Source of the DNA: Alcaligenaceae bacterium
GTDB taxonomy: Bacteria; Pseudomonadota; Gammaproteobacteria; Burkholderiales; Burkholderiaceae_B
Assembly (NCBI GenBank): GCA_012839585.1
Contig: DUNB01000069.1
Span: forward strand, 1-62,934
DNA: 62,934 nt
Direction: 5' to 3'
Each line of letters starts with the position of its first letter. Position 1 is the first letter of the stretch. Shown in pieces: positions 1 through 62,934 of this stretch. Below the pieces are notes generated by a model that was not told where the DNA came from, ran no database searches, and saw only the letters and a program-made list of their open reading frames with translations. A program made the translations under genes and the position numbers.

Positions 1-90
1 GACCCCAGTACTATAGGCCGCATCCACCCAGTGTGGGTGTGCGGTATAGCGTTGTTGATCTAGTAAAACAATCATATTGCTGTGACTCAT
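1..90 (-). CDS. N-terminus of a CDS truncated by the window edge (MSHSNMIVLLDQQRYTAHPHWVDAAYSTGV...), product unknown
   Basis: Open reading frame from ATG at 90 (minus) to the window edge; too short to classify. Confidence 0.35.
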   Translation of the reverse strand, partial: MSHSNMIVLLDQQRYTAHPHWVDAAYSTGV

Positions 91-116
91 TGATTTAACT
101 AACGTCCTTTAAAGGA

Positions 117-1412
117 TTACATGGCCTTGGGTAAAAACAGCACGATTTCAGGGAACATGGTCACTAAGGCTGTCGCTACCACGAGCAATAAGAAGAACGG
201 GAACGCATAGCGGATTAGTTCAAACAAGTTCTTACCGGTGATGCTCTGTAAAACAAAGAGGTTAAAGCCAATGGGAGGTGTGATTTGTGCCATTTCTACT
301 GTCAAAATCAGATAAACACCAAACCAAATCGGATCAATACCTGCGGCCAATACAGTAGGCATCAAAATTGATGTGGTGAGCACCACTAAGGAAATCCCGT
401 CTAAAAACGCACCCAACAAAATAAAGAAAATGGTGAGTACGAAGATCAGACCGTATTGGCTAAGACCGATAGAGCCAATCCAGGCGGCCAGGTTTGCCGG
501 TAGGCCGGTAAAGCTCATCGCGCTGGTTAGGTAGCTGGCACCGATCAAGATAAAGGAAATCATGCAAGAGGTACGCACCGCGCCCATCAAGCTTTTGCTT
601 AAGGTTTCCCAGTTTAAGGAGCCACCAAGAGCAGCGATGACCAACGAGCCAATGACACCCAGTACAGCGGCCTCGGTGGCTGTGGCTATCCCCGCATAAA
701 TGGATCCAATAATGGCAATAATCAGTAGAACGACGGGTAGTAGTAGACGTAATCGTGCTAGTTTTTCTTTAAGGCTGATTTGTTCAGCTTGTTTAGGCGA
801 ACGATTGGGGTGTAACAGAGACCAAATCGCGATATAGCCTGAAAACAGCAGCATGATGAGTAGCCCAGGCATAATTCCGGCTACAAATAATCGGATAATC
901 GATACCTGAGCGGCGACCGCATAAACAATCATCACAATGGATGGCGGAATAAGCAAGCCTAAGGTACCGGCACCGGCTAAAGAGCCAATGCTGATGCTGT
1001 CGTCATAGCCGCGCGACTTTAATTCGGGCAGGGAAATACGACCGATGGTGGCGGTGGTAGCCGCCGAAGAACCACTGACGGCAGCAAAAACGCCGCAGCC
1101 AAAGGTATTAACGTGGACTAGACCACCGGGTAAACGCTGTACCCAGGGACCGAGTCCTTTGAACATATCCTCTGCTAAACGGGTTCTGTAAAGAATTTCA
1201 CCCATCCAAATGAACAGAGGCAAGGCGGTCAGAGACCAACTTGCGGAGGAGTCCCAGGCCTTGGTAGCAAAAATAATGCCAGCGGGGGCATCGGCGAAAA
1301 ACACCAAAGACAACACACCACAGGCGATGAGGACCAAGGCCACCCATACGCCCAAACCTAGAAATAACAGTAAGGCTACAAAAAGCATTACTGCTTGCGT
1401 CATATCAGCCAT
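117..1412 (-). CDS. dctM: TRAP transporter large permease, DctM family
   Basis: 431 aa, highly hydrophobic, DctM-like motifs (SGSSAATTATIGRISLPELKSRGYD, LIPPSIVMIVYAV); adjacent to DctQ and DctP. Confidence 0.93.
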   Translation of the reverse strand: MADMTQAVMLFVALLLFLGLGVWVALVLIACGVLSLVFFADAPAGIIFATKAWDSSASWSLTALPLFIWMGEILYRTRLAEDMFKGLGPWVQRLPGGLVHVNTFGCGVFAAVSGSSAATTATIGRISLPELKSRGYDDSISIGSLAGAGTLGLLIPPSIVMIVYAVAAQVSIIRLFVAGIMPGLLIMLLFSGYIAIWSLLHPNRSPKQAEQISLKEKLARLRLLLPVVLLIIAIIGSIYAGIATATEAAVLGVIGSLVIAALGGSLNWETLSKSLMGAVRTSCMISFILIGASYLTSAMSFTGLPANLAAWIGSIGLSQYGLIFVLTIFFILLGAFLDGISLVVLTTSILMPTVLAAGIDPIWFGVYLILTVEMAQITPPIGFNLFVLQSITGKNLFELIRYAFPFFLLLVVATALVTMFPEIVLFLPKAM

Positions 1413-1413
1413 G

Positions 1414-1896
1414 TTATTTCTCCTCTAGCTCTTGGTTGAGTAGGCATTTAATTAAACGACGACCAAGCATCAAGGTCAGCATACTCAGGCCAATAGGCAT
1501 CCCTACCTGAGGAATCCACATGGGTAAAGCCACCATACCTGGGGATATTTCGTTATACGCATAGGATTCGTAAACGAAAAAAATTGCGTGCTTAGCACAC
1601 CACGCACTTAACAAAAGGGCTAGAGTGGTAGCCACAATTTCGTACGCTTTATGAAAACGTTGAGGCATCATTTGCAAAAGCAAAGTAACGCGAATGTGAT
1701 CACCACGTAACATGGCATAAGGCAGGGCAAAAAATACGGATGAGGCCATCGCCCAAGCAGCAAAATCATCAGAGGAAGGAATGATGCCACCAAAAAACCG
1801 TACTACAATTTGCCCCGTGACAATAATTGCAATAAGACACATGAAGAGTGCAGCGATAAAGCCGCACGCTTTTGCCATAAACTCTAGCCCTTTCAT
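1414..1896 (-). CDS. dctQ: TRAP transporter small permease, DctQ family
   Basis: 160 aa membrane protein between DctM and DctP. Confidence 0.88.
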   Translation of the reverse strand: MKGLEFMAKACGFIAALFMCLIAIIVTGQIVVRFFGGIIPSSDDFAAWAMASSVFFALPYAMLRGDHIRVTLLLQMMPQRFHKAYEIVATTLALLLSAWCAKHAIFFVYESYAYNEISPGMVALPMWIPQVGMPIGLSMLTLMLGRRLIKCLLNQELEEK

Positions 1897-1912
1897 TATT
1901 GGCGCTCAATCA

Positions 1913-2887
1913 TTAGTTGCGGAAAGCATCTAGCAGTTTTTGACCTTCGTCGCCAGCTTTTTCAAGCCACTCTTTGGTCATTACTGCACCGATATCTTCC
2001 ATTTCTTTTTGAACATTGGCGGGTAGTTTCAACACTTTCATGCCGTTATCAGCCAATGTTTTGGTTAAATCATCGGTACGCTCGCGCGCCATTTCCCAAC
2101 CACGTTTTTCAGCGCGTTCTGCTGCATCTAGAACGGCTTTTTGCTCGGTTTCGGATAGACGAGAGAAAGCACGTTTGTTCACAATCACAAAGCTCTGGGG
2201 AATAAATACCTGAGCATCGTAGTAGTGGCTAACGTAGTCCCAAGCTTGGGAGTCCACACCGGTAGCAGGGGAGGTCAACATGGAGTCAATGACGCCAGTG
2301 GAGAAAGCCTGCGGCACCTCTGGGGTTTGAACGGTGGTTGGTGTTGCACCCATCAAGGTAGCTAAACGGCTAGTCGCTGGGCTGTAGGCACGGAAACGGG
2401 CGCCAGACAGATCAGACAAATCGTTAATGTCTTTTTTGGCGTAGATGCCTTGTGGAGGCCAAGGTGAACCGTAAAGTAGAACGATGCCTTGTTTGTCTAG
2501 TTTTTCAGCTAGAACAGGACGAGTTACATTCCACAGTTTTTCGGAGGCATCAAAGGATGAGGCGAGGAAAGGTACGCTATCAACTTCGAATAACGGGTCT
2601 TCGTTACCAATGGCTGAAACAAGCATTTCGCCGATTTGAACAACGCCTTGTTGGACGCCACGTTTTACTTCGGGGCGCTTGAGCAAGATGCTATTGGATT
2701 GCACTTTGATGTCTAAGGAGCCATTGGTGGCTTCTTTGACGTCTTTGGCAAACTCACGTGCGTTGATCGTCAAGTAATTGTTATCGGGTTGTTCGGCTGT
2801 CATGTTCCAACTTGTGGCCGCGTTAGCAGTAACGCCCACGCCTGTCATAGCCATGACACAGGCCATGCTTAATAGCTTTTTAATCAT
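1913..2887 (-). CDS. dctP: TRAP transporter substrate-binding protein, DctP family
   Basis: Signal peptide; DctP-like sequence (GARFRAYSPATSRLATLMGATPTTVQTPEVPQAFSTGVIDSMLTS). Confidence 0.92.
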   Translation of the reverse strand: MIKKLLSMACVMAMTGVGVTANAATSWNMTAEQPDNNYLTINAREFAKDVKEATNGSLDIKVQSNSILLKRPEVKRGVQQGVVQIGEMLVSAIGNEDPLFEVDSVPFLASSFDASEKLWNVTRPVLAEKLDKQGIVLLYGSPWPPQGIYAKKDINDLSDLSGARFRAYSPATSRLATLMGATPTTVQTPEVPQAFSTGVIDSMLTSPATGVDSQAWDYVSHYYDAQVFIPQSFVIVNKRAFSRLSETEQKAVLDAAERAEKRGWEMARERTDDLTKTLADNGMKVLKLPANVQKEMEDIGAVMTKEWLEKAGDEGQKLLDAFRN

Positions 2888-2958
2888 TAGGTACTCCTCC
2901 AGTCAAAAATCAAAATGCCGGTTTGTTTAAGAGGTTAAGCAGCCGGCAATGTTTCGTG

Positions 2959-3624
2959 TTAGGAAATTAAGTCAGCAGACTGTAAATCCCAGAGTAAGGA
3001 AAAGGTAGAGGTATTGGCCTCAGGAATGCCAAGATCTTTGGTGATCAACTGAGAAACGGCTGCAGCAACCGGTTCTGTTGTTGTATCGACTAATAGTATA
3101 GGCTCTAAAACTCGATTCTCTGCATTTTCAGAAGGCAGTGGGGTGGAGAGTTCGGGTTCAGGGGTTAACACACGTAAACTGAGCACCCCGTCAACGTCGT
3201 CAATAAGACGCTGAGCCATTTGCGCGACTTTTTCTGCGGTTTCGATGTTGCCAAGAGGAATCAGGGCCACGGCGGCACCAGTACCAACACCGGCTAAAGG
3301 ACTAACCACCATAACACGACGGTTTGTGTTTCGCATACGACCAAAGTTGGTGATGCTCCATTCTGTTTGGCTTTCGAAGGCCTGACGGTATTTTTCACTG
3401 GTAAATACGTCAACCGACTCGGTTCGATAAACCGCTAAATAGCGACGGTCTCCCGTTGGTGTTTTATAGCGACGTGCCCATTTAAAGCCAGGGATAGCGG
3501 CGCGCTCTTCCATGTGTTCACGGTCGTACCATTGGTTGAAATCGTTTTCATAGGCAGGGTCAATATCTGTCCAAATGAACAGCTCCCCTTGCGCTGCACG
3601 GTCTTGTCGAATGGGTTGTACCAC
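2959..3624 (-). CDS. hypothetical protein, ferredoxin-like/EthD or DUF4286-like domain
   Basis: 221 aa, FIWTDIDPAYENDFNQWYDREHMEERAAIPGFKWARRY typical of this small-fold family. Confidence 0.6.
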   Translation of the reverse strand: MVQPIRQDRAAQGELFIWTDIDPAYENDFNQWYDREHMEERAAIPGFKWARRYKTPTGDRRYLAVYRTESVDVFTSEKYRQAFESQTEWSITNFGRMRNTNRRVMVVSPLAGVGTGAAVALIPLGNIETAEKVAQMAQRLIDDVDGVLSLRVLTPEPELSTPLPSENAENRVLEPILLVDTTTEPVAAAVSQLITKDLGIPEANTSTFSLLWDLQSADLIS

Positions 3625-3898
3625 GGCTGGATCTCCCTTGTGGGCAGTAAATAGGTGAATTTCTTACATTTATTCTCATATAGTAAGTAGAGAAACTCAA
3701 TCAGTTTTTTTTAGGGTTAATTGATAGGAAATTCTTATCAAAGCTGCAGGATAGGTATAGCGTTGTTTGCTTTAGTTTTTAGGCTTAGAGAGAGATCTGC
3801 CATAGGGGGAAACCCCAGAGCGCTTTGTTAGAAAAGGACTCTTGGATCAGTCTAAAGCTTATTAGGAACAATATATTGTGTTGTATTAGGCGGTGGAC

Positions 3899-4110
3899 GT
3901 GCGAAAACTGCCACACCGAATTGGATAGAGATACTAATGTCAGTCAAAACATACGCCAGCAGGCGTTAGCGGATGCGCTCGGGCTGAGTGCTGTGTAAAG
4001 AGAGCCTCTGTAGCTATACGAGTCCGCGTTCGTGGTACAGCGAAAGGTAACGGCAAAGGCTGTTACGGGTCGCAGGGAATCCTCCACCAGAGCCGGTAGG
4101 TTTGGTGGGG
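3899..4110 (+). other. possible 5' (domain I) remnant of a group II intron or other structured RNA
   Basis: Starts GTGCGA (group II 5' consensus GUGYG); nested helix GCGA-AAG-GTAACGGC-AAAG-GCTGTTAC-GGG-TCGC; no reverse-transcriptase ORF. Confidence 0.25.
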
Positions 4111-4123
4111 GAATAGGTTTAGA

Positions 4124-4927
4124 TTAGCGCATTTTCCTCAACGTCAAAATTTGCTCAGCACGACCAAAGGGGCCATGTAAATCGTGTAAAACTGAGCTGG
4201 TCAGACCAATGCCATCTTTGCCGTATTGCTGTACGGTTTCTAAACCTAGCCAGCGACCTGTGGGTGCGCGGTACATGTGGATTTGTAAGTCTAGATTTGG
4301 AAAGGCCCAGGTAAAATCACCGGTCTGGCGCGGAGCGGTGCCATTGGCGGTGTCGACGAGCCCAAGCAGGTGTACAAAGTCGCTTGTGGTGCTGCCCTCT
4401 ACCATTTCTACAGGGGTGTTGATCCAAACGAATCCTTTGCCAGGCCGATGGTTTTCGTCAGTTCTGGTCGTAATGCTTTGAATGTAGCCACCGGGCCAAC
4501 GGTCCATTCCATCCCAATCTGGGAGAGCTTCGGGGTGAGGCGCCCTGCTTTGGTCTTCTAGAGCAGCGACCTCGGAGCTGTCTTGCGTTTCCATACGCCA
4601 CGCTCTAGCTACAATACAGGTTTTTTCATTGGCCACCATTTCCGCTTCGATCAGTTCAATGGTTCGACCGGGACGAATGAGGCGTGTACTAATGGTGAAT
4701 TCACCTGCTGGGATCAGGCCAAAAATATCAAAACTAATGCGACCTATACGCATGTCATCGCGGGGGGTGAATTGCTCTAGTTCTGCGGCGATGATGCCGC
4801 TAGCAGGGCCCATATGTTGTTCGTTTGGGTTCCATGCGCCTTGAGCGTGAATCGTAGAGCGATAGGTTGCCGTGACGACTCCGTTTTCCTCTGTTTTTTT
4901 GTCGATGAATTGGTAATAGGCGCGCAT
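4124..4927 (-). CDS. thioesterase family protein (acyl-CoA thioesterase II/TesB-like hotdog)
   Basis: 267 aa; RISFDIFGLIPAGEFTISTRLIRPGRTIELIEAEMVA pattern of TesB-like hotdog proteins. Confidence 0.7.
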   Translation of the reverse strand: MRAYYQFIDKKTEENGVVTATYRSTIHAQGAWNPNEQHMGPASGIIAAELEQFTPRDDMRIGRISFDIFGLIPAGEFTISTRLIRPGRTIELIEAEMVANEKTCIVARAWRMETQDSSEVAALEDQSRAPHPEALPDWDGMDRWPGGYIQSITTRTDENHRPGKGFVWINTPVEMVEGSTTSDFVHLLGLVDTANGTAPRQTGDFTWAFPNLDLQIHMYRAPTGRWLGLETVQQYGKDGIGLTSSVLHDLHGPFGRAEQILTLRKMR

Positions 4928-5093
4928 AATGAACTTACTCTTTAATTACAATTAACTATAAATTTTTAGTAATAAATGCTTCTGAGTGTGAACAGAGAAG
5001 CATCATTATTAAAAGGGTAGGTGGAATACCGGAATTAAACAACTAGTGGTTTATCCCATTGATGAAAAGAGATGATTAAAAATAATACTGGAA

Positions 5094-6299
5094 TTAACCG
5101 GGACGTTGATCGACTCGTGGAGACCAAAGAATGCGGGTATAACTGATTAAAAACCAGATAAAAGCCATACTGCCAAATAGCAGGCTGCCTTTATAGATAA
5201 GTAAGGTGTGAGAGGAAAGAAATAGCAAGCTTACACCGCGTAATAAAGCGGCGCTAAAGATCAACAGCAAGGCAAGGGTTAAACCAGGTAGAGCAGTAAT
5301 GGCACGGCCTGTATGACCCAAACTAACACGGGCTATCATCGCTAAAATAGCTCCCATGATGGCACCGATGGTCAAGGTGTGTAAGGCTAAATCCGTAGTA
5401 ATGAGCTCGAACTCACTGGCTATCCACAGCAAGGCGCCTAACACAATGAAGGCGTAGCTAAGCTGTAGTCCCCATAACAAAGGGTGACCCCAACAGCGCC
5501 CTAACTGCCAATGTAATAGGCGCTTGAAACTCAATAAGGCGATCAATGCCACAGGAAGGGAAAATAGCCAAGCGGGGATGCTCATTCCTAGCAAACGTAC
5601 CGTCAAAAAGAGATTGGTGATCAGTGCACTAGCAATCAACGTTTTTTCTTGCCAGGCGGCCATGGTTTGAATGGTGATGGACAAAGCCCTAGAGGTAAAA
5701 AAAGGAATGACTCGGCCTGCAATAACAACAATTAAACTCACAATGAGCCAAACCGTGAGATACGCACTTTTTTGTGTCAGTTGAGGCTGTTGGCTTAAGT
5801 GACCCCAATGCATCGCTAAATTAGCCAAACTTAACCAGAGCAAAATAGGGAAAAAAATCAGATTACGCCATTTTTTTGCTCGAATGACTAAGCGCGCCAT
5901 AATGAGTGCTACAACGGGTAAAAAGAGGCCATCGACAATCAGTGGAATCTGCACAGGGAGTTCAAAGGAATACGCAAGCAATAGCCTGCCTAACGCCCAG
6001 AGCAAAACCAGCAACCAGAGCGGGCCGCCTTTTACACTCGGAAGCCCGGTCCAGCTTTGCACTGCGGTTAATAAAAAACCCACAATAATCGCCGCCACAA
6101 AGCCAAACAGCATTTCGTGTTGATGCCACCAGACCATCCCTCCATATGGTTGTAGGCTGGGCAGACCCTGCCAAAAAAACAACCACATGATTAGAGAGAA
6201 CACCCCAAAGGTGGTGCCTAACCAAAAAAAAGGACGAAACGCCAAGCCAGAGGAAAGGGGTGAGAAATGGGATTTTTCTGTCTGAGAGGAGCGTGTCAT
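5094..6299 (-). CDS. nnrS: NnrS family heme-copper membrane protein (NO response)
   Basis: 401 aa polytopic; WWHQHEMLFGFVAAIIVGFLLTAVQSWTG and HTLTIGAIMGAILAMIARVSLGHTGR motifs. Confidence 0.92.
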   Translation of the reverse strand: MTRSSQTEKSHFSPLSSGLAFRPFFWLGTTFGVFSLIMWLFFWQGLPSLQPYGGMVWWHQHEMLFGFVAAIIVGFLLTAVQSWTGLPSVKGGPLWLLVLLWALGRLLLAYSFELPVQIPLIVDGLFLPVVALIMARLVIRAKKWRNLIFFPILLWLSLANLAMHWGHLSQQPQLTQKSAYLTVWLIVSLIVVIAGRVIPFFTSRALSITIQTMAAWQEKTLIASALITNLFLTVRLLGMSIPAWLFSLPVALIALLSFKRLLHWQLGRCWGHPLLWGLQLSYAFIVLGALLWIASEFELITTDLALHTLTIGAIMGAILAMIARVSLGHTGRAITALPGLTLALLLIFSAALLRGVSLLFLSSHTLLIYKGSLLFGSMAFIWFLISYTRILWSPRVDQRPG

Positions 6300-6350
6300 A
6301 GTTAGGCCTTAGTAGCAGCGAGTTGTGGAGAGCTTAGAGCAAAGAAGTCT

Positions 6351-7532
6351 CTAAGCGGCGGCGGTTAAGGCTTCGGCCGGACCAAAGAACTCGTAATGGC
6401 ATTGTTCGTTGGGGAACCCTAGTTCTGCCAAAGCATTATGCAGCATGGCCATAAATGGGGTAGGGCCAAGGTAATACACATCCATATTAGTATGAGGCAG
6501 AATTTCAGCAAGTAATTCTTTGCTTAGTCTACCGGTATGGTGTGCTTTGCCAGAGGAGTTGTCCTCGTAGCTTTTGAAAATGGTCAGATTGCTATGCTTA
6601 GCGGCTTTATCATAGAGCCAATCATAGAACGGATCGACTTCGTGGTTTTGCGCCGCATGAATGAAGTAGACCTGCTCGTTGCTTTCTAGAGCTTGCTCCA
6701 ACATAGAGACCATTGGGGTAATACCAACGCCAGCGGAAATCAAGGCAATAGGACGTTGGTTGGCGGCCAAGGTGAAGGCTCCAAAAGGTGGGAATACACG
6801 TAAGCGGTCACCGACTTGTACTTGATTGTGCAGGTAGTTCGATACCACGCCTTTGTCTTCGCGTTTTACGCTGATGCGGTAGTACTCACTGTTCGGGGCG
6901 CAAGAGATGGAGTAATTACGACGTTGCTCACCCTCTAAGAAAATAAATCGTAGACCAAGGAACTGTCCCGGTTGATGGTACAAAATGGGCTTGCCATCCA
7001 CAGGCTTTAAGTAGAACGAAGTAATAATATCGCTTTCTTGAACCTTGTCCGCTACATAGAATAGACGCTCACCACGCCAGCCACCTTCGGCCATTTCTGC
7101 TTGCTCATAGAGCTCTTCTTCTTTTTCGCTTAACAGGTTGGCCAATGAAAAGTAGGCATGCTTCCAAGCGCTGATCACCTCATCGGTAGCCACTTCTTCC
7201 CCCAATACTTCTTTGATCGCGCGTAATAAGCAAGTGCCTACGATGGCGTATTGCTCAGGCAGAATCTGTAGGGAAGCATGTTTGTGAATAATGGTTCTGA
7301 CCAGATCACCCAAGTTTTCCAAGGTATCAATGTTTTTTGCATACATCAGAAGGCTGTTTGCTAGGGCGCGAGGCTGGCGTCCGGTGCTTTGTGCGGCTTG
7401 ATTAAATAGAGGACGCACATCGGTATATTCTGACAACATGATGTTATAGAAGTGCTGTGTAAGCTGCTCACCGCCTTGTTCTAACAAAGGGACGGTGGCT
7501 TTGATGATGTCGCGTTCAGATTGCGTAAGCAT
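6351..7532 (-). CDS. hmpA: nitric oxide dioxygenase (flavohemoprotein)
   Basis: 393 aa globin + FAD/NAD reductase domains; RNYSISCAPNSEYYRISVKRE, ISAGVGITPMVSMLEQAL. Confidence 0.96.
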   Translation of the reverse strand: MLTQSERDIIKATVPLLEQGGEQLTQHFYNIMLSEYTDVRPLFNQAAQSTGRQPRALANSLLMYAKNIDTLENLGDLVRTIIHKHASLQILPEQYAIVGTCLLRAIKEVLGEEVATDEVISAWKHAYFSLANLLSEKEEELYEQAEMAEGGWRGERLFYVADKVQESDIITSFYLKPVDGKPILYHQPGQFLGLRFIFLEGEQRRNYSISCAPNSEYYRISVKREDKGVVSNYLHNQVQVGDRLRVFPPFGAFTLAANQRPIALISAGVGITPMVSMLEQALESNEQVYFIHAAQNHEVDPFYDWLYDKAAKHSNLTIFKSYEDNSSGKAHHTGRLSKELLAEILPHTNMDVYYLGPTPFMAMLHNALAELGFPNEQCHYEFFGPAEALTAAA

Positions 7533-7581
7533 ACGGCTTTTTCCTTAAAAAACTTAAAGGTGAATATCAAATTCACGTTAT

Positions 7582-7604
7582 AACATGAATTTAAGATGAA
7601 TGTT
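7582..7604. promoter_or_regulatory. putative NsrR operator (11-1-11 inverted repeat AACATGAATTT-A-AGATGAATGTT)
   Basis: Imperfect palindrome between divergent hmpA and nsrR matching NsrR-type architecture. Confidence 0.75.
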
Positions 7605-7642
7605 ATAGTTTGATCATCACAATTGAACTGTACAGAGGGGCT

Positions 7643-8077
7643 ATGCAGCTTACACAGCACACAGACTATGCCATCCGTGTCTTGCTTTATGCCCAGTCAC
7701 ACCCTGATCGCTTAGTGAACATTACGGAGATCGCTGACTTTTATCAGATATCGAGAAGTCATCTAGCTAAGGTGGTAGCGGCGCTAACACAAACAGGTTA
7801 TTTGCAAGGGGTGCGGGGTAAAAAAGGCGGACTGAAGTTGGGATTGGATCCTGCTGAAATTAATTTAGGAACGTTGGTGACACAATTTGAACCATTAAAT
7901 TTGGTCGAATGTTTTAGTGACAAAAACCAATGCGTAATCACGACGAACTGTCGATTGAAAAATGTGTTGTTTGAGGCCACAAAAGCCTTTTTAGCGGTTT
8001 TGAATCAATACACGTTGCACGATTTAAAAATGCAGCCAGACGTGATTCAGTTTATTAGTCTAAAGCCTACAAATTAA
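7643..8077 (+). CDS. nsrR: Rrf2 family transcriptional regulator NsrR
   Basis: Rrf2 HTH (MQLTQHTDYAIRVLLYAQ) and three Cys (VECFSDKNQCVITTNC); likely start at the internal ATG 7643. Confidence 0.88.
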   Translation: MQLTQHTDYAIRVLLYAQSHPDRLVNITEIADFYQISRSHLAKVVAALTQTGYLQGVRGKKGGLKLGLDPAEINLGTLVTQFEPLNLVECFSDKNQCVITTNCRLKNVLFEATKAFLAVLNQYTLHDLKMQPDVIQFISLKPTN

Positions 8078-8208
8078 GTGATCATTCGGATCGCTTTTTT
8101 TGTAGCGTGTATGATAAGAGTTGACGTATTACGCTGTAGCTCGCAGCGGCTTGTAACTTGGGTCCGCTGGCGTAGGTGGCGTTCACCAACTATCAAGGAG
8201 GTTCTTAT

Positions 8209-10953
8209 ATGTCGCACCCAAACAGTTTTAAGGCGCGCCACGAATTATCAGTGGGATCGCAGTCCTATCAAATCTATCAGCTCTCCGCTCTACAAGACCA
8301 AGGCATGGATGTACATCGACTGCCTTATGGTCTAAAAATCCTCTTAGAAAACTTACTTCGTACCGAAGATGGTGTGAACGTGACGGCAGATGACATTCGC
8401 TTTTTAGCGAATTGGGACCCCGACGCAGCTCCGGATCATGAAATTGCATTTACGCCCGCCCGCGTGGTGTTGCAGGACTTTACCGGGGTTCCTGCAGTGG
8501 TGGATTTGGCGGCGATGCGCGAAGCCATGGCGAACTTAGGCGGTGATCCTCAACGCATTAATCCATTAGTTCCTGTAGAGCTAGTCATTGACCATTCGGT
8601 GATCGTGGATGATTTTGCGCATAATCAGTCCTTCCAGCGCAACGTGGAAATTGAATATCAACGTAACGTTGAACGCTATCAGTTTTTACGCTGGGGACAA
8701 GATGCCTTTGATAATTTCAAAGTCGTTCCACCAGGAACAGGGATTGTGCACCAAGTGAACCTAGAGCATTTGTCTCGTGTGGTGTTCACCAAAGACGAAA
8801 ATGGTACACAGCAAGCTTACCCTGATACCTGTGTGGGTACGGACTCACATACGCCGATGGTTAACGGTTTGGGTGTGGTGGCCTGGGGTGTAGGTGGTAT
8901 TGAGGCCGAGGCAGCCATGTTGGGGCAGCCTATTTCCATGCTGATTCCACGCGTGGTGGGCTTTAAGCTAAACGGTTCTTTGCCAGATGGGGTAACCGCG
9001 ACTGACTTGGTATTGACCATTACCGAAATGCTGCGCAAACATGGCGTGGTGGGTAAGTTTGTCGAATTTTATGGCCCAGGAGTAGGGGCGGTACCGTTAG
9101 CAAACCGCGCTACCATTGGGAATATGAGTCCTGAATACGGTTCTACCGTATCGATGTTCCCCATCGACGAGGAAACCACTCGCTACATGCGTTTAACAGG
9201 ACGCTCAGAAGAGCAAATTGCCTTGGTAGAGGCTTATGCTAAAGCCCAAGGTCTTTGGCATGATCCCAACCATGAACCCGTGTACTCCGAGCGCTTAGAA
9301 CTGGATTTATCGACCATTGTGCCGTCTATTGCCGGGCCTAAACGTCCTCAAGACCGTGTGCCACTCAGTTCGGCTCAACCGGCTTTCCGTAAAGAATTAG
9401 CAAAAATGCAGGGGCAGCGAAAACAAAGCAGTACCGAAGAGGACTCATTCCCCGCCTCTGATGCTCCTACTCATCAAGAGCCTGTGAAAAATACTCATGT
9501 GGTGCAAGTCACCACACCGGATGGGGAGCAATACCTCTTAGGTGATGGAGCAGTAGTGATTGCGGCGATTACATCCTGTACTAACACGTCGAATCCGAGT
9601 GTGATGATCGCGGCCGCATTACTAGCTAAAAAAGCGCATGAGCGTGGCGTGACGCGTAAGCCATGGGTAAAAACCAGTTTGGCGCCTGGCTCCAGAGTGG
9701 TCACGGATTACTACGACCGTTCGGGTCTGACACCCTATTTGGATGCACTGGGCTTTAATTTGGTCGGTTATGGCTGTACTACCTGTATTGGTAACTCGGG
9801 CCCGTTGATTCCAGAGGTGGCGGCTGCCGTAGATGAAAAAGATTTAACGGTAGTTTCTGTGTTGTCGGGTAACCGAAACTTCGAAGGCCGGATTCATCCT
9901 CAGGTGAAAATGAACTACCTGATGTCACCGCCTTTAGTGGTGGCTTATGCCATTGCCGGCACCATGAATATTGATCTGCAAAAGGATGTGTTGGCTACCG
10001 ATAAAGACGGCCAGCCCGTGTACTTGAAAGATCTCTGGCCTACCACGGAAGAAATCGAAGCAGTGATCGAAGCATCTATTAGCAAAGGCATGTACAGCCG
10101 TGGCTACGAGGATGTGTTCGCTGGTGATGAGCGCTGGCAAGAGCTACCTACTCCAAAAAGCGAGCAGTTCCATTGGGATAGCCAGTCGACTTATGTGCGT
10201 CACCCGCCCTATTTCGAGAACATGCCAGCTCAGCCTGCACCGGTGACAGATATTCATGGTGCTAGGGTGTTAGCCAAACTAGGTGATTCGGTGACTACAG
10301 ACCATATTAGTCCAGCAGGTGCGATTGCGCCGATGACACCGGCTGCGATGTATTTAGCTGATCACGGCATCGAACCACACGACTTTAACTCGTATGGCTC
10401 GCGTCGTGGTAACCATGAGGTCATGATTCGAGGCACCTTTGCCAACGTACGTTTACGTAACCAGCTGGCTCCAGGTACCGAAGGGGGCTACACTCGCGAT
10501 TTCACACAAGATGGCGCTCCTGTGGCCACCATTTATGACGCTTCGCGCCATTATATTGAGCAAAATATTCCGCTAGTTATTTTGGCGGGCCAAGAGTACG
10601 GCTCTGGGTCGTCGCGTGACTGGGCTGCCAAAGGCACGGTATTGCTTGGCGTACGAGCCGTTATTGCTGAATCCTACGAGCGTATTCACCGCTCTAACTT
10701 GCTAGGTATGGGTGTATTACCGCTGCAGTTCCCCGAAGGTCAGAATGCGAAATCACTGGGTTTATTAGGTGATGAGAGTTTTGAGATCACGGGAATTACG
10801 GCTTTAAATGAAGGGAAAATCCCTAAAACCGTACAGGTAAAAGCTGGTGATGTGAGCTTTGAGGCCATTGTGCGTATTGATACGCCTTCAGAGGCGGAAT
10901 ATTACCGTCATGGCGGCATTATGCAGTATGTGCTTCGGGGTTTAATGGCTTAA
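8209..10953 (+). CDS. acnA: aconitate hydratase AcnA
   Basis: 915 aa from ATG 8209 preceded by AAGGAGG; aconitase motifs ([52 protein letters not shown]). Confidence 0.96.
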
Positions 10954-11057
10954 GGCTTGGTGTTTAAGGTTGGCGTTCTCCTCGGTCTGATTGCTGGGGG
11001 GCGCCAATTACTGATATCCTCTTCGTCCTAAGCGACGAGGCCTTCCGCGCATTTTGG

Positions 11058-11094
11058 TAAAAAGGGGTGGTTTTGATAACCACCCCTTTTTTGT
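11058..11094. terminator. bidirectional Rho-independent terminator between convergent acnA and pgi
   Basis: AAAAGGGGTGGTTTTGATAACCACCCCTTTTTT. Confidence 0.9.
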
Positions 11095-11101
11095 TTTGGA
11101 C

Positions 11102-12655
11102 TTATAGTTGCTTTTTGAGCAGATTGATCCAGTGGCTGGTAGAGACATCGTGCGCTTTAACACAAGGCTGGTCATTGAACTCGTCAATAATATCCGAGGC
11201 CAAGTGTTTGCCGTACTCTACGCCCCATTGGTCAAAGGGGTTAATGCCCCAAATCACGGCCTGCACAAAGACCTTGTGCTCATATAAAGCCAAAAGAGCC
11301 CCCAAATGGTAGGGGGTGAGGCGAGGCAGAACAATCAGCGTATTTGGTCTGCCACCTTGGTGAACACGATGTTTTGCTAACCATTCAGATTCTTTGGGAG
11401 TATGGCCTTGTTTGATGCACTCCTCGTAAGCCTGTTCTACGGTTTTGCCGCGTAACATGGCCTCGCGCTGAGCCAAACAGTTGGCAAGTAGACTTTGGTG
11501 GTGATTTTTCCAACGGTGATCGGCCTGTTGGCACATAATAAAGTCTACGGCGGCTCCATCACTACCCTGATGTAGCCACTGGAAAAAGGTGTGTTGGGCG
11601 TCTGTTCCTGGCATACCCCACACCACAGGTCCGGTAGGAACGGGCACAGGGTTTCCTGCAATGTCTACTGATTTACCTAAAGATTCCATTTCTAACTGCT
11701 GGATGTAGGGGACTAGGTGGATCAGACGGGAATCGTAGGGAGCAATATTTAAGGAAGCTATACCCAAGACACTGCGGTTGGCAATGCCATGTAAGGCCAT
11801 TTGCACCGGGGCATTGGATTCGATGGGGGCGGTTTCAAAGTGATGGTCCATAGCTGCTGCCCCAGAGTGCATCCCTGCCACTACGTCGGAGCTTACGCTA
11901 AGTGCCGTGGTTAAACCCACGCTAGACCATAAGGAAAAACGTCCGCCAACCCAATCCCAGAGTTTAAAGATATGACGTGGAGCCACGCCCCATTCGGCGG
12001 CTCGTTCGGGGTGGGCTGTAATCGCAACCACTTGATCAAATGGGTTTTTGACACCAGCCGCCTGCAACCATTCCAAAGCACGTTGACCGTTTTGCAAGGT
12101 TTCGGCTGTGGTAAAGGATTTGGAGGCGACGACCACTAAGGTGTCATGAGGGTTTAGGTCTGCGAGTCCAGCCTCGATAGCATGGCCATCAATGTTGGCA
12201 ACAAAGCGTACCTCTCGCCATAGCTTGGTATAGCCAAAAGCACCAACACTTAAACGCACACCCCAATCACTACCTCCTATCCCAATGTGCACGATATGAC
12301 GCCAACGTCGGGCTAAGTCGGCATCCCGCACAAAAGTATTGAGGCGTTCGCGTTCGTGCATCACATCAGCCGTGGCCGCAGGAGCACGCAACAGGTTGTG
12401 CCAGGCTGCACGGTGTTCTGTGGGGTTGGCAATGCCACCACTTAAGAGTAATTTGCGCTGCTCTTGAAAATGACGTTGTTCCAGTAGCTCCGCTGCGGCT
12501 TGCTGCAAGGCTGGGCTCTGACGTTGCCCGCTAAAGTCCACAGACAGACCCGCCGCATCGATTAAGCATAGTTGCTCTAAATCGGGTGTAGCCTGTTGCA
12601 CAGCCTGCGTAAAAGTGGACCAAGCGGGAAGCTGTGTAAGTGATAAGGATTGCAT
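11102..12655 (-). CDS. pgi: glucose-6-phosphate isomerase
   Basis: 517 aa; IGIGGSDWGVRL, GGRFSLWSSVGL, NPFDQWGVEYGKHLA motifs. Confidence 0.97.
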   Translation of the reverse strand: MQSLSLTQLPAWSTFTQAVQQATPDLEQLCLIDAAGLSVDFSGQRQSPALQQAAAELLEQRHFQEQRKLLLSGGIANPTEHRAAWHNLLRAPAATADVMHERERLNTFVRDADLARRWRHIVHIGIGGSDWGVRLSVGAFGYTKLWREVRFVANIDGHAIEAGLADLNPHDTLVVVASKSFTTAETLQNGQRALEWLQAAGVKNPFDQVVAITAHPERAAEWGVAPRHIFKLWDWVGGRFSLWSSVGLTTALSVSSDVVAGMHSGAAAMDHHFETAPIESNAPVQMALHGIANRSVLGIASLNIAPYDSRLIHLVPYIQQLEMESLGKSVDIAGNPVPVPTGPVVWGMPGTDAQHTFFQWLHQGSDGAAVDFIMCQQADHRWKNHHQSLLANCLAQREAMLRGKTVEQAYEECIKQGHTPKESEWLAKHRVHQGGRPNTLIVLPRLTPYHLGALLALYEHKVFVQAVIWGINPFDQWGVEYGKHLASDIIDEFNDQPCVKAHDVSTSHWINLLKKQL

Positions 12656-12670
12656 GCGAATTAAATGTGA

Positions 12671-13051
12671 TTAATTGGGATTGGGCATGGGTTTATTATC
12701 TAGGATCGCTAAAACACCACGAACTAAGCGATAAATATTCCAAATGGCCGTAGCAAATAAAATAATAATACCAATACCAATGAAAACCGTAATCATACCT
12801 AATATCGCCAAACCTAAACTAATCCAAAAAGTACGGATCTGCCAAGTGAAATGGCTGGCTAGCATAGGATCTTTAATTTCAGTGCGTTTTAGGTAGTTGA
12901 TAATAATTGCGACGATAGTGGGAATGCCACCTAAAAAATAACCAGCACCATAAAGTGCATAAATAATAATGACTAATTGGCGTTGATTCGTAGGTGGTTC
13001 ATTCACAGGGACGGCCTGTGGAGTAGGGGTAGGATAAGTCATAAGAGTCAA
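12671..13051 (-). CDS. DUF4870-like small membrane protein
   Basis: 126 aa with predicted TM helices and HFTWQIRTFWISLGL. Confidence 0.65.
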   Translation of the reverse strand: MTLMTYPTPTPQAVPVNEPPTNQRQLVIIIYALYGAGYFLGGIPTIVAIIINYLKRTEIKDPMLASHFTWQIRTFWISLGLAILGMITVFIGIGIIILFATAIWNIYRLVRGVLAILDNKPMPNPN

Positions 13052-13268
13052 TAAAAGGTAATGAATCAGTCAGTATAAAGCCAAGAGCTTTATGGTGCAT
13101 GCCATATAATAGTACCCAAACAAACCTATAGCCGTCTGCATTTGAAAAAGAGTGTTAGGAATAGGTGTCCAAACCTTAACGCACTGTGTACTTAGCTTGC
13201 TCTGTTAACGTTGTAGTGCACCAAAGGATAGCTACAGAGCTATTCTCGTTATTTTTAAGTAGGATGAC

Positions 13269-14348
13269 ATGCAAAAACATAAAGTTGCCGTAATGGCAGG
13301 AGATGGGATTGGTACCGAGGTGATGCCAGAGGGGCTACGTGTTCTAGAGGCGGTCACGCAAAAACACGGTATTGAAATGGAGTACACGCATTTTGATTGG
13401 TCTAGCGCTGACTATTATCAAAAGCATGGTGCGATGCTGCCTGAGGATTGGTTTGAGCAGTTAAAAGGCTTTGATGCGATTTTGTTTGGTGCGGTGGGTT
13501 GGCCCGAGATCGTGCCGGATCATGTGTCGCTTTGGGGCTCGTTGCTGAAATTCCGTCGTGACTTTGATCAGTACATTAATATGCGACCTGTGCGATTAAT
13601 GCCGGGCGTGCCTTGTCCATTGGCCAACAAAAAACCAGGTGACATCGATTTTGTGGTGATCCGTGAAAACACAGAAGGCGAATACACTAATTTGGGTGGT
13701 AAGATTTTTGAGGGCACCGATCGTGAGGTTGTGATCCAAGAGTCTGTGTTCACACGCATTGGTGTGGATCGTGTGTTGAAGTATGCCTTTGAGGTGGCGC
13801 AGAGTCGGCCAGCTAAGCACCTAAGTTCTGCGACTAAATCTAATGGTTTGGCGATTAGTATGCCTTACTGGGATGAGCGCTTGGTTAATATGGCCGAGCA
13901 ATACCCAGAGATCCGCTGGGACAAACACCACATTGATATTATGGCCGCGCGCTTTGTGTTGCAGCCCGAACAATTTGACGTGGTCGTAGCGTCGAATCTA
14001 TTTGGTGATATTTTGTCCGACTTGGGTCCTGCGTGTACGGGAACTGTAGGTATCGCGCCTTCGGCTAACTTAAACCCAGAGCGTCACTTCCCTTCTTTGT
14101 TTGAACCGGTGCATGGTTCAGCCCCTGATATTGCAGGCAAAAACATTGCAAATCCAGTGGCTATGATTTGGTCGGCGGCAATGATGCTAGAGTTTTTGGG
14201 TCAGGGCGATGCCAAATATCAAGCGGCCTACGATGACATGATGCAAGCGATCGAGCACAGCTTAGAGCACGGTCCACGCACGGCAGATTTGGGTGGCACG
14301 GCGAGCACCACCGAAGTAGGTCAAGCCATTGCTGCTTTGATCGCGTAG
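13269..14348 (+). CDS. tartrate dehydrogenase / D-malate dehydrogenase (decarboxylating)
   Basis: 359 aa IPMDH-like; MAGDGIGTEVMPEGLRVLEAV, VVIRENTEGEYTNLGG, NLFGDILSDLGPACTGTVGIAPSANLNPE. Confidence 0.9.
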   Translation: MQKHKVAVMAGDGIGTEVMPEGLRVLEAVTQKHGIEMEYTHFDWSSADYYQKHGAMLPEDWFEQLKGFDAILFGAVGWPEIVPDHVSLWGSLLKFRRDFDQYINMRPVRLMPGVPCPLANKKPGDIDFVVIRENTEGEYTNLGGKIFEGTDREVVIQESVFTRIGVDRVLKYAFEVAQSRPAKHLSSATKSNGLAISMPYWDERLVNMAEQYPEIRWDKHHIDIMAARFVLQPEQFDVVVASNLFGDILSDLGPACTGTVGIAPSANLNPERHFPSLFEPVHGSAPDIAGKNIANPVAMIWSAAMMLEFLGQGDAKYQAAYDDMMQAIEHSLEHGPRTADLGGTASTTEVGQAIAALIA

Positions 14349-14371
14349 TTATTTTTATCGGTATCCATAAC

Positions 14372-14403
14372 GCAAAAAAAGTCACCAATCGGTGACTTTT
14401 TTG
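14372..14403. terminator. bidirectional Rho-independent terminator
   Basis: AAAAAAAGTCACCAATCGGTGACTTTTTTG between convergent genes. Confidence 0.88.
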
Positions 14404-14500
14404 TTTCGAATGAGTGATAATTTATCAGATTGCGGGAAAAGCCTTGTCGTACAGGGCGGGGATGAGTAGCACGGACGGTACCGCCATCCTTTGACGCTAA

Positions 14501-15178
14501 TTACTTGGGGCGGCGCATATCAAATAGGGTGTCATCGGTGATTTCATAGTAATCACCGGGACCACCACCACGCAAAATGGGGCGACCAGAGGCGCAATGG
14601 TAAATACCGTCTTTGATCAGATCCGGAGAAATGTGTACGGCCACGGCCTCGCCTAAAACCATCCAGGTATCAAGCAGCTTGCCTTCGTGATCCGTGAGCT
14701 GAAAGTGTTTGGTGACTTTGCATTCTATAGAGGCACGGCTTTCACCCACGCGTGGTGCGGCAATGAGTTGGCTGGCAATAGGGGTCAATTTAGCAAATTC
14801 AAATTCATTGACCGATTGCATGGTGCTGGTTTGGTTCATGGGCTCAGCCAAATCACGGGAAGCTAGGTTCCACGTGAATACACCGGTTTCAATCGCATTA
14901 CGGACACTGTCTTTATAACCTACGCTGGAAAAGGCAATGATAGGCGGCTGATAATTAAAAATATTACAAAAGCTATAAGGAGCCAGGTTTGGATTGCCGT
15001 CCGCGTCTTGGGTACCGATCCAACCAATCACGCGGGGTCCTACGATGGAGCTAATCGGATCATGGCGTAGACCGTGACCTTTTAGAGGCTCGTAAGAATG
15101 ATAGTTATTCTGCACAGTTGTCTCTTTTAGTAAAGCAAAAATAGAATAGGGTTCGGGAATATCCCGATAGGAACTCAC
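14501..15178 (-). CDS. flavin reductase family protein
   Basis: 225 aa; PRVIGWIGTQDADGNPNLAPYSFCNIFNYQPPIIAFSS. Confidence 0.82.
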   Translation of the reverse strand: MSSYRDIPEPYSIFALLKETTVQNNYHSYEPLKGHGLRHDPISSIVGPRVIGWIGTQDADGNPNLAPYSFCNIFNYQPPIIAFSSVGYKDSVRNAIETGVFTWNLASRDLAEPMNQTSTMQSVNEFEFAKLTPIASQLIAAPRVGESRASIECKVTKHFQLTDHEGKLLDTWMVLGEAVAVHISPDLIKDGIYHCASGRPILRGGGPGDYYEITDDTLFDMRRPK

Positions 15179-15275
15179 ATACTTTACAACTAAAATAATT
15201 AATCGGCAAGATGCCGATTTCCTGGTCGTTCTTGGGTTTTAGCTGTATTGCCCAATGCTTTTTGGGGCCATTACT

Positions 15276-16247
15276 ATGTCACCGAACTCGACACACTGGC
15301 AGGACTTTACCTCGAATGACGTTGATCAGGTGCAGTCCTCTGTCAGCTCCATGATTAAACCGCATCGCCTTAGCTTAAAAAAGGCCTCGCAGCCTTTGCA
15401 AACACGGATGCGATTTGCTCAATTTGGTCAAATTTCCTTAGTACGCTTAGGCTACGGGGCAGATGTGCGCATCCAGCCTGATGAGCTAGCCGGTTTTTAT
15501 CTGATTCAATTACCCCAGTATGGTCAGGCTTTGGTACGTTGTGGCGGGGAGGAGGTTGAGTCTTCTCCGAAGGTCGCAACCGTATTAAATCCCAATGCCG
15601 AAATTGATATGGTTTGGCGTGCCAATAACGAACAATTAATGCTAAAAATCGATCGTTTTTTGATCGAACAATTGGTACGGGGCATGGATATGGATGTGCC
15701 CGAGTCAGGTTTGGTGTTTCCGGTAAAACTCGAAGGCCATTTGTCCGTTAACTGGCAGTTAATGATGCGATATTTAGTTGACTGCGCACGGCATGCGGAA
15801 TCCATCTTACAGTCTCCTTTATTAATTTCCCAACTAGAACAGTTGGCAGCCACCACCTTTTTGGGGGTGCACTCACCGCTGGCCCCAGAAAAACCACGGG
15901 TGCAGGGCAGGGTACTACCTAAACATATTCGTTTGGTAGAAAACTACCTCTATGAACATGCCGATCAGGTGATTCGCGTAGAAGAACTGGCGGCTTTGGC
16001 TCAGATCAGTATTCGTAGCTTACATGCGGGGTTTAAAGAGTACTGTGGCATTAGTCCTATGCAGTATTTACGTCAAATCCGTTTAGATCGAGCGCGGACC
16101 GACTTACTGCAGACCGAGGACGCAACCACTTCGGTAGCCGATGTGGCGTTGCGCTGGGGTTTTATGCACCAAGGTCGCTTTAGTGCAGAGTACAAACAGC
16201 GTTTTGGTGAAACCCCAAGCCAAAGTCTACAGCGCGCTCGCGCCTGA
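15276..16247 (+). CDS. AraC family transcriptional regulator
   Basis: C-terminal AraC HTH (HADQVIRVEELAALAQISIRSLHAGFKEYCGISPMQYLRQIRLDRARTDLL...RFSAEYKQRFGETPSQSL). Confidence 0.92.
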   Translation: MSPNSTHWQDFTSNDVDQVQSSVSSMIKPHRLSLKKASQPLQTRMRFAQFGQISLVRLGYGADVRIQPDELAGFYLIQLPQYGQALVRCGGEEVESSPKVATVLNPNAEIDMVWRANNEQLMLKIDRFLIEQLVRGMDMDVPESGLVFPVKLEGHLSVNWQLMMRYLVDCARHAESILQSPLLISQLEQLAATTFLGVHSPLAPEKPRVQGRVLPKHIRLVENYLYEHADQVIRVEELAALAQISIRSLHAGFKEYCGISPMQYLRQIRLDRARTDLLQTEDATTSVADVALRWGFMHQGRFSAEYKQRFGETPSQSLQRARA

Positions 16248-16252
16248 TGCCT

Positions 16253-17839
16253 CTATTTTTTGGCGATACGCTGGGCCGCCAAATAGCCGGATTGCCCACC
16301 TAAACCAGGACCTGGGTGCACTGAGGCACCAATATGATGCAGGTTCGGTACAGGTGTTTTTCCTGTACGAGCTTTGGACTCACCCGCAAAGGGCCGCATA
16401 AAGAAAAATTGATCCGGTGAGCACACGCCAGAATAAGGATCACCACCCACTAGGTTGATATTCCATTGTTCTAGATCAGCAGGACTAAAGGCACGATGAC
16501 CAATAATATGTTGGGTCCAACCGGGCATCACACTTTCTAAACGCTGCTTGACGCGCTCTACCATAGCCTCACGCACCGCTTCGTTCCATTTACCATCGGC
16601 AGGCACAGGGATTTCATTGGCCGCATCGGCTTTGATGCTAGAGGGCATATCCTGCATTTGCACCCATAAAATCCAAGAACCATCAGGGGCTCGGGTGGGG
16701 TCTACGGCCACAGGCTGGCCTACTGCTAAGGTGGGCTTGCTTGGTAGCCAACCGTTATTGGCTTCCACCACAGAGGCGCAGACTTGTTCCATGCTTTCCG
16801 TTACGTGGACCATGGGAACATGGATCAGTTCTTCGTTAATCCAGGTGGGTTTTTCTTTTAAGGCAAAATGAATTTGCATACCACCACGTCCGTAGCGGTA
16901 GGCTTTGGCTTGATCTTTATAGCGTTGTTCGGCATTGGGTAATAACTGTTCGTAAAGCTGATTAGGCGTTACGTTACACACCACGGCTTTTTTGGCTAAG
17001 TATTGCTCAGAGCCAACACGTACGCCGGTGGCTTTGCCATTTTCAACCAGGATCTGATCCACGTGTTTGCCTGTGAGAACGCGACCGCCCCTTTTTTCGA
17101 TGATCTTGATAAAGGCTTTGACGATGTTGTAGCTGCCGCCCTCAACCACTGGCATGCCCCCTGCGACTACAGCAGAAAAGGTGAGTTTGCCAATGAGTGA
17201 GGAAGAGGCTTCGTCGGGGCCTAAGCCGCTGTGCAACACCCACGGCGCGATCATGGCGCGTGTGGCGTCACCTTGTAGTTCACGTTCAGCCCAACGACGA
17301 AAGTTTTCTAGAGACTGAGAGGCAAACTGCATCATGCCGTCTACGCCGCGTTCGCGCCAGGATTTGAAAACTAATTTGCTGGTCTCCCAGCTGTACGGTT
17401 CGCCGCCCATTAAGCCAAAGACTAAGGGGGCGTCTGGACCAAACATGTTGGCTGCTGCGGCACCCACAGCATCCCCATCACCAGGGGTGATTTGGTTCAA
17501 GCGTTGAATGGTGTCATCCATGTCTTGACGCAAAGCAATGCCCACACCGTCGGGCGTGGCTAATCCGGTGCTATACGAGCTGCTTACAAAGCGTACGCCG
17601 GCTTCCTCTAGGGGTTTAGCGAGCTCGGCATAAGCAGGTCCCCCTACAAAAAGGGGGTACCAGCTAGAAAACACATCATGAGTAAAACCGGGGAAAAGCG
17701 TTTCGGTGCGTATACAGCCACCGGCAACGGCATTACGTTCTAATACGGTGACGTTGAGACCGCGCTCAGAAAGTAGGGCGGCACAACTGAGTGAGTTCAT
17801 GCCACTACCTACAATCACCACATCACTTTGTTGCTGCAT
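16253..17839 (-). CDS. phytoene dehydrogenase-like NAD(P)/FAD-dependent oxidoreductase
   Basis: 528 aa; DVVIVGSGMNSLSCAALLSERGLNVTVLERNAVAGG; C-terminal LHHIGASVHPGPGLGGQSGYLAAQRIA. Confidence 0.85.
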   Translation of the reverse strand: MQQQSDVVIVGSGMNSLSCAALLSERGLNVTVLERNAVAGGCIRTETLFPGFTHDVFSSWYPLFVGGPAYAELAKPLEEAGVRFVSSSYSTGLATPDGVGIALRQDMDDTIQRLNQITPGDGDAVGAAAANMFGPDAPLVFGLMGGEPYSWETSKLVFKSWRERGVDGMMQFASQSLENFRRWAERELQGDATRAMIAPWVLHSGLGPDEASSSLIGKLTFSAVVAGGMPVVEGGSYNIVKAFIKIIEKRGGRVLTGKHVDQILVENGKATGVRVGSEQYLAKKAVVCNVTPNQLYEQLLPNAEQRYKDQAKAYRYGRGGMQIHFALKEKPTWINEELIHVPMVHVTESMEQVCASVVEANNGWLPSKPTLAVGQPVAVDPTRAPDGSWILWVQMQDMPSSIKADAANEIPVPADGKWNEAVREAMVERVKQRLESVMPGWTQHIIGHRAFSPADLEQWNINLVGGDPYSGVCSPDQFFFMRPFAGESKARTGKTPVPNLHHIGASVHPGPGLGGQSGYLAAQRIAKK

Positions 17840-17861
17840 GGATGTCTCCTTGATGCTGTGC

Positions 17862-18380
17862 TTATAGGTCTATGCGAGTGAACTTGCCGCGATGGAAAAC
17901 GGCTGGCTCGTGTTCGGTAATAGTGCTATGGCGCACCACACGACCAATAAATAGGGTGTGGTCGCCGCCTTCGTGCTGACGATAGTTTTCACACACAAAG
18001 GTAGCAACACAGTCATCAATTAGGGGGACACCTTCCTCGCCATCCACATGAGAAACCAGGGCAAACTTGTCTTCGACTTTGGAGTTGGCAAAACCCAAGG
18101 CCGCCTCGGTTTGGCTTTGGCTGATCACGTTAATCGCAAAATAATTGCAATTTTCGAATACAGATAAGCTTGGCGAATGGTTGACGAGGCTCCACATAAT
18201 TAGTGGTGGCTCTAGGGATAGCGAGGAAAAGGAGTTAATGGTCAAGCCCACAGGCCGTCCTTCCGGAGTGCGTGTTGTAACAATGGCAACACCGGTAGGG
18301 AAATGGCCTAGTGCTTGTCTAAATGCGCGGCTGTCGAACAAGTTGACGTTGGTTTCGGGTTCCATAATGGCCTGTGACAT
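17862..18380 (-). CDS. flavin reductase (two-component monooxygenase reductase)
   Basis: 172 aa; FPTGVAIVTTRTPEGRPVGLTINSFSSLSLEPPLIMWSL. Confidence 0.9.
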   Translation of the reverse strand: MSQAIMEPETNVNLFDSRAFRQALGHFPTGVAIVTTRTPEGRPVGLTINSFSSLSLEPPLIMWSLVNHSPSLSVFENCNYFAINVISQSQTEAALGFANSKVEDKFALVSHVDGEEGVPLIDDCVATFVCENYRQHEGGDHTLFIGRVVRHSTITEHEPAVFHRGKFTRIDL

Positions 18381-18407
18381 GAGTTGACTCCTTAAAAATA
18401 CTACAAA

Positions 18408-19652
18408 TTAAGCGACCGCGGGTATTTGAGCTTTAGTCTGAACGAGTTTTTCAGCTTCGGCTAAATCGCCCCATGCTGGGTATAACACCGGTGGGTGATC
18501 AAAAGCATTGGCCATGAAATGAGCCAAACCTGGGTGCTGATCAGCACCAGTTAATAGAGCCAGCGCTTGTGGGGTTGGAGGGAGCAACATAGAGTTAGTC
18601 CAAGCAACAACCTGGTTGGCGTATTCCCAGTATTTTTCAAAGGTGGCTTCCATCCAGGCGCGATCAAATTGTTGCTCGCCGTGCTCTAAAATGCGGTCTA
18701 AGTATACTTGTGCACATTTGGCGGCGTTGTTAGAGCCTTGGCCTGTAATGGGGTCATTAACCACTACAGCATCACCCATACCCAACACAATATTGCCAGA
18801 GGGCAAAGTGAGCACAGGCTTACGCACTGTGGGAGGGAAGCTACCAGCTAGGTAGCCTTGATCGTCTGTGAGTTCGCAGTTACGGGCGCGATCGGCCTCC
18901 CAAGGGAGGAACTCTTGCAAGAAGGAAATGCTGCGCTCAAAGTGCTCTTGGGGACTCTTGGCATCACGGAAGCGATCCAGTGGGCCGCCAGGGATTCCTT
19001 CAAACACCATGATATCGCATGGACCAGATAGGGTTAGGGAGGGGAAGACGAAGTATTCGCCCACACCGGGGATAAAGTTAAAGGAAACGCGAGAGTATTC
19101 TGGAGTGGGCTCCAAGCCATGCACATAGGTTAACGCCAAGGCGCGTTGTGGCTTATCGAAAGGAGAGCGAGAGGCGTCGCGTTCAAACAAGCGCACCACA
19201 TCACCTTTACCCGCAGCTAAGATGGTCAATTCGTATTCATTGCTGATGCGTTCTAGTTCAGCTACACCTACGTCCTCGAAGAACACCTTACCACCACGTT
19301 TTTCGAACTCCTCGATCCATATCGGCATTTTGAGGCGTTGGTCAGTGGCTTGGGCGACGCGATCTAGGCGGCCGCTCCAGTCGACAGCTTTGGTGTCAGG
19401 CTGCTCTGGGTTAGGTAGTGCAAAGCCAATGCCTTCGACGGGAGGGCATTCGTCTTCCCAGTAGTTGATGCCTAGACGACGTTCTACGTCTAGCGCATTA
19501 GCAAACATACACTGACTCGACATCACACGTCCTTGGCGGACTTGATCAGGAGTGCGGTTTGTGTAAAGGGCGACCTCGTAACCTTTGTCTAAGAGGCCGA
19601 AAGCCACGGGCATGCCAGCTTGGCCGCCACCGATAATTGCAATTTTACGCAT
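18408..19652 (-). CDS. styrene/indole monooxygenase-like FAD-dependent oxygenase (StyA/IifC/IndA-type)
   Basis: MRKIAIIGGGQAGMPVAFGLLDKGYEVALYTNRTPDQVRQGRVMSSQCMF; styrene monooxygenase-type architecture paired with a flavin reductase. Confidence 0.85.
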   Translation of the reverse strand: MRKIAIIGGGQAGMPVAFGLLDKGYEVALYTNRTPDQVRQGRVMSSQCMFANALDVERRLGINYWEDECPPVEGIGFALPNPEQPDTKAVDWSGRLDRVAQATDQRLKMPIWIEEFEKRGGKVFFEDVGVAELERISNEYELTILAAGKGDVVRLFERDASRSPFDKPQRALALTYVHGLEPTPEYSRVSFNFIPGVGEYFVFPSLTLSGPCDIMVFEGIPGGPLDRFRDAKSPQEHFERSISFLQEFLPWEADRARNCELTDDQGYLAGSFPPTVRKPVLTLPSGNIVLGMGDAVVVNDPITGQGSNNAAKCAQVYLDRILEHGEQQFDRAWMEATFEKYWEYANQVVAWTNSMLLPPTPQALALLTGADQHPGLAHFMANAFDHPPVLYPAWGDLAEAEKLVQTKAQIPAVA

Positions 19653-19686
19653 AATAAGTCTCCAGGTGCTTTTTTGGGATAGTGGT

Positions 19687-20475
19687 TTATTCAGCGAGTT
19701 TAGGAATAGCAGGTACGTTTTGTTCTGGACCCATGGCGGAGTAACCACCATCTACGGCGTAATCGGCTCCGGTCACAAAACTTGCGGCATCTGATAAGAG
19801 GAATGCGACCACTTCGCCCACTTCTTCAGGGTCACCCACACGACCTAACATGTGAAAGGGGGCAGCCACACGATCTGTTTTGGCGCGATCGCCACCGGTG
19901 ATTTCATCCATGACACGTGACCAGGTCCAACCAGGCGATACGGAGTTCACGCGGATATGATCAGCAGAGAAATCCATGGCTAGGCTGCGAGTTAGCTGCA
20001 AAATAGCTGCCTTGGATACGGGGTATAACCAGCGACCGGTTTGTGCAATCGAAGAGGAAATAGAAGTAAAGTTCACAATGGCACCGCCGTTTTGTTGCTT
20101 GATGAACGGACGTACGACCTTGCTCATTTCTACGGTGCTGACCACATTGATATTGAGGGCAGTGAGCCAGTCTTCGCGGCTGGAGTTCATGCCTTCATCT
20201 AAGTAGGAGCAGGCTAGGTTCACTAAGCCATCAACGCGACCGAAGTGATCCTGTACGGCCTGAGTCGCCGCGGCAATGCCTTGGTCATCGGTGATATCGA
20301 CTGGCCAGAAACGTGCCTTGCTTTGGTCCTTACCTACAGCGGCTTCACCACCTTTGGTATCAATATCAAACACAGCTACGCGGGCACCATAACCAAGCAG
20401 TACATCCACTACACCAGCGCCTATACGTGTGGCGCCACCGGTTACGATAATGACTTTATTGTTTAAGCCTTTCAT
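19687..20475 (-). CDS. SDR family oxidoreductase
   Basis: 262 aa; Rossmann TGGATRIGAG, YPVSKAAILQL, active-site Y-x3-K. Confidence 0.92.
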   Translation of the reverse strand: MKGLNNKVIIVTGGATRIGAGVVDVLLGYGARVAVFDIDTKGGEAAVGKDQSKARFWPVDITDDQGIAAATQAVQDHFGRVDGLVNLACSYLDEGMNSSREDWLTALNINVVSTVEMSKVVRPFIKQQNGGAIVNFTSISSSIAQTGRWLYPVSKAAILQLTRSLAMDFSADHIRVNSVSPGWTWSRVMDEITGGDRAKTDRVAAPFHMLGRVGDPEEVGEVVAFLLSDAASFVTGADYAVDGGYSAMGPEQNVPAIPKLAE

Positions 20476-20708
20476 GAGAAGCTCCTTTTTGATCTAGTAT
20501 GGTTCAGATAGTAGAGAGCTTGTTTTTGACGGTCTATCCAGTTTTCGCAACGCTTATCCACATAGCGCATATACTTGCTGTTTCTAGGGAAAACCCCCAT
20601 CAAAAACCTCCTAAAAAACAGGCGGCAAGGCATGTAACCGGTTGATAATCATGCGGTATTTTTACTTTATATTTGGATTTTTTAGTTCTGATGTAGTGAG
20701 TTTGCACA

Positions 20709-20739
20709 TAAAAAAACGCCTGCATAAGCAGGCGTTTTC
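20709..20739 (-). terminator. Rho-independent terminator downstream of TRAP operon
   Basis: Minus strand GAAAACGCCTGCTTATGCAGGCGTTTTTTT. Confidence 0.88.
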
Positions 20740-20759
20740 AAGCGAGTCTAAAGAATGAA

Positions 20760-21794
20760 TTATTCTTTGCTTAGTTCTTCGATTTGCGCGCGGTAAAACT
20801 CAAGAGCGGCTTTGCCGTCTACGTTTTTCTTTGCTGCCGCAGCGATCCAGTCGTTTTCAATAAAAGCGAGATCGGCTTTTAGTTTGTCTAGCTCAGCACC
20901 CTCTACGTGGTAGGTTTTTAAGCCGGCATCGGTAAGGGTTTTGATGGCTTTGACTTCGGACTGTTGCCATTTGTCGCCAAAGTCACGGGCGATATATTCG
21001 CCAGAGATTTTTTCGATGGCAGCACGGTCAGCTTCGCTGATGGACTTCCATTTGCGTTCGTTCATGAACATGTATTGGCTGGATTTGCCAAAACCACCGG
21101 GTACAGCTACAGCGCTTTTGATGAGTTTGTCTAGCTTAAAGTTTTCCATTTGATCGTATTGGAAATACAAACCATCAATCACACCGCGAGAAAGCATTTC
21201 ATAGCTTTCGGAGGCGGGAGCGTTAACGGTCACACTGCCCATGGCTTTACCGATGCTATCAAACAGTGGGCTAGGCGAACGTAGCTTAAGACCGTCTAAA
21301 TCGCTGATGCTTTTAATTTCATCTTTATTTGTGAAAATGACCGTAGCGGGACTGGTCCACACACCCATTAATTTCACACCACGATGCTCATCGGCATCCA
21401 TCATGAATTTTTCATAGGTGCGCCAGTAAGCCACCGAGTTAACCCCACCGTCTTCGGTAGTGAAAGGCAACTCTGCGAACTCGATAAGAGGAAAGCGTGT
21501 GGCCGTGTAGCTGTGTACGGACATGCCCATGTCGGCCACACCGTTACGTACTAAGTCTAAGTGAGCCTGGGGCTTACCGAGTGGGTTAGTAAACTCGACT
21601 TTAACGCGACCTTCGGTGACTTCGCTTACCTTAGCAGCCCAGGGCTCGAGCATTTCTTTGACGATGTAATGCGCTGGGGGTAACCAGTTGGAAAAGCGTA
21701 AGACGGTGTCCGCGGCCTGAGCACTGCTGATGGGGGCGATGGCGGCGGCTAAACCTAGACCAAGTGTGGCCCCTAAGCGTTTGATTAGTTTCAT
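20760..21794 (-). CDS. dctP: TRAP transporter substrate-binding protein, DctP family (second system)
   Basis: 344 aa with signal peptide; DLDGLKLRSPSPLFDSIGKAMGSVTVNAPASESYEMLSRGVIDG. Confidence 0.92.
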   Translation of the reverse strand: MKLIKRLGATLGLGLAAAIAPISSAQAADTVLRFSNWLPPAHYIVKEMLEPWAAKVSEVTEGRVKVEFTNPLGKPQAHLDLVRNGVADMGMSVHSYTATRFPLIEFAELPFTTEDGGVNSVAYWRTYEKFMMDADEHRGVKLMGVWTSPATVIFTNKDEIKSISDLDGLKLRSPSPLFDSIGKAMGSVTVNAPASESYEMLSRGVIDGLYFQYDQMENFKLDKLIKSAVAVPGGFGKSSQYMFMNERKWKSISEADRAAIEKISGEYIARDFGDKWQQSEVKAIKTLTDAGLKTYHVEGAELDKLKADLAFIENDWIAAAAKKNVDGKAALEFYRAQIEELSKE

Positions 21795-21839
21795 TTGTCT
21801 GCTCCTACATTTATGGGTAATTTTACTAATTAGAAATGA

Positions 21840-23129
21840 CTACATACTGTTGGGAATCACGAGGGCAATCCAAGGCACTAAAACCAAGATCGCCAAGCGA
21901 ATAATGTCGGTGATCACAAAGGGACTGACCCCGTAAATGACCGTACGTAAAGGAATATCCGGCATGACGTTTTTAATCATGAAGATATTGAGCCCTAATG
22001 GTGGTGTAATGAGGCTAATTTCAGCGGCCACCACCACAACAATGCCGAACCAAACCAGATCAAAACCCAAGGACATCACAATAGGGTAAAAGATGGGTAC
22101 GGTGAGCATCACCATGGACATGGTTTCTAAAAAGCAGCCCAACACTAAATAAATCAGGCAGATCATGAAGATCACCATGATGGGGGACATTTCCAACCCA
22201 TTGATGAATTCAAGTAACTGCTGAGGCAGTCCAGCTATCGTTAAAAAGTTGGTGAAAATAAGCGCACCAATGACGAGGGCGAACATAATCGCGGTGGTTT
22301 GAGCCGCCTCTACAAGAACGGTTAGGTACAGTTTGGGCTGCCAACCACGGCGTTTCAAAGTGATTAAAAAAGTACAGAAAGCACCAATACCGGCGGCTTC
22401 GGTGGGGGTAAAAACCCCGCCATAAATACCACCCATGATCACGACAAAGAGCAAGGTAATGGCGAAAACACCTTTAGTGGCGTGCAAACGCTGTGTCCAT
22501 GAGCTTTTTGCACCGGGTCGGCCGAGTTTGGGATTGATGGTGGTTAACAGTAATACCGTTAGCAAATACATCACTATGGCAATAAAACCAGGTAAAAATC
22601 CCGCGGCAAATAATTTACCGATATCGGTTTCGGTCAAAATACCGTAGACCACCATGATGATGCTGGGGGGAATCAGAATCCCCAACGTACCCCCGGCGGC
22701 AATACTGCCGGTGGCCAAGCTATCAGCATAGTTGTATTTGCGCATATTCGGCATGGCGACACGGCTCATGGCGGCGGTGGTGGCCATGCTGGAGCCAGAC
22801 AGCGCACTAAAGGCGCCACAAGCCAGGATGGTGGCCATGGCTAAGCCACCACGCAGATGGCCAATAAAGGCATTGGCGGCAGTATAGAGATCGCGAGACA
22901 GGCCAGAGGCATTGACCAGGTTACCCATCAAAATAAAGAGGGGTAGTACCGTAAAGCTATAGCTCATGCCGGTATCAAAGGCGGTTTGAGCGGCCATGGT
23001 ATAGGCGGCTTCGATGCCTGTGTAGTAACTGAAGCCTATGGTGCCAACGAGCAGCATGCCCCAAGCAATAGGTAAGCCTACAAATAGGCTGAACATTAAA
23101 ACGGCTAAGCCCAGTAAAGAAACTAACAT
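21840..23129 (-). CDS. dctM: TRAP transporter large permease, DctM family (second system)
   Basis: 429 aa; SGSSMATTAAMSRVAMPNMRKYNY, LIPPSIIMVVYGIL. Confidence 0.93.
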   Translation of the reverse strand: MLVSLLGLAVLMFSLFVGLPIAWGMLLVGTIGFSYYTGIEAAYTMAAQTAFDTGMSYSFTVLPLFILMGNLVNASGLSRDLYTAANAFIGHLRGGLAMATILACGAFSALSGSSMATTAAMSRVAMPNMRKYNYADSLATGSIAAGGTLGILIPPSIIMVVYGILTETDIGKLFAAGFLPGFIAIVMYLLTVLLLTTINPKLGRPGAKSSWTQRLHATKGVFAITLLFVVIMGGIYGGVFTPTEAAGIGAFCTFLITLKRRGWQPKLYLTVLVEAAQTTAIMFALVIGALIFTNFLTIAGLPQQLLEFINGLEMSPIMVIFMICLIYLVLGCFLETMSMVMLTVPIFYPIVMSLGFDLVWFGIVVVVAAEISLITPPLGLNIFMIKNVMPDIPLRTVIYGVSPFVITDIIRLAILVLVPWIALVIPNSM

Positions 23130-23150
23130 AGTGTAAAAAACCTCGATGGC

Positions 23151-23660
23151 TTAGGACTGGCTAGGTGATACAAACAGGTGCATGAGGGCCGCGATGGCTG
23201 ACATGGCTGTGAAAATGGCGATGCCAAAGGCAAAGGGGGCAATAGGTAACTGTAAGGCGTTACTCATATCACCATAATCCGCGAGCTGCAGGCCATGTCG
23301 CCATAAGAAATAGCTGAGAATGGCTAAACCGGTGGCGGAAATCAGTGAGAGCATTTTTTGTTGGATGGTGCGAAAAATAGGCCTCATCCATGCGTCTAAA
23401 ACCGTAACGGTGAGATGTTGTTTATGCCACGTTACACGTGGCAATGCCGCAAAAACCAATATGCCTAATAACAGCTCGTTGCTTTCGTAGGCGCCATGTA
23501 AAGGCGAATGAAACACATAACGTCCCACCACATCGATGGTGGTGATACAGGTCATTAGCACCAGTAATACGACGCATAGCGCATCTAAAACGGTTTCCAA
23601 CGCACGTACCAGTCCGCTTTGGCTGCGAACTAACTGCATACCGGGTAAATCGTTGTCCAT
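23151..23660 (-). CDS. dctQ: TRAP transporter small permease, DctQ family
   Basis: 169 aa, TM segments, position in dctQMP order. Confidence 0.87.
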   Translation of the reverse strand: MDNDLPGMQLVRSQSGLVRALETVLDALCVVLLVLMTCITTIDVVGRYVFHSPLHGAYESNELLLGILVFAALPRVTWHKQHLTVTVLDAWMRPIFRTIQQKMLSLISATGLAILSYFLWRHGLQLADYGDMSNALQLPIAPFAFGIAIFTAMSAIAALMHLFVSPSQS

Positions 23661-23702
23661 GTTGTCTCCGTCTAGGACTGATCGTTATCATTGTTGGATA
23701 AG

Positions 23703-23730
23703 AAAGGACGCCGATTAGAACGTCCTTTTT
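23703..23730. promoter_or_regulatory. leader hairpin upstream of dctQ
   Basis: AAAGGACG-CCGATTAGAA-CGTCCTTT inverted repeat between promoter-like motif and dctQ. Confidence 0.5.
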
Positions 23731-23746
23731 AGTAAGTAGCTATCAG

Positions 23747-23761
23747 ACTAAATAGTTTACT
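23747..23761 (-). promoter_or_regulatory. candidate shared operator motif upstream of dctQMP (AGTAAACTATTTAGT, minus strand)
   Basis: Resembles motifs at 30601-30635 and 38331-38362. Confidence 0.4.
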
Positions 23762-23803
23762 TGTTAATAGATTCAAGGAAATAGAAAATAACCCTTATCA
23801 AGA

Positions 23804-24532
23804 TTACATCGTGATAGCGCTCACACTGGCTCCGCCGCAGACATACAGTGTTTGGCCTGTGACAAAGCTGTTTTCTGGCGCACAGAAAAAGGCCACTGCA
23901 CGGGTGATGTCATCGACTCGACCGAGGCGTTTAACGGGAATGTTGGCAGCCAATTGCTTTTCACGTTCGCTGCCAGCATCGATGACGTCGTAAAACATGG
24001 GGGTTTGAATGGGGCCAGGGGCCACGACGTTAACGGTAATGCCCTGACCAGCCAGTTCTAGCGCCCAGGTACGTGCCATACCGATCATGCCGGCTTTGGT
24101 GGCAGAGTAAGCGGAACGGGTTTGCAAGCCTAAGGCGCCACGTGAAGACATAAAGACCACACGACCAAATTGCTTTTCACGCATGGAAGGCAGGATGGCT
24201 TGCATGATTTGAATGGCAGAGCCAAGGTGGATTTGCGTGAGGCCTTGGAGCTCGCTGAGCTTGACGTCCTCGAGTAGGTTTGGCCAAATCACACCGGCGT
24301 TATGCACAAAGTGTGTGACTTCGTATTTGGCAGCGATGTCCGCTGCTGCTTTAGCCGTCGCGGCTTCGTCTAGTAGATCGACTTGTACTTGTACCAAGCG
24401 TTCGTGATCCCAGTCCAAGGTTTTACGAGCCATGGAAATCACGGTGTAACCTTGTTCAATATAGTGTTTGCACAGGTCGGCACCAATACCAGCGCTGCCG
24501 CCGGTCACAATAACGGTATAAGAAGTGGACAT
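23804..24532 (-). CDS. SDR family oxidoreductase
   Basis: 242 aa; VTGGSAGIGADL, YSATKAGMIGMARTWALELA. Confidence 0.92.
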   Translation of the reverse strand: MSTSYTVIVTGGSAGIGADLCKHYIEQGYTVISMARKTLDWDHERLVQVQVDLLDEAATAKAAADIAAKYEVTHFVHNAGVIWPNLLEDVKLSELQGLTQIHLGSAIQIMQAILPSMREKQFGRVVFMSSRGALGLQTRSAYSATKAGMIGMARTWALELAGQGITVNVVAPGPIQTPMFYDVIDAGSEREKQLAANIPVKRLGRVDDITRAVAFFCAPENSFVTGQTLYVCGGASVSAITM

Positions 24533-24549
24533 AAATAGATCCTTGGCTT

Positions 24550-24951
24550 TTAGAAGTTGTTTGGGGCGTAAGCGACTAAAACACCTACCCCTGCAGCATC
24601 TAGCTCTAGGGCGAGCTCAGTGCGATCGCCGGTTTGTAAGTCATCTTTGAGGTGGGCAATAGCAACGGGACCACAGTCTAGTTTGACAGTGGCAATACGC
24701 CAGGGGAGCTGTTCTTGGAAGTACGGCTCATTACTATGACGCAGCGTGGAGGAGGCCATCACGGTTGCCTGCTGAGGAACCGCTTGCCAGGGTAGATCAT
24801 CGTGCAAGCAGTTCGAACACACGTCACGAGGCGGGTATTGCACTGTCTGACAAGCAGAACACACTTGCAGCGCAAATGTGTTGTTTTCTGCGGCGGTAGT
24901 TAAGCCCGCTGCTGCAGCACTACGTGTGCTGGGAGGTAGGGGGGTACTCAT
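24550..24951 (-). CDS. Zn-ribbon / OB-fold (DUF35) acyl-CoA-associated protein
   Basis: C-x2-C...C-x2-C (CSACQTVQYPPRDVCSNCLHD); overlaps thiolase gene. Confidence 0.88.
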   Translation of the reverse strand: MSTPLPPSTRSAAAAGLTTAAENNTFALQVCSACQTVQYPPRDVCSNCLHDDLPWQAVPQQATVMASSTLRHSNEPYFQEQLPWRIATVKLDCGPVAIAHLKDDLQTGDRTELALELDAAGVGVLVAYAPNNF

Positions 24952-26120
24952 GCTTGACCTCGCTTTAAAATGGCAGCGGCAGTACAGATGCCTCGATCAT
25001 AGTTAATCATGCCAAATCCAGAGACCATTCCAACTGTGGCACCTTCGACTTGGGTGTCTGCTGCGGTGTGGGTGAGCTGGCGTAAGGCTTGTACCAAACC
25101 TAGATAGCCCCCTGCGGCACCAGCCTGACCGACCGAAAGTTGACCACCGGAAGTGTTAAAGGGAAAGCTGCCGTCTATGGTGAAGCTGTTATCACGAATA
25201 AACTGAGGGCCTTCGCCTTTGGCACAAAAACCGAGGTCTTCGAATTGCAGTACATTAATGACGGGGTAGTCGTCATAAGTTTCTAAAAAGTCGATGTCTG
25301 CTGCAGTCAACTGAGCCATGCCATAGAGCTCGTCAATATCCATTGCCCAACCACCACGGTATTGCACGGGGTCTTCGGGAAAGGCATTGTGTCGCTCGAT
25401 GGTGCCTAGGATTTCTACATAAGGCAGTTGTAGCTGTTCGGCTTGCTCGCGACGCATGACCAAGTAGCCTTCGGCCCCAGCACAAGGCATGACGCAATCA
25501 AATAAATGGATGGGATCCGCAATAGGGCGTGCCTCCAGATATTGCTCTAGACTTAATGGTTTTTTCATTAAGGCGTGAGGGTTGCGTAAGGCGTTATCAC
25601 GTTGGGCCACGCAGAGCTTACCGAAGTCTTCTCGGGTGGCTCCGTAGTGTTGCATATAGTAGTCGGTGAGCAGAGCAAAGCTGCCATTTGGACCGGCTGC
25701 ACCGTAAGGATAAACCGCGTCCTGAGAAAAACGAGAAAATCCACTGACGGTGTTTTTAAAGGATTCGCGCTGGTTGGTATCGCCGGCGATGCAGGCGACG
25801 ATAGAGGCATCGCCACATTGCACAGCACGCGCCGCACGTCGCATGGCCACGACGCCGCTGGCCCCACCCATAGGGATGTGGTCCAGCCAGCGGGGGCTCA
25901 TTTGAAAGTGCTGCATCAAACCCACAGCGGTATCGCTACCTAGCGTAAAGCTAGATACACACACACCATCAACATCGTCTTTTTTTAGGCCACTTTGGGC
26001 AATCAGTGTTTTGAGGGCGGTGCCCAGCCAACGGTGCGCACTGTGCTCAGAAAAGCGCTCGTAGGGAATGGTGACAGGGCAAACCAACACCACATCAGTA
26101 TATGGAGTGCGCTGAGTCAT
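24948..26120 (-). CDS. thiolase family protein (SCP2/non-decarboxylating type)
   Basis: 390 aa; GASGVVAMRRAARAVQCGDASIVACIAGD, NTSGGQLSVGQAGAAGGYLGLVQALRQL. Confidence 0.88.
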   Translation of the reverse strand: MTQRTPYTDVVLVCPVTIPYERFSEHSAHRWLGTALKTLIAQSGLKKDDVDGVCVSSFTLGSDTAVGLMQHFQMSPRWLDHIPMGGASGVVAMRRAARAVQCGDASIVACIAGDTNQRESFKNTVSGFSRFSQDAVYPYGAAGPNGSFALLTDYYMQHYGATREDFGKLCVAQRDNALRNPHALMKKPLSLEQYLEARPIADPIHLFDCVMPCAGAEGYLVMRREQAEQLQLPYVEILGTIERHNAFPEDPVQYRGGWAMDIDELYGMAQLTAADIDFLETYDDYPVINVLQFEDLGFCAKGEGPQFIRDNSFTIDGSFPFNTSGGQLSVGQAGAAGGYLGLVQALRQLTHTAADTQVEGATVGMVSGFGMINYDRGICTAAAILKRGQA

Positions 26121-27748
26121 TAAATTTCCTGACGCTTTTTAAGATGGTTGGTATCTACGCATTCAGGGTGCTCAAGAAGTTCCAAAGCCAGTTTTTTGAG
26201 CTCACCACGTTGAATTTTATTGGTGGAGGTTAACGGTAAGGCGTCTACAAAGACCACATAACCGGGTACCTTAAAGTAGGCCAGTTGGCTCAGACCCCAC
26301 TCAACGATTTCGGTGGCCAGCTTTTGTTTGGCTTCTAGGTTATCTAAGGGTTTGTTAGGCACAATTAAGGCCATGACCTCGTCACCGCGTATATCGTCTG
26401 GCACAGCAGCAACGGCAATGGAGCGAATCGCTGCGTTTTGCTGCATGGCATTTTCGACCTCAACCGCAGCAATGTTCTCACCACTGCGACGGATTACGTT
26501 GCGTTTGCGATCAATAAAGTGCAAATACCCGTTCTCATCGCGTCTGACGATATCACCAGTGTGGAACCAGCCGTCAGCCCAGGCTTCGTCAGTGGCCGCT
26601 TGGTCTTTCCAGTAGCCAGAGAAAAAGCCGCGACGTGGGTCAGCGCCCGAATGTCGTACCAGCAGTTCGCCATTCGTGCCGTTAGGAACGGGGTTGCCCT
26701 GGTCATCGACCAATAGCACCTCTACCTGATCGGATTCTTTACCAAAGCAATTTGTACCGATGTAGCGGGGCTCTTCGTTGGCAATAATACAGGCTGCGGC
26801 ACCGGTTTCGGTCATGGCCCAGGCCTCTAGGAGCGGGAAGCCAAAGCGTTCTTCGAAGGGCTGATGCAAGGAACCATCGACGCCCGCGCCAAAACCAAAA
26901 CGTACCTCATGGTTTTTGTCGCTTTCGGTCATTTCGAGTTTCATCAAAATCGCCGGCATAACACCTAGGTAGTGCACCACAGTGGCTTGCGATTTGCGTA
27001 CGGATTCCCACCAGGTTCTGGGGTGGAAACGATCCAGTACGATCAAGCAACCACCTGTTTTGATCATGGCCATGGTTGAAGTGGCCAAGGCATTCATGTG
27101 GAACAGAGGTAGCGGGGTCAACATGCGCTCGCGACCTTTATGCAGAGTGGCTAGGCCCCCTACATCGGCATACCATTCACCCGACAGGTGAAAATAGGCG
27201 TTGGAAAGCATGCAACCTTTGGGGCGACCGGTGGTGCCTGAGGTGTACATCAATGCACACTCACTTTCCATGGTGATGGGTTGCCCTGCTTGAGGTGCGG
27301 GAATAAGGGCGGCAGGAGGCGTTTGATCAGGAGTGATCAGACCCATTTCCTGACCGGCTTTGGCTGCCGCCTCGCCCAAATCCGCATGACGGTTCGGGGT
27401 GGCAATAGCCAAAATCATTTCAGAGTGACCAATCAGGTACTCGAGCTCGGCGCTACGTAAGTCCGGATTAATAGGCACAATGGATGTACCCAGTTTGTTC
27501 AGAGCGAGCCAATGGAAAATAAAAGCAGGGCGGTTCTCGAGCAAGATGCCGACTCGGTGCCCATGTCCATAGCCCGCTTGGGCGTATTGCTCTGTAAGAC
27601 GATCCACTTCGGCAAGCGCAGTTGTGTAGCTAATGCTACCGGCGTCTATACCGTAGATATCAGCGGTCTCTTGGAGGACCATCATAAAGTCGTGGTCAGG
27701 CCACTGCTGTGCGCTTTGTTTAAACGCGGTGTAAATCGTGTGTCCCAT
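26120..27748 (-). CDS. ATP-dependent acyl-CoA synthetase (class I adenylate-forming)
   Basis: 542 aa; CALMYTSGTTGRPKGCMLSN, DGWFHTGDIVRRDENGYLHFIDRKRNVIRRSGENIAAVEVE. Confidence 0.94.
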   Translation of the reverse strand: MGHTIYTAFKQSAQQWPDHDFMMVLQETADIYGIDAGSISYTTALAEVDRLTEQYAQAGYGHGHRVGILLENRPAFIFHWLALNKLGTSIVPINPDLRSAELEYLIGHSEMILAIATPNRHADLGEAAAKAGQEMGLITPDQTPPAALIPAPQAGQPITMESECALMYTSGTTGRPKGCMLSNAYFHLSGEWYADVGGLATLHKGRERMLTPLPLFHMNALATSTMAMIKTGGCLIVLDRFHPRTWWESVRKSQATVVHYLGVMPAILMKLEMTESDKNHEVRFGFGAGVDGSLHQPFEERFGFPLLEAWAMTETGAAACIIANEEPRYIGTNCFGKESDQVEVLLVDDQGNPVPNGTNGELLVRHSGADPRRGFFSGYWKDQAATDEAWADGWFHTGDIVRRDENGYLHFIDRKRNVIRRSGENIAAVEVENAMQQNAAIRSIAVAAVPDDIRGDEVMALIVPNKPLDNLEAKQKLATEIVEWGLSQLAYFKVPGYVVFVDALPLTSTNKIQRGELKKLALELLEHPECVDTNHLKKRQEI

Positions 27749-27757
27749 CGGGATCTC

Positions 27758-28240
27758 CTACATAAACAACTGGATATTGCCAAATGGCGCGTCGCAATTT
27801 AGCAAGTCAACGCGTTTTAAGCGCATGCGTAGCTGACCGTTATCGTTGACGATATGGTGTGTAGCCCAACCTACATACATGGTTTGCTCGTCACCACGGG
27901 TTTCCGTGTAGTGAAAGGCGGTGCGTACCTGATGTTCGTCTGCAGTAGCATCAAAATCGACGACGCGAGGCTGCTGTAAAAGGTGGTGGCTACGGCTTTT
28001 GGGCTGTTGAGAGAAGGTGCGCTGGCCGGCCAAACGTTCAATGCGAACCTTAAGCAGCAGCTTGTCTTCGTACATTAACGAAGCATGTAGCACTGGGTCG
28101 GTTTGACCATGCGCCAAAGGCATCCAGTAGTAGGCATCTTCGGTAAATAGGTCTAACCACTCTTCGAAGCGTTGTTCATCCAGGAGGTCGGCTTCGTGAT
28201 AAACAAAATCAATTAAATCTTGGGCTGTGAGTTGTGCCAT
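27758..28240 (-). CDS. aromatic-ring-hydroxylating dioxygenase beta subunit
   Basis: 160 aa; DLIDFVYHEADLLDEQRFEEWLDLFTEDAYYWMP. Confidence 0.93.
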   Translation of the reverse strand: MAQLTAQDLIDFVYHEADLLDEQRFEEWLDLFTEDAYYWMPLAHGQTDPVLHASLMYEDKLLLKVRIERLAGQRTFSQQPKSRSHHLLQQPRVVDFDATADEHQVRTAFHYTETRGDEQTMYVGWATHHIVNDNGQLRMRLKRVDLLNCDAPFGNIQLFM

Positions 28241-28273
28241 GGGAAAATCCTTTATATCAATGATCCAGAGGGA

Positions 28274-29587
28274 TTAGGCGTCAACGCCCATGTATTTCAA
28301 CCATGCTCGGAACTGCGCGCGCATTTGCATTTCGCTGGTGCCATTCACGACCACATTTTTTTGATCTTTTTCAGCGGGATCGTAGAGGCGACCAACGTTC
28401 ATCCAATCGAGGCCTCGGCTCTTGAGTGCTTGTTGAGCACGTTCATACATTTCCAAGTCATCATGACCGACCACAGAGGTTGGCGCATTGATGAGTCTGT
28501 TGTACATGAGAGTGCGCTCTAAGAGCTTGTCTGGTGCGCCAACGAGACGGAAAGTCCAGGATTCAACCAGAGTTTTATCGGCAGCAATGGGCTTAAAAAC
28601 ACGTAAGGTTTGAATAGGCCCTTTGATCATGATGTTAGGGAAGTAAACGGTGTTATGACGTACATCACCTAAGATTTCTTTGGCGCGATCTTCGCCGTAG
28701 GCGGCAACCATCTGATCCCAATAGCCATCAATATCAGAGTATTCTGCGTGGATGGAATCGGAGACACCAGTATGACCGTGGCCATTTTCCCAGACTCGAA
28801 TCCCCATGTTTTCATAGAACTCGTAAGGAGACATAAAAGGAGCGAATAGCTCTACTGCCATGGGTTTGGGTGTGCCTTCGGGGGCGTCTTCCCAGACCTT
28901 AATGGCCGTTCCGGCGGAGGATTCGTGCGCCACCATGGGGTGACAGGTGTCGGTTTGGTTGTCCACCAACATTTTCCAGTTACAGTTATGCATATAACGC
29001 ATAACACCGCCGGCAATTTCTAGTTTGCCTTCGGGAGAGCGGTCGGTCATGTTGTCGATGGTGGAAAGAGACTCACCAAAGAAGTCCTCAAAGCTTTCGC
29101 CTTCGGGGCTGAGTCGGCAGAACACAAAGTCACGATAGACCTCAACGTTTTCGACTGGAGCCATGCCTTGACTGGCTTCGGAGCACTCAAAACCGGTGTC
29201 CTCGTAGCCCTTTTTAAGAGGGATTGCTAACAAGCGTCCATCGGTACGGAAGGTCCAGGCGTGGTAGGGACAACGAAAAAACTTCCCAGTGTTGCCACAC
29301 GACTCGCCGGCGACTTTGACGCCTTTGTGCGGGCAACGGTTGTAAAGCACTTTGATGCTGTTATCGCTATGACGTACCATCACGACCTCTTCGGTCCCAA
29401 CGGTAGTGGTGTAGTAATCCCCTTTGTTTGGGATTTGGCTAGCATGCCCTACGTATACCCAGGTATTAGCAAATAGCTGTTCCATTTCAAGTTGAAACAG
29501 CTCCTGATCTATGTACAGATCTTTATGGATTTCGGTGTCGCGTACTAGCTGGCGTATAGCGCCCGGATTATTACGATATTGATTCAT
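28274..29587 (-). CDS. Rieske aromatic-ring-hydroxylating oxygenase alpha subunit
   Basis: Rieske C-x-H...C-x2-H (CPHKGVKVAGESCGNTGKFFRCPYHAW) and mononuclear Fe motif (DNQTDTCHPMVAHES); likely start ATG 29587. Confidence 0.94.
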   Translation of the reverse strand: MNQYRNNPGAIRQLVRDTEIHKDLYIDQELFQLEMEQLFANTWVYVGHASQIPNKGDYYTTTVGTEEVVMVRHSDNSIKVLYNRCPHKGVKVAGESCGNTGKFFRCPYHAWTFRTDGRLLAIPLKKGYEDTGFECSEASQGMAPVENVEVYRDFVFCRLSPEGESFEDFFGESLSTIDNMTDRSPEGKLEIAGGVMRYMHNCNWKMLVDNQTDTCHPMVAHESSAGTAIKVWEDAPEGTPKPMAVELFAPFMSPYEFYENMGIRVWENGHGHTGVSDSIHAEYSDIDGYWDQMVAAYGEDRAKEILGDVRHNTVYFPNIMIKGPIQTLRVFKPIAADKTLVESWTFRLVGAPDKLLERTLMYNRLINAPTSVVGHDDLEMYERAQQALKSRGLDWMNVGRLYDPAEKDQKNVVVNGTSEMQMRAQFRAWLKYMGVDA

Positions 29588-29597
29588 GGCAAGCCTC

Positions 29598-30581
29598 TTA
29601 CATATCGAGAACAAGTTTCGGGGATTTAGAGCGGGAAATACAGATCTGGATGACCTTGCCGCTGGCTTTTTCTTTTTCGCTGAGGAAGTAGTCGCGGTGA
29701 TCGGGGATCCCTTCGAGCACATCAGCGGTACAGACACCGCATTCCCCGCGGTTGCAGTCATACATAGGGTCTTCGCCGGCTTCCTCTAGCACTTCAAGGA
29801 TGGTTTTGTCAGCAGGCACCGTGAAGGTTAGACCAGAAAGACGTAGCTCTAGCTCGAAGGGCTGGTCGCCCTCTTGAGCAGAAGCCGTGATAAAGAGTTC
29901 AAAGTGGATATGGTCGCGATTCCAGCCACGTTCTGAGCCGATGGCCAACACGGCATCAATCATGCCTTGAGGACCGCAGACATAAATGTGCTGATCGGGA
30001 GTAAGGGTGTCAAAAAGCGCATTCAAATCAAATTGATTTTCGTCGTTGGTGTAGCAAACGAGTCGGTCACCTAACAGCAGGCTGAGTTCGTCTTTGAAAG
30101 CGAGCTGATTTTGAGCGCGCGCACTGTAATGCAAGGTGAAAGGACGCTGCTGCTGGGACAAGGTGTGAGCCATGCTCGCAATAGGTGTAATACCAATGCC
30201 GCCAGCAATTAACACAATGTCTTTTTCGTCTGTTTGAGCAGGCTCTAGAGGGAAGTCGTTAATAGGACCTACCACCTCAATCACCTCGCCAACCTTAAGT
30301 TGGTGCATGAATTTTGAGCCACCTTTGCCGTCTTCTTCGAGGCGTACTCCTAGGCGATACTGCTGCGGAGCCGCCTCCCAATCATGAGCAGGGTCCGTCA
30401 CAATCAGTGAGTAACAGCGATGGTCTTGTTGTTCTGGAATTTGTACCTGAAGGTGCGCGCCAGCACTAAAGGTAGGCAGGGCCGATGCGGAAGGCGCCTC
30501 TAGTACGAATTCACGGATTAGTGGGGAAGCATCGCGGATATCGCGGATAACAAGTTCAAAAGGTTGCATCGCTTGTCTCAA
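29598..30581 (-). CDS. PDR/VanB-type oxidoreductase with C-terminal 2Fe-2S ferredoxin domain (Rieske oxygenase reductase)
   Basis: 327 aa; C-terminal CNRGECGVCTADVLEG plant-type 2Fe-2S. Confidence 0.93.
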   Translation of the reverse strand: MRQAMQPFELVIRDIRDASPLIREFVLEAPSASALPTFSAGAHLQVQIPEQQDHRCYSLIVTDPAHDWEAAPQQYRLGVRLEEDGKGGSKFMHQLKVGEVIEVVGPINDFPLEPAQTDEKDIVLIAGGIGITPIASMAHTLSQQQRPFTLHYSARAQNQLAFKDELSLLLGDRLVCYTNDENQFDLNALFDTLTPDQHIYVCGPQGMIDAVLAIGSERGWNRDHIHFELFITASAQEGDQPFELELRLSGLTFTVPADKTILEVLEEAGEDPMYDCNRGECGVCTADVLEGIPDHRDYFLSEKEKASGKVIQICISRSKSPKLVLDM

Positions 30582-30600
30582 GAGATAGTTATTGATATGA

Positions 30601-30635
30601 AATGTATTCTATTGGTGAATAGTTTAGTAATCAAT
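30601..30635 (-). promoter_or_regulatory. promoter/operator of the Rieske-CoA ligase-thiolase operon
   Basis: Minus: TTGATT-ACTAAACTATTCACCAA-TAGAAT (-35/17/-10) followed by ACATT. Confidence 0.5.
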
Positions 30636-30670
30636 ATATTCTCAAGAATATAATGGAAAACCATTAGACG

Positions 30671-30702
30671 AAAAAAAGCCCCTTTATGGCTAAAGGGGCT
30701 TG
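30671..30702 (-). terminator. Rho-independent terminator downstream of cyclase-family gene
   Basis: Minus: AAGCCCCTTTAGCCATAAAGGGGCTTTTTTT. Confidence 0.9.
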
Positions 30703-30720
30703 ATGATCGAAGGTTTGGAA

Positions 30721-31506
30721 TTAGCTGTTTACGATAGCTAAAACACGTAATGGGCTACCAGAGCCATCTTCGATTTTTAGTGGGGCAGAGATAATCAATG
30801 CACCAGTAGGAGGCAACTGATCAAGGTTGCGCATACACTGTAGACCGTAGCGGTTTGCACCGTGCATGAGTGTGTGACAAGGCAAAGGTAGATCCCAAGA
30901 CATGGATTTACCGGCGTCAGTGTTGATGGTTTCTACACCAAAACCGATCACATCACGTTCGATCATCCACTCGACGGCTTCTTTCGATGGGCCAGGAGTG
31001 TGAGGGCCGTCTTCGTGCATGTTGACGTAGGCTTCAGGGCCTTTTTCTTCTAGACGTTTGGACCAGTCAGTGCGGAAAAACACCCAGGATTTAGCTGGAA
31101 TGCGACCGTGTTTTTCTTCCCAAGCTTCTAGGTATTCGGGTGTCAAAATCCAGTTGTCGTCTTTGGCGACTTCGGCGCTGGCATCAATCACTACGGCAGG
31201 GCGAATGAAGTTTTCTACAGGCACGGTATCAACGGTGGCGTTAGTGTGCTCGCTGCCGGATACCCAGTGGGCAGGTGCATCAAAGTGGGTGCCAGTGTGC
31301 TCACCACAGGTGAAGTTGTTCCAGTACCAGCCAGGACCTTTATCGTCGTATTTACTGATGCGCTGTTTGCTAAAGCCGGCGGTTTGACCAAACTGATCAG
31401 GCAATTGCAAAGAAGGGAACTCTTCGTTTAGGGGGTGTGTTAAATCAATGACCTTTACGCTTTTATCGTTTAAAGCTTGAATCATTAGGTCGAGTGCGTT
31501 GCTCAT
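30721..31506 (-). CDS. cyclase family protein (isatin hydrolase / kynurenine formamidase-like)
   Basis: H-x-GTH-x-D-x-P-x-H metal motif (HTGTHFDAPAHW). Confidence 0.85.
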   Translation of the reverse strand: MSNALDLMIQALNDKSVKVIDLTHPLNEEFPSLQLPDQFGQTAGFSKQRISKYDDKGPGWYWNNFTCGEHTGTHFDAPAHWVSGSEHTNATVDTVPVENFIRPAVVIDASAEVAKDDNWILTPEYLEAWEEKHGRIPAKSWVFFRTDWSKRLEEKGPEAYVNMHEDGPHTPGPSKEAVEWMIERDVIGFGVETINTDAGKSMSWDLPLPCHTLMHGANRYGLQCMRNLDQLPPTGALIISAPLKIEDGSGSPLRVLAIVNS

Positions 31507-31574
31507 AGGGTTGTCTCCGTCCTTCTTCATAAATGGTAAAGACAGGGCATGTGTGAACATGCCCTGGGGCGATA

Positions 31575-32597
31575 TTAGTTATCGCTATTTTCAAACTCTG
31601 CAGGGTCTGGGTTTAACTCGTCTGCATTGAAATTGTCATTGACAAAGGTGGCGGCGCTCATTGCACGACGGTTAACCTGAAGGTTAAACACGTCAAAACG
31701 GTTGTAGTGACCGGTGATATCGTGCATTTGGCGTGGCTGAATACAACGAGATAGATCGATATCGCCGTAAGCAATGCCTTCGTCATCGATTAAGGGTTCG
31801 CCAACGGTACGGCCATCAGGACCAATAATGCCAGAGAAAGCGCTGTTTTTACGGGCGAGTAAATCTCGGGCTTCGGGGTGCGAGGCGCTCATTAGCTCTA
31901 CGATCTCTTCGGAGATAGTGGAACAAGAGATCACAGTAAAGACCTTACCCTCAAAGCAGTGTGCTGCAGCGCGTAAACGAATGGCCTCAGCCATGTCGTA
32001 ATCTTTGGGTGCAACAGGCAAAGCAATGTAGTTAGCGGTGTGTACCATTTCCCCCTGTGCGAGCAAGCTAAAGCGCGCTAGGGTGTTGGTGTTTTCGCCG
32101 CAAGCCAAAGAACCCAAAGGTCCAATGTTGGTTTTGTGTACACGCATGGACGATGCATCACCTGGAGCCCAAGTCAGCTTTTCAGCCCAAGTAGGCACCA
32201 ATTTGCGATGACGACCAATAATGCGACCTTCGTGGTTGATGGTCACAAGTGTGTTGTAAATCGTAGCGAAACTGTTCGGGTTGCGTTCGTTAACCCCAAT
32301 CACTACGTTGATTTCGCGTTGGCGTGCCACCTGAGCAATCTGCTGGATTTCTGGGCCAGGGACCTCGATAGCTGACATAACGAGCTTTTCGAACCATGGG
32401 CTAGCCTCGACGGGATTCATGACCCAGCTCCAGTACGGATAGGCGGAAATGAATACCTCGGGGAAAGCCACGAGTTGGGCACCATTGTCGGCGGCTTCGT
32501 GAATCAGGCGGCAAGCTTTTTCAACGGTCGCGTCGGTGTTTAAAAACACCGGCGCGGTCTGAACAGCTGCAGCCTTGAATTTTGGCAATTCAAGCAT
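31575..32597 (-). CDS. nitrilase family protein
   Basis: 340 aa; catalytic Glu/Lys/Cys contexts LVAFPEVFISAYPYW, HRKLVPTWAEK, LACGENTNTLARF. Confidence 0.93.
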   Translation of the reverse strand: MLELPKFKAAAVQTAPVFLNTDATVEKACRLIHEAADNGAQLVAFPEVFISAYPYWSWVMNPVEASPWFEKLVMSAIEVPGPEIQQIAQVARQREINVVIGVNERNPNSFATIYNTLVTINHEGRIIGRHRKLVPTWAEKLTWAPGDASSMRVHKTNIGPLGSLACGENTNTLARFSLLAQGEMVHTANYIALPVAPKDYDMAEAIRLRAAAHCFEGKVFTVISCSTISEEIVELMSASHPEARDLLARKNSAFSGIIGPDGRTVGEPLIDDEGIAYGDIDLSRCIQPRQMHDITGHYNRFDVFNLQVNRRAMSAATFVNDNFNADELNPDPAEFENSDN

Positions 32598-32608
32598 GCA
32601 TGTTCTCC

Positions 32609-33532
32609 TTAGTTTTTGGGTGTTACGTCCACGATGGAGTGACGTAATGTACCGATACCTTCTACAACAGCCTCTACCACATCACCAGGCCACATCCACT
32701 CTTGTGGATCACGACCTGCGCCAACACCTTCAGGAGTACCGGTAGCGATGATGTCACCGGGCTCTAGTGTGATACCAGCGCTGATGTCAGCGATAAGGTG
32801 GTTCACATTAAACAACATGTGTTTGGTGTTGGAGCTTTGTTTGGTTACGCCGTTTAGCGTTAGGCTTAGATCCAAGTTGTGTGGATCAGTGATCTCGTCA
32901 GCGGTAACGATGACAGGACCAAAAGGTGCGTAAGTGTCTTGGCCTTTGGAGTAAATCCACTGACCAGCGCGACGGCAGTCACGTGCACTTACGTCGATCA
33001 TGACACTGTAACCGAAAACGTATTTTAGAGCGTCTTCTTTGGCTACACGCTGTGCACGTGTACCCATGATCACGGCTAGCTCAACTTCCCAGTCCATTTG
33101 CTGAGTGATGTTTTTGTTGTGCTCGATAGGATCGTTAGGGCCAATCACTGTGGTTGGAGGCTTGGAGAAGATCACAGGCTCTTTAGGTAGATCTGAGGAT
33201 GTGTCTAAGGTACGGCTGGATTCTGCTACGTGTTCTACGTAGTTCAAACCAATACCGAAAATGTTTTTACGTGGGCGTGGGATAGGAGCCAATAGTTTTA
33301 CGTTTGCCAAAGGAACGGCAACGCCTAGAGGCAAGTCGTCCGCGCACTCGTCTAGCAAGCGGCTGGTTGCGGCAACAGCGTTAGGACCCATGTCGATGAA
33401 ATCGAGCATGTTGTCAGGCAAAGGCTGACCTGTAGCTAGGCCAAGTTCAAATAAATCAACCACTAGGTCGCCAACAATAGCACCTAGACGGCCAGCTGCA
33501 GCCACTTCGCTGCGGTAAGTAACAAGACGCAT
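32609..33532 (-). CDS. fumarylacetoacetate hydrolase family protein (fumarylpyruvate/maleylpyruvate hydrolase-like)
   Basis: 307 aa; IFGIGLNYVEHVAES, DWEVELAVIMG, GDIIATGTPEGVGAGRDP. Confidence 0.92.
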   Translation of the reverse strand: MRLVTYRSEVAAAGRLGAIVGDLVVDLFELGLATGQPLPDNMLDFIDMGPNAVAATSRLLDECADDLPLGVAVPLANVKLLAPIPRPRKNIFGIGLNYVEHVAESSRTLDTSSDLPKEPVIFSKPPTTVIGPNDPIEHNKNITQQMDWEVELAVIMGTRAQRVAKEDALKYVFGYSVMIDVSARDCRRAGQWIYSKGQDTYAPFGPVIVTADEITDPHNLDLSLTLNGVTKQSSNTKHMLFNVNHLIADISAGITLEPGDIIATGTPEGVGAGRDPQEWMWPGDVVEAVVEGIGTLRHSIVDVTPKN

Positions 33533-33587
33533 TTTTTTATCTCCGAAAGAAGAGGGGCACGCTGACGGAGCAACGTGCCAGATTCAG

Positions 33588-34715
33588 TTATTCAGTAATG
33601 ATTTGGTGACCACCGTTTTCTGCTAGCGCTTCCTCGTAGTAGAGGTTTAGTGCTCGCATAACAGGTAGATCGTGGAAAGAGAACAGGCAGGCATCATCGC
33701 TGCTGGAACCATTGACGTGTTCATGGAACATCCAAGAGGGTACGCAGAAGATGTCGCGCTCGCGCCAGTCAAAACGTTTACCGTTAATAATGGAGTAACC
33801 TTCGCCTTTGGCCACTTGGTACATGATGCTACCTGTGTGACGGTGGGCTTTGGTGTGCTCTCCTGGACGTAGCATTTGCATGCTAGCACCCATGGTTGCC
33901 ATCACCGGACCGCCTGTTAGCGGGTTGGTGTAGTCCATGATGATGCCGTCAAAGGGGCTACCATCAGTAACTTTGGCGTATTCAGTCAGTGCCTCGTAGG
34001 TGGGAGCCCACTCGTACTTGAGCAGTGGGGAGTAAGGTTTTTGCCAGTCATGTAGAACGGGTTTCAAACCAGGGTGTCCCCAAATATGCGTGGCATCGTT
34101 TACAGGGTAAGTCACCGCCTGAGACAGGTCTGGGTGTACCGCGTAAAAACCGGCCTCCATGGCATTCACAAAAGGAATGTCCAAGCCGTCTTGCCAAATA
34201 CATGTGGTGCCCTCGGAGCTAACGCCGTGCTCATGCCAAGCACCGTTAGGTGTTAGCACAAAGTCGTTAGCACCTAAGGTCATTTTGTGACCATCTACGA
34301 CGGTGTAGGCTCCGGAGCCTTCCATGATGAAACGCAAGGCAGAGGAGGAGTGGGAGTGCGCCGAGGCGGCTTCGCCTGGGTGCATTACCTGTAGACCTGA
34401 GTACAACCAGCCTACCGCAGCAGACACATCCTGACGACCGGGGTTATTTAGGTAAATAACACGACGACCTGCTTGCTCTGGGGTGACCAGATCAACGGAA
34501 CGTAATACATATTCGCGTAGATCTTGGTAACGCCATAGCACGGGTACCGATTGGGATTTAGGCTCCCATGGCTCAATTTTATTGGCTACGTTCCAGAGGG
34601 CACCCGCTTCGAATTGTTCCAAATCTTTGTAGTATTTGATCAATTCAGGGGTTGCGGCCACGTTAGCACGTCCAATCACGTCTTCGTTATAGCTATCGTA
34701 ACGTTCGTCACTCAT
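33588..34715 (-). CDS. gentisate/salicylate 1,2-dioxygenase-type bicupin ring-cleavage dioxygenase
   Basis: 375 aa; MHPGEAASAHSHSSSALRFIMEGSGAYTVVDGH and second cupin RPGEHTKAHRHTGSIMYQVAKGEGYSIINGK. Confidence 0.88.
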   Translation of the reverse strand: MSDERYDSYNEDVIGRANVAATPELIKYYKDLEQFEAGALWNVANKIEPWEPKSQSVPVLWRYQDLREYVLRSVDLVTPEQAGRRVIYLNNPGRQDVSAAVGWLYSGLQVMHPGEAASAHSHSSSALRFIMEGSGAYTVVDGHKMTLGANDFVLTPNGAWHEHGVSSEGTTCIWQDGLDIPFVNAMEAGFYAVHPDLSQAVTYPVNDATHIWGHPGLKPVLHDWQKPYSPLLKYEWAPTYEALTEYAKVTDGSPFDGIIMDYTNPLTGGPVMATMGASMQMLRPGEHTKAHRHTGSIMYQVAKGEGYSIINGKRFDWRERDIFCVPSWMFHEHVNGSSSDDACLFSFHDLPVMRALNLYYEEALAENGGHQIITE

Positions 34716-34726
34716 GATGTGTCTCC

Positions 34727-37042
34727 TTAACCTTTTAGTACAGGGCGATTTTCATTGCGCTCTAACCAGTCTTGACCCCAACGGTATTGTTTGGGCCAAG
34801 TTACCTCGTGATAACCCAGTTTTGCTGCCTCGTGCAGTGGCCAGTTTGGATTTGCCAAGAAGCCACGAGATAGCGCACAAAGATCTGCACGACCGGCAGC
34901 AATAATGCTGTTGGCGTGGTCGGCTTCCATGATGGAGCCAACGGCCATGGTCGCGATGTTAGCTTCGTTGCGAACACGGTCAGCAAATGGGGTTTGATAC
35001 ATACGGCCGTAGATAGGCTGCTGTTCTGCGACCACTTCACCACTGGATACGTCAACGAGATCGGCGCCAGCAGCTTTGAATAGACGGGCGATTTCAACCG
35101 CCTCGTCTACGGTGGTACCGCCCTCTGCCCAATCAGTGGCAGAGATACGAACCATCATAGGTTTGTTTTCAGGCCAAACGGCACGCATGGCATTGAATAC
35201 CTCTAGTGGGTATTTCATGCGATTTTCCAGACTACCACCAAACTCATCAGAACGCTGGTTCGTGAGTGGGGAGATAAAGCTGGAAAGTAGGTAGCCATGA
35301 GAGGCTTGTAGTTCTACACAGTCAAAACCGGCAGCATCAGCACGCTTGGTGGCAGCGACAAAGGCGTCACGCACTTGATCCATTTGCTCGCGGCTGATTT
35401 CAGCAGGGGTAGCACTGTCTGCATCAAAGGCAATAGCAGAGGCGGAGACTAAATCCCAGTTACCGGAAGCCAATGGTTTGTCAGCTTGTTCCCAACCGAC
35501 TTGTTTGGAACCACGACGACCAGCATGGCCCAGTTGAACACCCATACGAGCACCGTTGTCTTGAACCGACTTCACAACCTTAGCCCAAGCAGCTGTTTGC
35601 TCATCGTTCCATAAGCCAGGACAACCGGGGGTAACGCGACCGTCAGCAGTAACGGCAGTCATCTCAGCCATTACCAAAGCGGCACCACCTAAAGCGCGTG
35701 CGCTGTAGTGAGTGTGATGGAAGTCGTTTACTAAACCGTCTGTGGCCGAGTATGTCAGGGTAGGCGCAAAAACAATGCGGTTTTTGAGCTTCATGTCACG
35801 CAAGGCGTAAGGAGTGAACATAGGTGGCGGTGGGGTTTGATCCGCCGCTAAATCCATACCGGCGTCTTTGGCAAACCAACGCTCAAATTGTTCGATGCCT
35901 TCTTGGTCACGTAGACGTAGGTTTTCATGAGAGATACGCTGTGAGCGAGTCAACATGGAGTACGTGAATTGCTCAGGTGCCATATCGGCGTAGCGGGCCA
36001 CGTTCTCGAACCATTCGGTGGAGTTACGAGCGGCGTTTTGAATACGCAACACGTCTACACCACGAACTTTGCCGTATTCTTCTAAGGCTTCCTCTAGGGA
36101 ATCATCATTTTTTAGATGCTCGGCCAAGGAGATGGCGTCCTCAAGGGCAAGCTTAGTACCGGAACCGATGGAGAAGTGAGCGGTATGCGCTGCATCACCC
36201 ATGAGTACAAAAGGTGTTTTCTTACCGTCAATATTTTCCCAATGTACCCATTCGTTACAGATGACACGTGGGAAACGAATCCAGATAGCTGAACCACGTA
36301 GGTGGGTGGCGTTGCTGACCAGAGGGTTGCCATCTAAGTAAGGGGCGAAGAGTTCTTCGCAGTACTTGATGCCTTCCTCTTGGCTCATGTTATCGATGCC
36401 TGCTTTTTCCCAGGTTTCGTTCGGGGTTTCTACAATAAAAGTAGACATACCGTCCTCGAAACGATAGGCGTGTGCCTGGAACCAGCCGTGCTCGTTTTCA
36501 ACAAAAATAAAGTTAAACGCGTCAAATACCTTTTTGGTACCTAACCAGACAAAGCGACAGTTACGCTCGTCGATATCGGGCTTGAAGCTTTCGGGGTATT
36601 TGTTGCGGATGCGGCTGTTAATACCGTCGGAAGCGATAACCAAATCAGCATTGTATTTACGTGCGATTTCGATCTCGTCTTCTACTACAGTTTCAAATAC
36701 CAGCTCTACACCGACTTCTTCACAGCGAGCCTGTAGGATGTTAAGTAGTTTTTTGCGACCAATACCAATAAAACCGTGACCTTTACTGCGAATGGCACGA
36801 CCTTTGAAATGCGTTTCAATGTCGTCCCAGTGGTTAAAGGCGTCACCAATGGTTTGCGCGGAGACTGGATCCGCAGTGCGCAAGTTTTCCATTGTGGCAT
36901 CGGAAAACACCACGCCCCATCCAAACGTATCGTAAGGACGATTACGCTCAACCACCACGATTTCATTTTCAGGATTTTGTAGCTTCATCAGCAGACCAAA
37001 ATATAGGCCAGCTGGACCTCCACCAATACATACGATTTTCAT
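34727..37042 (-). CDS. bifunctional FAD monooxygenase / OYE-family reductase (2-aminobenzoyl-CoA monooxygenase/reductase or salicylyl-CoA 5-hydroxylase type)
   Basis: 771 aa: N-terminal [16 protein letters not shown] flavoprotein hydroxylase with [23 protein letters not shown]-terminal OYE domain ([39 protein letters not shown]). Confidence 0.92.
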
Positions 37043-37188
37043 AGCTTTCCCGTATGGTTAATTACTGTTATTGATATATTCAAGTCAGTATATTTATTAA
37101 TAAATAGTATACAAGTAAAGTAAGTAGGTAAAGTTAAACCACACGCTTTTACTTAGTATGCTGTCTTGTTATCCAAGTCATTGCAGAA

Positions 37189-37629
37189 TTACGCTGTGAT
37201 GGCTTCGTCTTCTAGCAAGTAAGCTTGCATAGGTTCACGAAGAAACTCAGGAATTTCGATGGCTTGGTGGGTTACCAGTGACGTGGTTACGATCACTTGT
37301 TGCACTTCCATGCGCAATACACCGTCTTTACCTACGCATTGCAAACGTAGCTGTAGTGAGCGACTGCCGATTTTTTTAACGCCAATACTGAGCACAACGT
37401 CATCGCCCATTTTGCTGATAGAGCGGAAATCAGCTTGTAGGTTTACAGTAGGCATACCTACTTTTTTTTGCGCAATCACACTGCTGAAACCCCCTGGAAC
37501 CATGGAATCAACCCACTGTTCTAAGAGGTCGTTAAACATTATGAAATACTGCGGATAGAAAACAATGCCAGCGGGGTCGCATTCGGAAAAACGGATACGG
37601 TGCTCACTTGTGTACAGCTTTGATCCCAT
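37189..37629 (-). CDS. acyl-CoA thioesterase (4-hydroxybenzoyl-CoA thioesterase-like)
   Basis: 146 aa hotdog; HRIRFSECDPAGIVFYPQYFIMFNDLLEQW. Confidence 0.92.
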   Translation of the reverse strand: MGSKLYTSEHRIRFSECDPAGIVFYPQYFIMFNDLLEQWVDSMVPGGFSSVIAQKKVGMPTVNLQADFRSISKMGDDVVLSIGVKKIGSRSLQLRLQCVGKDGVLRMEVQQVIVTTSLVTHQAIEIPEFLREPMQAYLLEDEAITA

Positions 37630-37743
37630 GCTTTTACCTTTACTACGTTAAAGCGCTATGCACTTTTAGTTAATCAAGATTTGGGTGATATAGGCATGAA
37701 GCGTAAACCCACATCACAGCTTTACCATGTTTTTTTGTGTGCC

Positions 37744-38262
37744 TTATTTGATTAAGGTTAATAAATGCACACGTAGCTGTCCTAAATGCTGATGTACGAG
37801 CTCTAGAGCATCGTGATCAAGCCCTTCGAAAAGTTCGGCCACCCATTGGTTGTGTTGTTTGGCCATTTGCTCAAAGGTCTTTTTGCCTTTAGGTGTTAAA
37901 CGTAGAAGCCAGGCGCGGCGATCTGTGGGGCTGCTTTCACGAGAGACAAGACCTTCGCGAGAAAGCTCATCGGTTAAACCAGTTACGTTGCCACCAGTGA
38001 CCATTAAATAACGGGACAATTCACCCATTTTTAGACCATCTGGGTAGCGATACAACTGAGCCATGTAATCAAATCGAGCTAAGGAAATATCAAAGTTGGC
38101 CCGTAGGCGACGACGTATTTCATCTTCGATTTGTTTGGCGCAGGTCATGAGTCGTAACCATAACCGTAAGCTGGCAGGGTCTTTAGGACCTAAACGGCCT
38201 TCGTAACCACTATCGTGATTGTGTTCTAGCACCTCATCCAGTTGCACTGCGTCTTGTTTCAT
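37744..38262 (-). CDS. MarR family transcriptional regulator
   Basis: wHTH: YPDGLKMGELSRYLMVTGGNVTGLTDELSREGLVSRESSPTDRRAWLLRLTPKG; likely start ATG 38262 after AGGA. Confidence 0.93.
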   Translation of the reverse strand: MKQDAVQLDEVLEHNHDSGYEGRLGPKDPASLRLWLRLMTCAKQIEDEIRRRLRANFDISLARFDYMAQLYRYPDGLKMGELSRYLMVTGGNVTGLTDELSREGLVSRESSPTDRRAWLLRLTPKGKKTFEQMAKQHNQWVAELFEGLDHDALELVHQHLGQLRVHLLTLIK

Positions 38263-38270
38263 TTTTTTTT

Positions 38271-38291
38271 CCTGTACATCACGTGTACAGG
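38271..38291. promoter_or_regulatory. perfect inverted repeat CCTGTACA-TCACG-TGTACAGG overlapping the marR Shine-Dalgarno
   Basis: 8-bp perfect arms, 5-nt spacer, immediately 5' of ATG 38262. Confidence 0.6.
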
Positions 38292-38330
38292 TCGTACTTG
38301 TGATGGTTAACAATAAGTCGATTGTTCTTA

Positions 38331-38362
38331 AATGTATTCTACTATAAATAGTTTAGTAGTGA
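38331..38362 (-). promoter_or_regulatory. promoter/operator of the marR gene (shared motif)
   Basis: Minus: TTCACT-ACTAAACTATTTATAG-TAGAAT-ACATT, nearly the same layout as 30601-30635. Confidence 0.5.
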
Positions 38363-38416
38363 AGCATTCGCCGACCTATCGTTAACCATAATAAATCACT
38401 AAAAATAGCGTTTTAT

Positions 38417-39925
38417 TTACGCTAAAGCGTGTGATTTAAGCACCTTTTCTAACTCTTTACCGTGCTCGTCTGCCAGGGCTGCATCACGCATCGCTTGCAA
38501 GATATTAGGAGACACACGGTTGCTGTTGCGGTCCAACGTATCCATAACGGTATGGAAGTTTTTCAGACCACGCAGGTGTGTATCGCCGTAACCTTTGACC
38601 AAACGCTGTGTGCGTGCGATTTCCAAAGCCAGAGCGGGGTGAGCATGAGCATTGTCTGCAATGCGTTGTAGCCATTTTTCGATGCGCTCTTGCTCGACTT
38701 CGTAGCGTAGCGTTTTACGGCGCCAGCGTTTGAAACCACCTAAGGTGTTTAGGAGCAAGAAACCGCGTAAAGAGCTGGTTTGAATCACGCGACCTTCTTG
38801 GGTGAATTTGCGCAGTATTTTGTGCCCTAAGGAGCTAGGTTTTAGCAACCAACGACCCAGCTTTTTGCAAGGTAGGATTTCGCTGATTTCCTCAACACGT
38901 GGGTGCATGTATTCATTAATGGTCAAAATTTGACCATCGTCTAAACGCACTTCTTGCTGTACGCGCTCGAAACGGCTGCTGCGAGTTTTAAGCTCAGCCA
39001 CACGAATGGCGTCCTCAAAAGACATCCACAAGGCCAAAAAGCGTCCGGTTTCGCGGATGAGCGCGGTATCGTCTGGGTGTGCTTTGCTTTGTATCTGCGT
39101 GAGGCGATCTAAGTAGAGCGTGGCGTATTCCACGTCCTGAAAATCGATCAGACGACGTACGCCTTCGAGAATAATGGACTGCGCATCGGCGGGGAAATCG
39201 TTACGAACACGATCGACCAACGCGGCAACTTTGGGGTTTTTAGGCTGAACAGATGCCACATCAATGGTTTTGGCATCGGTTTGCTTGTCCGCGGCCCCTT
39301 CGTTACCGACGCGAGCATACGCGCTAGCGAAAGCACGTAAACTGGGTTTGACCCCTACGCCACCACGTTCGATGGTGGCTTCAAACTGTTCGCGGCTAAA
39401 AGGCAGTACCCCAGAGGCTGACAAGGCACCGAATAAAACAGCACTGATCACACTACCGGTGTCTTCGGCGGCTTGGGCCATATCGAAGTGAATGTACTGT
39501 TTAGCGGCGGCACGGGTGTGTTCGATGAGCGCATCGCTGTCTACACGACCATCACCCATCGCGGTTTTTTCCGCGATGGAATACACACGGTGTGTGGAGG
39601 TGATCAGCGTTGTGCGGTCTTGGGTTACAAAGCCACGCTGTACAGCGCGGCCGGCTTCCATCAACTCGGAAGCCATGACTACGTCTACATCACCTGGGGT
39701 AGGCATCAATGCCAATACCGGCGATTTACCGTCTTTGATTTGGCTTTTGGGGAAAAGCTCCACGTAGTAAATGGTGGCACCGGTACGTTGCGCCACCCCT
39801 GCAATAGAGGTGGTTTGTGCTACGTAGTCGTTGTGTTCACCTAGAGCGACGATCCAGTTAGCTAATACGCCACCGCCTTCGCCACCCATAGCTAAAATTG
39901 CGATTTTGATTGGTTTTGCTTGCAT
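38417..39925 (-). CDS. iorB: indolepyruvate oxidoreductase subunit beta (long form)
   Basis: 502 aa; IKIAILAMGGEGGGVLANWIVALGE, AGVAQRTGATIYYVELFP; C-terminal extension. Confidence 0.9.
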   Translation of the reverse strand: MQAKPIKIAILAMGGEGGGVLANWIVALGEHNDYVAQTTSIAGVAQRTGATIYYVELFPKSQIKDGKSPVLALMPTPGDVDVVMASELMEAGRAVQRGFVTQDRTTLITSTHRVYSIAEKTAMGDGRVDSDALIEHTRAAAKQYIHFDMAQAAEDTGSVISAVLFGALSASGVLPFSREQFEATIERGGVGVKPSLRAFASAYARVGNEGAADKQTDAKTIDVASVQPKNPKVAALVDRVRNDFPADAQSIILEGVRRLIDFQDVEYATLYLDRLTQIQSKAHPDDTALIRETGRFLALWMSFEDAIRVAELKTRSSRFERVQQEVRLDDGQILTINEYMHPRVEEISEILPCKKLGRWLLKPSSLGHKILRKFTQEGRVIQTSSLRGFLLLNTLGGFKRWRRKTLRYEVEQERIEKWLQRIADNAHAHPALALEIARTQRLVKGYGDTHLRGLKNFHTVMDTLDRNSNRVSPNILQAMRDAALADEHGKELEKVLKSHALA

Positions 39926-39946
39926 TGGTTTAGACCTCGGGCGTAG

Positions 39947-42202
39947 TTAGAATGCGTACTGTTCACGTTTAGCGGCGTTACGACGCTGGAACCAGCCAAT
40001 CACACCACGACGAAGTTTTTCACGGAATTTGTCCATGCCGGTTGGGTTGCTAATGATTTGCGCACGGTAGAAAGAAGGGCACAAAATAGCAGCGTGGGAG
40101 ACCTCACCACACAAACCACAACCTACACAACTATTCATTACAGAGGCGACTGGGTCAGTACGTAGCGCATCTGGGTTCGGACGAATGGATAAAGAAGGAC
40201 ATCCAGACAAACGGATACAGGAGTGATCACCGGTACATGTATCAGGATCCACACCAAAGCGTTCGCGTACTACGCGTTCCCCGGCAGCAACTGCTTTACG
40301 GACTTGACCACGCTCACGACGCTGGCGGTTCAACATACACTCACTTTGCGCGATGATGACCTTAGGACCTTTGACCTTGGTCGTTAAGGCTTCGCGTAAA
40401 TCGGCGGTCATGGTTTTGAGGTCATAGGTGCGTTTTACGGTACGTAACCAGTTAACCCCCACACCACGAGCTGCTTTTTCGATTAAGTGACCGGTGCTGC
40501 GTGTTTCGTTTTTGGCTTTGGATGACAAGATGTCTTGACCACCGGTAGCGGCCGTGTAGTTGTTGTCAATCACAATGGTGAGGTTATCGCTTTGGTTAAA
40601 CACGGCGTTAGCAATACCGCTAGTTAATCCGTTATGCCAGAAACCCCCATCACCCATGATGGAAATAGCGCGTTTGTCAGAGGAGCTCGTATTTAACGCT
40701 GAAGCCGCGGCGCCACCTAAACCGTAACCCATCGTGGTGTTACCTAGGTTAAAGGGCGGCAAAATAGAGAACAGGTGACAGCCAATATCAGCACTGACGT
40801 GGTGCTCACCGAGTTCGCGCTCAACCAATTTCATCGCGGTAAAGATAGGACGCTCTGGACAACCAGTACAGAACCCTGGTGGACGTGCGTGCACGTTTTC
40901 ATCCAAGGAGCCCATCGGACGTACTTCGGCGGCTTCGACCACCGCAGCCGCAGCCGTAGCGCCAGCAGGAGCAGCGACGTCATTCAGGTTGCTGATCTCT
41001 ACAGTGCGAGCTTTGGCGCCCGTGTCTTCGGTGCGAGGTACAACGCGAGGCTTCGGTGCGGGCTCGGGAGCCAAACGACCGTAATGCTCTAAGAAGGCAC
41101 GGATTCCTTTGGTCATGGTTTGGGTGTTGTATTCACCCGCCATTGGCAAGAAGTCCTTGCCGTGTAGTTCGGTGTCTAGTTTGCTGCGACCCAAAATAGA
41201 GGCAATGTTTTGCTCTACGAAGTTAGGCTGACCTTCTTCTAGAACGAGAACCGCGCGTTTACCTTCGCAGAAACGTAAAAGCTCAGAGTCAATCAGTGGG
41301 TAGGCCACGTTCATGACATAAAGCGGGATTTTGGATTCGCCAAACACGTCGGCTAGACCGAGGTGTTCTAGAGCGCGAATAGCGCTGTTGTAACCACCAC
41401 CTTGAACAATCAAACCGACGTCATCGGTGTCATCGCCAAAGAATTCGTTTAGCTGACGTTCTTCGATGAATTTGATAGCGGCAGGCCAGCGTTTTTCCAC
41501 TTTTTCTTTTTCGTGTAGGAAGCTGGCAGGGGGCAATACAATACGATCTAGATCACGCTCAGGGTGCTCCATGGCATCTTTAAGCGAGAAATCAGCACGT
41601 TTGTTATCGGAGGCAACAAACTGACCGTGTACGTGACAAGCGCGAATGCGTAATTGCAACATAACGGGTGTGTTGCTGGCCTCGGACAGGTCAAAACCGT
41701 CTTTTACGGCTTGAACAATACAAGGCAAGTTAGGACGCGGGTCTAGCATCCACATTTGGGATTTCATGGCAAAAGCGTGGCTACGCTCTTGCATGATGGA
41801 GGAGCCCTCGCCGTAGTCTTCACCCACAATGACCAGTGCACCACCTTTAACACCACCCGAAGCCAAGTTCGCTAAGGCGTCAGACGCAACGTTAGTCCCT
41901 ACGGTGGCCTTAAAGGTGACGGCACCACGTAGTGGGTAGTTCACAGAAGCGGCCAAAGAGGCTGCAGCCGTGGCCTCAGAGGCACTGTTTTCGAAGCGAA
42001 TGTTGTGTTCGGTCAGAATGTCTTGGGCGTCAGCCAACACATCCATCAAGTGAGAAATAGGGGCGCCTTGGTAACCAGCAACATAGGAAACGCCAGACTC
42101 TAATAGAGCCTTGGTCACGGCAAGAATACCTTCGCCGCTAAAGACCTCACCGTCTCCTAGACGTAATTTTTTGACTTCCTCGACAAATGAGCGTTCTGCC
42201 AT
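39947..42202 (-). CDS. iorA: indolepyruvate ferredoxin oxidoreductase subunit alpha
   Basis: TPP enzyme (IMGDGGFWHNGLTSGIANAVFNQSDNLTIVIDNNYTAATGGQ) and Fe-S cysteines (CVGCGLCGE); start ATG 42202 after AGGAGG. Confidence 0.93.
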   Translation of the reverse strand: MAERSFVEEVKKLRLGDGEVFSGEGILAVTKALLESGVSYVAGYQGAPISHLMDVLADAQDILTEHNIRFENSASEATAAASLAASVNYPLRGAVTFKATVGTNVASDALANLASGGVKGGALVIVGEDYGEGSSIMQERSHAFAMKSQMWMLDPRPNLPCIVQAVKDGFDLSEASNTPVMLQLRIRACHVHGQFVASDNKRADFSLKDAMEHPERDLDRIVLPPASFLHEKEKVEKRWPAAIKFIEERQLNEFFGDDTDDVGLIVQGGGYNSAIRALEHLGLADVFGESKIPLYVMNVAYPLIDSELLRFCEGKRAVLVLEEGQPNFVEQNIASILGRSKLDTELHGKDFLPMAGEYNTQTMTKGIRAFLEHYGRLAPEPAPKPRVVPRTEDTGAKARTVEISNLNDVAAPAGATAAAAVVEAAEVRPMGSLDENVHARPPGFCTGCPERPIFTAMKLVERELGEHHVSADIGCHLFSILPPFNLGNTTMGYGLGGAAASALNTSSSDKRAISIMGDGGFWHNGLTSGIANAVFNQSDNLTIVIDNNYTAATGGQDILSSKAKNETRSTGHLIEKAARGVGVNWLRTVKRTYDLKTMTADLREALTTKVKGPKVIIAQSECMLNRQRRERGQVRKAVAAGERVVRERFGVDPDTCTGDHSCIRLSGCPSLSIRPNPDALRTDPVASVMNSCVGCGLCGEVSHAAILCPSFYRAQIISNPTGMDKFREKLRRGVIGWFQRRNAAKREQYAF

Positions 42203-42405
42203 GTTGTCCTCCTTGTGGTACTGCAAATGGTTTGATAACTAGATAACTATTATTTTCATATGAATATATTTAGAACTCAACATATTGATCGTAATGGTTT
42301 TCCCTATAATGTGTGTTTTTTCATAAGATCAAAGACTTGGCGGGAAGGCTTAGGTATAGTTAAGCCGATTTATTGTATTTAACGACCTAATTTTCTATCA
42401 GTAGG

Positions 42406-42855
42406 GTGTGTGTGGTGACAGAATCCGTGTTTGTGGACAATTATTTACCCGCGCTTTTAGCGCAGGCAAGTCAAATTATATCGACTGAGTTTCACCAAGT
42501 AGTGCAAGAAAATGGCTTGTCTATTACCGAATGGCGTGTGCTATCGACCTTATCGGGCGCTGGTGTAGTGAGTGTGGGGCATTTGGCGCGAATTGCGACG
42601 AGTAAGCAGCCAACCGTGACGCGGGTTGTAGATAAAATGGTTCAGGCAGGCTTTGTGCATCGAGTGGCACATAATGGGGATAGGCGTGTGACCTTAGTGG
42701 AGATCACAGAGGCGGGTCGTTCGTTGATATCCGGCCTCATCGTGGAAGCAAAAAAGCACGAGGATGAGGTGGTGCGCCGTTTACAACCTTTGGATGTAAC
42801 GGCGCTAAAAGCGACTTTGCGTCGTCTGATCGCAGAAAACCGCGTTGACGACTAA
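42406..42855 (+). CDS. MarR family transcriptional regulator, divergent from iorAB
   Basis: ITEWRVLSTLSGAGVVSVGHLARIATSKQPTVTRVVDKMVQAGFVHRVAHNGDRRVTLVEITEAG. Confidence 0.93.
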   Translation: MCVVTESVFVDNYLPALLAQASQIISTEFHQVVQENGLSITEWRVLSTLSGAGVVSVGHLARIATSKQPTVTRVVDKMVQAGFVHRVAHNGDRRVTLVEITEAGRSLISGLIVEAKKHEDEVVRRLQPLDVTALKATLRRLIAENRVDD

Positions 42856-42870
42856 GGCGTGCTGCAATAA

Positions 42871-43710
42871 TTAGTCTGTGCTCAAGCCGTGGTATTTTCG
42901 ACCAAAATCAACCGTGGCTTTAAATAGACCGGCTTTACTACCACAGTCATAACGCGTGCCTTGGTACTCAAAACCGTGGACTGGCTTGTGTTTTAGTAGG
43001 CTGGCAATGCCATCCGTTAACTGTATTTCACCGCCCACACCGGGTTGTACACGACGCAGGTGGTCAAAGATTTCGGGTTCTAACACATAACGACCTACGA
43101 CTGCGCATTGGCTGGGCGCGTCGGCAGGTGCGGGTTTTTCTACGATGCCATCAAGCAACATGGTTTGAGCGTCGATGGACTTACCTGACACAATCCCATA
43201 TTTATCTGTTTCGTTTGCCTCAACGTGTTGCACCGCAATAATGCTGCCATTGTGCTGATGCGCAGCCTCTACCATTTGTAAGGCCACTGAAGGCGAGGCA
43301 TCGATTAAGTCATCGGCGAGCAGCACCAAAAAGGGTTCATTACCCACAATGGGGGCCGCACAAAGTACCGCGTGACCTAGACCTAGCGGTTTGGCCTGAC
43401 GAGTGTAAATGCAACTCACGTGAGCAGGGATGACATTTTTTACGATTTCGAGGAGCTCATTTTTTTGTTTGGTAGCGAGTTCGTTTTCGAGCTCAGGCAT
43501 GCTATCAAAATGATCTTCAATGGCCCGTTTATGACGACCTGTGACAAAAATAAGCTCTGTCACACCTGCGGCAATGGCTTCCTCTACGGCGTACTGTATT
43601 AAAGGCTTATCTACCACGGGGAGCATTTCTTTGGGCATCGCTTTAGTTGCGGGTAAGAAACGTGTACCCAGACCTGCGACCGGAAAAACAGCTTTACGTA
43701 TCGGTTTCAT
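42871..43710 (-). CDS. galU: UTP--glucose-1-phosphate uridylyltransferase
   Basis: [41 protein letters not shown]. Confidence 0.97.
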
Positions 43711-43725
43711 AGACGAAGAATTAGG

Positions 43726-43878
43726 TTATGGATTGCCGATTTGGATATCAGCATGATTAAAAAAAGGTTTAGGACTGGGTGTGCGACCTAAATCGTGCGG
43801 TGCCACACCAAAAAAACCTTGTCCATAAACCAAGAAAAAAAGGTTAGCCAACAAAACGAGGAGCACTAAAATTCGCAT
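43726..43878 (-). CDS. 50-aa small membrane protein, possibly truncated SPOR-domain protein remnant (MRILVLLVLLANLFFLVYGQGFFGVAPHDLGRTPSPKPFFNHADIQIGNP)
   Basis: ORF with AGAGG upstream; single N-terminal TM; directly downstream of coaX. Confidence 0.6.
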   Translation of the reverse strand: MRILVLLVLLANLFFLVYGQGFFGVAPHDLGRTPSPKPFFNHADIQIGNP

Positions 43879-43895
43879 GGGATCCTCTCTTTGAG

Positions 43896-44714
43896 TTAGT
43901 CCGTTTGTTCTGTTTGGGCTGCCATATAAGCCAGACCGTCAAGAACGGGGGTGGGCTGCCAGAGCGCAGACTCGGGATCCAAGTTTAGCAGGTCCAGTTG
44001 CTGGCGATAAGCCCGTAATAGTTCTGCTTTGATAAGTTCTGCACCACCACCACTGTATACCAACAAGGGGGCGACCTGTTGTTCTTGCTGCGTGAGTTGC
44101 CATTGACGCAACACGGCCCCCGCTTGTGCAGCGGCAATACCGGAGCTGATGGCAGCACGGGTATTGGTAGGAAAGTCATTAATAGCGCCTATCCCTTTAC
44201 CTAGTTTTGCTGTGTTTAGTGCCAAAGCATCATACATGAGCTGGGGCCCCGGTAAAATTAACCCACCCACAAAACGCGCGGGTTGGTTCGAGGTGGCGGG
44301 CAGAATAGTGTCTACCGTAGTAGCGGTACCAAAGCTGACATGCACCAAAGGTCGATGCGCCGACGGATTTTGTTGGGTGAGCACCCCAATTAATCCTAGC
44401 CAACGATCCGCCCCCAAGCGTTCAGGTGCTTCGTAGCCATTGCTTAAAATAGGACAGGGTGAGGTACCGTCTAGCCATTTTGTACTACAGTCAAAACGGT
44501 GCAGTATTTTGTCGACTTGTTCGGTTAGTTCGGGCGCTGCCACAGAGACCCCTAATGCTTGTTGTGGGCGCAAAGCGTGCTGTTTGAGCCAGTCCGTTAG
44601 GCGGTCTAATTCCGAATGAATAAAGGCAGCACTGAGTGTTGGATCTCTGTGACCAGAGTGGTCTGCGTAGCCAACTTTGATGCGTGTATTGCCTATGTCT
44701 AAAAGTAAATTCAT
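43896..44714 (-). CDS. coaX: type III pantothenate kinase
   Basis: MNLLLDIGNTRIKVGY, PERLGADRWLGLIG, HVSFGTATTVDTI. Confidence 0.94.
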   Translation of the reverse strand: MNLLLDIGNTRIKVGYADHSGHRDPTLSAAFIHSELDRLTDWLKQHALRPQQALGVSVAAPELTEQVDKILHRFDCSTKWLDGTSPCPILSNGYEAPERLGADRWLGLIGVLTQQNPSAHRPLVHVSFGTATTVDTILPATSNQPARFVGGLILPGPQLMYDALALNTAKLGKGIGAINDFPTNTRAAISSGIAAAQAGAVLRQWQLTQQEQQVAPLLVYSGGGAELIKAELLRAYRQQLDLLNLDPESALWQPTPVLDGLAYMAAQTEQTD

Positions 44715-45601
44715 GGGGTGTTTTTAGGTGCAAAAGGGCGTACAGAGACCTCGCCCACAGAAACGGGTTGGGTGTGACTGCCCTGACGAATCAGAAGTTG
44801 GCCCTGTTCATTAATACCACTGCCTATGCCTTCGAGGATGACTTGGTTGTTGTCTAGTAAGGTGAGGTATTGGTCGCGCAGACCATCGACTTTTTTATGC
44901 CGCAACGGCAAGTCCTGAAAACCCCGTGCCGTGACCTCATTGAGAGCCTGATACCAGGCCTTGGCAATACGGGTGACAATTTCTGCGGCAGTGATATGTT
45001 TAAGCGAGGGTACTTCGTCCACAATGGTGGCCCAGTCGGCAATTTTGCGGTTAAGAGATTGACTTAGCGAGCCGGCATCATTGAGGTTAATTCCAATGCC
45101 TATGATGACCACATGGTGGTCACTGCTTAACGGAGAGGTGCTGGCGCGCGTGACCTCGGTCAGAATGCCGGCCAACTTGGCTTGGTGCCATTGCACATCG
45201 TTAGGCCACTTCATATTGAGTTTAGGCACATCTTGGATGGGCAAAAAGGAACGCAAGGCCTCGGTGGCCACCACACCAGCTAAAGGGGACAGGGTGGCCA
45301 AATGGCGAGCCGGCAAAAACACATCAAAGGCACAAGAGAACATCAGGTGCGCACCACTGCGATTGACCCAAGTACGCCCAGCACGGCCTCGACCTCTGTC
45401 TTGAAGGTGAGCGCCTAATAACCAAGGACGTATCACTTGAGCTCCGCTGGAGCGAGCTAACGACATGAGATCACCATTCGTGGAGTCGGTGCGATCTACC
45501 CACGAGATAGTCGGAAAAAAAGGCAAATGTGCTTGTAGTTGCTGACAAAGTTCGGTCGGAGAAGCTAGACCTAAGGCAGCAGGACAGTGTGTAGGGCTCA
45601 T
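44711..45601 (-). CDS. birA: biotin--[acetyl-CoA-carboxylase] ligase
   Basis: DRGRGRAGRTWVNRSGAHLMFS, KWPNDVQWHQAKLAGILTE. Confidence 0.93.
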   Translation of the reverse strand: MSPTHCPAALGLASPTELCQQLQAHLPFFPTISWVDRTDSTNGDLMSLARSSGAQVIRPWLLGAHLQDRGRGRAGRTWVNRSGAHLMFSCAFDVFLPARHLATLSPLAGVVATEALRSFLPIQDVPKLNMKWPNDVQWHQAKLAGILTEVTRASTSPLSSDHHVVIIGIGINLNDAGSLSQSLNRKIADWATIVDEVPSLKHITAAEIVTRIAKAWYQALNEVTARGFQDLPLRHKKVDGLRDQYLTLLDNNQVILEGIGSGINEQGQLLIRQGSHTQPVSVGEVSVRPFAPKNTP

Positions 45602-45674
45602 ACAGGGATAGACAAGCAGAGAAAGGGAATTTCGTTAAAATAAGGCATACTAACTACATTATGGCATTTTAGAC

Positions 45675-46343
45675 ATGGAACGTTTGAAGACAGTACAGTT
45701 TCAGGGCAAAGCAGGTGTGATTGATTGTGCACTGGATTGGCCCGAGGCAGGTCAGCCCATCACCGGCTGGGCTCTTATTCTACATCCACACCCTTTGCAT
45801 GGCGGTGCCCGTAATAACAAAGTGGTGACCACCATGAGTCGTGCGGCCACTAGCCAAGGTTTGGTCGCCGTGCGCCCGGACTTTCGTGGGGTGGGCTTGT
45901 CGGCGGGTGAATTCGATCACGGCCAAGGTGAAACCTGGGACATGCTGGAATTAGTGCAGCAGTTTCAAAACCAGTTTGCTGAAATCAGCTCAGGACACTT
46001 TATGTTGGGTGCTTTTTCATTTGGGACGTCGGTGGCGGCACAGTTGGTGTCGCTATTGGCCAGTTCTGGGCAGCGCACTCCGCAGGCCCTAGTCCTAGCC
46101 GGCTGTGCGGTAGAGCGCTTCCGTTTTGTAGAGGATCTACAGGTGCCCGAATACACTTATTTGGTGCATGGGCAAGAAGACGAGGTAGTCCCTCTTTCTG
46201 AAAGTATTGATTTTGCAATTGCCCATAATTTAGCGGTCAGTGTGATCCCGGCAGCAGGGCATTTCTTTCATGGCAAACTGATTTTATTACGTGATTTGGT
46301 CAGTGCGCAGTGGCAATTAGGTATGATGCGTCAGTCCGCGTAG
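45675..46343 (+). CDS. alpha/beta hydrolase (dienelactone hydrolase-like)
   Basis: LILHPHPLHGGARNNKVVTTMSRAATSQGLVAVRPDFRGVGLSAGEFDHGQGE. Confidence 0.85.
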   Translation: MERLKTVQFQGKAGVIDCALDWPEAGQPITGWALILHPHPLHGGARNNKVVTTMSRAATSQGLVAVRPDFRGVGLSAGEFDHGQGETWDMLELVQQFQNQFAEISSGHFMLGAFSFGTSVAAQLVSLLASSGQRTPQALVLAGCAVERFRFVEDLQVPEYTYLVHGQEDEVVPLSESIDFAIAHNLAVSVIPAAGHFFHGKLILLRDLVSAQWQLGMMRQSA

Positions 46344-46460
46344 TTTTCAGTTACAAGTTCTTGCGTCTGGATGCGGCTTTGACTTCTCTTTGCCCGGACG
46401 CACATGCCTATAATGTGGCCATGATTTCCACTTTTTGCTTACAACTTATAAAGCCGAATT

Positions 46461-47657
46461 ATGTTTAATACAGGTCGAACATCCCTACGCCGCTGTTTAG
46501 CGGCGCTTACCTTGGCTTTTGCCCCTTTCGCTCTCTCTGCTCAAGACGTGGCAGGGGTCGTTACTGAGCCCACCCTAATCAGCGAATTGTCGACCATCCC
46601 TGCTCCCACCTTAGGTGCTAAGGCGTGGTTGAGTCTGGATGTGAACAGCAATCAAATCATTGCGGCTCATAATATGGACGAAAGGATTGAGCCTGCCTCA
46701 TTAACCAAGCTCATGACGGCTTATTTGGTTTTTAAAGCCTTAGAAGCCGGTCGATTAGATTTAGAGCAAGAGGTGCATGTCTCTGAAAAAGCCTGGCGTA
46801 CCGAAGGCTCACGCATGTTCATCAACCCCAACACACAGGTGAAAATTCACGATTTGTTGCAGGGCTTGATTGTGCAGTCAGGTAATGATGCAACGGTGGC
46901 CTTGGCCGAGGCCGTGGCAGGTAGCGAAGAGGCTTTCGCCGCCTTGATGAACGAGGAAGCCACACGTCAAGGTTTGACCGATACGCATTTTGAAAACGGC
47001 AGTGGTTTACCTCACCCAGACCATTTGACCTCGGTCAGAGACTTAGGCATTTTGGCTAAAAATCTGGTCTCAGATTTTCCGCAGTATTTGCATTACTATA
47101 GCCAGAAAGAATACCTCTATAACAAAATCAACCAACCTAACCGAAACCGTTTGTTGTGGCTAGATAGCACGGTAGATGGTTTGAAAACGGGTCATACCAA
47201 ATCTGCTGGTTATGGATTGGTGACGACGGCGCTGCGTGACGGACGTCGTGTGATCACTGTGGTCACAGGCACTAGTAGTGATGCGGCACGCACAGAGGAC
47301 AGTTTGAAACTGTTGAACTGGAGCTACCAAAACTTTGAAACCGTAGAGCTCTATCAGCCCAATCAGCCCATCGTAACGGCTCGTATCTGGGAGGGCGAGG
47401 TGGATACCGTGGGCCTAGGGCTTAAACGCTCTGTTTGGGTAACAGTGCCTCGTGGTCGCTCTGGTGACATTAAACCGATGGCGCATTACACACAGCCTTT
47501 GATGGCTCCGGTGATGCAAGATCAAAAAGTAGGTACCGTGGCCTTTAGTTTGGGCGATCAAGTTATCGCCAATGAGCCTTTGCTAGCGCTAAATGCGGTG
47601 CCCCAAGCAGGTTTTGTAGGGCGTATGATAGACAAAGTACGCATGCTATTTAATTAA
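46461..47657 (+). CDS. dacC: D-alanyl-D-alanine carboxypeptidase (PBP5/6)
   Basis: ERIEPASLTKLMTAYLVF (SxxK), QSGNDATVALAE (SxN), VDGLKTGHTKSAG (KTG). Confidence 0.93.
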   Translation: MFNTGRTSLRRCLAALTLAFAPFALSAQDVAGVVTEPTLISELSTIPAPTLGAKAWLSLDVNSNQIIAAHNMDERIEPASLTKLMTAYLVFKALEAGRLDLEQEVHVSEKAWRTEGSRMFINPNTQVKIHDLLQGLIVQSGNDATVALAEAVAGSEEAFAALMNEEATRQGLTDTHFENGSGLPHPDHLTSVRDLGILAKNLVSDFPQYLHYYSQKEYLYNKINQPNRNRLLWLDSTVDGLKTGHTKSAGYGLVTTALRDGRRVITVVTGTSSDAARTEDSLKLLNWSYQNFETVELYQPNQPIVTARIWEGEVDTVGLGLKRSVWVTVPRGRSGDIKPMAHYTQPLMAPVMQDQKVGTVAFSLGDQVIANEPLLALNAVPQAGFVGRMIDKVRMLFN

Positions 47658-47689
47658 TCCACTTCATCCCCATTTACTGAGAGGTAATC

Positions 47690-48559
47690 ATGATTGAAAA
47701 CGTAGATCCAAACACCATCGTCTATTTAAACGGAGACTTCGTCCGCTTGGCGGATGCCAAGATCTCGGTGTTGGATCGCGGTTTTATTTTTGGCGATGGC
47801 ATCTACGATGTTGTCCCCGCCTATAAAGGCAAGGCTTTTAGAATCGATGAGCACTTAGACCGCCTAGAGCGTAGTCTAAAACTCATCGGGCTAGAGGTGG
47901 ATTACACCCGTCAAGATTGGGAAAAGCTGGTCTTTGACATGCTAGAGCGCGAGGGCAAAGACCTAGACTGCATGGTGTATATGCATGTGACGCGTGGCGT
48001 AGCAAAACGGGATCATGCCTTTCCTGCGAATGCGACGCCTACGGTGTTTTGTATGGTCACGCCCTTCGAGCGCCCTAGTGCGGCACGGGATGCCGGCTTA
48101 ACGGCCATTTCTATCCCCGATGTGCGCTGGTTGATGTGCCACATTAAATCCATTTCCTTATTAGGTAATGTGTTGGCACGCCAGCAGGCGGTAGATGCGG
48201 GTGTGGATGAGGTAGTGCAGTTCCGTGATGGTTTTATGACCGAAGGGTCCTCTACCAATATTTGGGTGGTCAAGGATGGGGTGCTTTTGGCTCCTCCGCG
48301 TAATCACCTGATCTTAGAAGGGGTCCGCTATCGCCTACTCGAAGAACTCGCTCAGGCAGCCGATATTCCTTTCGAATCCCGCCCCATTTCCGAGGCAGAG
48401 GTAGCTGACGCAGATGAACTGATGCTAAGTTCAGCGACCAAAGAGGTTCTGCCTATTTTGCAGTACAACGGTAAACCTGTAGGGGCTGGTCAACCTGGAC
48501 CGGTGTATCGCGCTTTACGCGCAGGCTATGATCAAAAATTGGCTCAACTAGAAGGATAA
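47690..48559 (+). CDS. dat: D-amino acid aminotransferase (class IV)
   Basis: ISVLDRGFIFGDGIYDVVPAYKGKAFRIDEHLDRLERSL, KSISLLGNVLARQQA. Confidence 0.9.
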   Translation: MIENVDPNTIVYLNGDFVRLADAKISVLDRGFIFGDGIYDVVPAYKGKAFRIDEHLDRLERSLKLIGLEVDYTRQDWEKLVFDMLEREGKDLDCMVYMHVTRGVAKRDHAFPANATPTVFCMVTPFERPSAARDAGLTAISIPDVRWLMCHIKSISLLGNVLARQQAVDAGVDEVVQFRDGFMTEGSSTNIWVVKDGVLLAPPRNHLILEGVRYRLLEELAQAADIPFESRPISEAEVADADELMLSSATKEVLPILQYNGKPVGAGQPGPVYRALRAGYDQKLAQLEG

Positions 48560-48563
48560 AACC

Positions 48564-48836
48564 ATGGAAATTAAACCCGAAGACTCGCTTATTGAATACC
48601 CTTCAGAATTTCCTATTAAAGTGATGGGTAAAGCGGTCCCCGAGTTTTCTCAGGTGTTGACTGATCTGGTGTTAGAACATGATCCGCGCTTTGATCCTGC
48701 TACTCTGGAAATGCGACCCAGCACCAAAGGAAATTATGTGGGCCTGACCTTTAGGGTGTGGGCGACGTCACGCGAACAGCTGGATGCGCTTTACCGTGCT
48801 TTGCACGCTCATCCTTTAGTCTCTATTGTGTTGTAA
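48564..48836 (+). CDS. YbeD/DUF493 family protein
   Basis: 90 aa between dat and lipB; EFPIKVMGKAVPEFSQVLTDLV. Confidence 0.88.
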   Translation: MEIKPEDSLIEYPSEFPIKVMGKAVPEFSQVLTDLVLEHDPRFDPATLEMRPSTKGNYVGLTFRVWATSREQLDALYRALHAHPLVSIVL

Positions 48837-48839
48837 CTT

Positions 48840-49511
48840 ATGTCGTTGCAGATACGATGGCTGTCAGATCAGCCCGATTTTGAAACGATCTGGCAGGCCA
48901 TGCGGGACTATACCAATGTGCGTACAGCGGATAGTCCCGATGAGGTATGGCTCTTAGAGCACCCGCCTGTGTACACCTTGGGGCAGGCGGGCAAACCCGA
49001 ACACATATTGAATCCGCAGTCTATCCCCGTGGTAAAAACAGACCGGGGTGGGCAGGTGACCTATCATGGTCCTGGGCAGTTAATTGCCTATTGCCTTATC
49101 GACTTGCGGCGCCAAGGCCTTTATGTACGCGAATACGTGGCTCGTCTAGAGGATGCCATCATCGCCACTTTGGCACATTTTGATCTGCCCAGTCAGCGCA
49201 AAGACAATGCGCCTGGGGTGTATGTGCAAGGTAGGCAGGTGTTAAATAACCTCTATCAACCCGATGAATTAGTTAAGATCGCCGCCTTGGGTGTTAAAAT
49301 ACGTAATGGTCGCAGCTATCATGGCTTGTCTTTAAATGTAGACATGGACTTAAGCCCTTTTGCAGGCATTAATCCTTGTGGTTATGCTGGCTTGGGGACC
49401 ACTGATATGCGGTCATGCGGTCAATCTTTGACTCTATCTCAGGTAGGTCAGGTCTTGTCTCTACAGCTAAAACATCAATTTAGCGCACAAACAGAAAACG
49501 TTTATGAATAA
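48840..49511 (+). CDS. lipB: lipoyl(octanoyl) transferase
   Basis: [42 protein letters not shown]. Confidence 0.95.
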
Positions 49512-50487
49512 TACGAATTCCCCCAAACCTACCGTGCGACCACGCGAATACGATCCCACGCGCAAACAAAAAGCCGAAGACAAAACCTCGCGCTTACCCG
49601 TTAAATTTGAGCAAACCGAACGCTTAAAAAAACCCGATTGGATTCGCGTTAAGGCAGCGGCCCCTAACTCGCGGTTTTACGATATTAAAACCATCCTACG
49701 CGAACGTAATTTGTTTACTGTTTGCGAGGAAGCCTCCTGCCCTAACATTGGTGAATGCTTTGGTAAGGGCACCGCGACCTTTATGATCATGGGCGACAAA
49801 TGTACTCGTCGCTGCCCCTTTTGTGACGTGGGTCACGGCCGCCCAGATCCATTAGATACCGAAGAGCCCGCAAACCTAGCCAAAGCCATTGGCGCCATGC
49901 GTTTGTCTTATGTGGTGGTGACCTCAGTGGATCGTGATGATTTACGTGATGGGGGTGCAGGTCACTTTGCGGAATGTATTACGCAGGTGCGCGAGTACTC
50001 GCCCCATACCACTATCGAAGTTCTTGTTCCTGATTTTCGTGGTCGCCTAGACAAGGCGCTGGATATCTTGGAGCAAAGCCCACCCGATGTGATGAACCAC
50101 AACTTGGAAACCATTCCACGTTTGTATCGTCAGGCTCGTCCAGGGGCGGATTACGAACACTCCTTGAAACTGTTGTCTCAGTTCAAAGAGCGCTGTCCGA
50201 ATGTCCCCACTAAATCGGGCTTAATGGTAGGTTTAGGTGAAACCAACGAGGAAATCCTCGAGGTGATGCGAGACCTGCGCAAACATAACGTAGATATGCT
50301 CACGATTGGTCAGTATTTACAGCCTTCGGAACACCATTTACCGGTTATGCGTTACGTGACTCCGGACGAATTTAAATACCTCGAAGAGCAAGCCTATGAA
50401 ATGGGCTTTACGCATGCTGCCATTGGTGCGATGGTACGGTCGTCTTACCACGCCGATCAGCAGGCTGAAGCCGCAGGCGTTGCGTAA
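49504..50487 (+). CDS. lipA: lipoyl synthase
   Basis: [39 protein letters not shown]. Confidence 0.97.
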
Positions 50488-50499
50488 TGATGTTTTAGT

Positions 50500-51258
50500 C
50501 TAGAGCCACTTTATAGGCTGTTGGCCGTGTTGCTCTAGCCATTCATTACATTGCTTAAAATGCCCATTCCCTATAAAGGGGGTGGGCTTTCTTTTGGCTG
50601 AAAGCGGCGAAGGGTGATTAGAGTGCAAGCTAAGCACGGGCGCAGTAGCAGCCTCGTCAATCAGTGCTTGTTTGCTTTGGGCGTGATTCCCCCATAGCAT
50701 AAAGACTTTGGGAGTAGGTAGGCCTAAGAGATAGCGTAAGATGCCATCGCTGATGTATTCCCAGCCTTTGTTGGCATGAGAAGCGGCTTTGCCATCCTCG
50801 ACGGTGAGTGAGGTGTTGAGTAGCAGAACGCCCTGTTTCGCCCAAGGGGTTAAGTCGTGTTGGGGCGGTTGATTTGCGTATTCGGGGTATTCTAGGTGTA
50901 GCTCTTCGTAGATGTTACGTAAGCTAGGCGGGCAAGGCACATAGTCAGGTACAGAAAAGGCCAAACCTTGGGCTTGGCCTGGACCATGATAGGGGTCTTG
51001 TCCCAAGATCACGACTTTAATGTCCTCGGGTTGAATTAAGGTCAACGCATAAAAAGGATTCGAGGGATAAATCACAGCGCCTGCTGCCAGACGCTGTTTA
51101 AGCCAATGATCTAAAAGTTGCAGTTTAGATTGTAGTGGCTCTTGATTGAGTACCTGCTGCCATTCTGGAGACAATGCCGCAACCAAAGGCTGTAGAGAGC
51201 CGGATAATTGATTAAGCGTTTCTGGCTGATCAAGCAGCCCTAGTTGTTGCATTTGCAT
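50500..51258 (-). CDS. ung: uracil-DNA glycosylase
   Basis: KVVILGQDPYHGPGQAQGLAFSV, HPSPLSAKRKPTPFIGNGHF. Confidence 0.96.
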   Translation of the reverse strand: MQMQQLGLLDQPETLNQLSGSLQPLVAALSPEWQQVLNQEPLQSKLQLLDHWLKQRLAAGAVIYPSNPFYALTLIQPEDIKVVILGQDPYHGPGQAQGLAFSVPDYVPCPPSLRNIYEELHLEYPEYANQPPQHDLTPWAKQGVLLLNTSLTVEDGKAASHANKGWEYISDGILRYLLGLPTPKVFMLWGNHAQSKQALIDEAATAPVLSLHSNHPSPLSAKRKPTPFIGNGHFKQCNEWLEQHGQQPIKWL

Positions 51259-51272
51259 AGGGGACTGTGTCT

Positions 51273-52091
51273 TTAATTAAAAAACAATTGTTCCAGCGCC
51301 ACCCCAGGATCCGGTTGGCGCATAAAGGCCTCACCCACCAAAAACGCGTTAACTTTGTGATCGCGCATGGTTTTTACATCTTCTACAGTAAGAATACCAC
51401 TTTCTGTGATGACGAGCTTATCTTCTGGGATAAGCGGGAGCAGATCAATGGTGTTTTGAATGCTGGTTTCAAAGCTGCGTAGGTCTCGGTTGTTGATCCC
51501 TAGCATGACGCTTTTCATGTTAAGTGCGGTTTCTAGTTCCGCCTGGTCGTGGACTTCGACCAAAACATCCATGCCTAATTCGTGGGCAAGCGCTTCGAAC
51601 TCTAAGAGTTGATTGAGGCTCAATGACGCCACAATCAATAAGATACAGTCAGCGCCAATAGCGCGAGCGTGGATGATTTGGTAGGGGTCCACCATAAAGT
51701 CTTTGCGTAAAATAGGCAAAGCGCAGGCGGCACGGGCTTGGCGCAAATGGTCGTAAGCCCCTTGGAAATACTGCATATCTGTTAAAACAGATAAACAAGC
51801 AGCACCATGGGCGGCATAAGAGGTCGCAATGTCAGTGGGGTTAAAGTTATCGCGGATGACGCCTTTGGATGGAGAGGCTTTTTTGACCTCGGCGATCACA
51901 GCAGGTTGGTTTTGGCTGATCTTGGCTTGCAACGCGCGTAAAAAACCGCGTACGTCTTTGCGGCTTTTAGCCTCACGCAATAGATCGGCTTCGCTGCGTA
52001 ACTGACGTGCAGCAGCCACCTCTTCTTTTTTTGTTTGTAAAATTTTAGCGAGAATATCGTTCATGCCTAGATGTTCCGTGTGTAGGTGCAA
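51273..52091 (-). CDS. trpC: indole-3-glycerol phosphate synthase
   Basis: [49 protein letters not shown]. Confidence 0.96.
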
Positions 52092-53110
52092 AATTCGTCT
52101 AATTTAGCGCGAGCAGCGCCACTGGCAAGGGTATCAAATGCCATTTTAAGTCCAGCCTCTATCGAGTCGGCGCCATTACCTGCATAAATAGCCAGCCCAG
52201 CATTAAAGGCCACGATATCACGTGCGGTGCCTTCGGTGTTAGATAAGGCCTCTTTAATCATCTGAGCGGACTCCTCACTGGAGTTAACGCGGATGCTGCG
52301 ATTAGAGCTCATGGTCATACCGAAGTCTTCGGGATGAATTTCGTATTCGGAGACGCGATCATTTTTGAGCTCGCCCACCATGGTGGCGGCGCCAGTGGAG
52401 GCTTCGTCCATACCATCTCTGCCGTGTACGATCAGTACGTGCTTAGCGCCCAAGCGCTGCATGGCACGGACTTGGATCCCAACCAAGTCAGGGTGAAACA
52501 CGCCCATTAACTGGTTGGCGGCTTTGGCTGGATTGGTTAAGGGGCCTAGTATATTAAATATCGTGCGCACGCCCAACTCTTTGCGGATGGCCGCAATATT
52601 TTTCATGGCGGAGTGATGGGCGGGGGCAAACATAAAGCCGATGTTAATGTCCTCGATGCTTTGCGCGACTTGTTCTGGGTGCAGGTCTAAATTTGCCCCC
52701 AGGGCTTCCAGCACATCTGCACTGCCCGAAGACGAAGAGGCGCTGCGCCCGCCGTGCTTGGCCACTTTGACTCCAGCTGCGGCCACCACAAACATGGCAG
52801 CGGTGGAAATATTAAAGGTATTGCTGCCATCACCGCCTGTACCACACATATCTAAAAGCTGATCAGGGTCTTGAGTGATCACCGGCAGAGCAAACTCACG
52901 CATGACTTCGGCCGCGGCCGCAATTTCACCAATGGTTTCTTTTTTAACGCGTAAGCCCATCAATAGAGCACTGGCCAGGACGGGAGACATTTCGCCCCGC
53001 ATCAACATACGCATCAGGTGCAGCATTTCATCATGGAAAATTTCGCGATGCTCAATGCAGCGCACTAAGGCTTCAGTTGGGGTGATGATGGAGTTTTTCT
53101 CTGATTTCAT
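52067..53110 (-). CDS. trpD: anthranilate phosphoribosyltransferase
   Basis: [51 protein letters not shown]. Confidence 0.97.
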
Positions 53111-53129
53111 AATTTGTCTCGTGATGTGA

Positions 53130-53693
53130 TTATGACTGTAAGAAGTTTTTTAATAGTTCGTGACCGTATTCGCTGAGAATGGATTCTGGGTGAAACTGTA
53201 CCGCACTGATAGCGAGTTCTTTATGACGCAATCCCATAATTTCGCCGTCATCAGCTTGGGCTGTGATTTCTAGGCAATCGGGCAATGACTCGGCTTCTAC
53301 CGCTAAGGAGTGATAGCGCGTGACGGTCAGTGGGCTCGGTAAGTCCTTAAAGACGTCCGTGCCATTATGTGTAATAGCACTGACCTTACCGTGCATGATT
53401 TGCTTGGCATGGATAACGCGACCGCCAAAGGCCTGGGCGATGGCTTGATGTCCCAAACAAACGCCCAAAATGGGCTTTTTGCCCGCAAAGTGACGGATCA
53501 CCTCTAGGGTAAGACCCGCGCTGTCTGGGTTACCTGGTCCGGGAGAAATGCAGATGTAGTCGGGATCGAGGGCTTCGATCTGCTCAATTGTGCATTGGTC
53601 GTTACGAGCCACATGGACAGGCATGCCCAGCTCTTCAAAATATTGCACAAGGTTATAGGTAAACGAGTCGTAGTTATCAAGCATAAATAACAT
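53130..53693 (-). CDS. trpG: anthranilate synthase component II (glutamine amidotransferase)
   Basis: [40 protein letters not shown]. Confidence 0.97.
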
Positions 53694-53753
53694 GATGAAA
53701 TCCTTAGGCGGCGAATCGGGTAATAGAAACCAATAAGAAGTGTTTTTAGCGTT

Positions 53754-55271
53754 TTACATGGGGTCGTCTAAGCCAAACTGAACTTGTTCAGCTGCACGCA
53801 GCATGGCGCGTGCTTTGGCTTCGGTTTCTTGCCATTCGGCTTCGATGTTTGAATCGGCCACGATGCCGGCTGAAGCTTGGGCGTACAACATGCCGTCTTG
53901 GACGACGCCAGTACGAATGGCGATGGCCAGATCCATTTCTCCGCCGTAGCTGAGGTAGCCAGCTGCGCCACCGTAAATGCCGCGGCGTACAGGCTCTAAC
54001 TCATCAATGATTTGCATAGCACGTACTTTAGGGGTGCCCGTTAAGGTGCCTGCAGGAAAGCTGGCTTTAAGCACATCCATATTGCTCATGCCGTCTTGTA
54101 GCTCGCCTCGTACGTTAGAGACCAAGTGCTGCACATGAGAATAACGCTCTACTCCCATGGTTTCAGTCACCTCGACCGTACCGACCTTAGCGATACGACC
54201 AATGTCATTACGTGCTAAATCAATGAGCATCACATGCTCAGCGCGCTCTTTGGGATCCGCTTGTAACTCAGCGGCCAGCTGCGCGTCCTCTTCAGGGGTA
54301 GCGCCACGCTTACGTGTGCCCGCTAGAGGGCGAATGGTGACGTGCTGCTTTGTTTCGCCTTGAACGGTATGGGTTTCCTGACGAACCAGAATCTCTGGTG
54401 AAGAGCCCACAACCTGGAAATCATCAAAGTTCCAGAAGTACATGTAGGGTGACGGGTTCAACGAACGTAGGGAGCGGTAGAGCGATAAGGGCGCATCGCG
54501 GAAGGGCTTTTTAATGACCTGACCAATTTGAACCTGCATGATTTCGCCGTCAGTGATGTATTGCTTAGCCTTGGCAGCAGCAGCGAGGTAGTCCTCTTTG
54601 GCGAAGTCGCGTTGTTCAGTGGTTTCTAAACTGGCGTAGGCGTAAGGGATAGTGACGGGTTGGCGTAGCTTTTCGCGCAAATCGCGTAGACGTCGGCGTG
54701 CTTTGGTAAAGCTTTCGGCTTCGTTGGGATTGGCGTACACAATGAGGTAAGTGCGACCCGCTAGGTTGTCAACGATCACTAACTCATCAATATGCAAAAG
54801 CAAAATATCGGGAGTGCCAGCTTGACCAGCGGGGAATGGTTTGGCGTTAAGACCTAATGAGGGCTCAATATGACGGATGGTGTCGTAGCCAAAGTAACCG
54901 GCTAGACCGCCACAGAAGCGGGGCATGCCAGGGCGTAGCGCTACCTTAAAACGTTGTTGGTATTGCTCGATAAAATCTAAAGGATTGCCTTCTACGGTTT
55001 CAACAACTTGACCGTCTTGGATGAGCTCAGTGGTAGTGCCAGTAGCACGTATTATGGTTTTGGCAGGCAGACCAATAAAGGAGTAACGCCCAAATTGTTC
55101 GCCGCCTACAACGGACTCCATTAAACAGCTGTTTGCGCCAAGCTCACTGCTGCCATGCGCTAGTTTTAGGTAAATGGAGAGCGGTGTATCTAGGTCGGCG
55201 TAGGTTTCAACGATCAGAGGAATGCGGTTGAAACCTTGGGCGGCGAGAGCTTTAAATTCTATTTCAGTCAT
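53754..55271 (-). CDS. trpE: anthranilate synthase component I
   Basis: 505 aa chorismate-binding; IRPLAGTRKRGATPEEDAQLAAELQADPKERAEHVMLIDLARNDIGRI. Confidence 0.97.
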   Translation of the reverse strand: MTEIEFKALAAQGFNRIPLIVETYADLDTPLSIYLKLAHGSSELGANSCLMESVVGGEQFGRYSFIGLPAKTIIRATGTTTELIQDGQVVETVEGNPLDFIEQYQQRFKVALRPGMPRFCGGLAGYFGYDTIRHIEPSLGLNAKPFPAGQAGTPDILLLHIDELVIVDNLAGRTYLIVYANPNEAESFTKARRRLRDLREKLRQPVTIPYAYASLETTEQRDFAKEDYLAAAAKAKQYITDGEIMQVQIGQVIKKPFRDAPLSLYRSLRSLNPSPYMYFWNFDDFQVVGSSPEILVRQETHTVQGETKQHVTIRPLAGTRKRGATPEEDAQLAAELQADPKERAEHVMLIDLARNDIGRIAKVGTVEVTETMGVERYSHVQHLVSNVRGELQDGMSNMDVLKASFPAGTLTGTPKVRAMQIIDELEPVRRGIYGGAAGYLSYGGEMDLAIAIRTGVVQDGMLYAQASAGIVADSNIEAEWQETEAKARAMLRAAEQVQFGLDDPM

Positions 55272-55325
55272 ATCTAGGCCTACTGGGTGATCAAAAAATT
55301 ACAGTGAGCCGAGCGATAAAAACAA

Positions 55326-55360
55326 AAAAGCCCGGCTCTTGACGAATTCCGGGCTTTTGG
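55326..55360 (-). terminator. Rho-independent terminator/attenuator between trp leader peptide and trpE
   Basis: Minus: AAAAGCCCGGAATTCGTCAAGAGCCGGGCTTTTTTG. Confidence 0.85.
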
Positions 55361-55396
55361 TGCCTATGCGCAAAAAAAATACAATTACATTTTTAG

Positions 55397-55492
55397 TTAC
55401 ACAATGGCTGCGAATGCAACTGACCCGGAACCCGAACGCCACCAGCGCCAATAGGCGCCATAGATGGAATAAGAGTTACGGTTTGTTTGCAT
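55397..55492 (-). CDS. trpL: trp operon leader peptide (MQTNRNSYSIYGAYWRWWRSGSGSVAFAAIV)
   Basis: 31-aa ORF upstream of trpE with TGG CGC TGG TGG; followed by terminator and alternative pairing TTCCGGG/CCCGGAA. Confidence 0.85.
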   Translation of the reverse strand: MQTNRNSYSIYGAYWRWWRSGSGSVAFAAIV

Positions 55493-55511
55493 TCGACTTT
55501 TCTATTTAGTA

Positions 55512-56189
55512 TTAGTTAGGTTGGGCAGCCCATTGAGCTGCCTCAGCAATGCTAGAAACTATACCATCACAATCTAAAGTTTGCACGCTTTTGCCTTCGT
55601 TGTAACCATAGGGAACAATGAGTACATCAATACCGGCTTGGCGCGCGGCAATGCTGTCATTGCTGGAGTCCCCGATGACCAAAGCCTGGCTTGGGGTAAT
55701 GCCGAGCTGTTCACATGCGTAGAGAAAGGGCATCGGGTGTGGTTTTTTCTCGGGGCAGGTGTTGCCTCCTACGACAACCTCGAAATAGGCATCAATGCTC
55801 ATTTGCTGCAGTAAGGTTGGAGTGAACTCAATGGGTTTGTTGGTAACCACCGCTAAGCGGCAGCCGGCCGCCTTAAAGGCGTCCAGGCCTTCGACCACCC
55901 CATCAAACAGAGTGGAAACCGAGGTTTCTAACTGGCTGTGATAGTGCTTGGAAAATAGCGCTCGGGCGCGATCATAGTCTTCTGGGCTAGGAGGGGCATC
56001 TGGGTAATAAACGCCCAGGCTGAGCCAGATCAGATGGTCCATGCCTTTACCTAAAAAGTTACTGATGCGTTGGGGGCTGAGCTCTTCAAAGCCCATTTCA
56101 CGCAACATGGCATTGACACCGCCGGCAATATCGGGAATGGAATCAACTAAAGTACCGTCTAAATCAAACAGTACGGCTGAGTAACGCAT
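55512..56189 (-). CDS. gph: phosphoglycolate phosphatase (HAD)
   Basis: AVLFDLDGTLVDSIPDI, VIGDSSNDSIAARQAG. Confidence 0.93.
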   Translation of the reverse strand: MRYSAVLFDLDGTLVDSIPDIAGGVNAMLREMGFEELSPQRISNFLGKGMDHLIWLSLGVYYPDAPPSPEDYDRARALFSKHYHSQLETSVSTLFDGVVEGLDAFKAAGCRLAVVTNKPIEFTPTLLQQMSIDAYFEVVVGGNTCPEKKPHPMPFLYACEQLGITPSQALVIGDSSNDSIAARQAGIDVLIVPYGYNEGKSVQTLDCDGIVSSIAEAAQWAAQPN

Positions 56190-56230
56190 GACACTGCTCC
56201 TGCACAGAAAAAGATCACAAAGAAGGGGGG

Positions 56231-56932
56231 TTAAGCACTAAGACTATCCGCTGCCAGAATTTCGGCACGCATGGTGGCGATTTCGGCGCTGTAGTCGTCT
56301 TTGCTGAAAATGGCAGAGCCTGCTACAAACGCATCGGCGCCTGCAGCGCGGATAGCGCGGATATTATGGGTGGTAACGCCGCCGTCAACCTGTAGGTGAA
56401 TCGGTTGACCGCCTTGGTCTACCCAGCGATCAATACGAGCACGTACCTGACGCACTTTGTCTAGAGTGGTGGGAATAAATTTTTGACCACCAAAGCCGGG
56501 GTTCACGGACATCAGCAAAATTAAATCCAGCTTATCCATCACATAGTCTAAATAGTGCAAAGGCGTGGCGGGATTGAGCACCAAGCCGGCTTTGCAACCG
56601 TGATCTTTAATCAAAGCCAGGGTACGGTCTACGTGAGCGGAGGCTTCGGGGTGAAAGCTGATGTAGTTGGCGCCTGCTTTGGCAAAAGGCTCAATGAGAC
56701 TATCTACTGGTTCCACCATGAGGTGCACATCGATGGGGGCTTCGGTATGAGGGCGGATGGCAGCACAGACCATAGGACCAAAGCTCAGATTGGGGACGTA
56801 ATGATTGTCCATCACATCAAAGTGAATCCAGTCCGCACCGGCGGCGATAACGTCACGGACTTCCTCGCCTAAGCGGGCAAAATCAGCGGCTAGAATACTG
56901 GGAGCAATACGAGCAGGTTGGATATGAGACAT
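56231..56932 (-). CDS. rpe: ribulose-phosphate 3-epimerase
   Basis: [49 protein letters not shown]. Confidence 0.97.
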
Positions 56933-57052
56933 AGCAATACTGTGTGTAAATGAGGGTTACAATGCGCGCAGCAAGTGTGTATTTGTCCTTGCTGTGGTGT
57001 AATACATAGTGGCATTGTAAACAGCAAACAGACATGGAGCTAAGTTATTTAT

Positions 57053-57427
57053 ATGCAGCCTGATGATATCGTGGTGACTGTCACCCCTCAGTACTTACCG
57101 GATCAGTCCGACCCGAATAATAATCGTTATGTATTTGCGTATCGAGTCGTGGTGCGCAACAACGGCGCGCAGGCTGCGCAGCTCATTAGTCGCCACTGGG
57201 TGATCACCGATGGTCATCAGCGTGTCGAAGAGGTGCGCGGTTTAGGTGTAGTCGGTAAACAACCGCTCATTGGTGCTGGAGAAAGCTTTGAGTACAGCAG
57301 TGGCTGTCCGTTGCCCACCCCCATAGGCACCATGAAAGGCGAGTTTCACTTTGTAGGGGAAAATGGCGTGCCCTTCGATGTCACTATCGCCGAATTCGTT
57401 TTAGCCTTGCCCCGTACTTTGCACTAA
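57053..57427 (+). CDS. apaG: ApaG protein
   Basis: NNRYVFAYRVVVRNNGAQAAQLISRHWVITDGHQRVEEVRGLGVVGKQPLIGAGESFEYSSGC. Confidence 0.95.
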   Translation: MQPDDIVVTVTPQYLPDQSDPNNNRYVFAYRVVVRNNGAQAAQLISRHWVITDGHQRVEEVRGLGVVGKQPLIGAGESFEYSSGCPLPTPIGTMKGEFHFVGENGVPFDVTIAEFVLALPRTLH

Positions 57428-57439
57428 ATCGAGGTTGAG

Positions 57440-58750
57440 ATGAGATCATTACGAAATATAAGCCTAGGACTTCTAGCCGTCTTATTGTCTGCCTGCTCCA
57501 CCACCACATCGGATTCGACTCGACCTGCTGGGGTTGGAGTGATATCTGGCGGGGATAAAGCCGTTGATATTGCCACGCAGCCCTTACGCGTGCCCGAGTT
57601 AGATGTGTTAGTAGAAACACCAGCCCGTCCTTTATCTAGCCGTTTTCAGGCGGTAGGTTGGGGGGCCTTGCCCGATTGGCGTAATGATAATTTAGAACAT
57701 GTTTGGAAAGGCTTTATCAATAACTGCAAGGGATTAATGCGTCCGGTCAGTGGTTCTTTAGCCATGCCTGCTCGGGCGACACCGCGAGCCTGGCAACCGG
57801 TTTGCTTAGCTGCTCAAAACAGCGGCCTAAGCCCTGACAGTAACGACACACAAGCCATCCGCCAGTTCCTAGAGACGCACTTACAGCCTTGGCGCCTATT
57901 GGACGCGGACGGCAAGATTGCCAAAAACACGGTGACGGGTTACTACGAGCCCTTAATTCGCGCCTCCAAACACAAACAAGGCGCCTATCAATGGCCGCTT
58001 TATGCTGTGCCCGATGATTTGCTTACCATTGATTTGGGTGGTTTATATCCTGAATTAGCCGGCAAGCGTATTCGAGGCAAGGTGGTCGATGGCAACCGTG
58101 TGGTGCCTTATGACACACGAGGTGAAATCACCTCAAATGCTGCACGTCAGCCTAAGGTATTAGCCTGGGCCGATGATCCCGTCGAGGCTTTCTTCTTGCA
58201 GATTCAAGGCTCCGGTCGGGCCGTTTTAGAAAACGGCCAAGCCGTGCGTTTGGCTTATGGGGATCATAACGGGCATCCGTACAGCTCCATTGGCAGATGG
58301 TTAGCGGATAAGGGCGAATTGCCTTTGGCCCAAACCTCTATGCAAAACATCAAAAAATGGGCCAAAGCCAATCCAGGTCGCGTGCACGAAATGCTCAACG
58401 TGAATAAGGCCATGGTGTTCTTTAACGAAGAGCGGATCACGGATCCGATTTTAGGCCCTAAAGGGGCGTATGGTATTCCTCTTATTGCCGAGCGGGCGGT
58501 AGCCATTGATCCTACCTTTGTGCCTTTGGGTACCCCGGTGTATTTGGCCACGCATTACCCAGCCAGCCAACAGCCTTTGCGTAAACTGGTGTTCGCCCAA
58601 GACACAGGCGCCGCCATTAAAGGCGCAGCTCGTACGGACTTTTATTGGGGGACCGGTGATCAAGCCGGTGCCCAAGCTGGCCGCATGAAACAAAACGGCG
58701 AAATGTGGGTGTTATGGCCTAAAAATGCAGGGATACCAAGCGCGCGATGA
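57440..58750 (+). CDS. mltA: membrane-bound lytic murein transglycosylase A
   Basis: Lipoprotein signal LLSAC; VTGYYEPLIRAS, FFLQIQGSGRAVLENG, AQDTGAAIKGAARTDFYWGTGDQAG. Confidence 0.94.
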   Translation: MRSLRNISLGLLAVLLSACSTTTSDSTRPAGVGVISGGDKAVDIATQPLRVPELDVLVETPARPLSSRFQAVGWGALPDWRNDNLEHVWKGFINNCKGLMRPVSGSLAMPARATPRAWQPVCLAAQNSGLSPDSNDTQAIRQFLETHLQPWRLLDADGKIAKNTVTGYYEPLIRASKHKQGAYQWPLYAVPDDLLTIDLGGLYPELAGKRIRGKVVDGNRVVPYDTRGEITSNAARQPKVLAWADDPVEAFFLQIQGSGRAVLENGQAVRLAYGDHNGHPYSSIGRWLADKGELPLAQTSMQNIKKWAKANPGRVHEMLNVNKAMVFFNEERITDPILGPKGAYGIPLIAERAVAIDPTFVPLGTPVYLATHYPASQQPLRKLVFAQDTGAAIKGAARTDFYWGTGDQAGAQAGRMKQNGEMWVLWPKNAGIPSAR

Positions 58751-59934
58751 ATAAAGAAACAATCCTAGTCTGTGGGGGCGGTATTGCCGGGATGGCTTGT
58801 GCTTTGGGTTTAAAAAAAGCCGGCTTTAATCCGCAGATTGTGGCTCCTGCTTATAAGCCCATGTCGTTGGGGCCACATCAGTACCATCCTCGCGTTTATG
58901 CTTTGTCTGCTGCCAGCCAAGCCTTTCTTGAAGAGCTAGGAGTCTGGGGGCTGATGAACGCAGATCGCATCACTCCTGTTTCGGGCATGGAGCTCTACGG
59001 TGACGGGGATGGCTTTGTGCAGTTGGATTCTTGGCAAAATGCCGAATCCAATTTGACTTGGATTATTGAGTCCGGCGAGATAGAGCGCGCCTTGCATCAG
59101 GCATTACAGGTCTATAACGTGACCTGGCAGGTGGATTTGTTTGATCAGTTTACTGCCACCGGCATTCAAACCCAAAAAGGGGCCCAGCTCGCTGCGGACT
59201 TGATCATTGGTGCAGATGGTGCCGGCTCACAGGTACGTAAAAAAGCACATATAGAACACCACTCTAGACCGTATAAACACAACGGCGTGGTGGCCCATCT
59301 GGACGCAGAGCTCCCCCATCAAAACATCGCCTATCAATGGTTTGTGGGCGATGCCGTCTTAGCCCTATTGCCGATGCCAGACACCGATCAAGGGCCTCAG
59401 GTCTCTATGGTGTGGTCTGTACAAGAATCACAAGCCAATGCCTTTATGGCCATGGACCCCGAAGCACAGGCGGCCCATTTGCAGTCGCTATTAGGTGCCT
59501 TAACTCAGCATCGCTTAGGAACACTGCGATTACGCAGTCAGGCCTTTGCTTTTCCCTTAACCGTGGAACGCAGCGCGATGATCGCACCCAAAGTGGCGTT
59601 GGTTGGGGATGCCGCACATCGAGTGCACCCCTTAGCCGGCCAAGGCTTAAACCTGGGTTTAGGCGACATCGAGGAACTTATTCGAGTTTTGCGTGCCAAA
59701 GCTTCTTATCAATCTGTTGGTGAGCTACGTGTGTTAGAGCGTTACCGTCGGGCTCGGGTCGAACCAATTATGGCGATGCGTTGGGTAACACATGGTTTGC
59801 ACCAGCTGTTTGCTTTACCGGGTGCGCCGGCCGCTTTTGCTCGTAATGTGGGCATGAATGTGGTCAACAAACTACCGTTTATTAAGCGTCAGCTAATGAA
59901 GAGCGCTGCCGGTAAAAAAACCGGATTTTTATAA
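58747..59934 (+). CDS. UbiH/UbiF/VisC-family FAD-dependent hydroxylase (ubiquinone biosynthesis)
   Basis: ILVCGGGIAGMACALGLKKAGF, ALVGDAAHRVHPLAGQGLNLGLGDIEEL. Confidence 0.9.
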   Translation: MNKETILVCGGGIAGMACALGLKKAGFNPQIVAPAYKPMSLGPHQYHPRVYALSAASQAFLEELGVWGLMNADRITPVSGMELYGDGDGFVQLDSWQNAESNLTWIIESGEIERALHQALQVYNVTWQVDLFDQFTATGIQTQKGAQLAADLIIGADGAGSQVRKKAHIEHHSRPYKHNGVVAHLDAELPHQNIAYQWFVGDAVLALLPMPDTDQGPQVSMVWSVQESQANAFMAMDPEAQAAHLQSLLGALTQHRLGTLRLRSQAFAFPLTVERSAMIAPKVALVGDAAHRVHPLAGQGLNLGLGDIEELIRVLRAKASYQSVGELRVLERYRRARVEPIMAMRWVTHGLHQLFALPGAPAAFARNVGMNVVNKLPFIKRQLMKSAAGKKTGFL

Positions 59935-59948
59935 TTAACACAGAGAAA

Positions 59949-59986
59949 AATAAGGATGACAGAACACGGCTTTTGTCATTCTTATT
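59949..59986 (+). terminator. hairpin between ubiH-like gene and dsbC
   Basis: AATAAGGATGACA-N12-TGTCATTCTTATT, 13-bp stem with one G-T. Confidence 0.45.
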
Positions 59987-60024
59987 ATTAATATTTGGTC
60001 TATTGGGTCAAATCAGGAGAAACA

Positions 60025-60780
60025 ATGAAATTGCGCTTAGCTGCTAGCATGCTGGCACTTACGATGGGTCTAGGGACAGCGAATGTCTGGGCAGACACTC
60101 AAGCCGCGACGGTGAACTCAGCCGTGTTAGAACAAGCCAAAAAACGCTTTGAAACAGAATTCGATGGGATTAAGGTGGACGAGGTCATTCCTACCCCTTT
60201 TCCTGGGATTCTGGAACTGCGCTTAGGTAAAGATGTGCTTTATACCAATGAAGGCGTGGATTTTATTTTGCAGGGTTCTTTGGTGGATGTGAAAAGTCGT
60301 ACCGATTTGACGGCACAACGTCTAGAGGAATTAAGCCGTGTGGATTTTTCCAGTTTGCCTATAGACAAAGCCATTAAGATCGTTAAAGGCACAGGGGAAA
60401 GACAACTCGTCGTGTTCGAGGATCCCAACTGTATTTACTGCAAACGTTTGCACCAAACCTTAGACGAGATCGACAATGTCACGGTGTATTCGCTGTTATT
60501 CCCTATTTTAACGCCTGATTCTCGCACTAAATCAGAGCATATTTGGTGTGCCGATGACCGCGCTGCAGCGTGGATGGGCTGGATGAAAGACAATAAAAAG
60601 CCTGCAGAAAAAACCTGTGATACCCCCATTGATGAGCTGCTTGAGCTAGGAATGAGTCTAGGCATTCAGGGCACACCGGCTATTTTCTTTGAGGATGGCT
60701 CGCGTGCCAATGGTTGGTTGCCTGTGGATCAACTTAAAGAACGCCTAGAGACGGCAAAGGCAAACAAAAACAAATCCTAA
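60025..60780 (+). CDS. dsbC: thiol:disulfide interchange protein DsbC family
   Basis: Signal peptide; FEDPNCIYCKRLHQTLDEI (CxxC). Confidence 0.93.
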   Translation: MKLRLAASMLALTMGLGTANVWADTQAATVNSAVLEQAKKRFETEFDGIKVDEVIPTPFPGILELRLGKDVLYTNEGVDFILQGSLVDVKSRTDLTAQRLEELSRVDFSSLPIDKAIKIVKGTGERQLVVFEDPNCIYCKRLHQTLDEIDNVTVYSLLFPILTPDSRTKSEHIWCADDRAAAWMGWMKDNKKPAEKTCDTPIDELLELGMSLGIQGTPAIFFEDGSRANGWLPVDQLKERLETAKANKNKS

Positions 60781-60813
60781 ACGACTAAGGTTATTTAGAT
60801 AAAGACCATCCCT

Positions 60814-60848
60814 ACGCCCCCAGAGTTCAACGATTCTGGGGGCGTCTT
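60814..60848 (+). terminator. Rho-independent-like terminator downstream of dsbC
   Basis: ACGCCCCCAGAGTTCAACGATTCTGGGGGCGTCTT. Confidence 0.65.
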
Positions 60849-60897
60849 CTAAAGGGTGGTTCCATCCTTATATAATGGTGTTTTGATTGGGGGTTTT

Positions 60898-61614
60898 ATG
60901 TCTAAAAATAATGTAGACGGTTGGATTGCGCTAGACGGTAGCGATGTTAATTTAAAAATTAAACTACAGAACCATCATTATGGTTTTTTGAAAAATCAAA
61001 ATGCGTTACCGCTAGCACAAAGTGAATTTGAACTGGCTTGTAAAAATTACCCCATTGTGTTTATTGCGGCGAATGCCGAAGGCACCTTGTTGCAGTCGGT
61101 GGCACTGCTTGGCTTTAATCAAGGGCAAAACCTGTTCGTGCATGAGGACCAAAGCTGGGAGCCTCACCACTATATTCCTGCTTTTGCTAAGCGCCATCCT
61201 TTTCAGCTTGGGGTGGATGCACAACAGCAGACACCGTTAGTATTTGTAGAGCAAAACTATCCCGGCCTGAATCACAAAGAGGGCATGGCCTTTTTCGACG
61301 GTACGGAACCTTCCGACTATTTAAAGCAGTTGCTACATGCTTTGCGTACGTTGCAGGTAGAACTCGATCAAACGCAGCAGTGGATTATGCGCCTAAAAGA
61401 AAAAGGCTTGCTCACAGAGCGCTCTATTGATTTGACTGCTGGTGACAAAACCGAACGCCTGAGAGGACTCTGGGTGGTCGATACGGATCGCTTGTCTGAA
61501 TTAGAGGACGAGGAGTTGGCCCAGATGTACCACAATGGCACCTTGGCCCTGATTGAACAACACCGTTTGTCGTTGAACAATCTAGATCAGCTGGCCGCAC
61601 GAGCCATGGCCTAA
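60898..61614 (+). CDS. SapC family protein
   Basis: YPIVFIAANAEGTLLQSVALLGFNQGQNLFVHEDQSWEPHHYIPAFAKRHPFQLG. Confidence 0.7.
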   Translation: MSKNNVDGWIALDGSDVNLKIKLQNHHYGFLKNQNALPLAQSEFELACKNYPIVFIAANAEGTLLQSVALLGFNQGQNLFVHEDQSWEPHHYIPAFAKRHPFQLGVDAQQQTPLVFVEQNYPGLNHKEGMAFFDGTEPSDYLKQLLHALRTLQVELDQTQQWIMRLKEKGLLTERSIDLTAGDKTERLRGLWVVDTDRLSELEDEELAQMYHNGTLALIEQHRLSLNNLDQLAARAMA

Positions 61615-61617
61615 GCC

Positions 61618-62759
61618 ATGAACCATGCTCCGCGCTTTATCCCTAGGGGCATCACGCCCACTTCGGAACAACAGGCTATACAGTGTTCTCAGCATCGTAT
61701 TAGCTTGATTGAGGCCAATGCCGGCGCGGCCAAAACCACTACGCTGGCCCTACGCATCGGGGAGGCTTTATCCCGAGGTTTGGCGCCACAGCATATTTTG
61801 GGTTTGGTGTTTACGCCTGAGGCGCTGGAAGTCTTGCGCCAGCGTTTGTTGGATCTGGGGGTTTCCCCTTTTGTCGTCAGAAAGCTAGCATTGCACACCG
61901 TAGAGGGCTTTGCTAGACAGACTTTGGCGTTCTGGGAGGAGTCTACGCCTCCATCACTCAACACTCTGCATGAACTCAAGCCCATTGCGTTGGAATCCTT
62001 AGAGCGCTTAAGTGCACGTTATGCAGAGAGCGATCACGGCTATGAGCTGGACTTTAGAACACATCATGTGGCACTGAGTCAATTCTTTCAAAGCCAGCTG
62101 CGCCTAAAGGCGAGTCTCGCGCTGCAGATTGCAGAGGACGAAAGCCTGACAGAAAAAGCCCTGATGGCGGGGGTGACGGTGAGTGATTTTCTATGGACAC
62201 AGCAGTACGAGCAAATACGCCAAAGTCCTTACGAGGGTGTGCTGTTTAGGGGGCCTTTTGATGGTACCTACGATTTAGCTTGTGCGCTGATCGAATCTCC
62301 CGATTTATTGCAGCTGCTGCCTGATTACCGCTTAATTCTGGTTGATGAGCTGCATGATGCGAACGAGGCGGCCTTTCAGATATTGCGGGCTTTGCTGTCC
62401 AAAGAAAATACCTACTTGGTGGCTGCCGGTGATAAAGATCAGGTGATCTACAAGCAACTGGCTGCGGACGCCAGCTATTTGCATGAGCGCTTTACCGCTT
62501 ATTTCGCACCCATCCACACCTACCCCTTGAGCCACACCTATAGGCACGGCCCTTATCTGGCCTATGCGGTAGCCGCCTTTAAAAATAAAAAAGTCGATAG
62601 TGCGTTGGCCTTGGGGACGCAGATTCATGTGCACTCTTATAAGGACACGGACGCAGAACAGGTCATGCAGCCGGTATTGGATGCGATTTTGCTTTGGCAA
62701 AAACAAGGTGGACGCTTAGATCAGTGTGCGGTGCTCTTGCGCGATGAGCATCAATCCAT
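61618..62759 (+). CDS. UvrD-like superfamily I helicase, 3' end incomplete (annotated stop at 62877 lies in foldback sequence)
   Basis: TSEQQAIQCS Q-motif, EANAGAAKTTTL Walker A-like, LILVDELHDANEAAFQILRALL Walker B, AAGDKDQVIY. Reading frame enters inverted duplicate after about 62759. Confidence 0.8.
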
Positions 62760-62915
62760 TGATAGGCAACCCCTGCTTTTAGCAGGCAGTTTTCTAAATG
62801 GATGGATTGATGCTCATCGCGCAAGAGCACCGCACACTGATCTAGGCGTCCACCTTGTTTTTGCCAAAGCAAAATAGCATCCAAGACCGGCTGCATGACC
62901 TGCTCTGCGTCCGTG
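62645..62915. repeat. imperfect inverted repeat (foldback), arms about 62645-62759 and 62801-62915, about 41-nt centre
   Basis: Right arm is the reverse complement of the left with about 4 substitutions, all synonymous in the helicase frame. Confidence 0.92.
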
Positions 62916-62934
62916 CGCAGATTCATGTGCACTC

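Follow-up and report, generated by a model that had tools for sequence, protein, structure and literature searches.

The gene block at positions 14501-42855 of the window (the whole stretch of 62,934 nucleotides analysed here) is, judged by its genes and their order, an iad-type locus for indole-3-acetic acid (IAA) in a Paenalcaligenes genome, joined at its left end to an iif/ipo-type indole operon. Inserted in the iad locus is what sequence comparison identifies as a lower pathway, comprising a thioesterase, an aminobenzoyl-CoA/salicylyl-CoA hydroxylase, a gentisate-type dioxygenase (GDO), an FAH hydrolase and a nitrilase. The IAA and indole parts are each of a known kind; the arrangement that joins them to each other and to the lower genes is a variant conserved in two genera. 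We propose with moderate confidence that this one locus serves the catabolism of both IAA and indole, by the steps set out in the Discussion.

Setting and extent of the locus

The window is contig C54 of a 2.32-Mb host genome (95% complete), the nearest named relatives of which are Paenalcaligenes, family Alcaligenaceae (91-94% identity in IadD). Read from right to left, the block encodes a MarR-family regulator, IadA, IadB, a second MarR regulator, a thioesterase, a hydroxylase-reductase fusion, GDO, an FAH hydrolase, a nitrilase, a cyclase, IadC, IadD, IadE, IadF, IadG, an OB-fold protein, a short-chain dehydrogenase (SDR), a TRAP transporter, another SDR, IndA, a flavin reductase, a CrtI-like oxidoreductase, an AraC-family regulator and a flavin-reductase-like protein. 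In good agreement with the original prediction of a contiguous, largely minus-strand block, only the AraC gene (15255-16247) and one MarR gene (42406-42855) lie on the plus strand; all other coordinates given below refer to the minus strand. Every gene class that the prediction had named is found in the block; its list lacked the 4HBT thioesterase (37189-37629), the CrtI-like FAD oxidoreductase (16253-17839) and the second flavin-reductase-like protein (14501-15178). The true starts of iadD, IndA and iadA are probably the ATGs at 29587, 19652 and 42202, respectively. The right flank carries galU and the type III pantothenate kinase gene, and the left flank apparently ordinary metabolic genes. 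With whole-protein matches reaching 1291 bits, and with at least five further genomes that repeat the gene order, the block is far beyond chance.

The block had been described as an island with an unusual combination of genes. Base composition lends no support to an island (G+C 0.500 inside the block and 0.493 outside), and a foreign origin on this ground was dropped; the block is also syntenic across Paenalcaligenes and Alcaligenes. The combination is not unusual either, since the whole set recurs in these two genera and the IAA part is of the published iad type (PMC9613470). A plasmid origin of the window was likewise dropped, as a search of PLSDB found no similar plasmid.

The auxin part

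IadR (42406-42855, plus strand), a MarR73-type IAA sensor of the MarR family, is encoded divergently from iadA; among PDB entries it matches best those of the Variovorax MarR73 set (7kki/7kfo, 1e-37). Ser28 and Arg46 of MarR73 are required for IAA binding, and their loss removes IAA (PMC9613470); both are kept in the window protein as S26 and R44, which supports the predicted control by MarR. A search for a MarR operator palindrome returned only one short, weak palindrome.

The reductase IadC (29598-30581) matches the solved IadC structure 7ylr (8e-90). The Rieske oxygenase alpha subunit IadD (28274-29587) matches PDB 9o71 (58% identity) and 7yls, with E about 1e-181 against the solved Variovorax proteins; it keeps all iron and Rieske ligands and eight of the nine IAA-pocket residues listed in PMC10374108, the exception being Leu211, replaced by Gln. 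The beta subunit IadE (27758-28240) was recognised as a ring-hydroxylating beta subunit in conserved adjacency to iadD. The system, predicted to have three components, is two-component, with the oxygenase subunits and one reductase that carries a fused ferredoxin domain. IadF (26120-27748) is assigned from acyl-CoA ligase families and the iad gene order. An SDR (23804-24532) occupies the place that an SDR takes after the thiolase-OB-cyclase genes in most iad loci; by position, this gene would be iadJ and the OB gene iadH of PMC12633357. The TRAP transporter P, M and Q subunits (20760-23660) are conserved in Alcaligenes and Paenalcaligenes.

Comparison of 80 named loci shows a recurring core order, iadA-B-C-D-E-F-G-OB-cyclase-SDR. 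The presence of iadA and iadB marks iad-like loci (PMC9613470), and in the window both lie near the Rieske genes iadDE, together with the divergent IadR that keeps the MarR73 Ser28/Arg46 pair and an IadD with the IAA pocket and metal ligands. An IadI-type cyclase after the OB gene is absent; the cyclase precedes iadC and is of the indole-operon type. Since the published markers are present even though the IadI position is empty, we call the locus a variant of the iad type.

The indole part and a probable common isatin hydrolase

The left end encodes a two-component indole monooxygenase, IndA/IifC (18408-19652; PDB 9lrq 5e-174, 7z4x 2e-162), whose match to the StyA family is below the cut-off. 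Its partner flavin reductase IifD (17862-18380) was recognised as a conserved neighbour, and the role of the IifB-like SDR (19687-20475) as indole dihydrodiol dehydrogenase is taken from PMC6221969. The AraC-family regulator (15255-16247, plus strand) is AndR/WhpR-like (NF041686 188 bits, below cut-off). The monooxygenase, flavin reductase, SDR and AraC genes are contiguous, as befits an iif/ind operon; the operon contains no IifA-type cyclase, the cyclase gene being located about 10 kb off in the iad part. The CrtI-like FAD oxidoreductase (16253-17839), whose gene in L019, L061, L146, L148, L152 and L160 stands next to a gene for isatin hydrolase or indole oxygenase, is a putative dioxindole-to-isatin dehydrogenase. 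The indole operons of relatives G002 and G011 include a MetA-pathway porin, which the window lacks, and that of G038 has its own cyclase (AraC-CrtI-cyclase-flavin reductase-IndA-SDR, L152). A homologue of the outermost, flavin-reductase-like protein (14501-15178; PF01613) adjoins FAH and GDO genes in Bradyrhizobium L085/L086.

The cyclase-family enzyme (30721-31560) matches the solved isatin hydrolase PDB 5nmp (2e-116) and carries the metal motif HxxxHxD. In a tree computed without Acinetobacter IifA, so that the label 'isatin hydrolase' rests on 5nmp, the window, Paenalcaligenes and Alcaligenes cyclases group with indole-operon cyclases and 5nmp (100/100), set apart from the IadI cyclases of the usual iad position. 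Since the single cyclase is of the indole-operon type and the usual IadI site after the OB gene is empty, isatin is the most likely meeting point of the IAA and indole arms, with one isatin hydrolase probably common to both. The predicted convergence of the two arms on a CoA-linked 2-aminobenzoyl route is supported.

IadG resembles retro-aldolases of steroid degradation

IadG (24948-26120) has the SCP2-thiolase fold, and its best PDB matches include 9myr (CtSal) and 6ok1 (Ltp2), enzymes that cleave beta-hydroxyacyl-CoA by a retro-aldol reaction (PMC12329534). In all 67 iadG genes the thiolase nucleophile is replaced by Gly (Gly86), and Tyr302 of Sal and both of its Gln residues are kept. The motif reads YDDY in IadG, YDCY in Sal and YDHF in Ltp2, with one iadG copy carrying Ala at the second position; the absence of the nucleophilic thiolase Cys and the presence of the catalytic Tyr of Y-D-x-[YF] hold in 67/67. 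Neither catalytic acid (Cys304 of Sal or Tyr344 of Ltp2) is present, IadG having Asp284 and Gln332. The Asp at the position of the essential Cys304 of Sal counts against a retro-aldolase. The OB partner (24550-24951; PF12172, PF01796) has ChsH2-type zinc-ribbon and OB domains with a C-x2-C-x10-C-x2-C pattern, the zinc cysteines of which are kept in 67-68 of 68 proteins.

On this basis we propose that IadG resembles Sal and Ltp2 in its mode of action, yet we do not assign it as either; it is probably not a thiolase but a retro-aldolase like those of steroid degradation. Dioxindole-3-acetyl-CoA is a beta-hydroxyacyl-CoA, and its retro-aldol products would be isatin and acetyl-CoA. The report that deletion of iadF, iadG, iadH or iadI in each case leads to accumulation of a dioxindole-3-acetate mass (PMC12633357) fits such a role for IadG. 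IadG is called a ketothiolase in that paper, and our literature search for an aldolase proposal for IadG found no such paper. The residues of IadG, typical of a retro-aldolase and not of a thiolase, contradict the predicted thiolysis to anthraniloyl-CoA.

Proposed role of the IorAB-type enzyme IadAB

IadA (39947-42202) is an IorA-like alpha subunit of a TPP- and FeS-dependent 2-oxoacid oxidoreductase (TIGR03336 303 bits, below cut-off) with a TPP_enzyme_C domain and GDG/NN and CxxC motifs, and IadB (38417-39925) is the IorB-like beta subunit (NF006179 705 bits, cut-off 348) with POR and DUF6537 domains. In the iad literature searched, we found no assigned step for these marker genes. Acting on indolepyruvate, an IorAB enzyme would yield indoleacetyl-CoA. 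The substrate of IadDE, by contrast, is free IAA (PMC10374108). Since isatinate is a 2-oxoacid, an IorAB-type route to 2-aminobenzoyl-CoA fits better than one from indolepyruvate, and IadAB probably turns isatinate into 2-aminobenzoyl-CoA.

Gene neighbourhoods point the same way. In G250, which belongs to another genus, one run reads nitrilase-FAH-GDO-hydroxylase-thioesterase-iadB-iadA, then AraC, CrtI-like and cyclase genes (L140, L148), and continues with an SDR gene and Rieske genes whose similarity to iadD is only about 44%. The run in G113, which includes L146, reads Rieske-SDR-cyclase-CrtI-AraC-iadA-iadB-thioesterase, with a 49-residue hydroxylase remnant. Both L140+L148, with full hydroxylase, GDO, FAH and nitrilase genes, and L146 lack iadF, iadG and the OB gene and have iadAB. 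In G203 and G038, iadAB together with iadG-OB-cyclase stands behind other front ends, and in Bradyrhizobium GDO and FAH genes are found beside iadAB too. The IorAB homologues hence track isatin hydrolase and CoA/thioesterase/hydroxylase genes even where IAA side-chain genes are missing, which speaks against the predicted indolepyruvate arm. The cyclase lies within 16 kb of iadA at 82 of 104 places, five of them without iadD nearby. At a further 19/104 neither iadD nor the cyclase is near iadA, partly owing to contig ends and partly in a divergent clade with TRAP or thioesterase genes; three of these places were inspected and gave no clear pathway. Given these 19, an exclusive link of IadAB to isatin was dropped.

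In Variovorax, anthranilate is restored by an iadC-K2 cassette that lacks iadA and iadB (PMC12633357); free anthranilate can thus be reached there in the absence of IadAB. Loss of iadI leads to accumulation of dioxindole, not isatin (PMC12633357). We count the cassette result, the dioxindole phenotype and the 19/104 iadA places against the proposed pathway.

The proposed lower pathway

The second MarR-family regulator (37744-38313) has an orthologue beside a stand-alone hydroxylase/dioxygenase module (L122). The 4HBT acyl-CoA thioesterase (37189-37629; PF13279) shares 55-57% identity with the thioesterases of IadAB- or GDO-linked loci (L122, L140, L146) but only 34-41% with those of canonical abm clusters. 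The hydroxylase-reductase fusion (34727-37042) scores 1291 bits against NF006101 (cut-off 1078), a salicylyl-CoA 5-hydroxylase/oxidoreductase family that we take to include 2-aminobenzoyl-CoA monooxygenase/reductase, and it has the FAD hydroxylase fused to an OYE-type domain that characterises the latter. Sequence identity does not separate aminobenzoyl-CoA from salicylyl-CoA hydroxylases, and the choice of substrate by identity was dropped as uninformative. GDO (33588-34715) matches PDB 3bu7 (2e-175), its TIGR02272 score of 312 bits being below the cut-off of 442. The FAH-family hydrolase (32609-33532; PF01557), a candidate maleylpyruvate hydrolase, stands next to the dioxygenase wherever a locus was inspected, apart from the second Alcaligenes-type copy, L147.

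The nitrilase-family C-N hydrolase (31575-32597; PF00795) has the catalytic Glu47, Lys132 and Cys166. At 49 of 61 places, most of them free of iad genes, 8 kb or less separates the nitrilase from the dioxygenase; the nitrilase is near iadA at only 16/61. This linkage assigns the nitrilase to ring cleavage and disfavours the entry from indoleacetonitrile that had been predicted for it.

Among 20 genomes of other genera sampled for the hydroxylase, 18 pair it with an SDR, in most cases together with a ligase, and have no dioxygenase there. The other two are L128, with the hydroxylase beside iadAB, and the stand-alone module L122, which reads thioesterase-RidA-hydroxylase-ligase-GDO-FAH-MarR, its ligase being a CoA ligase. 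None of the enzymes of the block is an obvious deaminase; we count this, and the failure of sequence to tell the two hydroxylase substrates apart, against the proposed pathway as well. The amino group might leave by deamination before ring cleavage, giving gentisate, or 5-hydroxyanthranilate might be cleaved directly, giving an amide for the nitrilase.

Discussion

In the pathway that we propose, IadCDE would oxidise IAA and an SDR would yield dioxindole-3-acetate, the CoA ester of which would be formed by IadF and cleaved by IadG and the OB protein in a retro-aldol reaction to isatin and acetyl-CoA. In the indole arm, IndA with its flavin reductase, then an SDR and then the CrtI-like enzyme would convert indole to isatin. 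The common isatin hydrolase would open isatin to isatinate, from which IadAB would form 2-aminobenzoyl-CoA with CoA by oxidative decarboxylation. The hydroxylase would then place oxygen on C5, hydrolysis of the thioester and removal of the amino group would give gentisate (or 5-hydroxyanthranilate), the dioxygenase would open the ring, and the FAH hydrolase with the nitrilase would complete the route. Gene identities, residues, synteny and the tree come from this analysis; for other strains, the literature reports the IadCDE step, the sequence of the iad reactions, the binding of IAA to IadR and the indole monooxygenase and SDR steps. What we infer is the retro-aldolase, the substrate of IadAB, the CrtI-like reaction and all steps below 2-aminobenzoyl-CoA. 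Of the original interpretation, IAA/indole convergence and MarR control are supported, the indolepyruvate and indoleacetonitrile arms are not supported, and thiolysis is contradicted.

Several other readings have to be weighed. Isatinate might first become free anthranilate, which a CoA ligase encoded at another genomic site would then re-activate, with IadAB auxiliary or acting on a different 2-oxoacid. The iadC-K2 cassette, which suffices for anthranilate in Variovorax (PMC12633357), is in line with this, as is a benzoate-CoA-ligase-like gene (338 bits) on contig C16 of the host genome (G000:C16). That ligase, however, is below the family cut-off, MbcS scores better, and no homologues of the block's other aromatic genes are nearby; the conserved cyclase-IadAB-thioesterase-hydroxylase neighbourhoods would also be left unexplained, and we find this reading doubtful. 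That the hydroxylase, thioesterase, dioxygenase and FAH hydrolase form a salicylate module (salicylyl-CoA to gentisate) merely lying beside iad and indole genes seems unlikely to us. The best family of the hydroxylase is indeed named salicylyl-CoA 5-hydroxylase, the dioxygenase is gentisate-type, and GDO-FAH-nitrilase stands alone in many genomes; but the block has no salicylate-CoA ligase besides iadF, whereas the module in G245 has its own, two genera have the lower genes inside the iad block, flanked by iadAB and iadCDE, G250 has them joined to iadAB, and RidA in L122 suggests an amine substrate.

Quite unlikely, in our estimate, is a variant with no free-anthranilate step in which IadAB leads from isatinate directly to 2-aminobenzoyl-CoA, the dioxygenase cleaves 5-hydroxyanthranilate so that its C2-NH2 becomes a carboxamide (maleamylpyruvate) and the nitrilase-family enzyme frees ammonia from this by hydrolysis. 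We regard as very improbable that IadAB acts on indolepyruvate and the nitrilase on indoleacetonitrile as extra entry arms to IAA, with IadG an ordinary thiolase. The family names (indolepyruvate oxidoreductase, nitrilase, acetyl-CoA acetyltransferase) and the published name ketothiolase (PMC12633357) favour these arms, but IadDE uses free IAA (PMC10374108), isatin hydrolase accompanies IadAB in loci devoid of IAA side-chain genes, the nitrilase is linked to the dioxygenase and not to iad, and IadG lacks the nucleophilic Cys. As noted above, the expected IorAB product would be indoleacetyl-CoA.

The joint IAA and indole pathway bears on an old proposal. For Alcaligenes In3, Claus and Kutzner proposed in 1983 the route indole-indoxyl-isatin-anthranilate-gentisate, as reviewed in PMC6221969; this 2018 review leaves the anthranilate-to-gentisate step unexplained and its genes not revealed, and PMC8383072 repeats the In3-type route for IAA in Alcaligenes. 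All nine genomes with iadA in an Alcaligenes-type genus (g2, its name taken from matching named loci L020-L022) contain the candidate lower gene set. By comparative evidence, the lower genes are the best candidates so far for the 1983 anthranilate-to-gentisate route as that review presents it. We put forward as new hypotheses, supported by comparison, that IadAB acts on isatinate, that IadG-OB is a retro-aldolase, that both arms use one isatin hydrolase and that these genes are candidates for the gentisate route. Work is under way to equip root bacteria with the iad pathway for auxin control, and the neighbourhoods give IadAB and IadG testable roles. If true, IAA and indole would share an isatin-centred pathway into central metabolism, not one to excreted anthranilate.

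Compared with known systems, the locus shares IadR-iadA-iadB, iadCDEF, the thiolase-like, OB and SDR genes, and the diagnostic residues of IadR and IadD, with the iad loci of Variovorax CL14, Achromobacter and Alcaligenes (PMC9613470, PMC10374108, PMC12633357). It differs in the lower-pathway genes between iadB and iadC, an indole-operon-type isatin hydrolase replacing IadI, TRAP instead of ABC uptake and the appended indole operon. With the iif/ind/ipo operons of Acinetobacter O153, Cupriavidus SHE and Pseudomonas WHOP (PMC6221969, PMC12538310) it has in common the SDR, two-component indole monooxygenase, flavin reductase and AraC regulator, and its relatives the MetA porin; unlike these operons, that of the window has no porin, no cyclase of its own (the common one is about 10 kb away) and an added CrtI-like oxidoreductase. 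IadG and its partner are like Sal/Ltp2 and their DUF35 partners (PMC12329534) in fold, catalytic Tyr, both Gln of Sal, the Gly replacing the thiolase Cys and the zinc-ribbon OB protein, and differ in YDDY instead of YDCY/YDHF and in the absence of a steroid context. The fused monooxygenase-reductase is of the same family as in the abm 2-aminobenzoyl-CoA pathway of Azoarcus evansii (PMC4539516), but typical abm clusters have an SDR and a ligase and lack a dioxygenase, whereas the window has a thioesterase, GDO and FAH hydrolase. Finally, there is the sdg-type pathway.

This pathway leads from salicylyl-CoA to gentisate. The window resembles it in hydroxylase family, thioesterase and gentisate dioxygenase, and differs from it in having no dedicated salicylate-CoA ligase and in the setting of these genes within an indole/IAA locus.

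Isatin hydrolase gene and ends of the block

Because an approximately 1-kb patch over the isatin hydrolase gene (window 30500-31500) shares 97-99% DNA identity with the relative G002, whereas the DNA on either side is 70-86% identical to that genome, we judge from these identities that the isatin hydrolase gene alone has been recently replaced. The MetA-pathway outer-membrane porin gene is absent from the window at 20476-20759, the place where G002 and a second relative, G011, have it. At the block's end lies a flavin-reductase-like protein (14501-15178), a homologue of which adjoins the FAH-family hydrolase (FAH) and gentisate-type 1,2-dioxygenase (GDO) in Bradyrhizobium loci L085 and L086.

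Parts of the block in other settings

A GDO-FAH-nitrilase triple, followed by an apparent GntR-type regulator, recurs in many genera (loci L133, L134, L136, L142 and others) without the hydroxylase or iad genes. A module standing by itself in locus L122 (7818-15961, genus g43) reads thioesterase-RidA-hydroxylase-CoA ligase-GDO-FAH-MarR and is a candidate anthranilate-to-gentisate operon, ligase included.

Within the source genome itself, a second cluster (L131, G000:C60:55000-69417; 6061-12203) combines Rieske genes approximately 45% like IadDE with an SDR, a CrtI-like oxidoreductase and an ABC binding protein; it has no cyclase of its own and is possibly a Rieske-based indole-type oxidation set.

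IadAB homologues (62-68%) adjoin TRAP or thioesterase genes in L154, L155 and L156, where cyclase and Rieske genes are absent, and they probably act on another 2-oxoacid substrate. Finally, a hybrid locus (L158, G203:C41, 1464-11726) joins iadA-iadB to iadG-OB-cyclase, and its front end, with an SDR, a flavin reductase and an approximately 400-aa protein in place of iadCDE, looks like the iac type.
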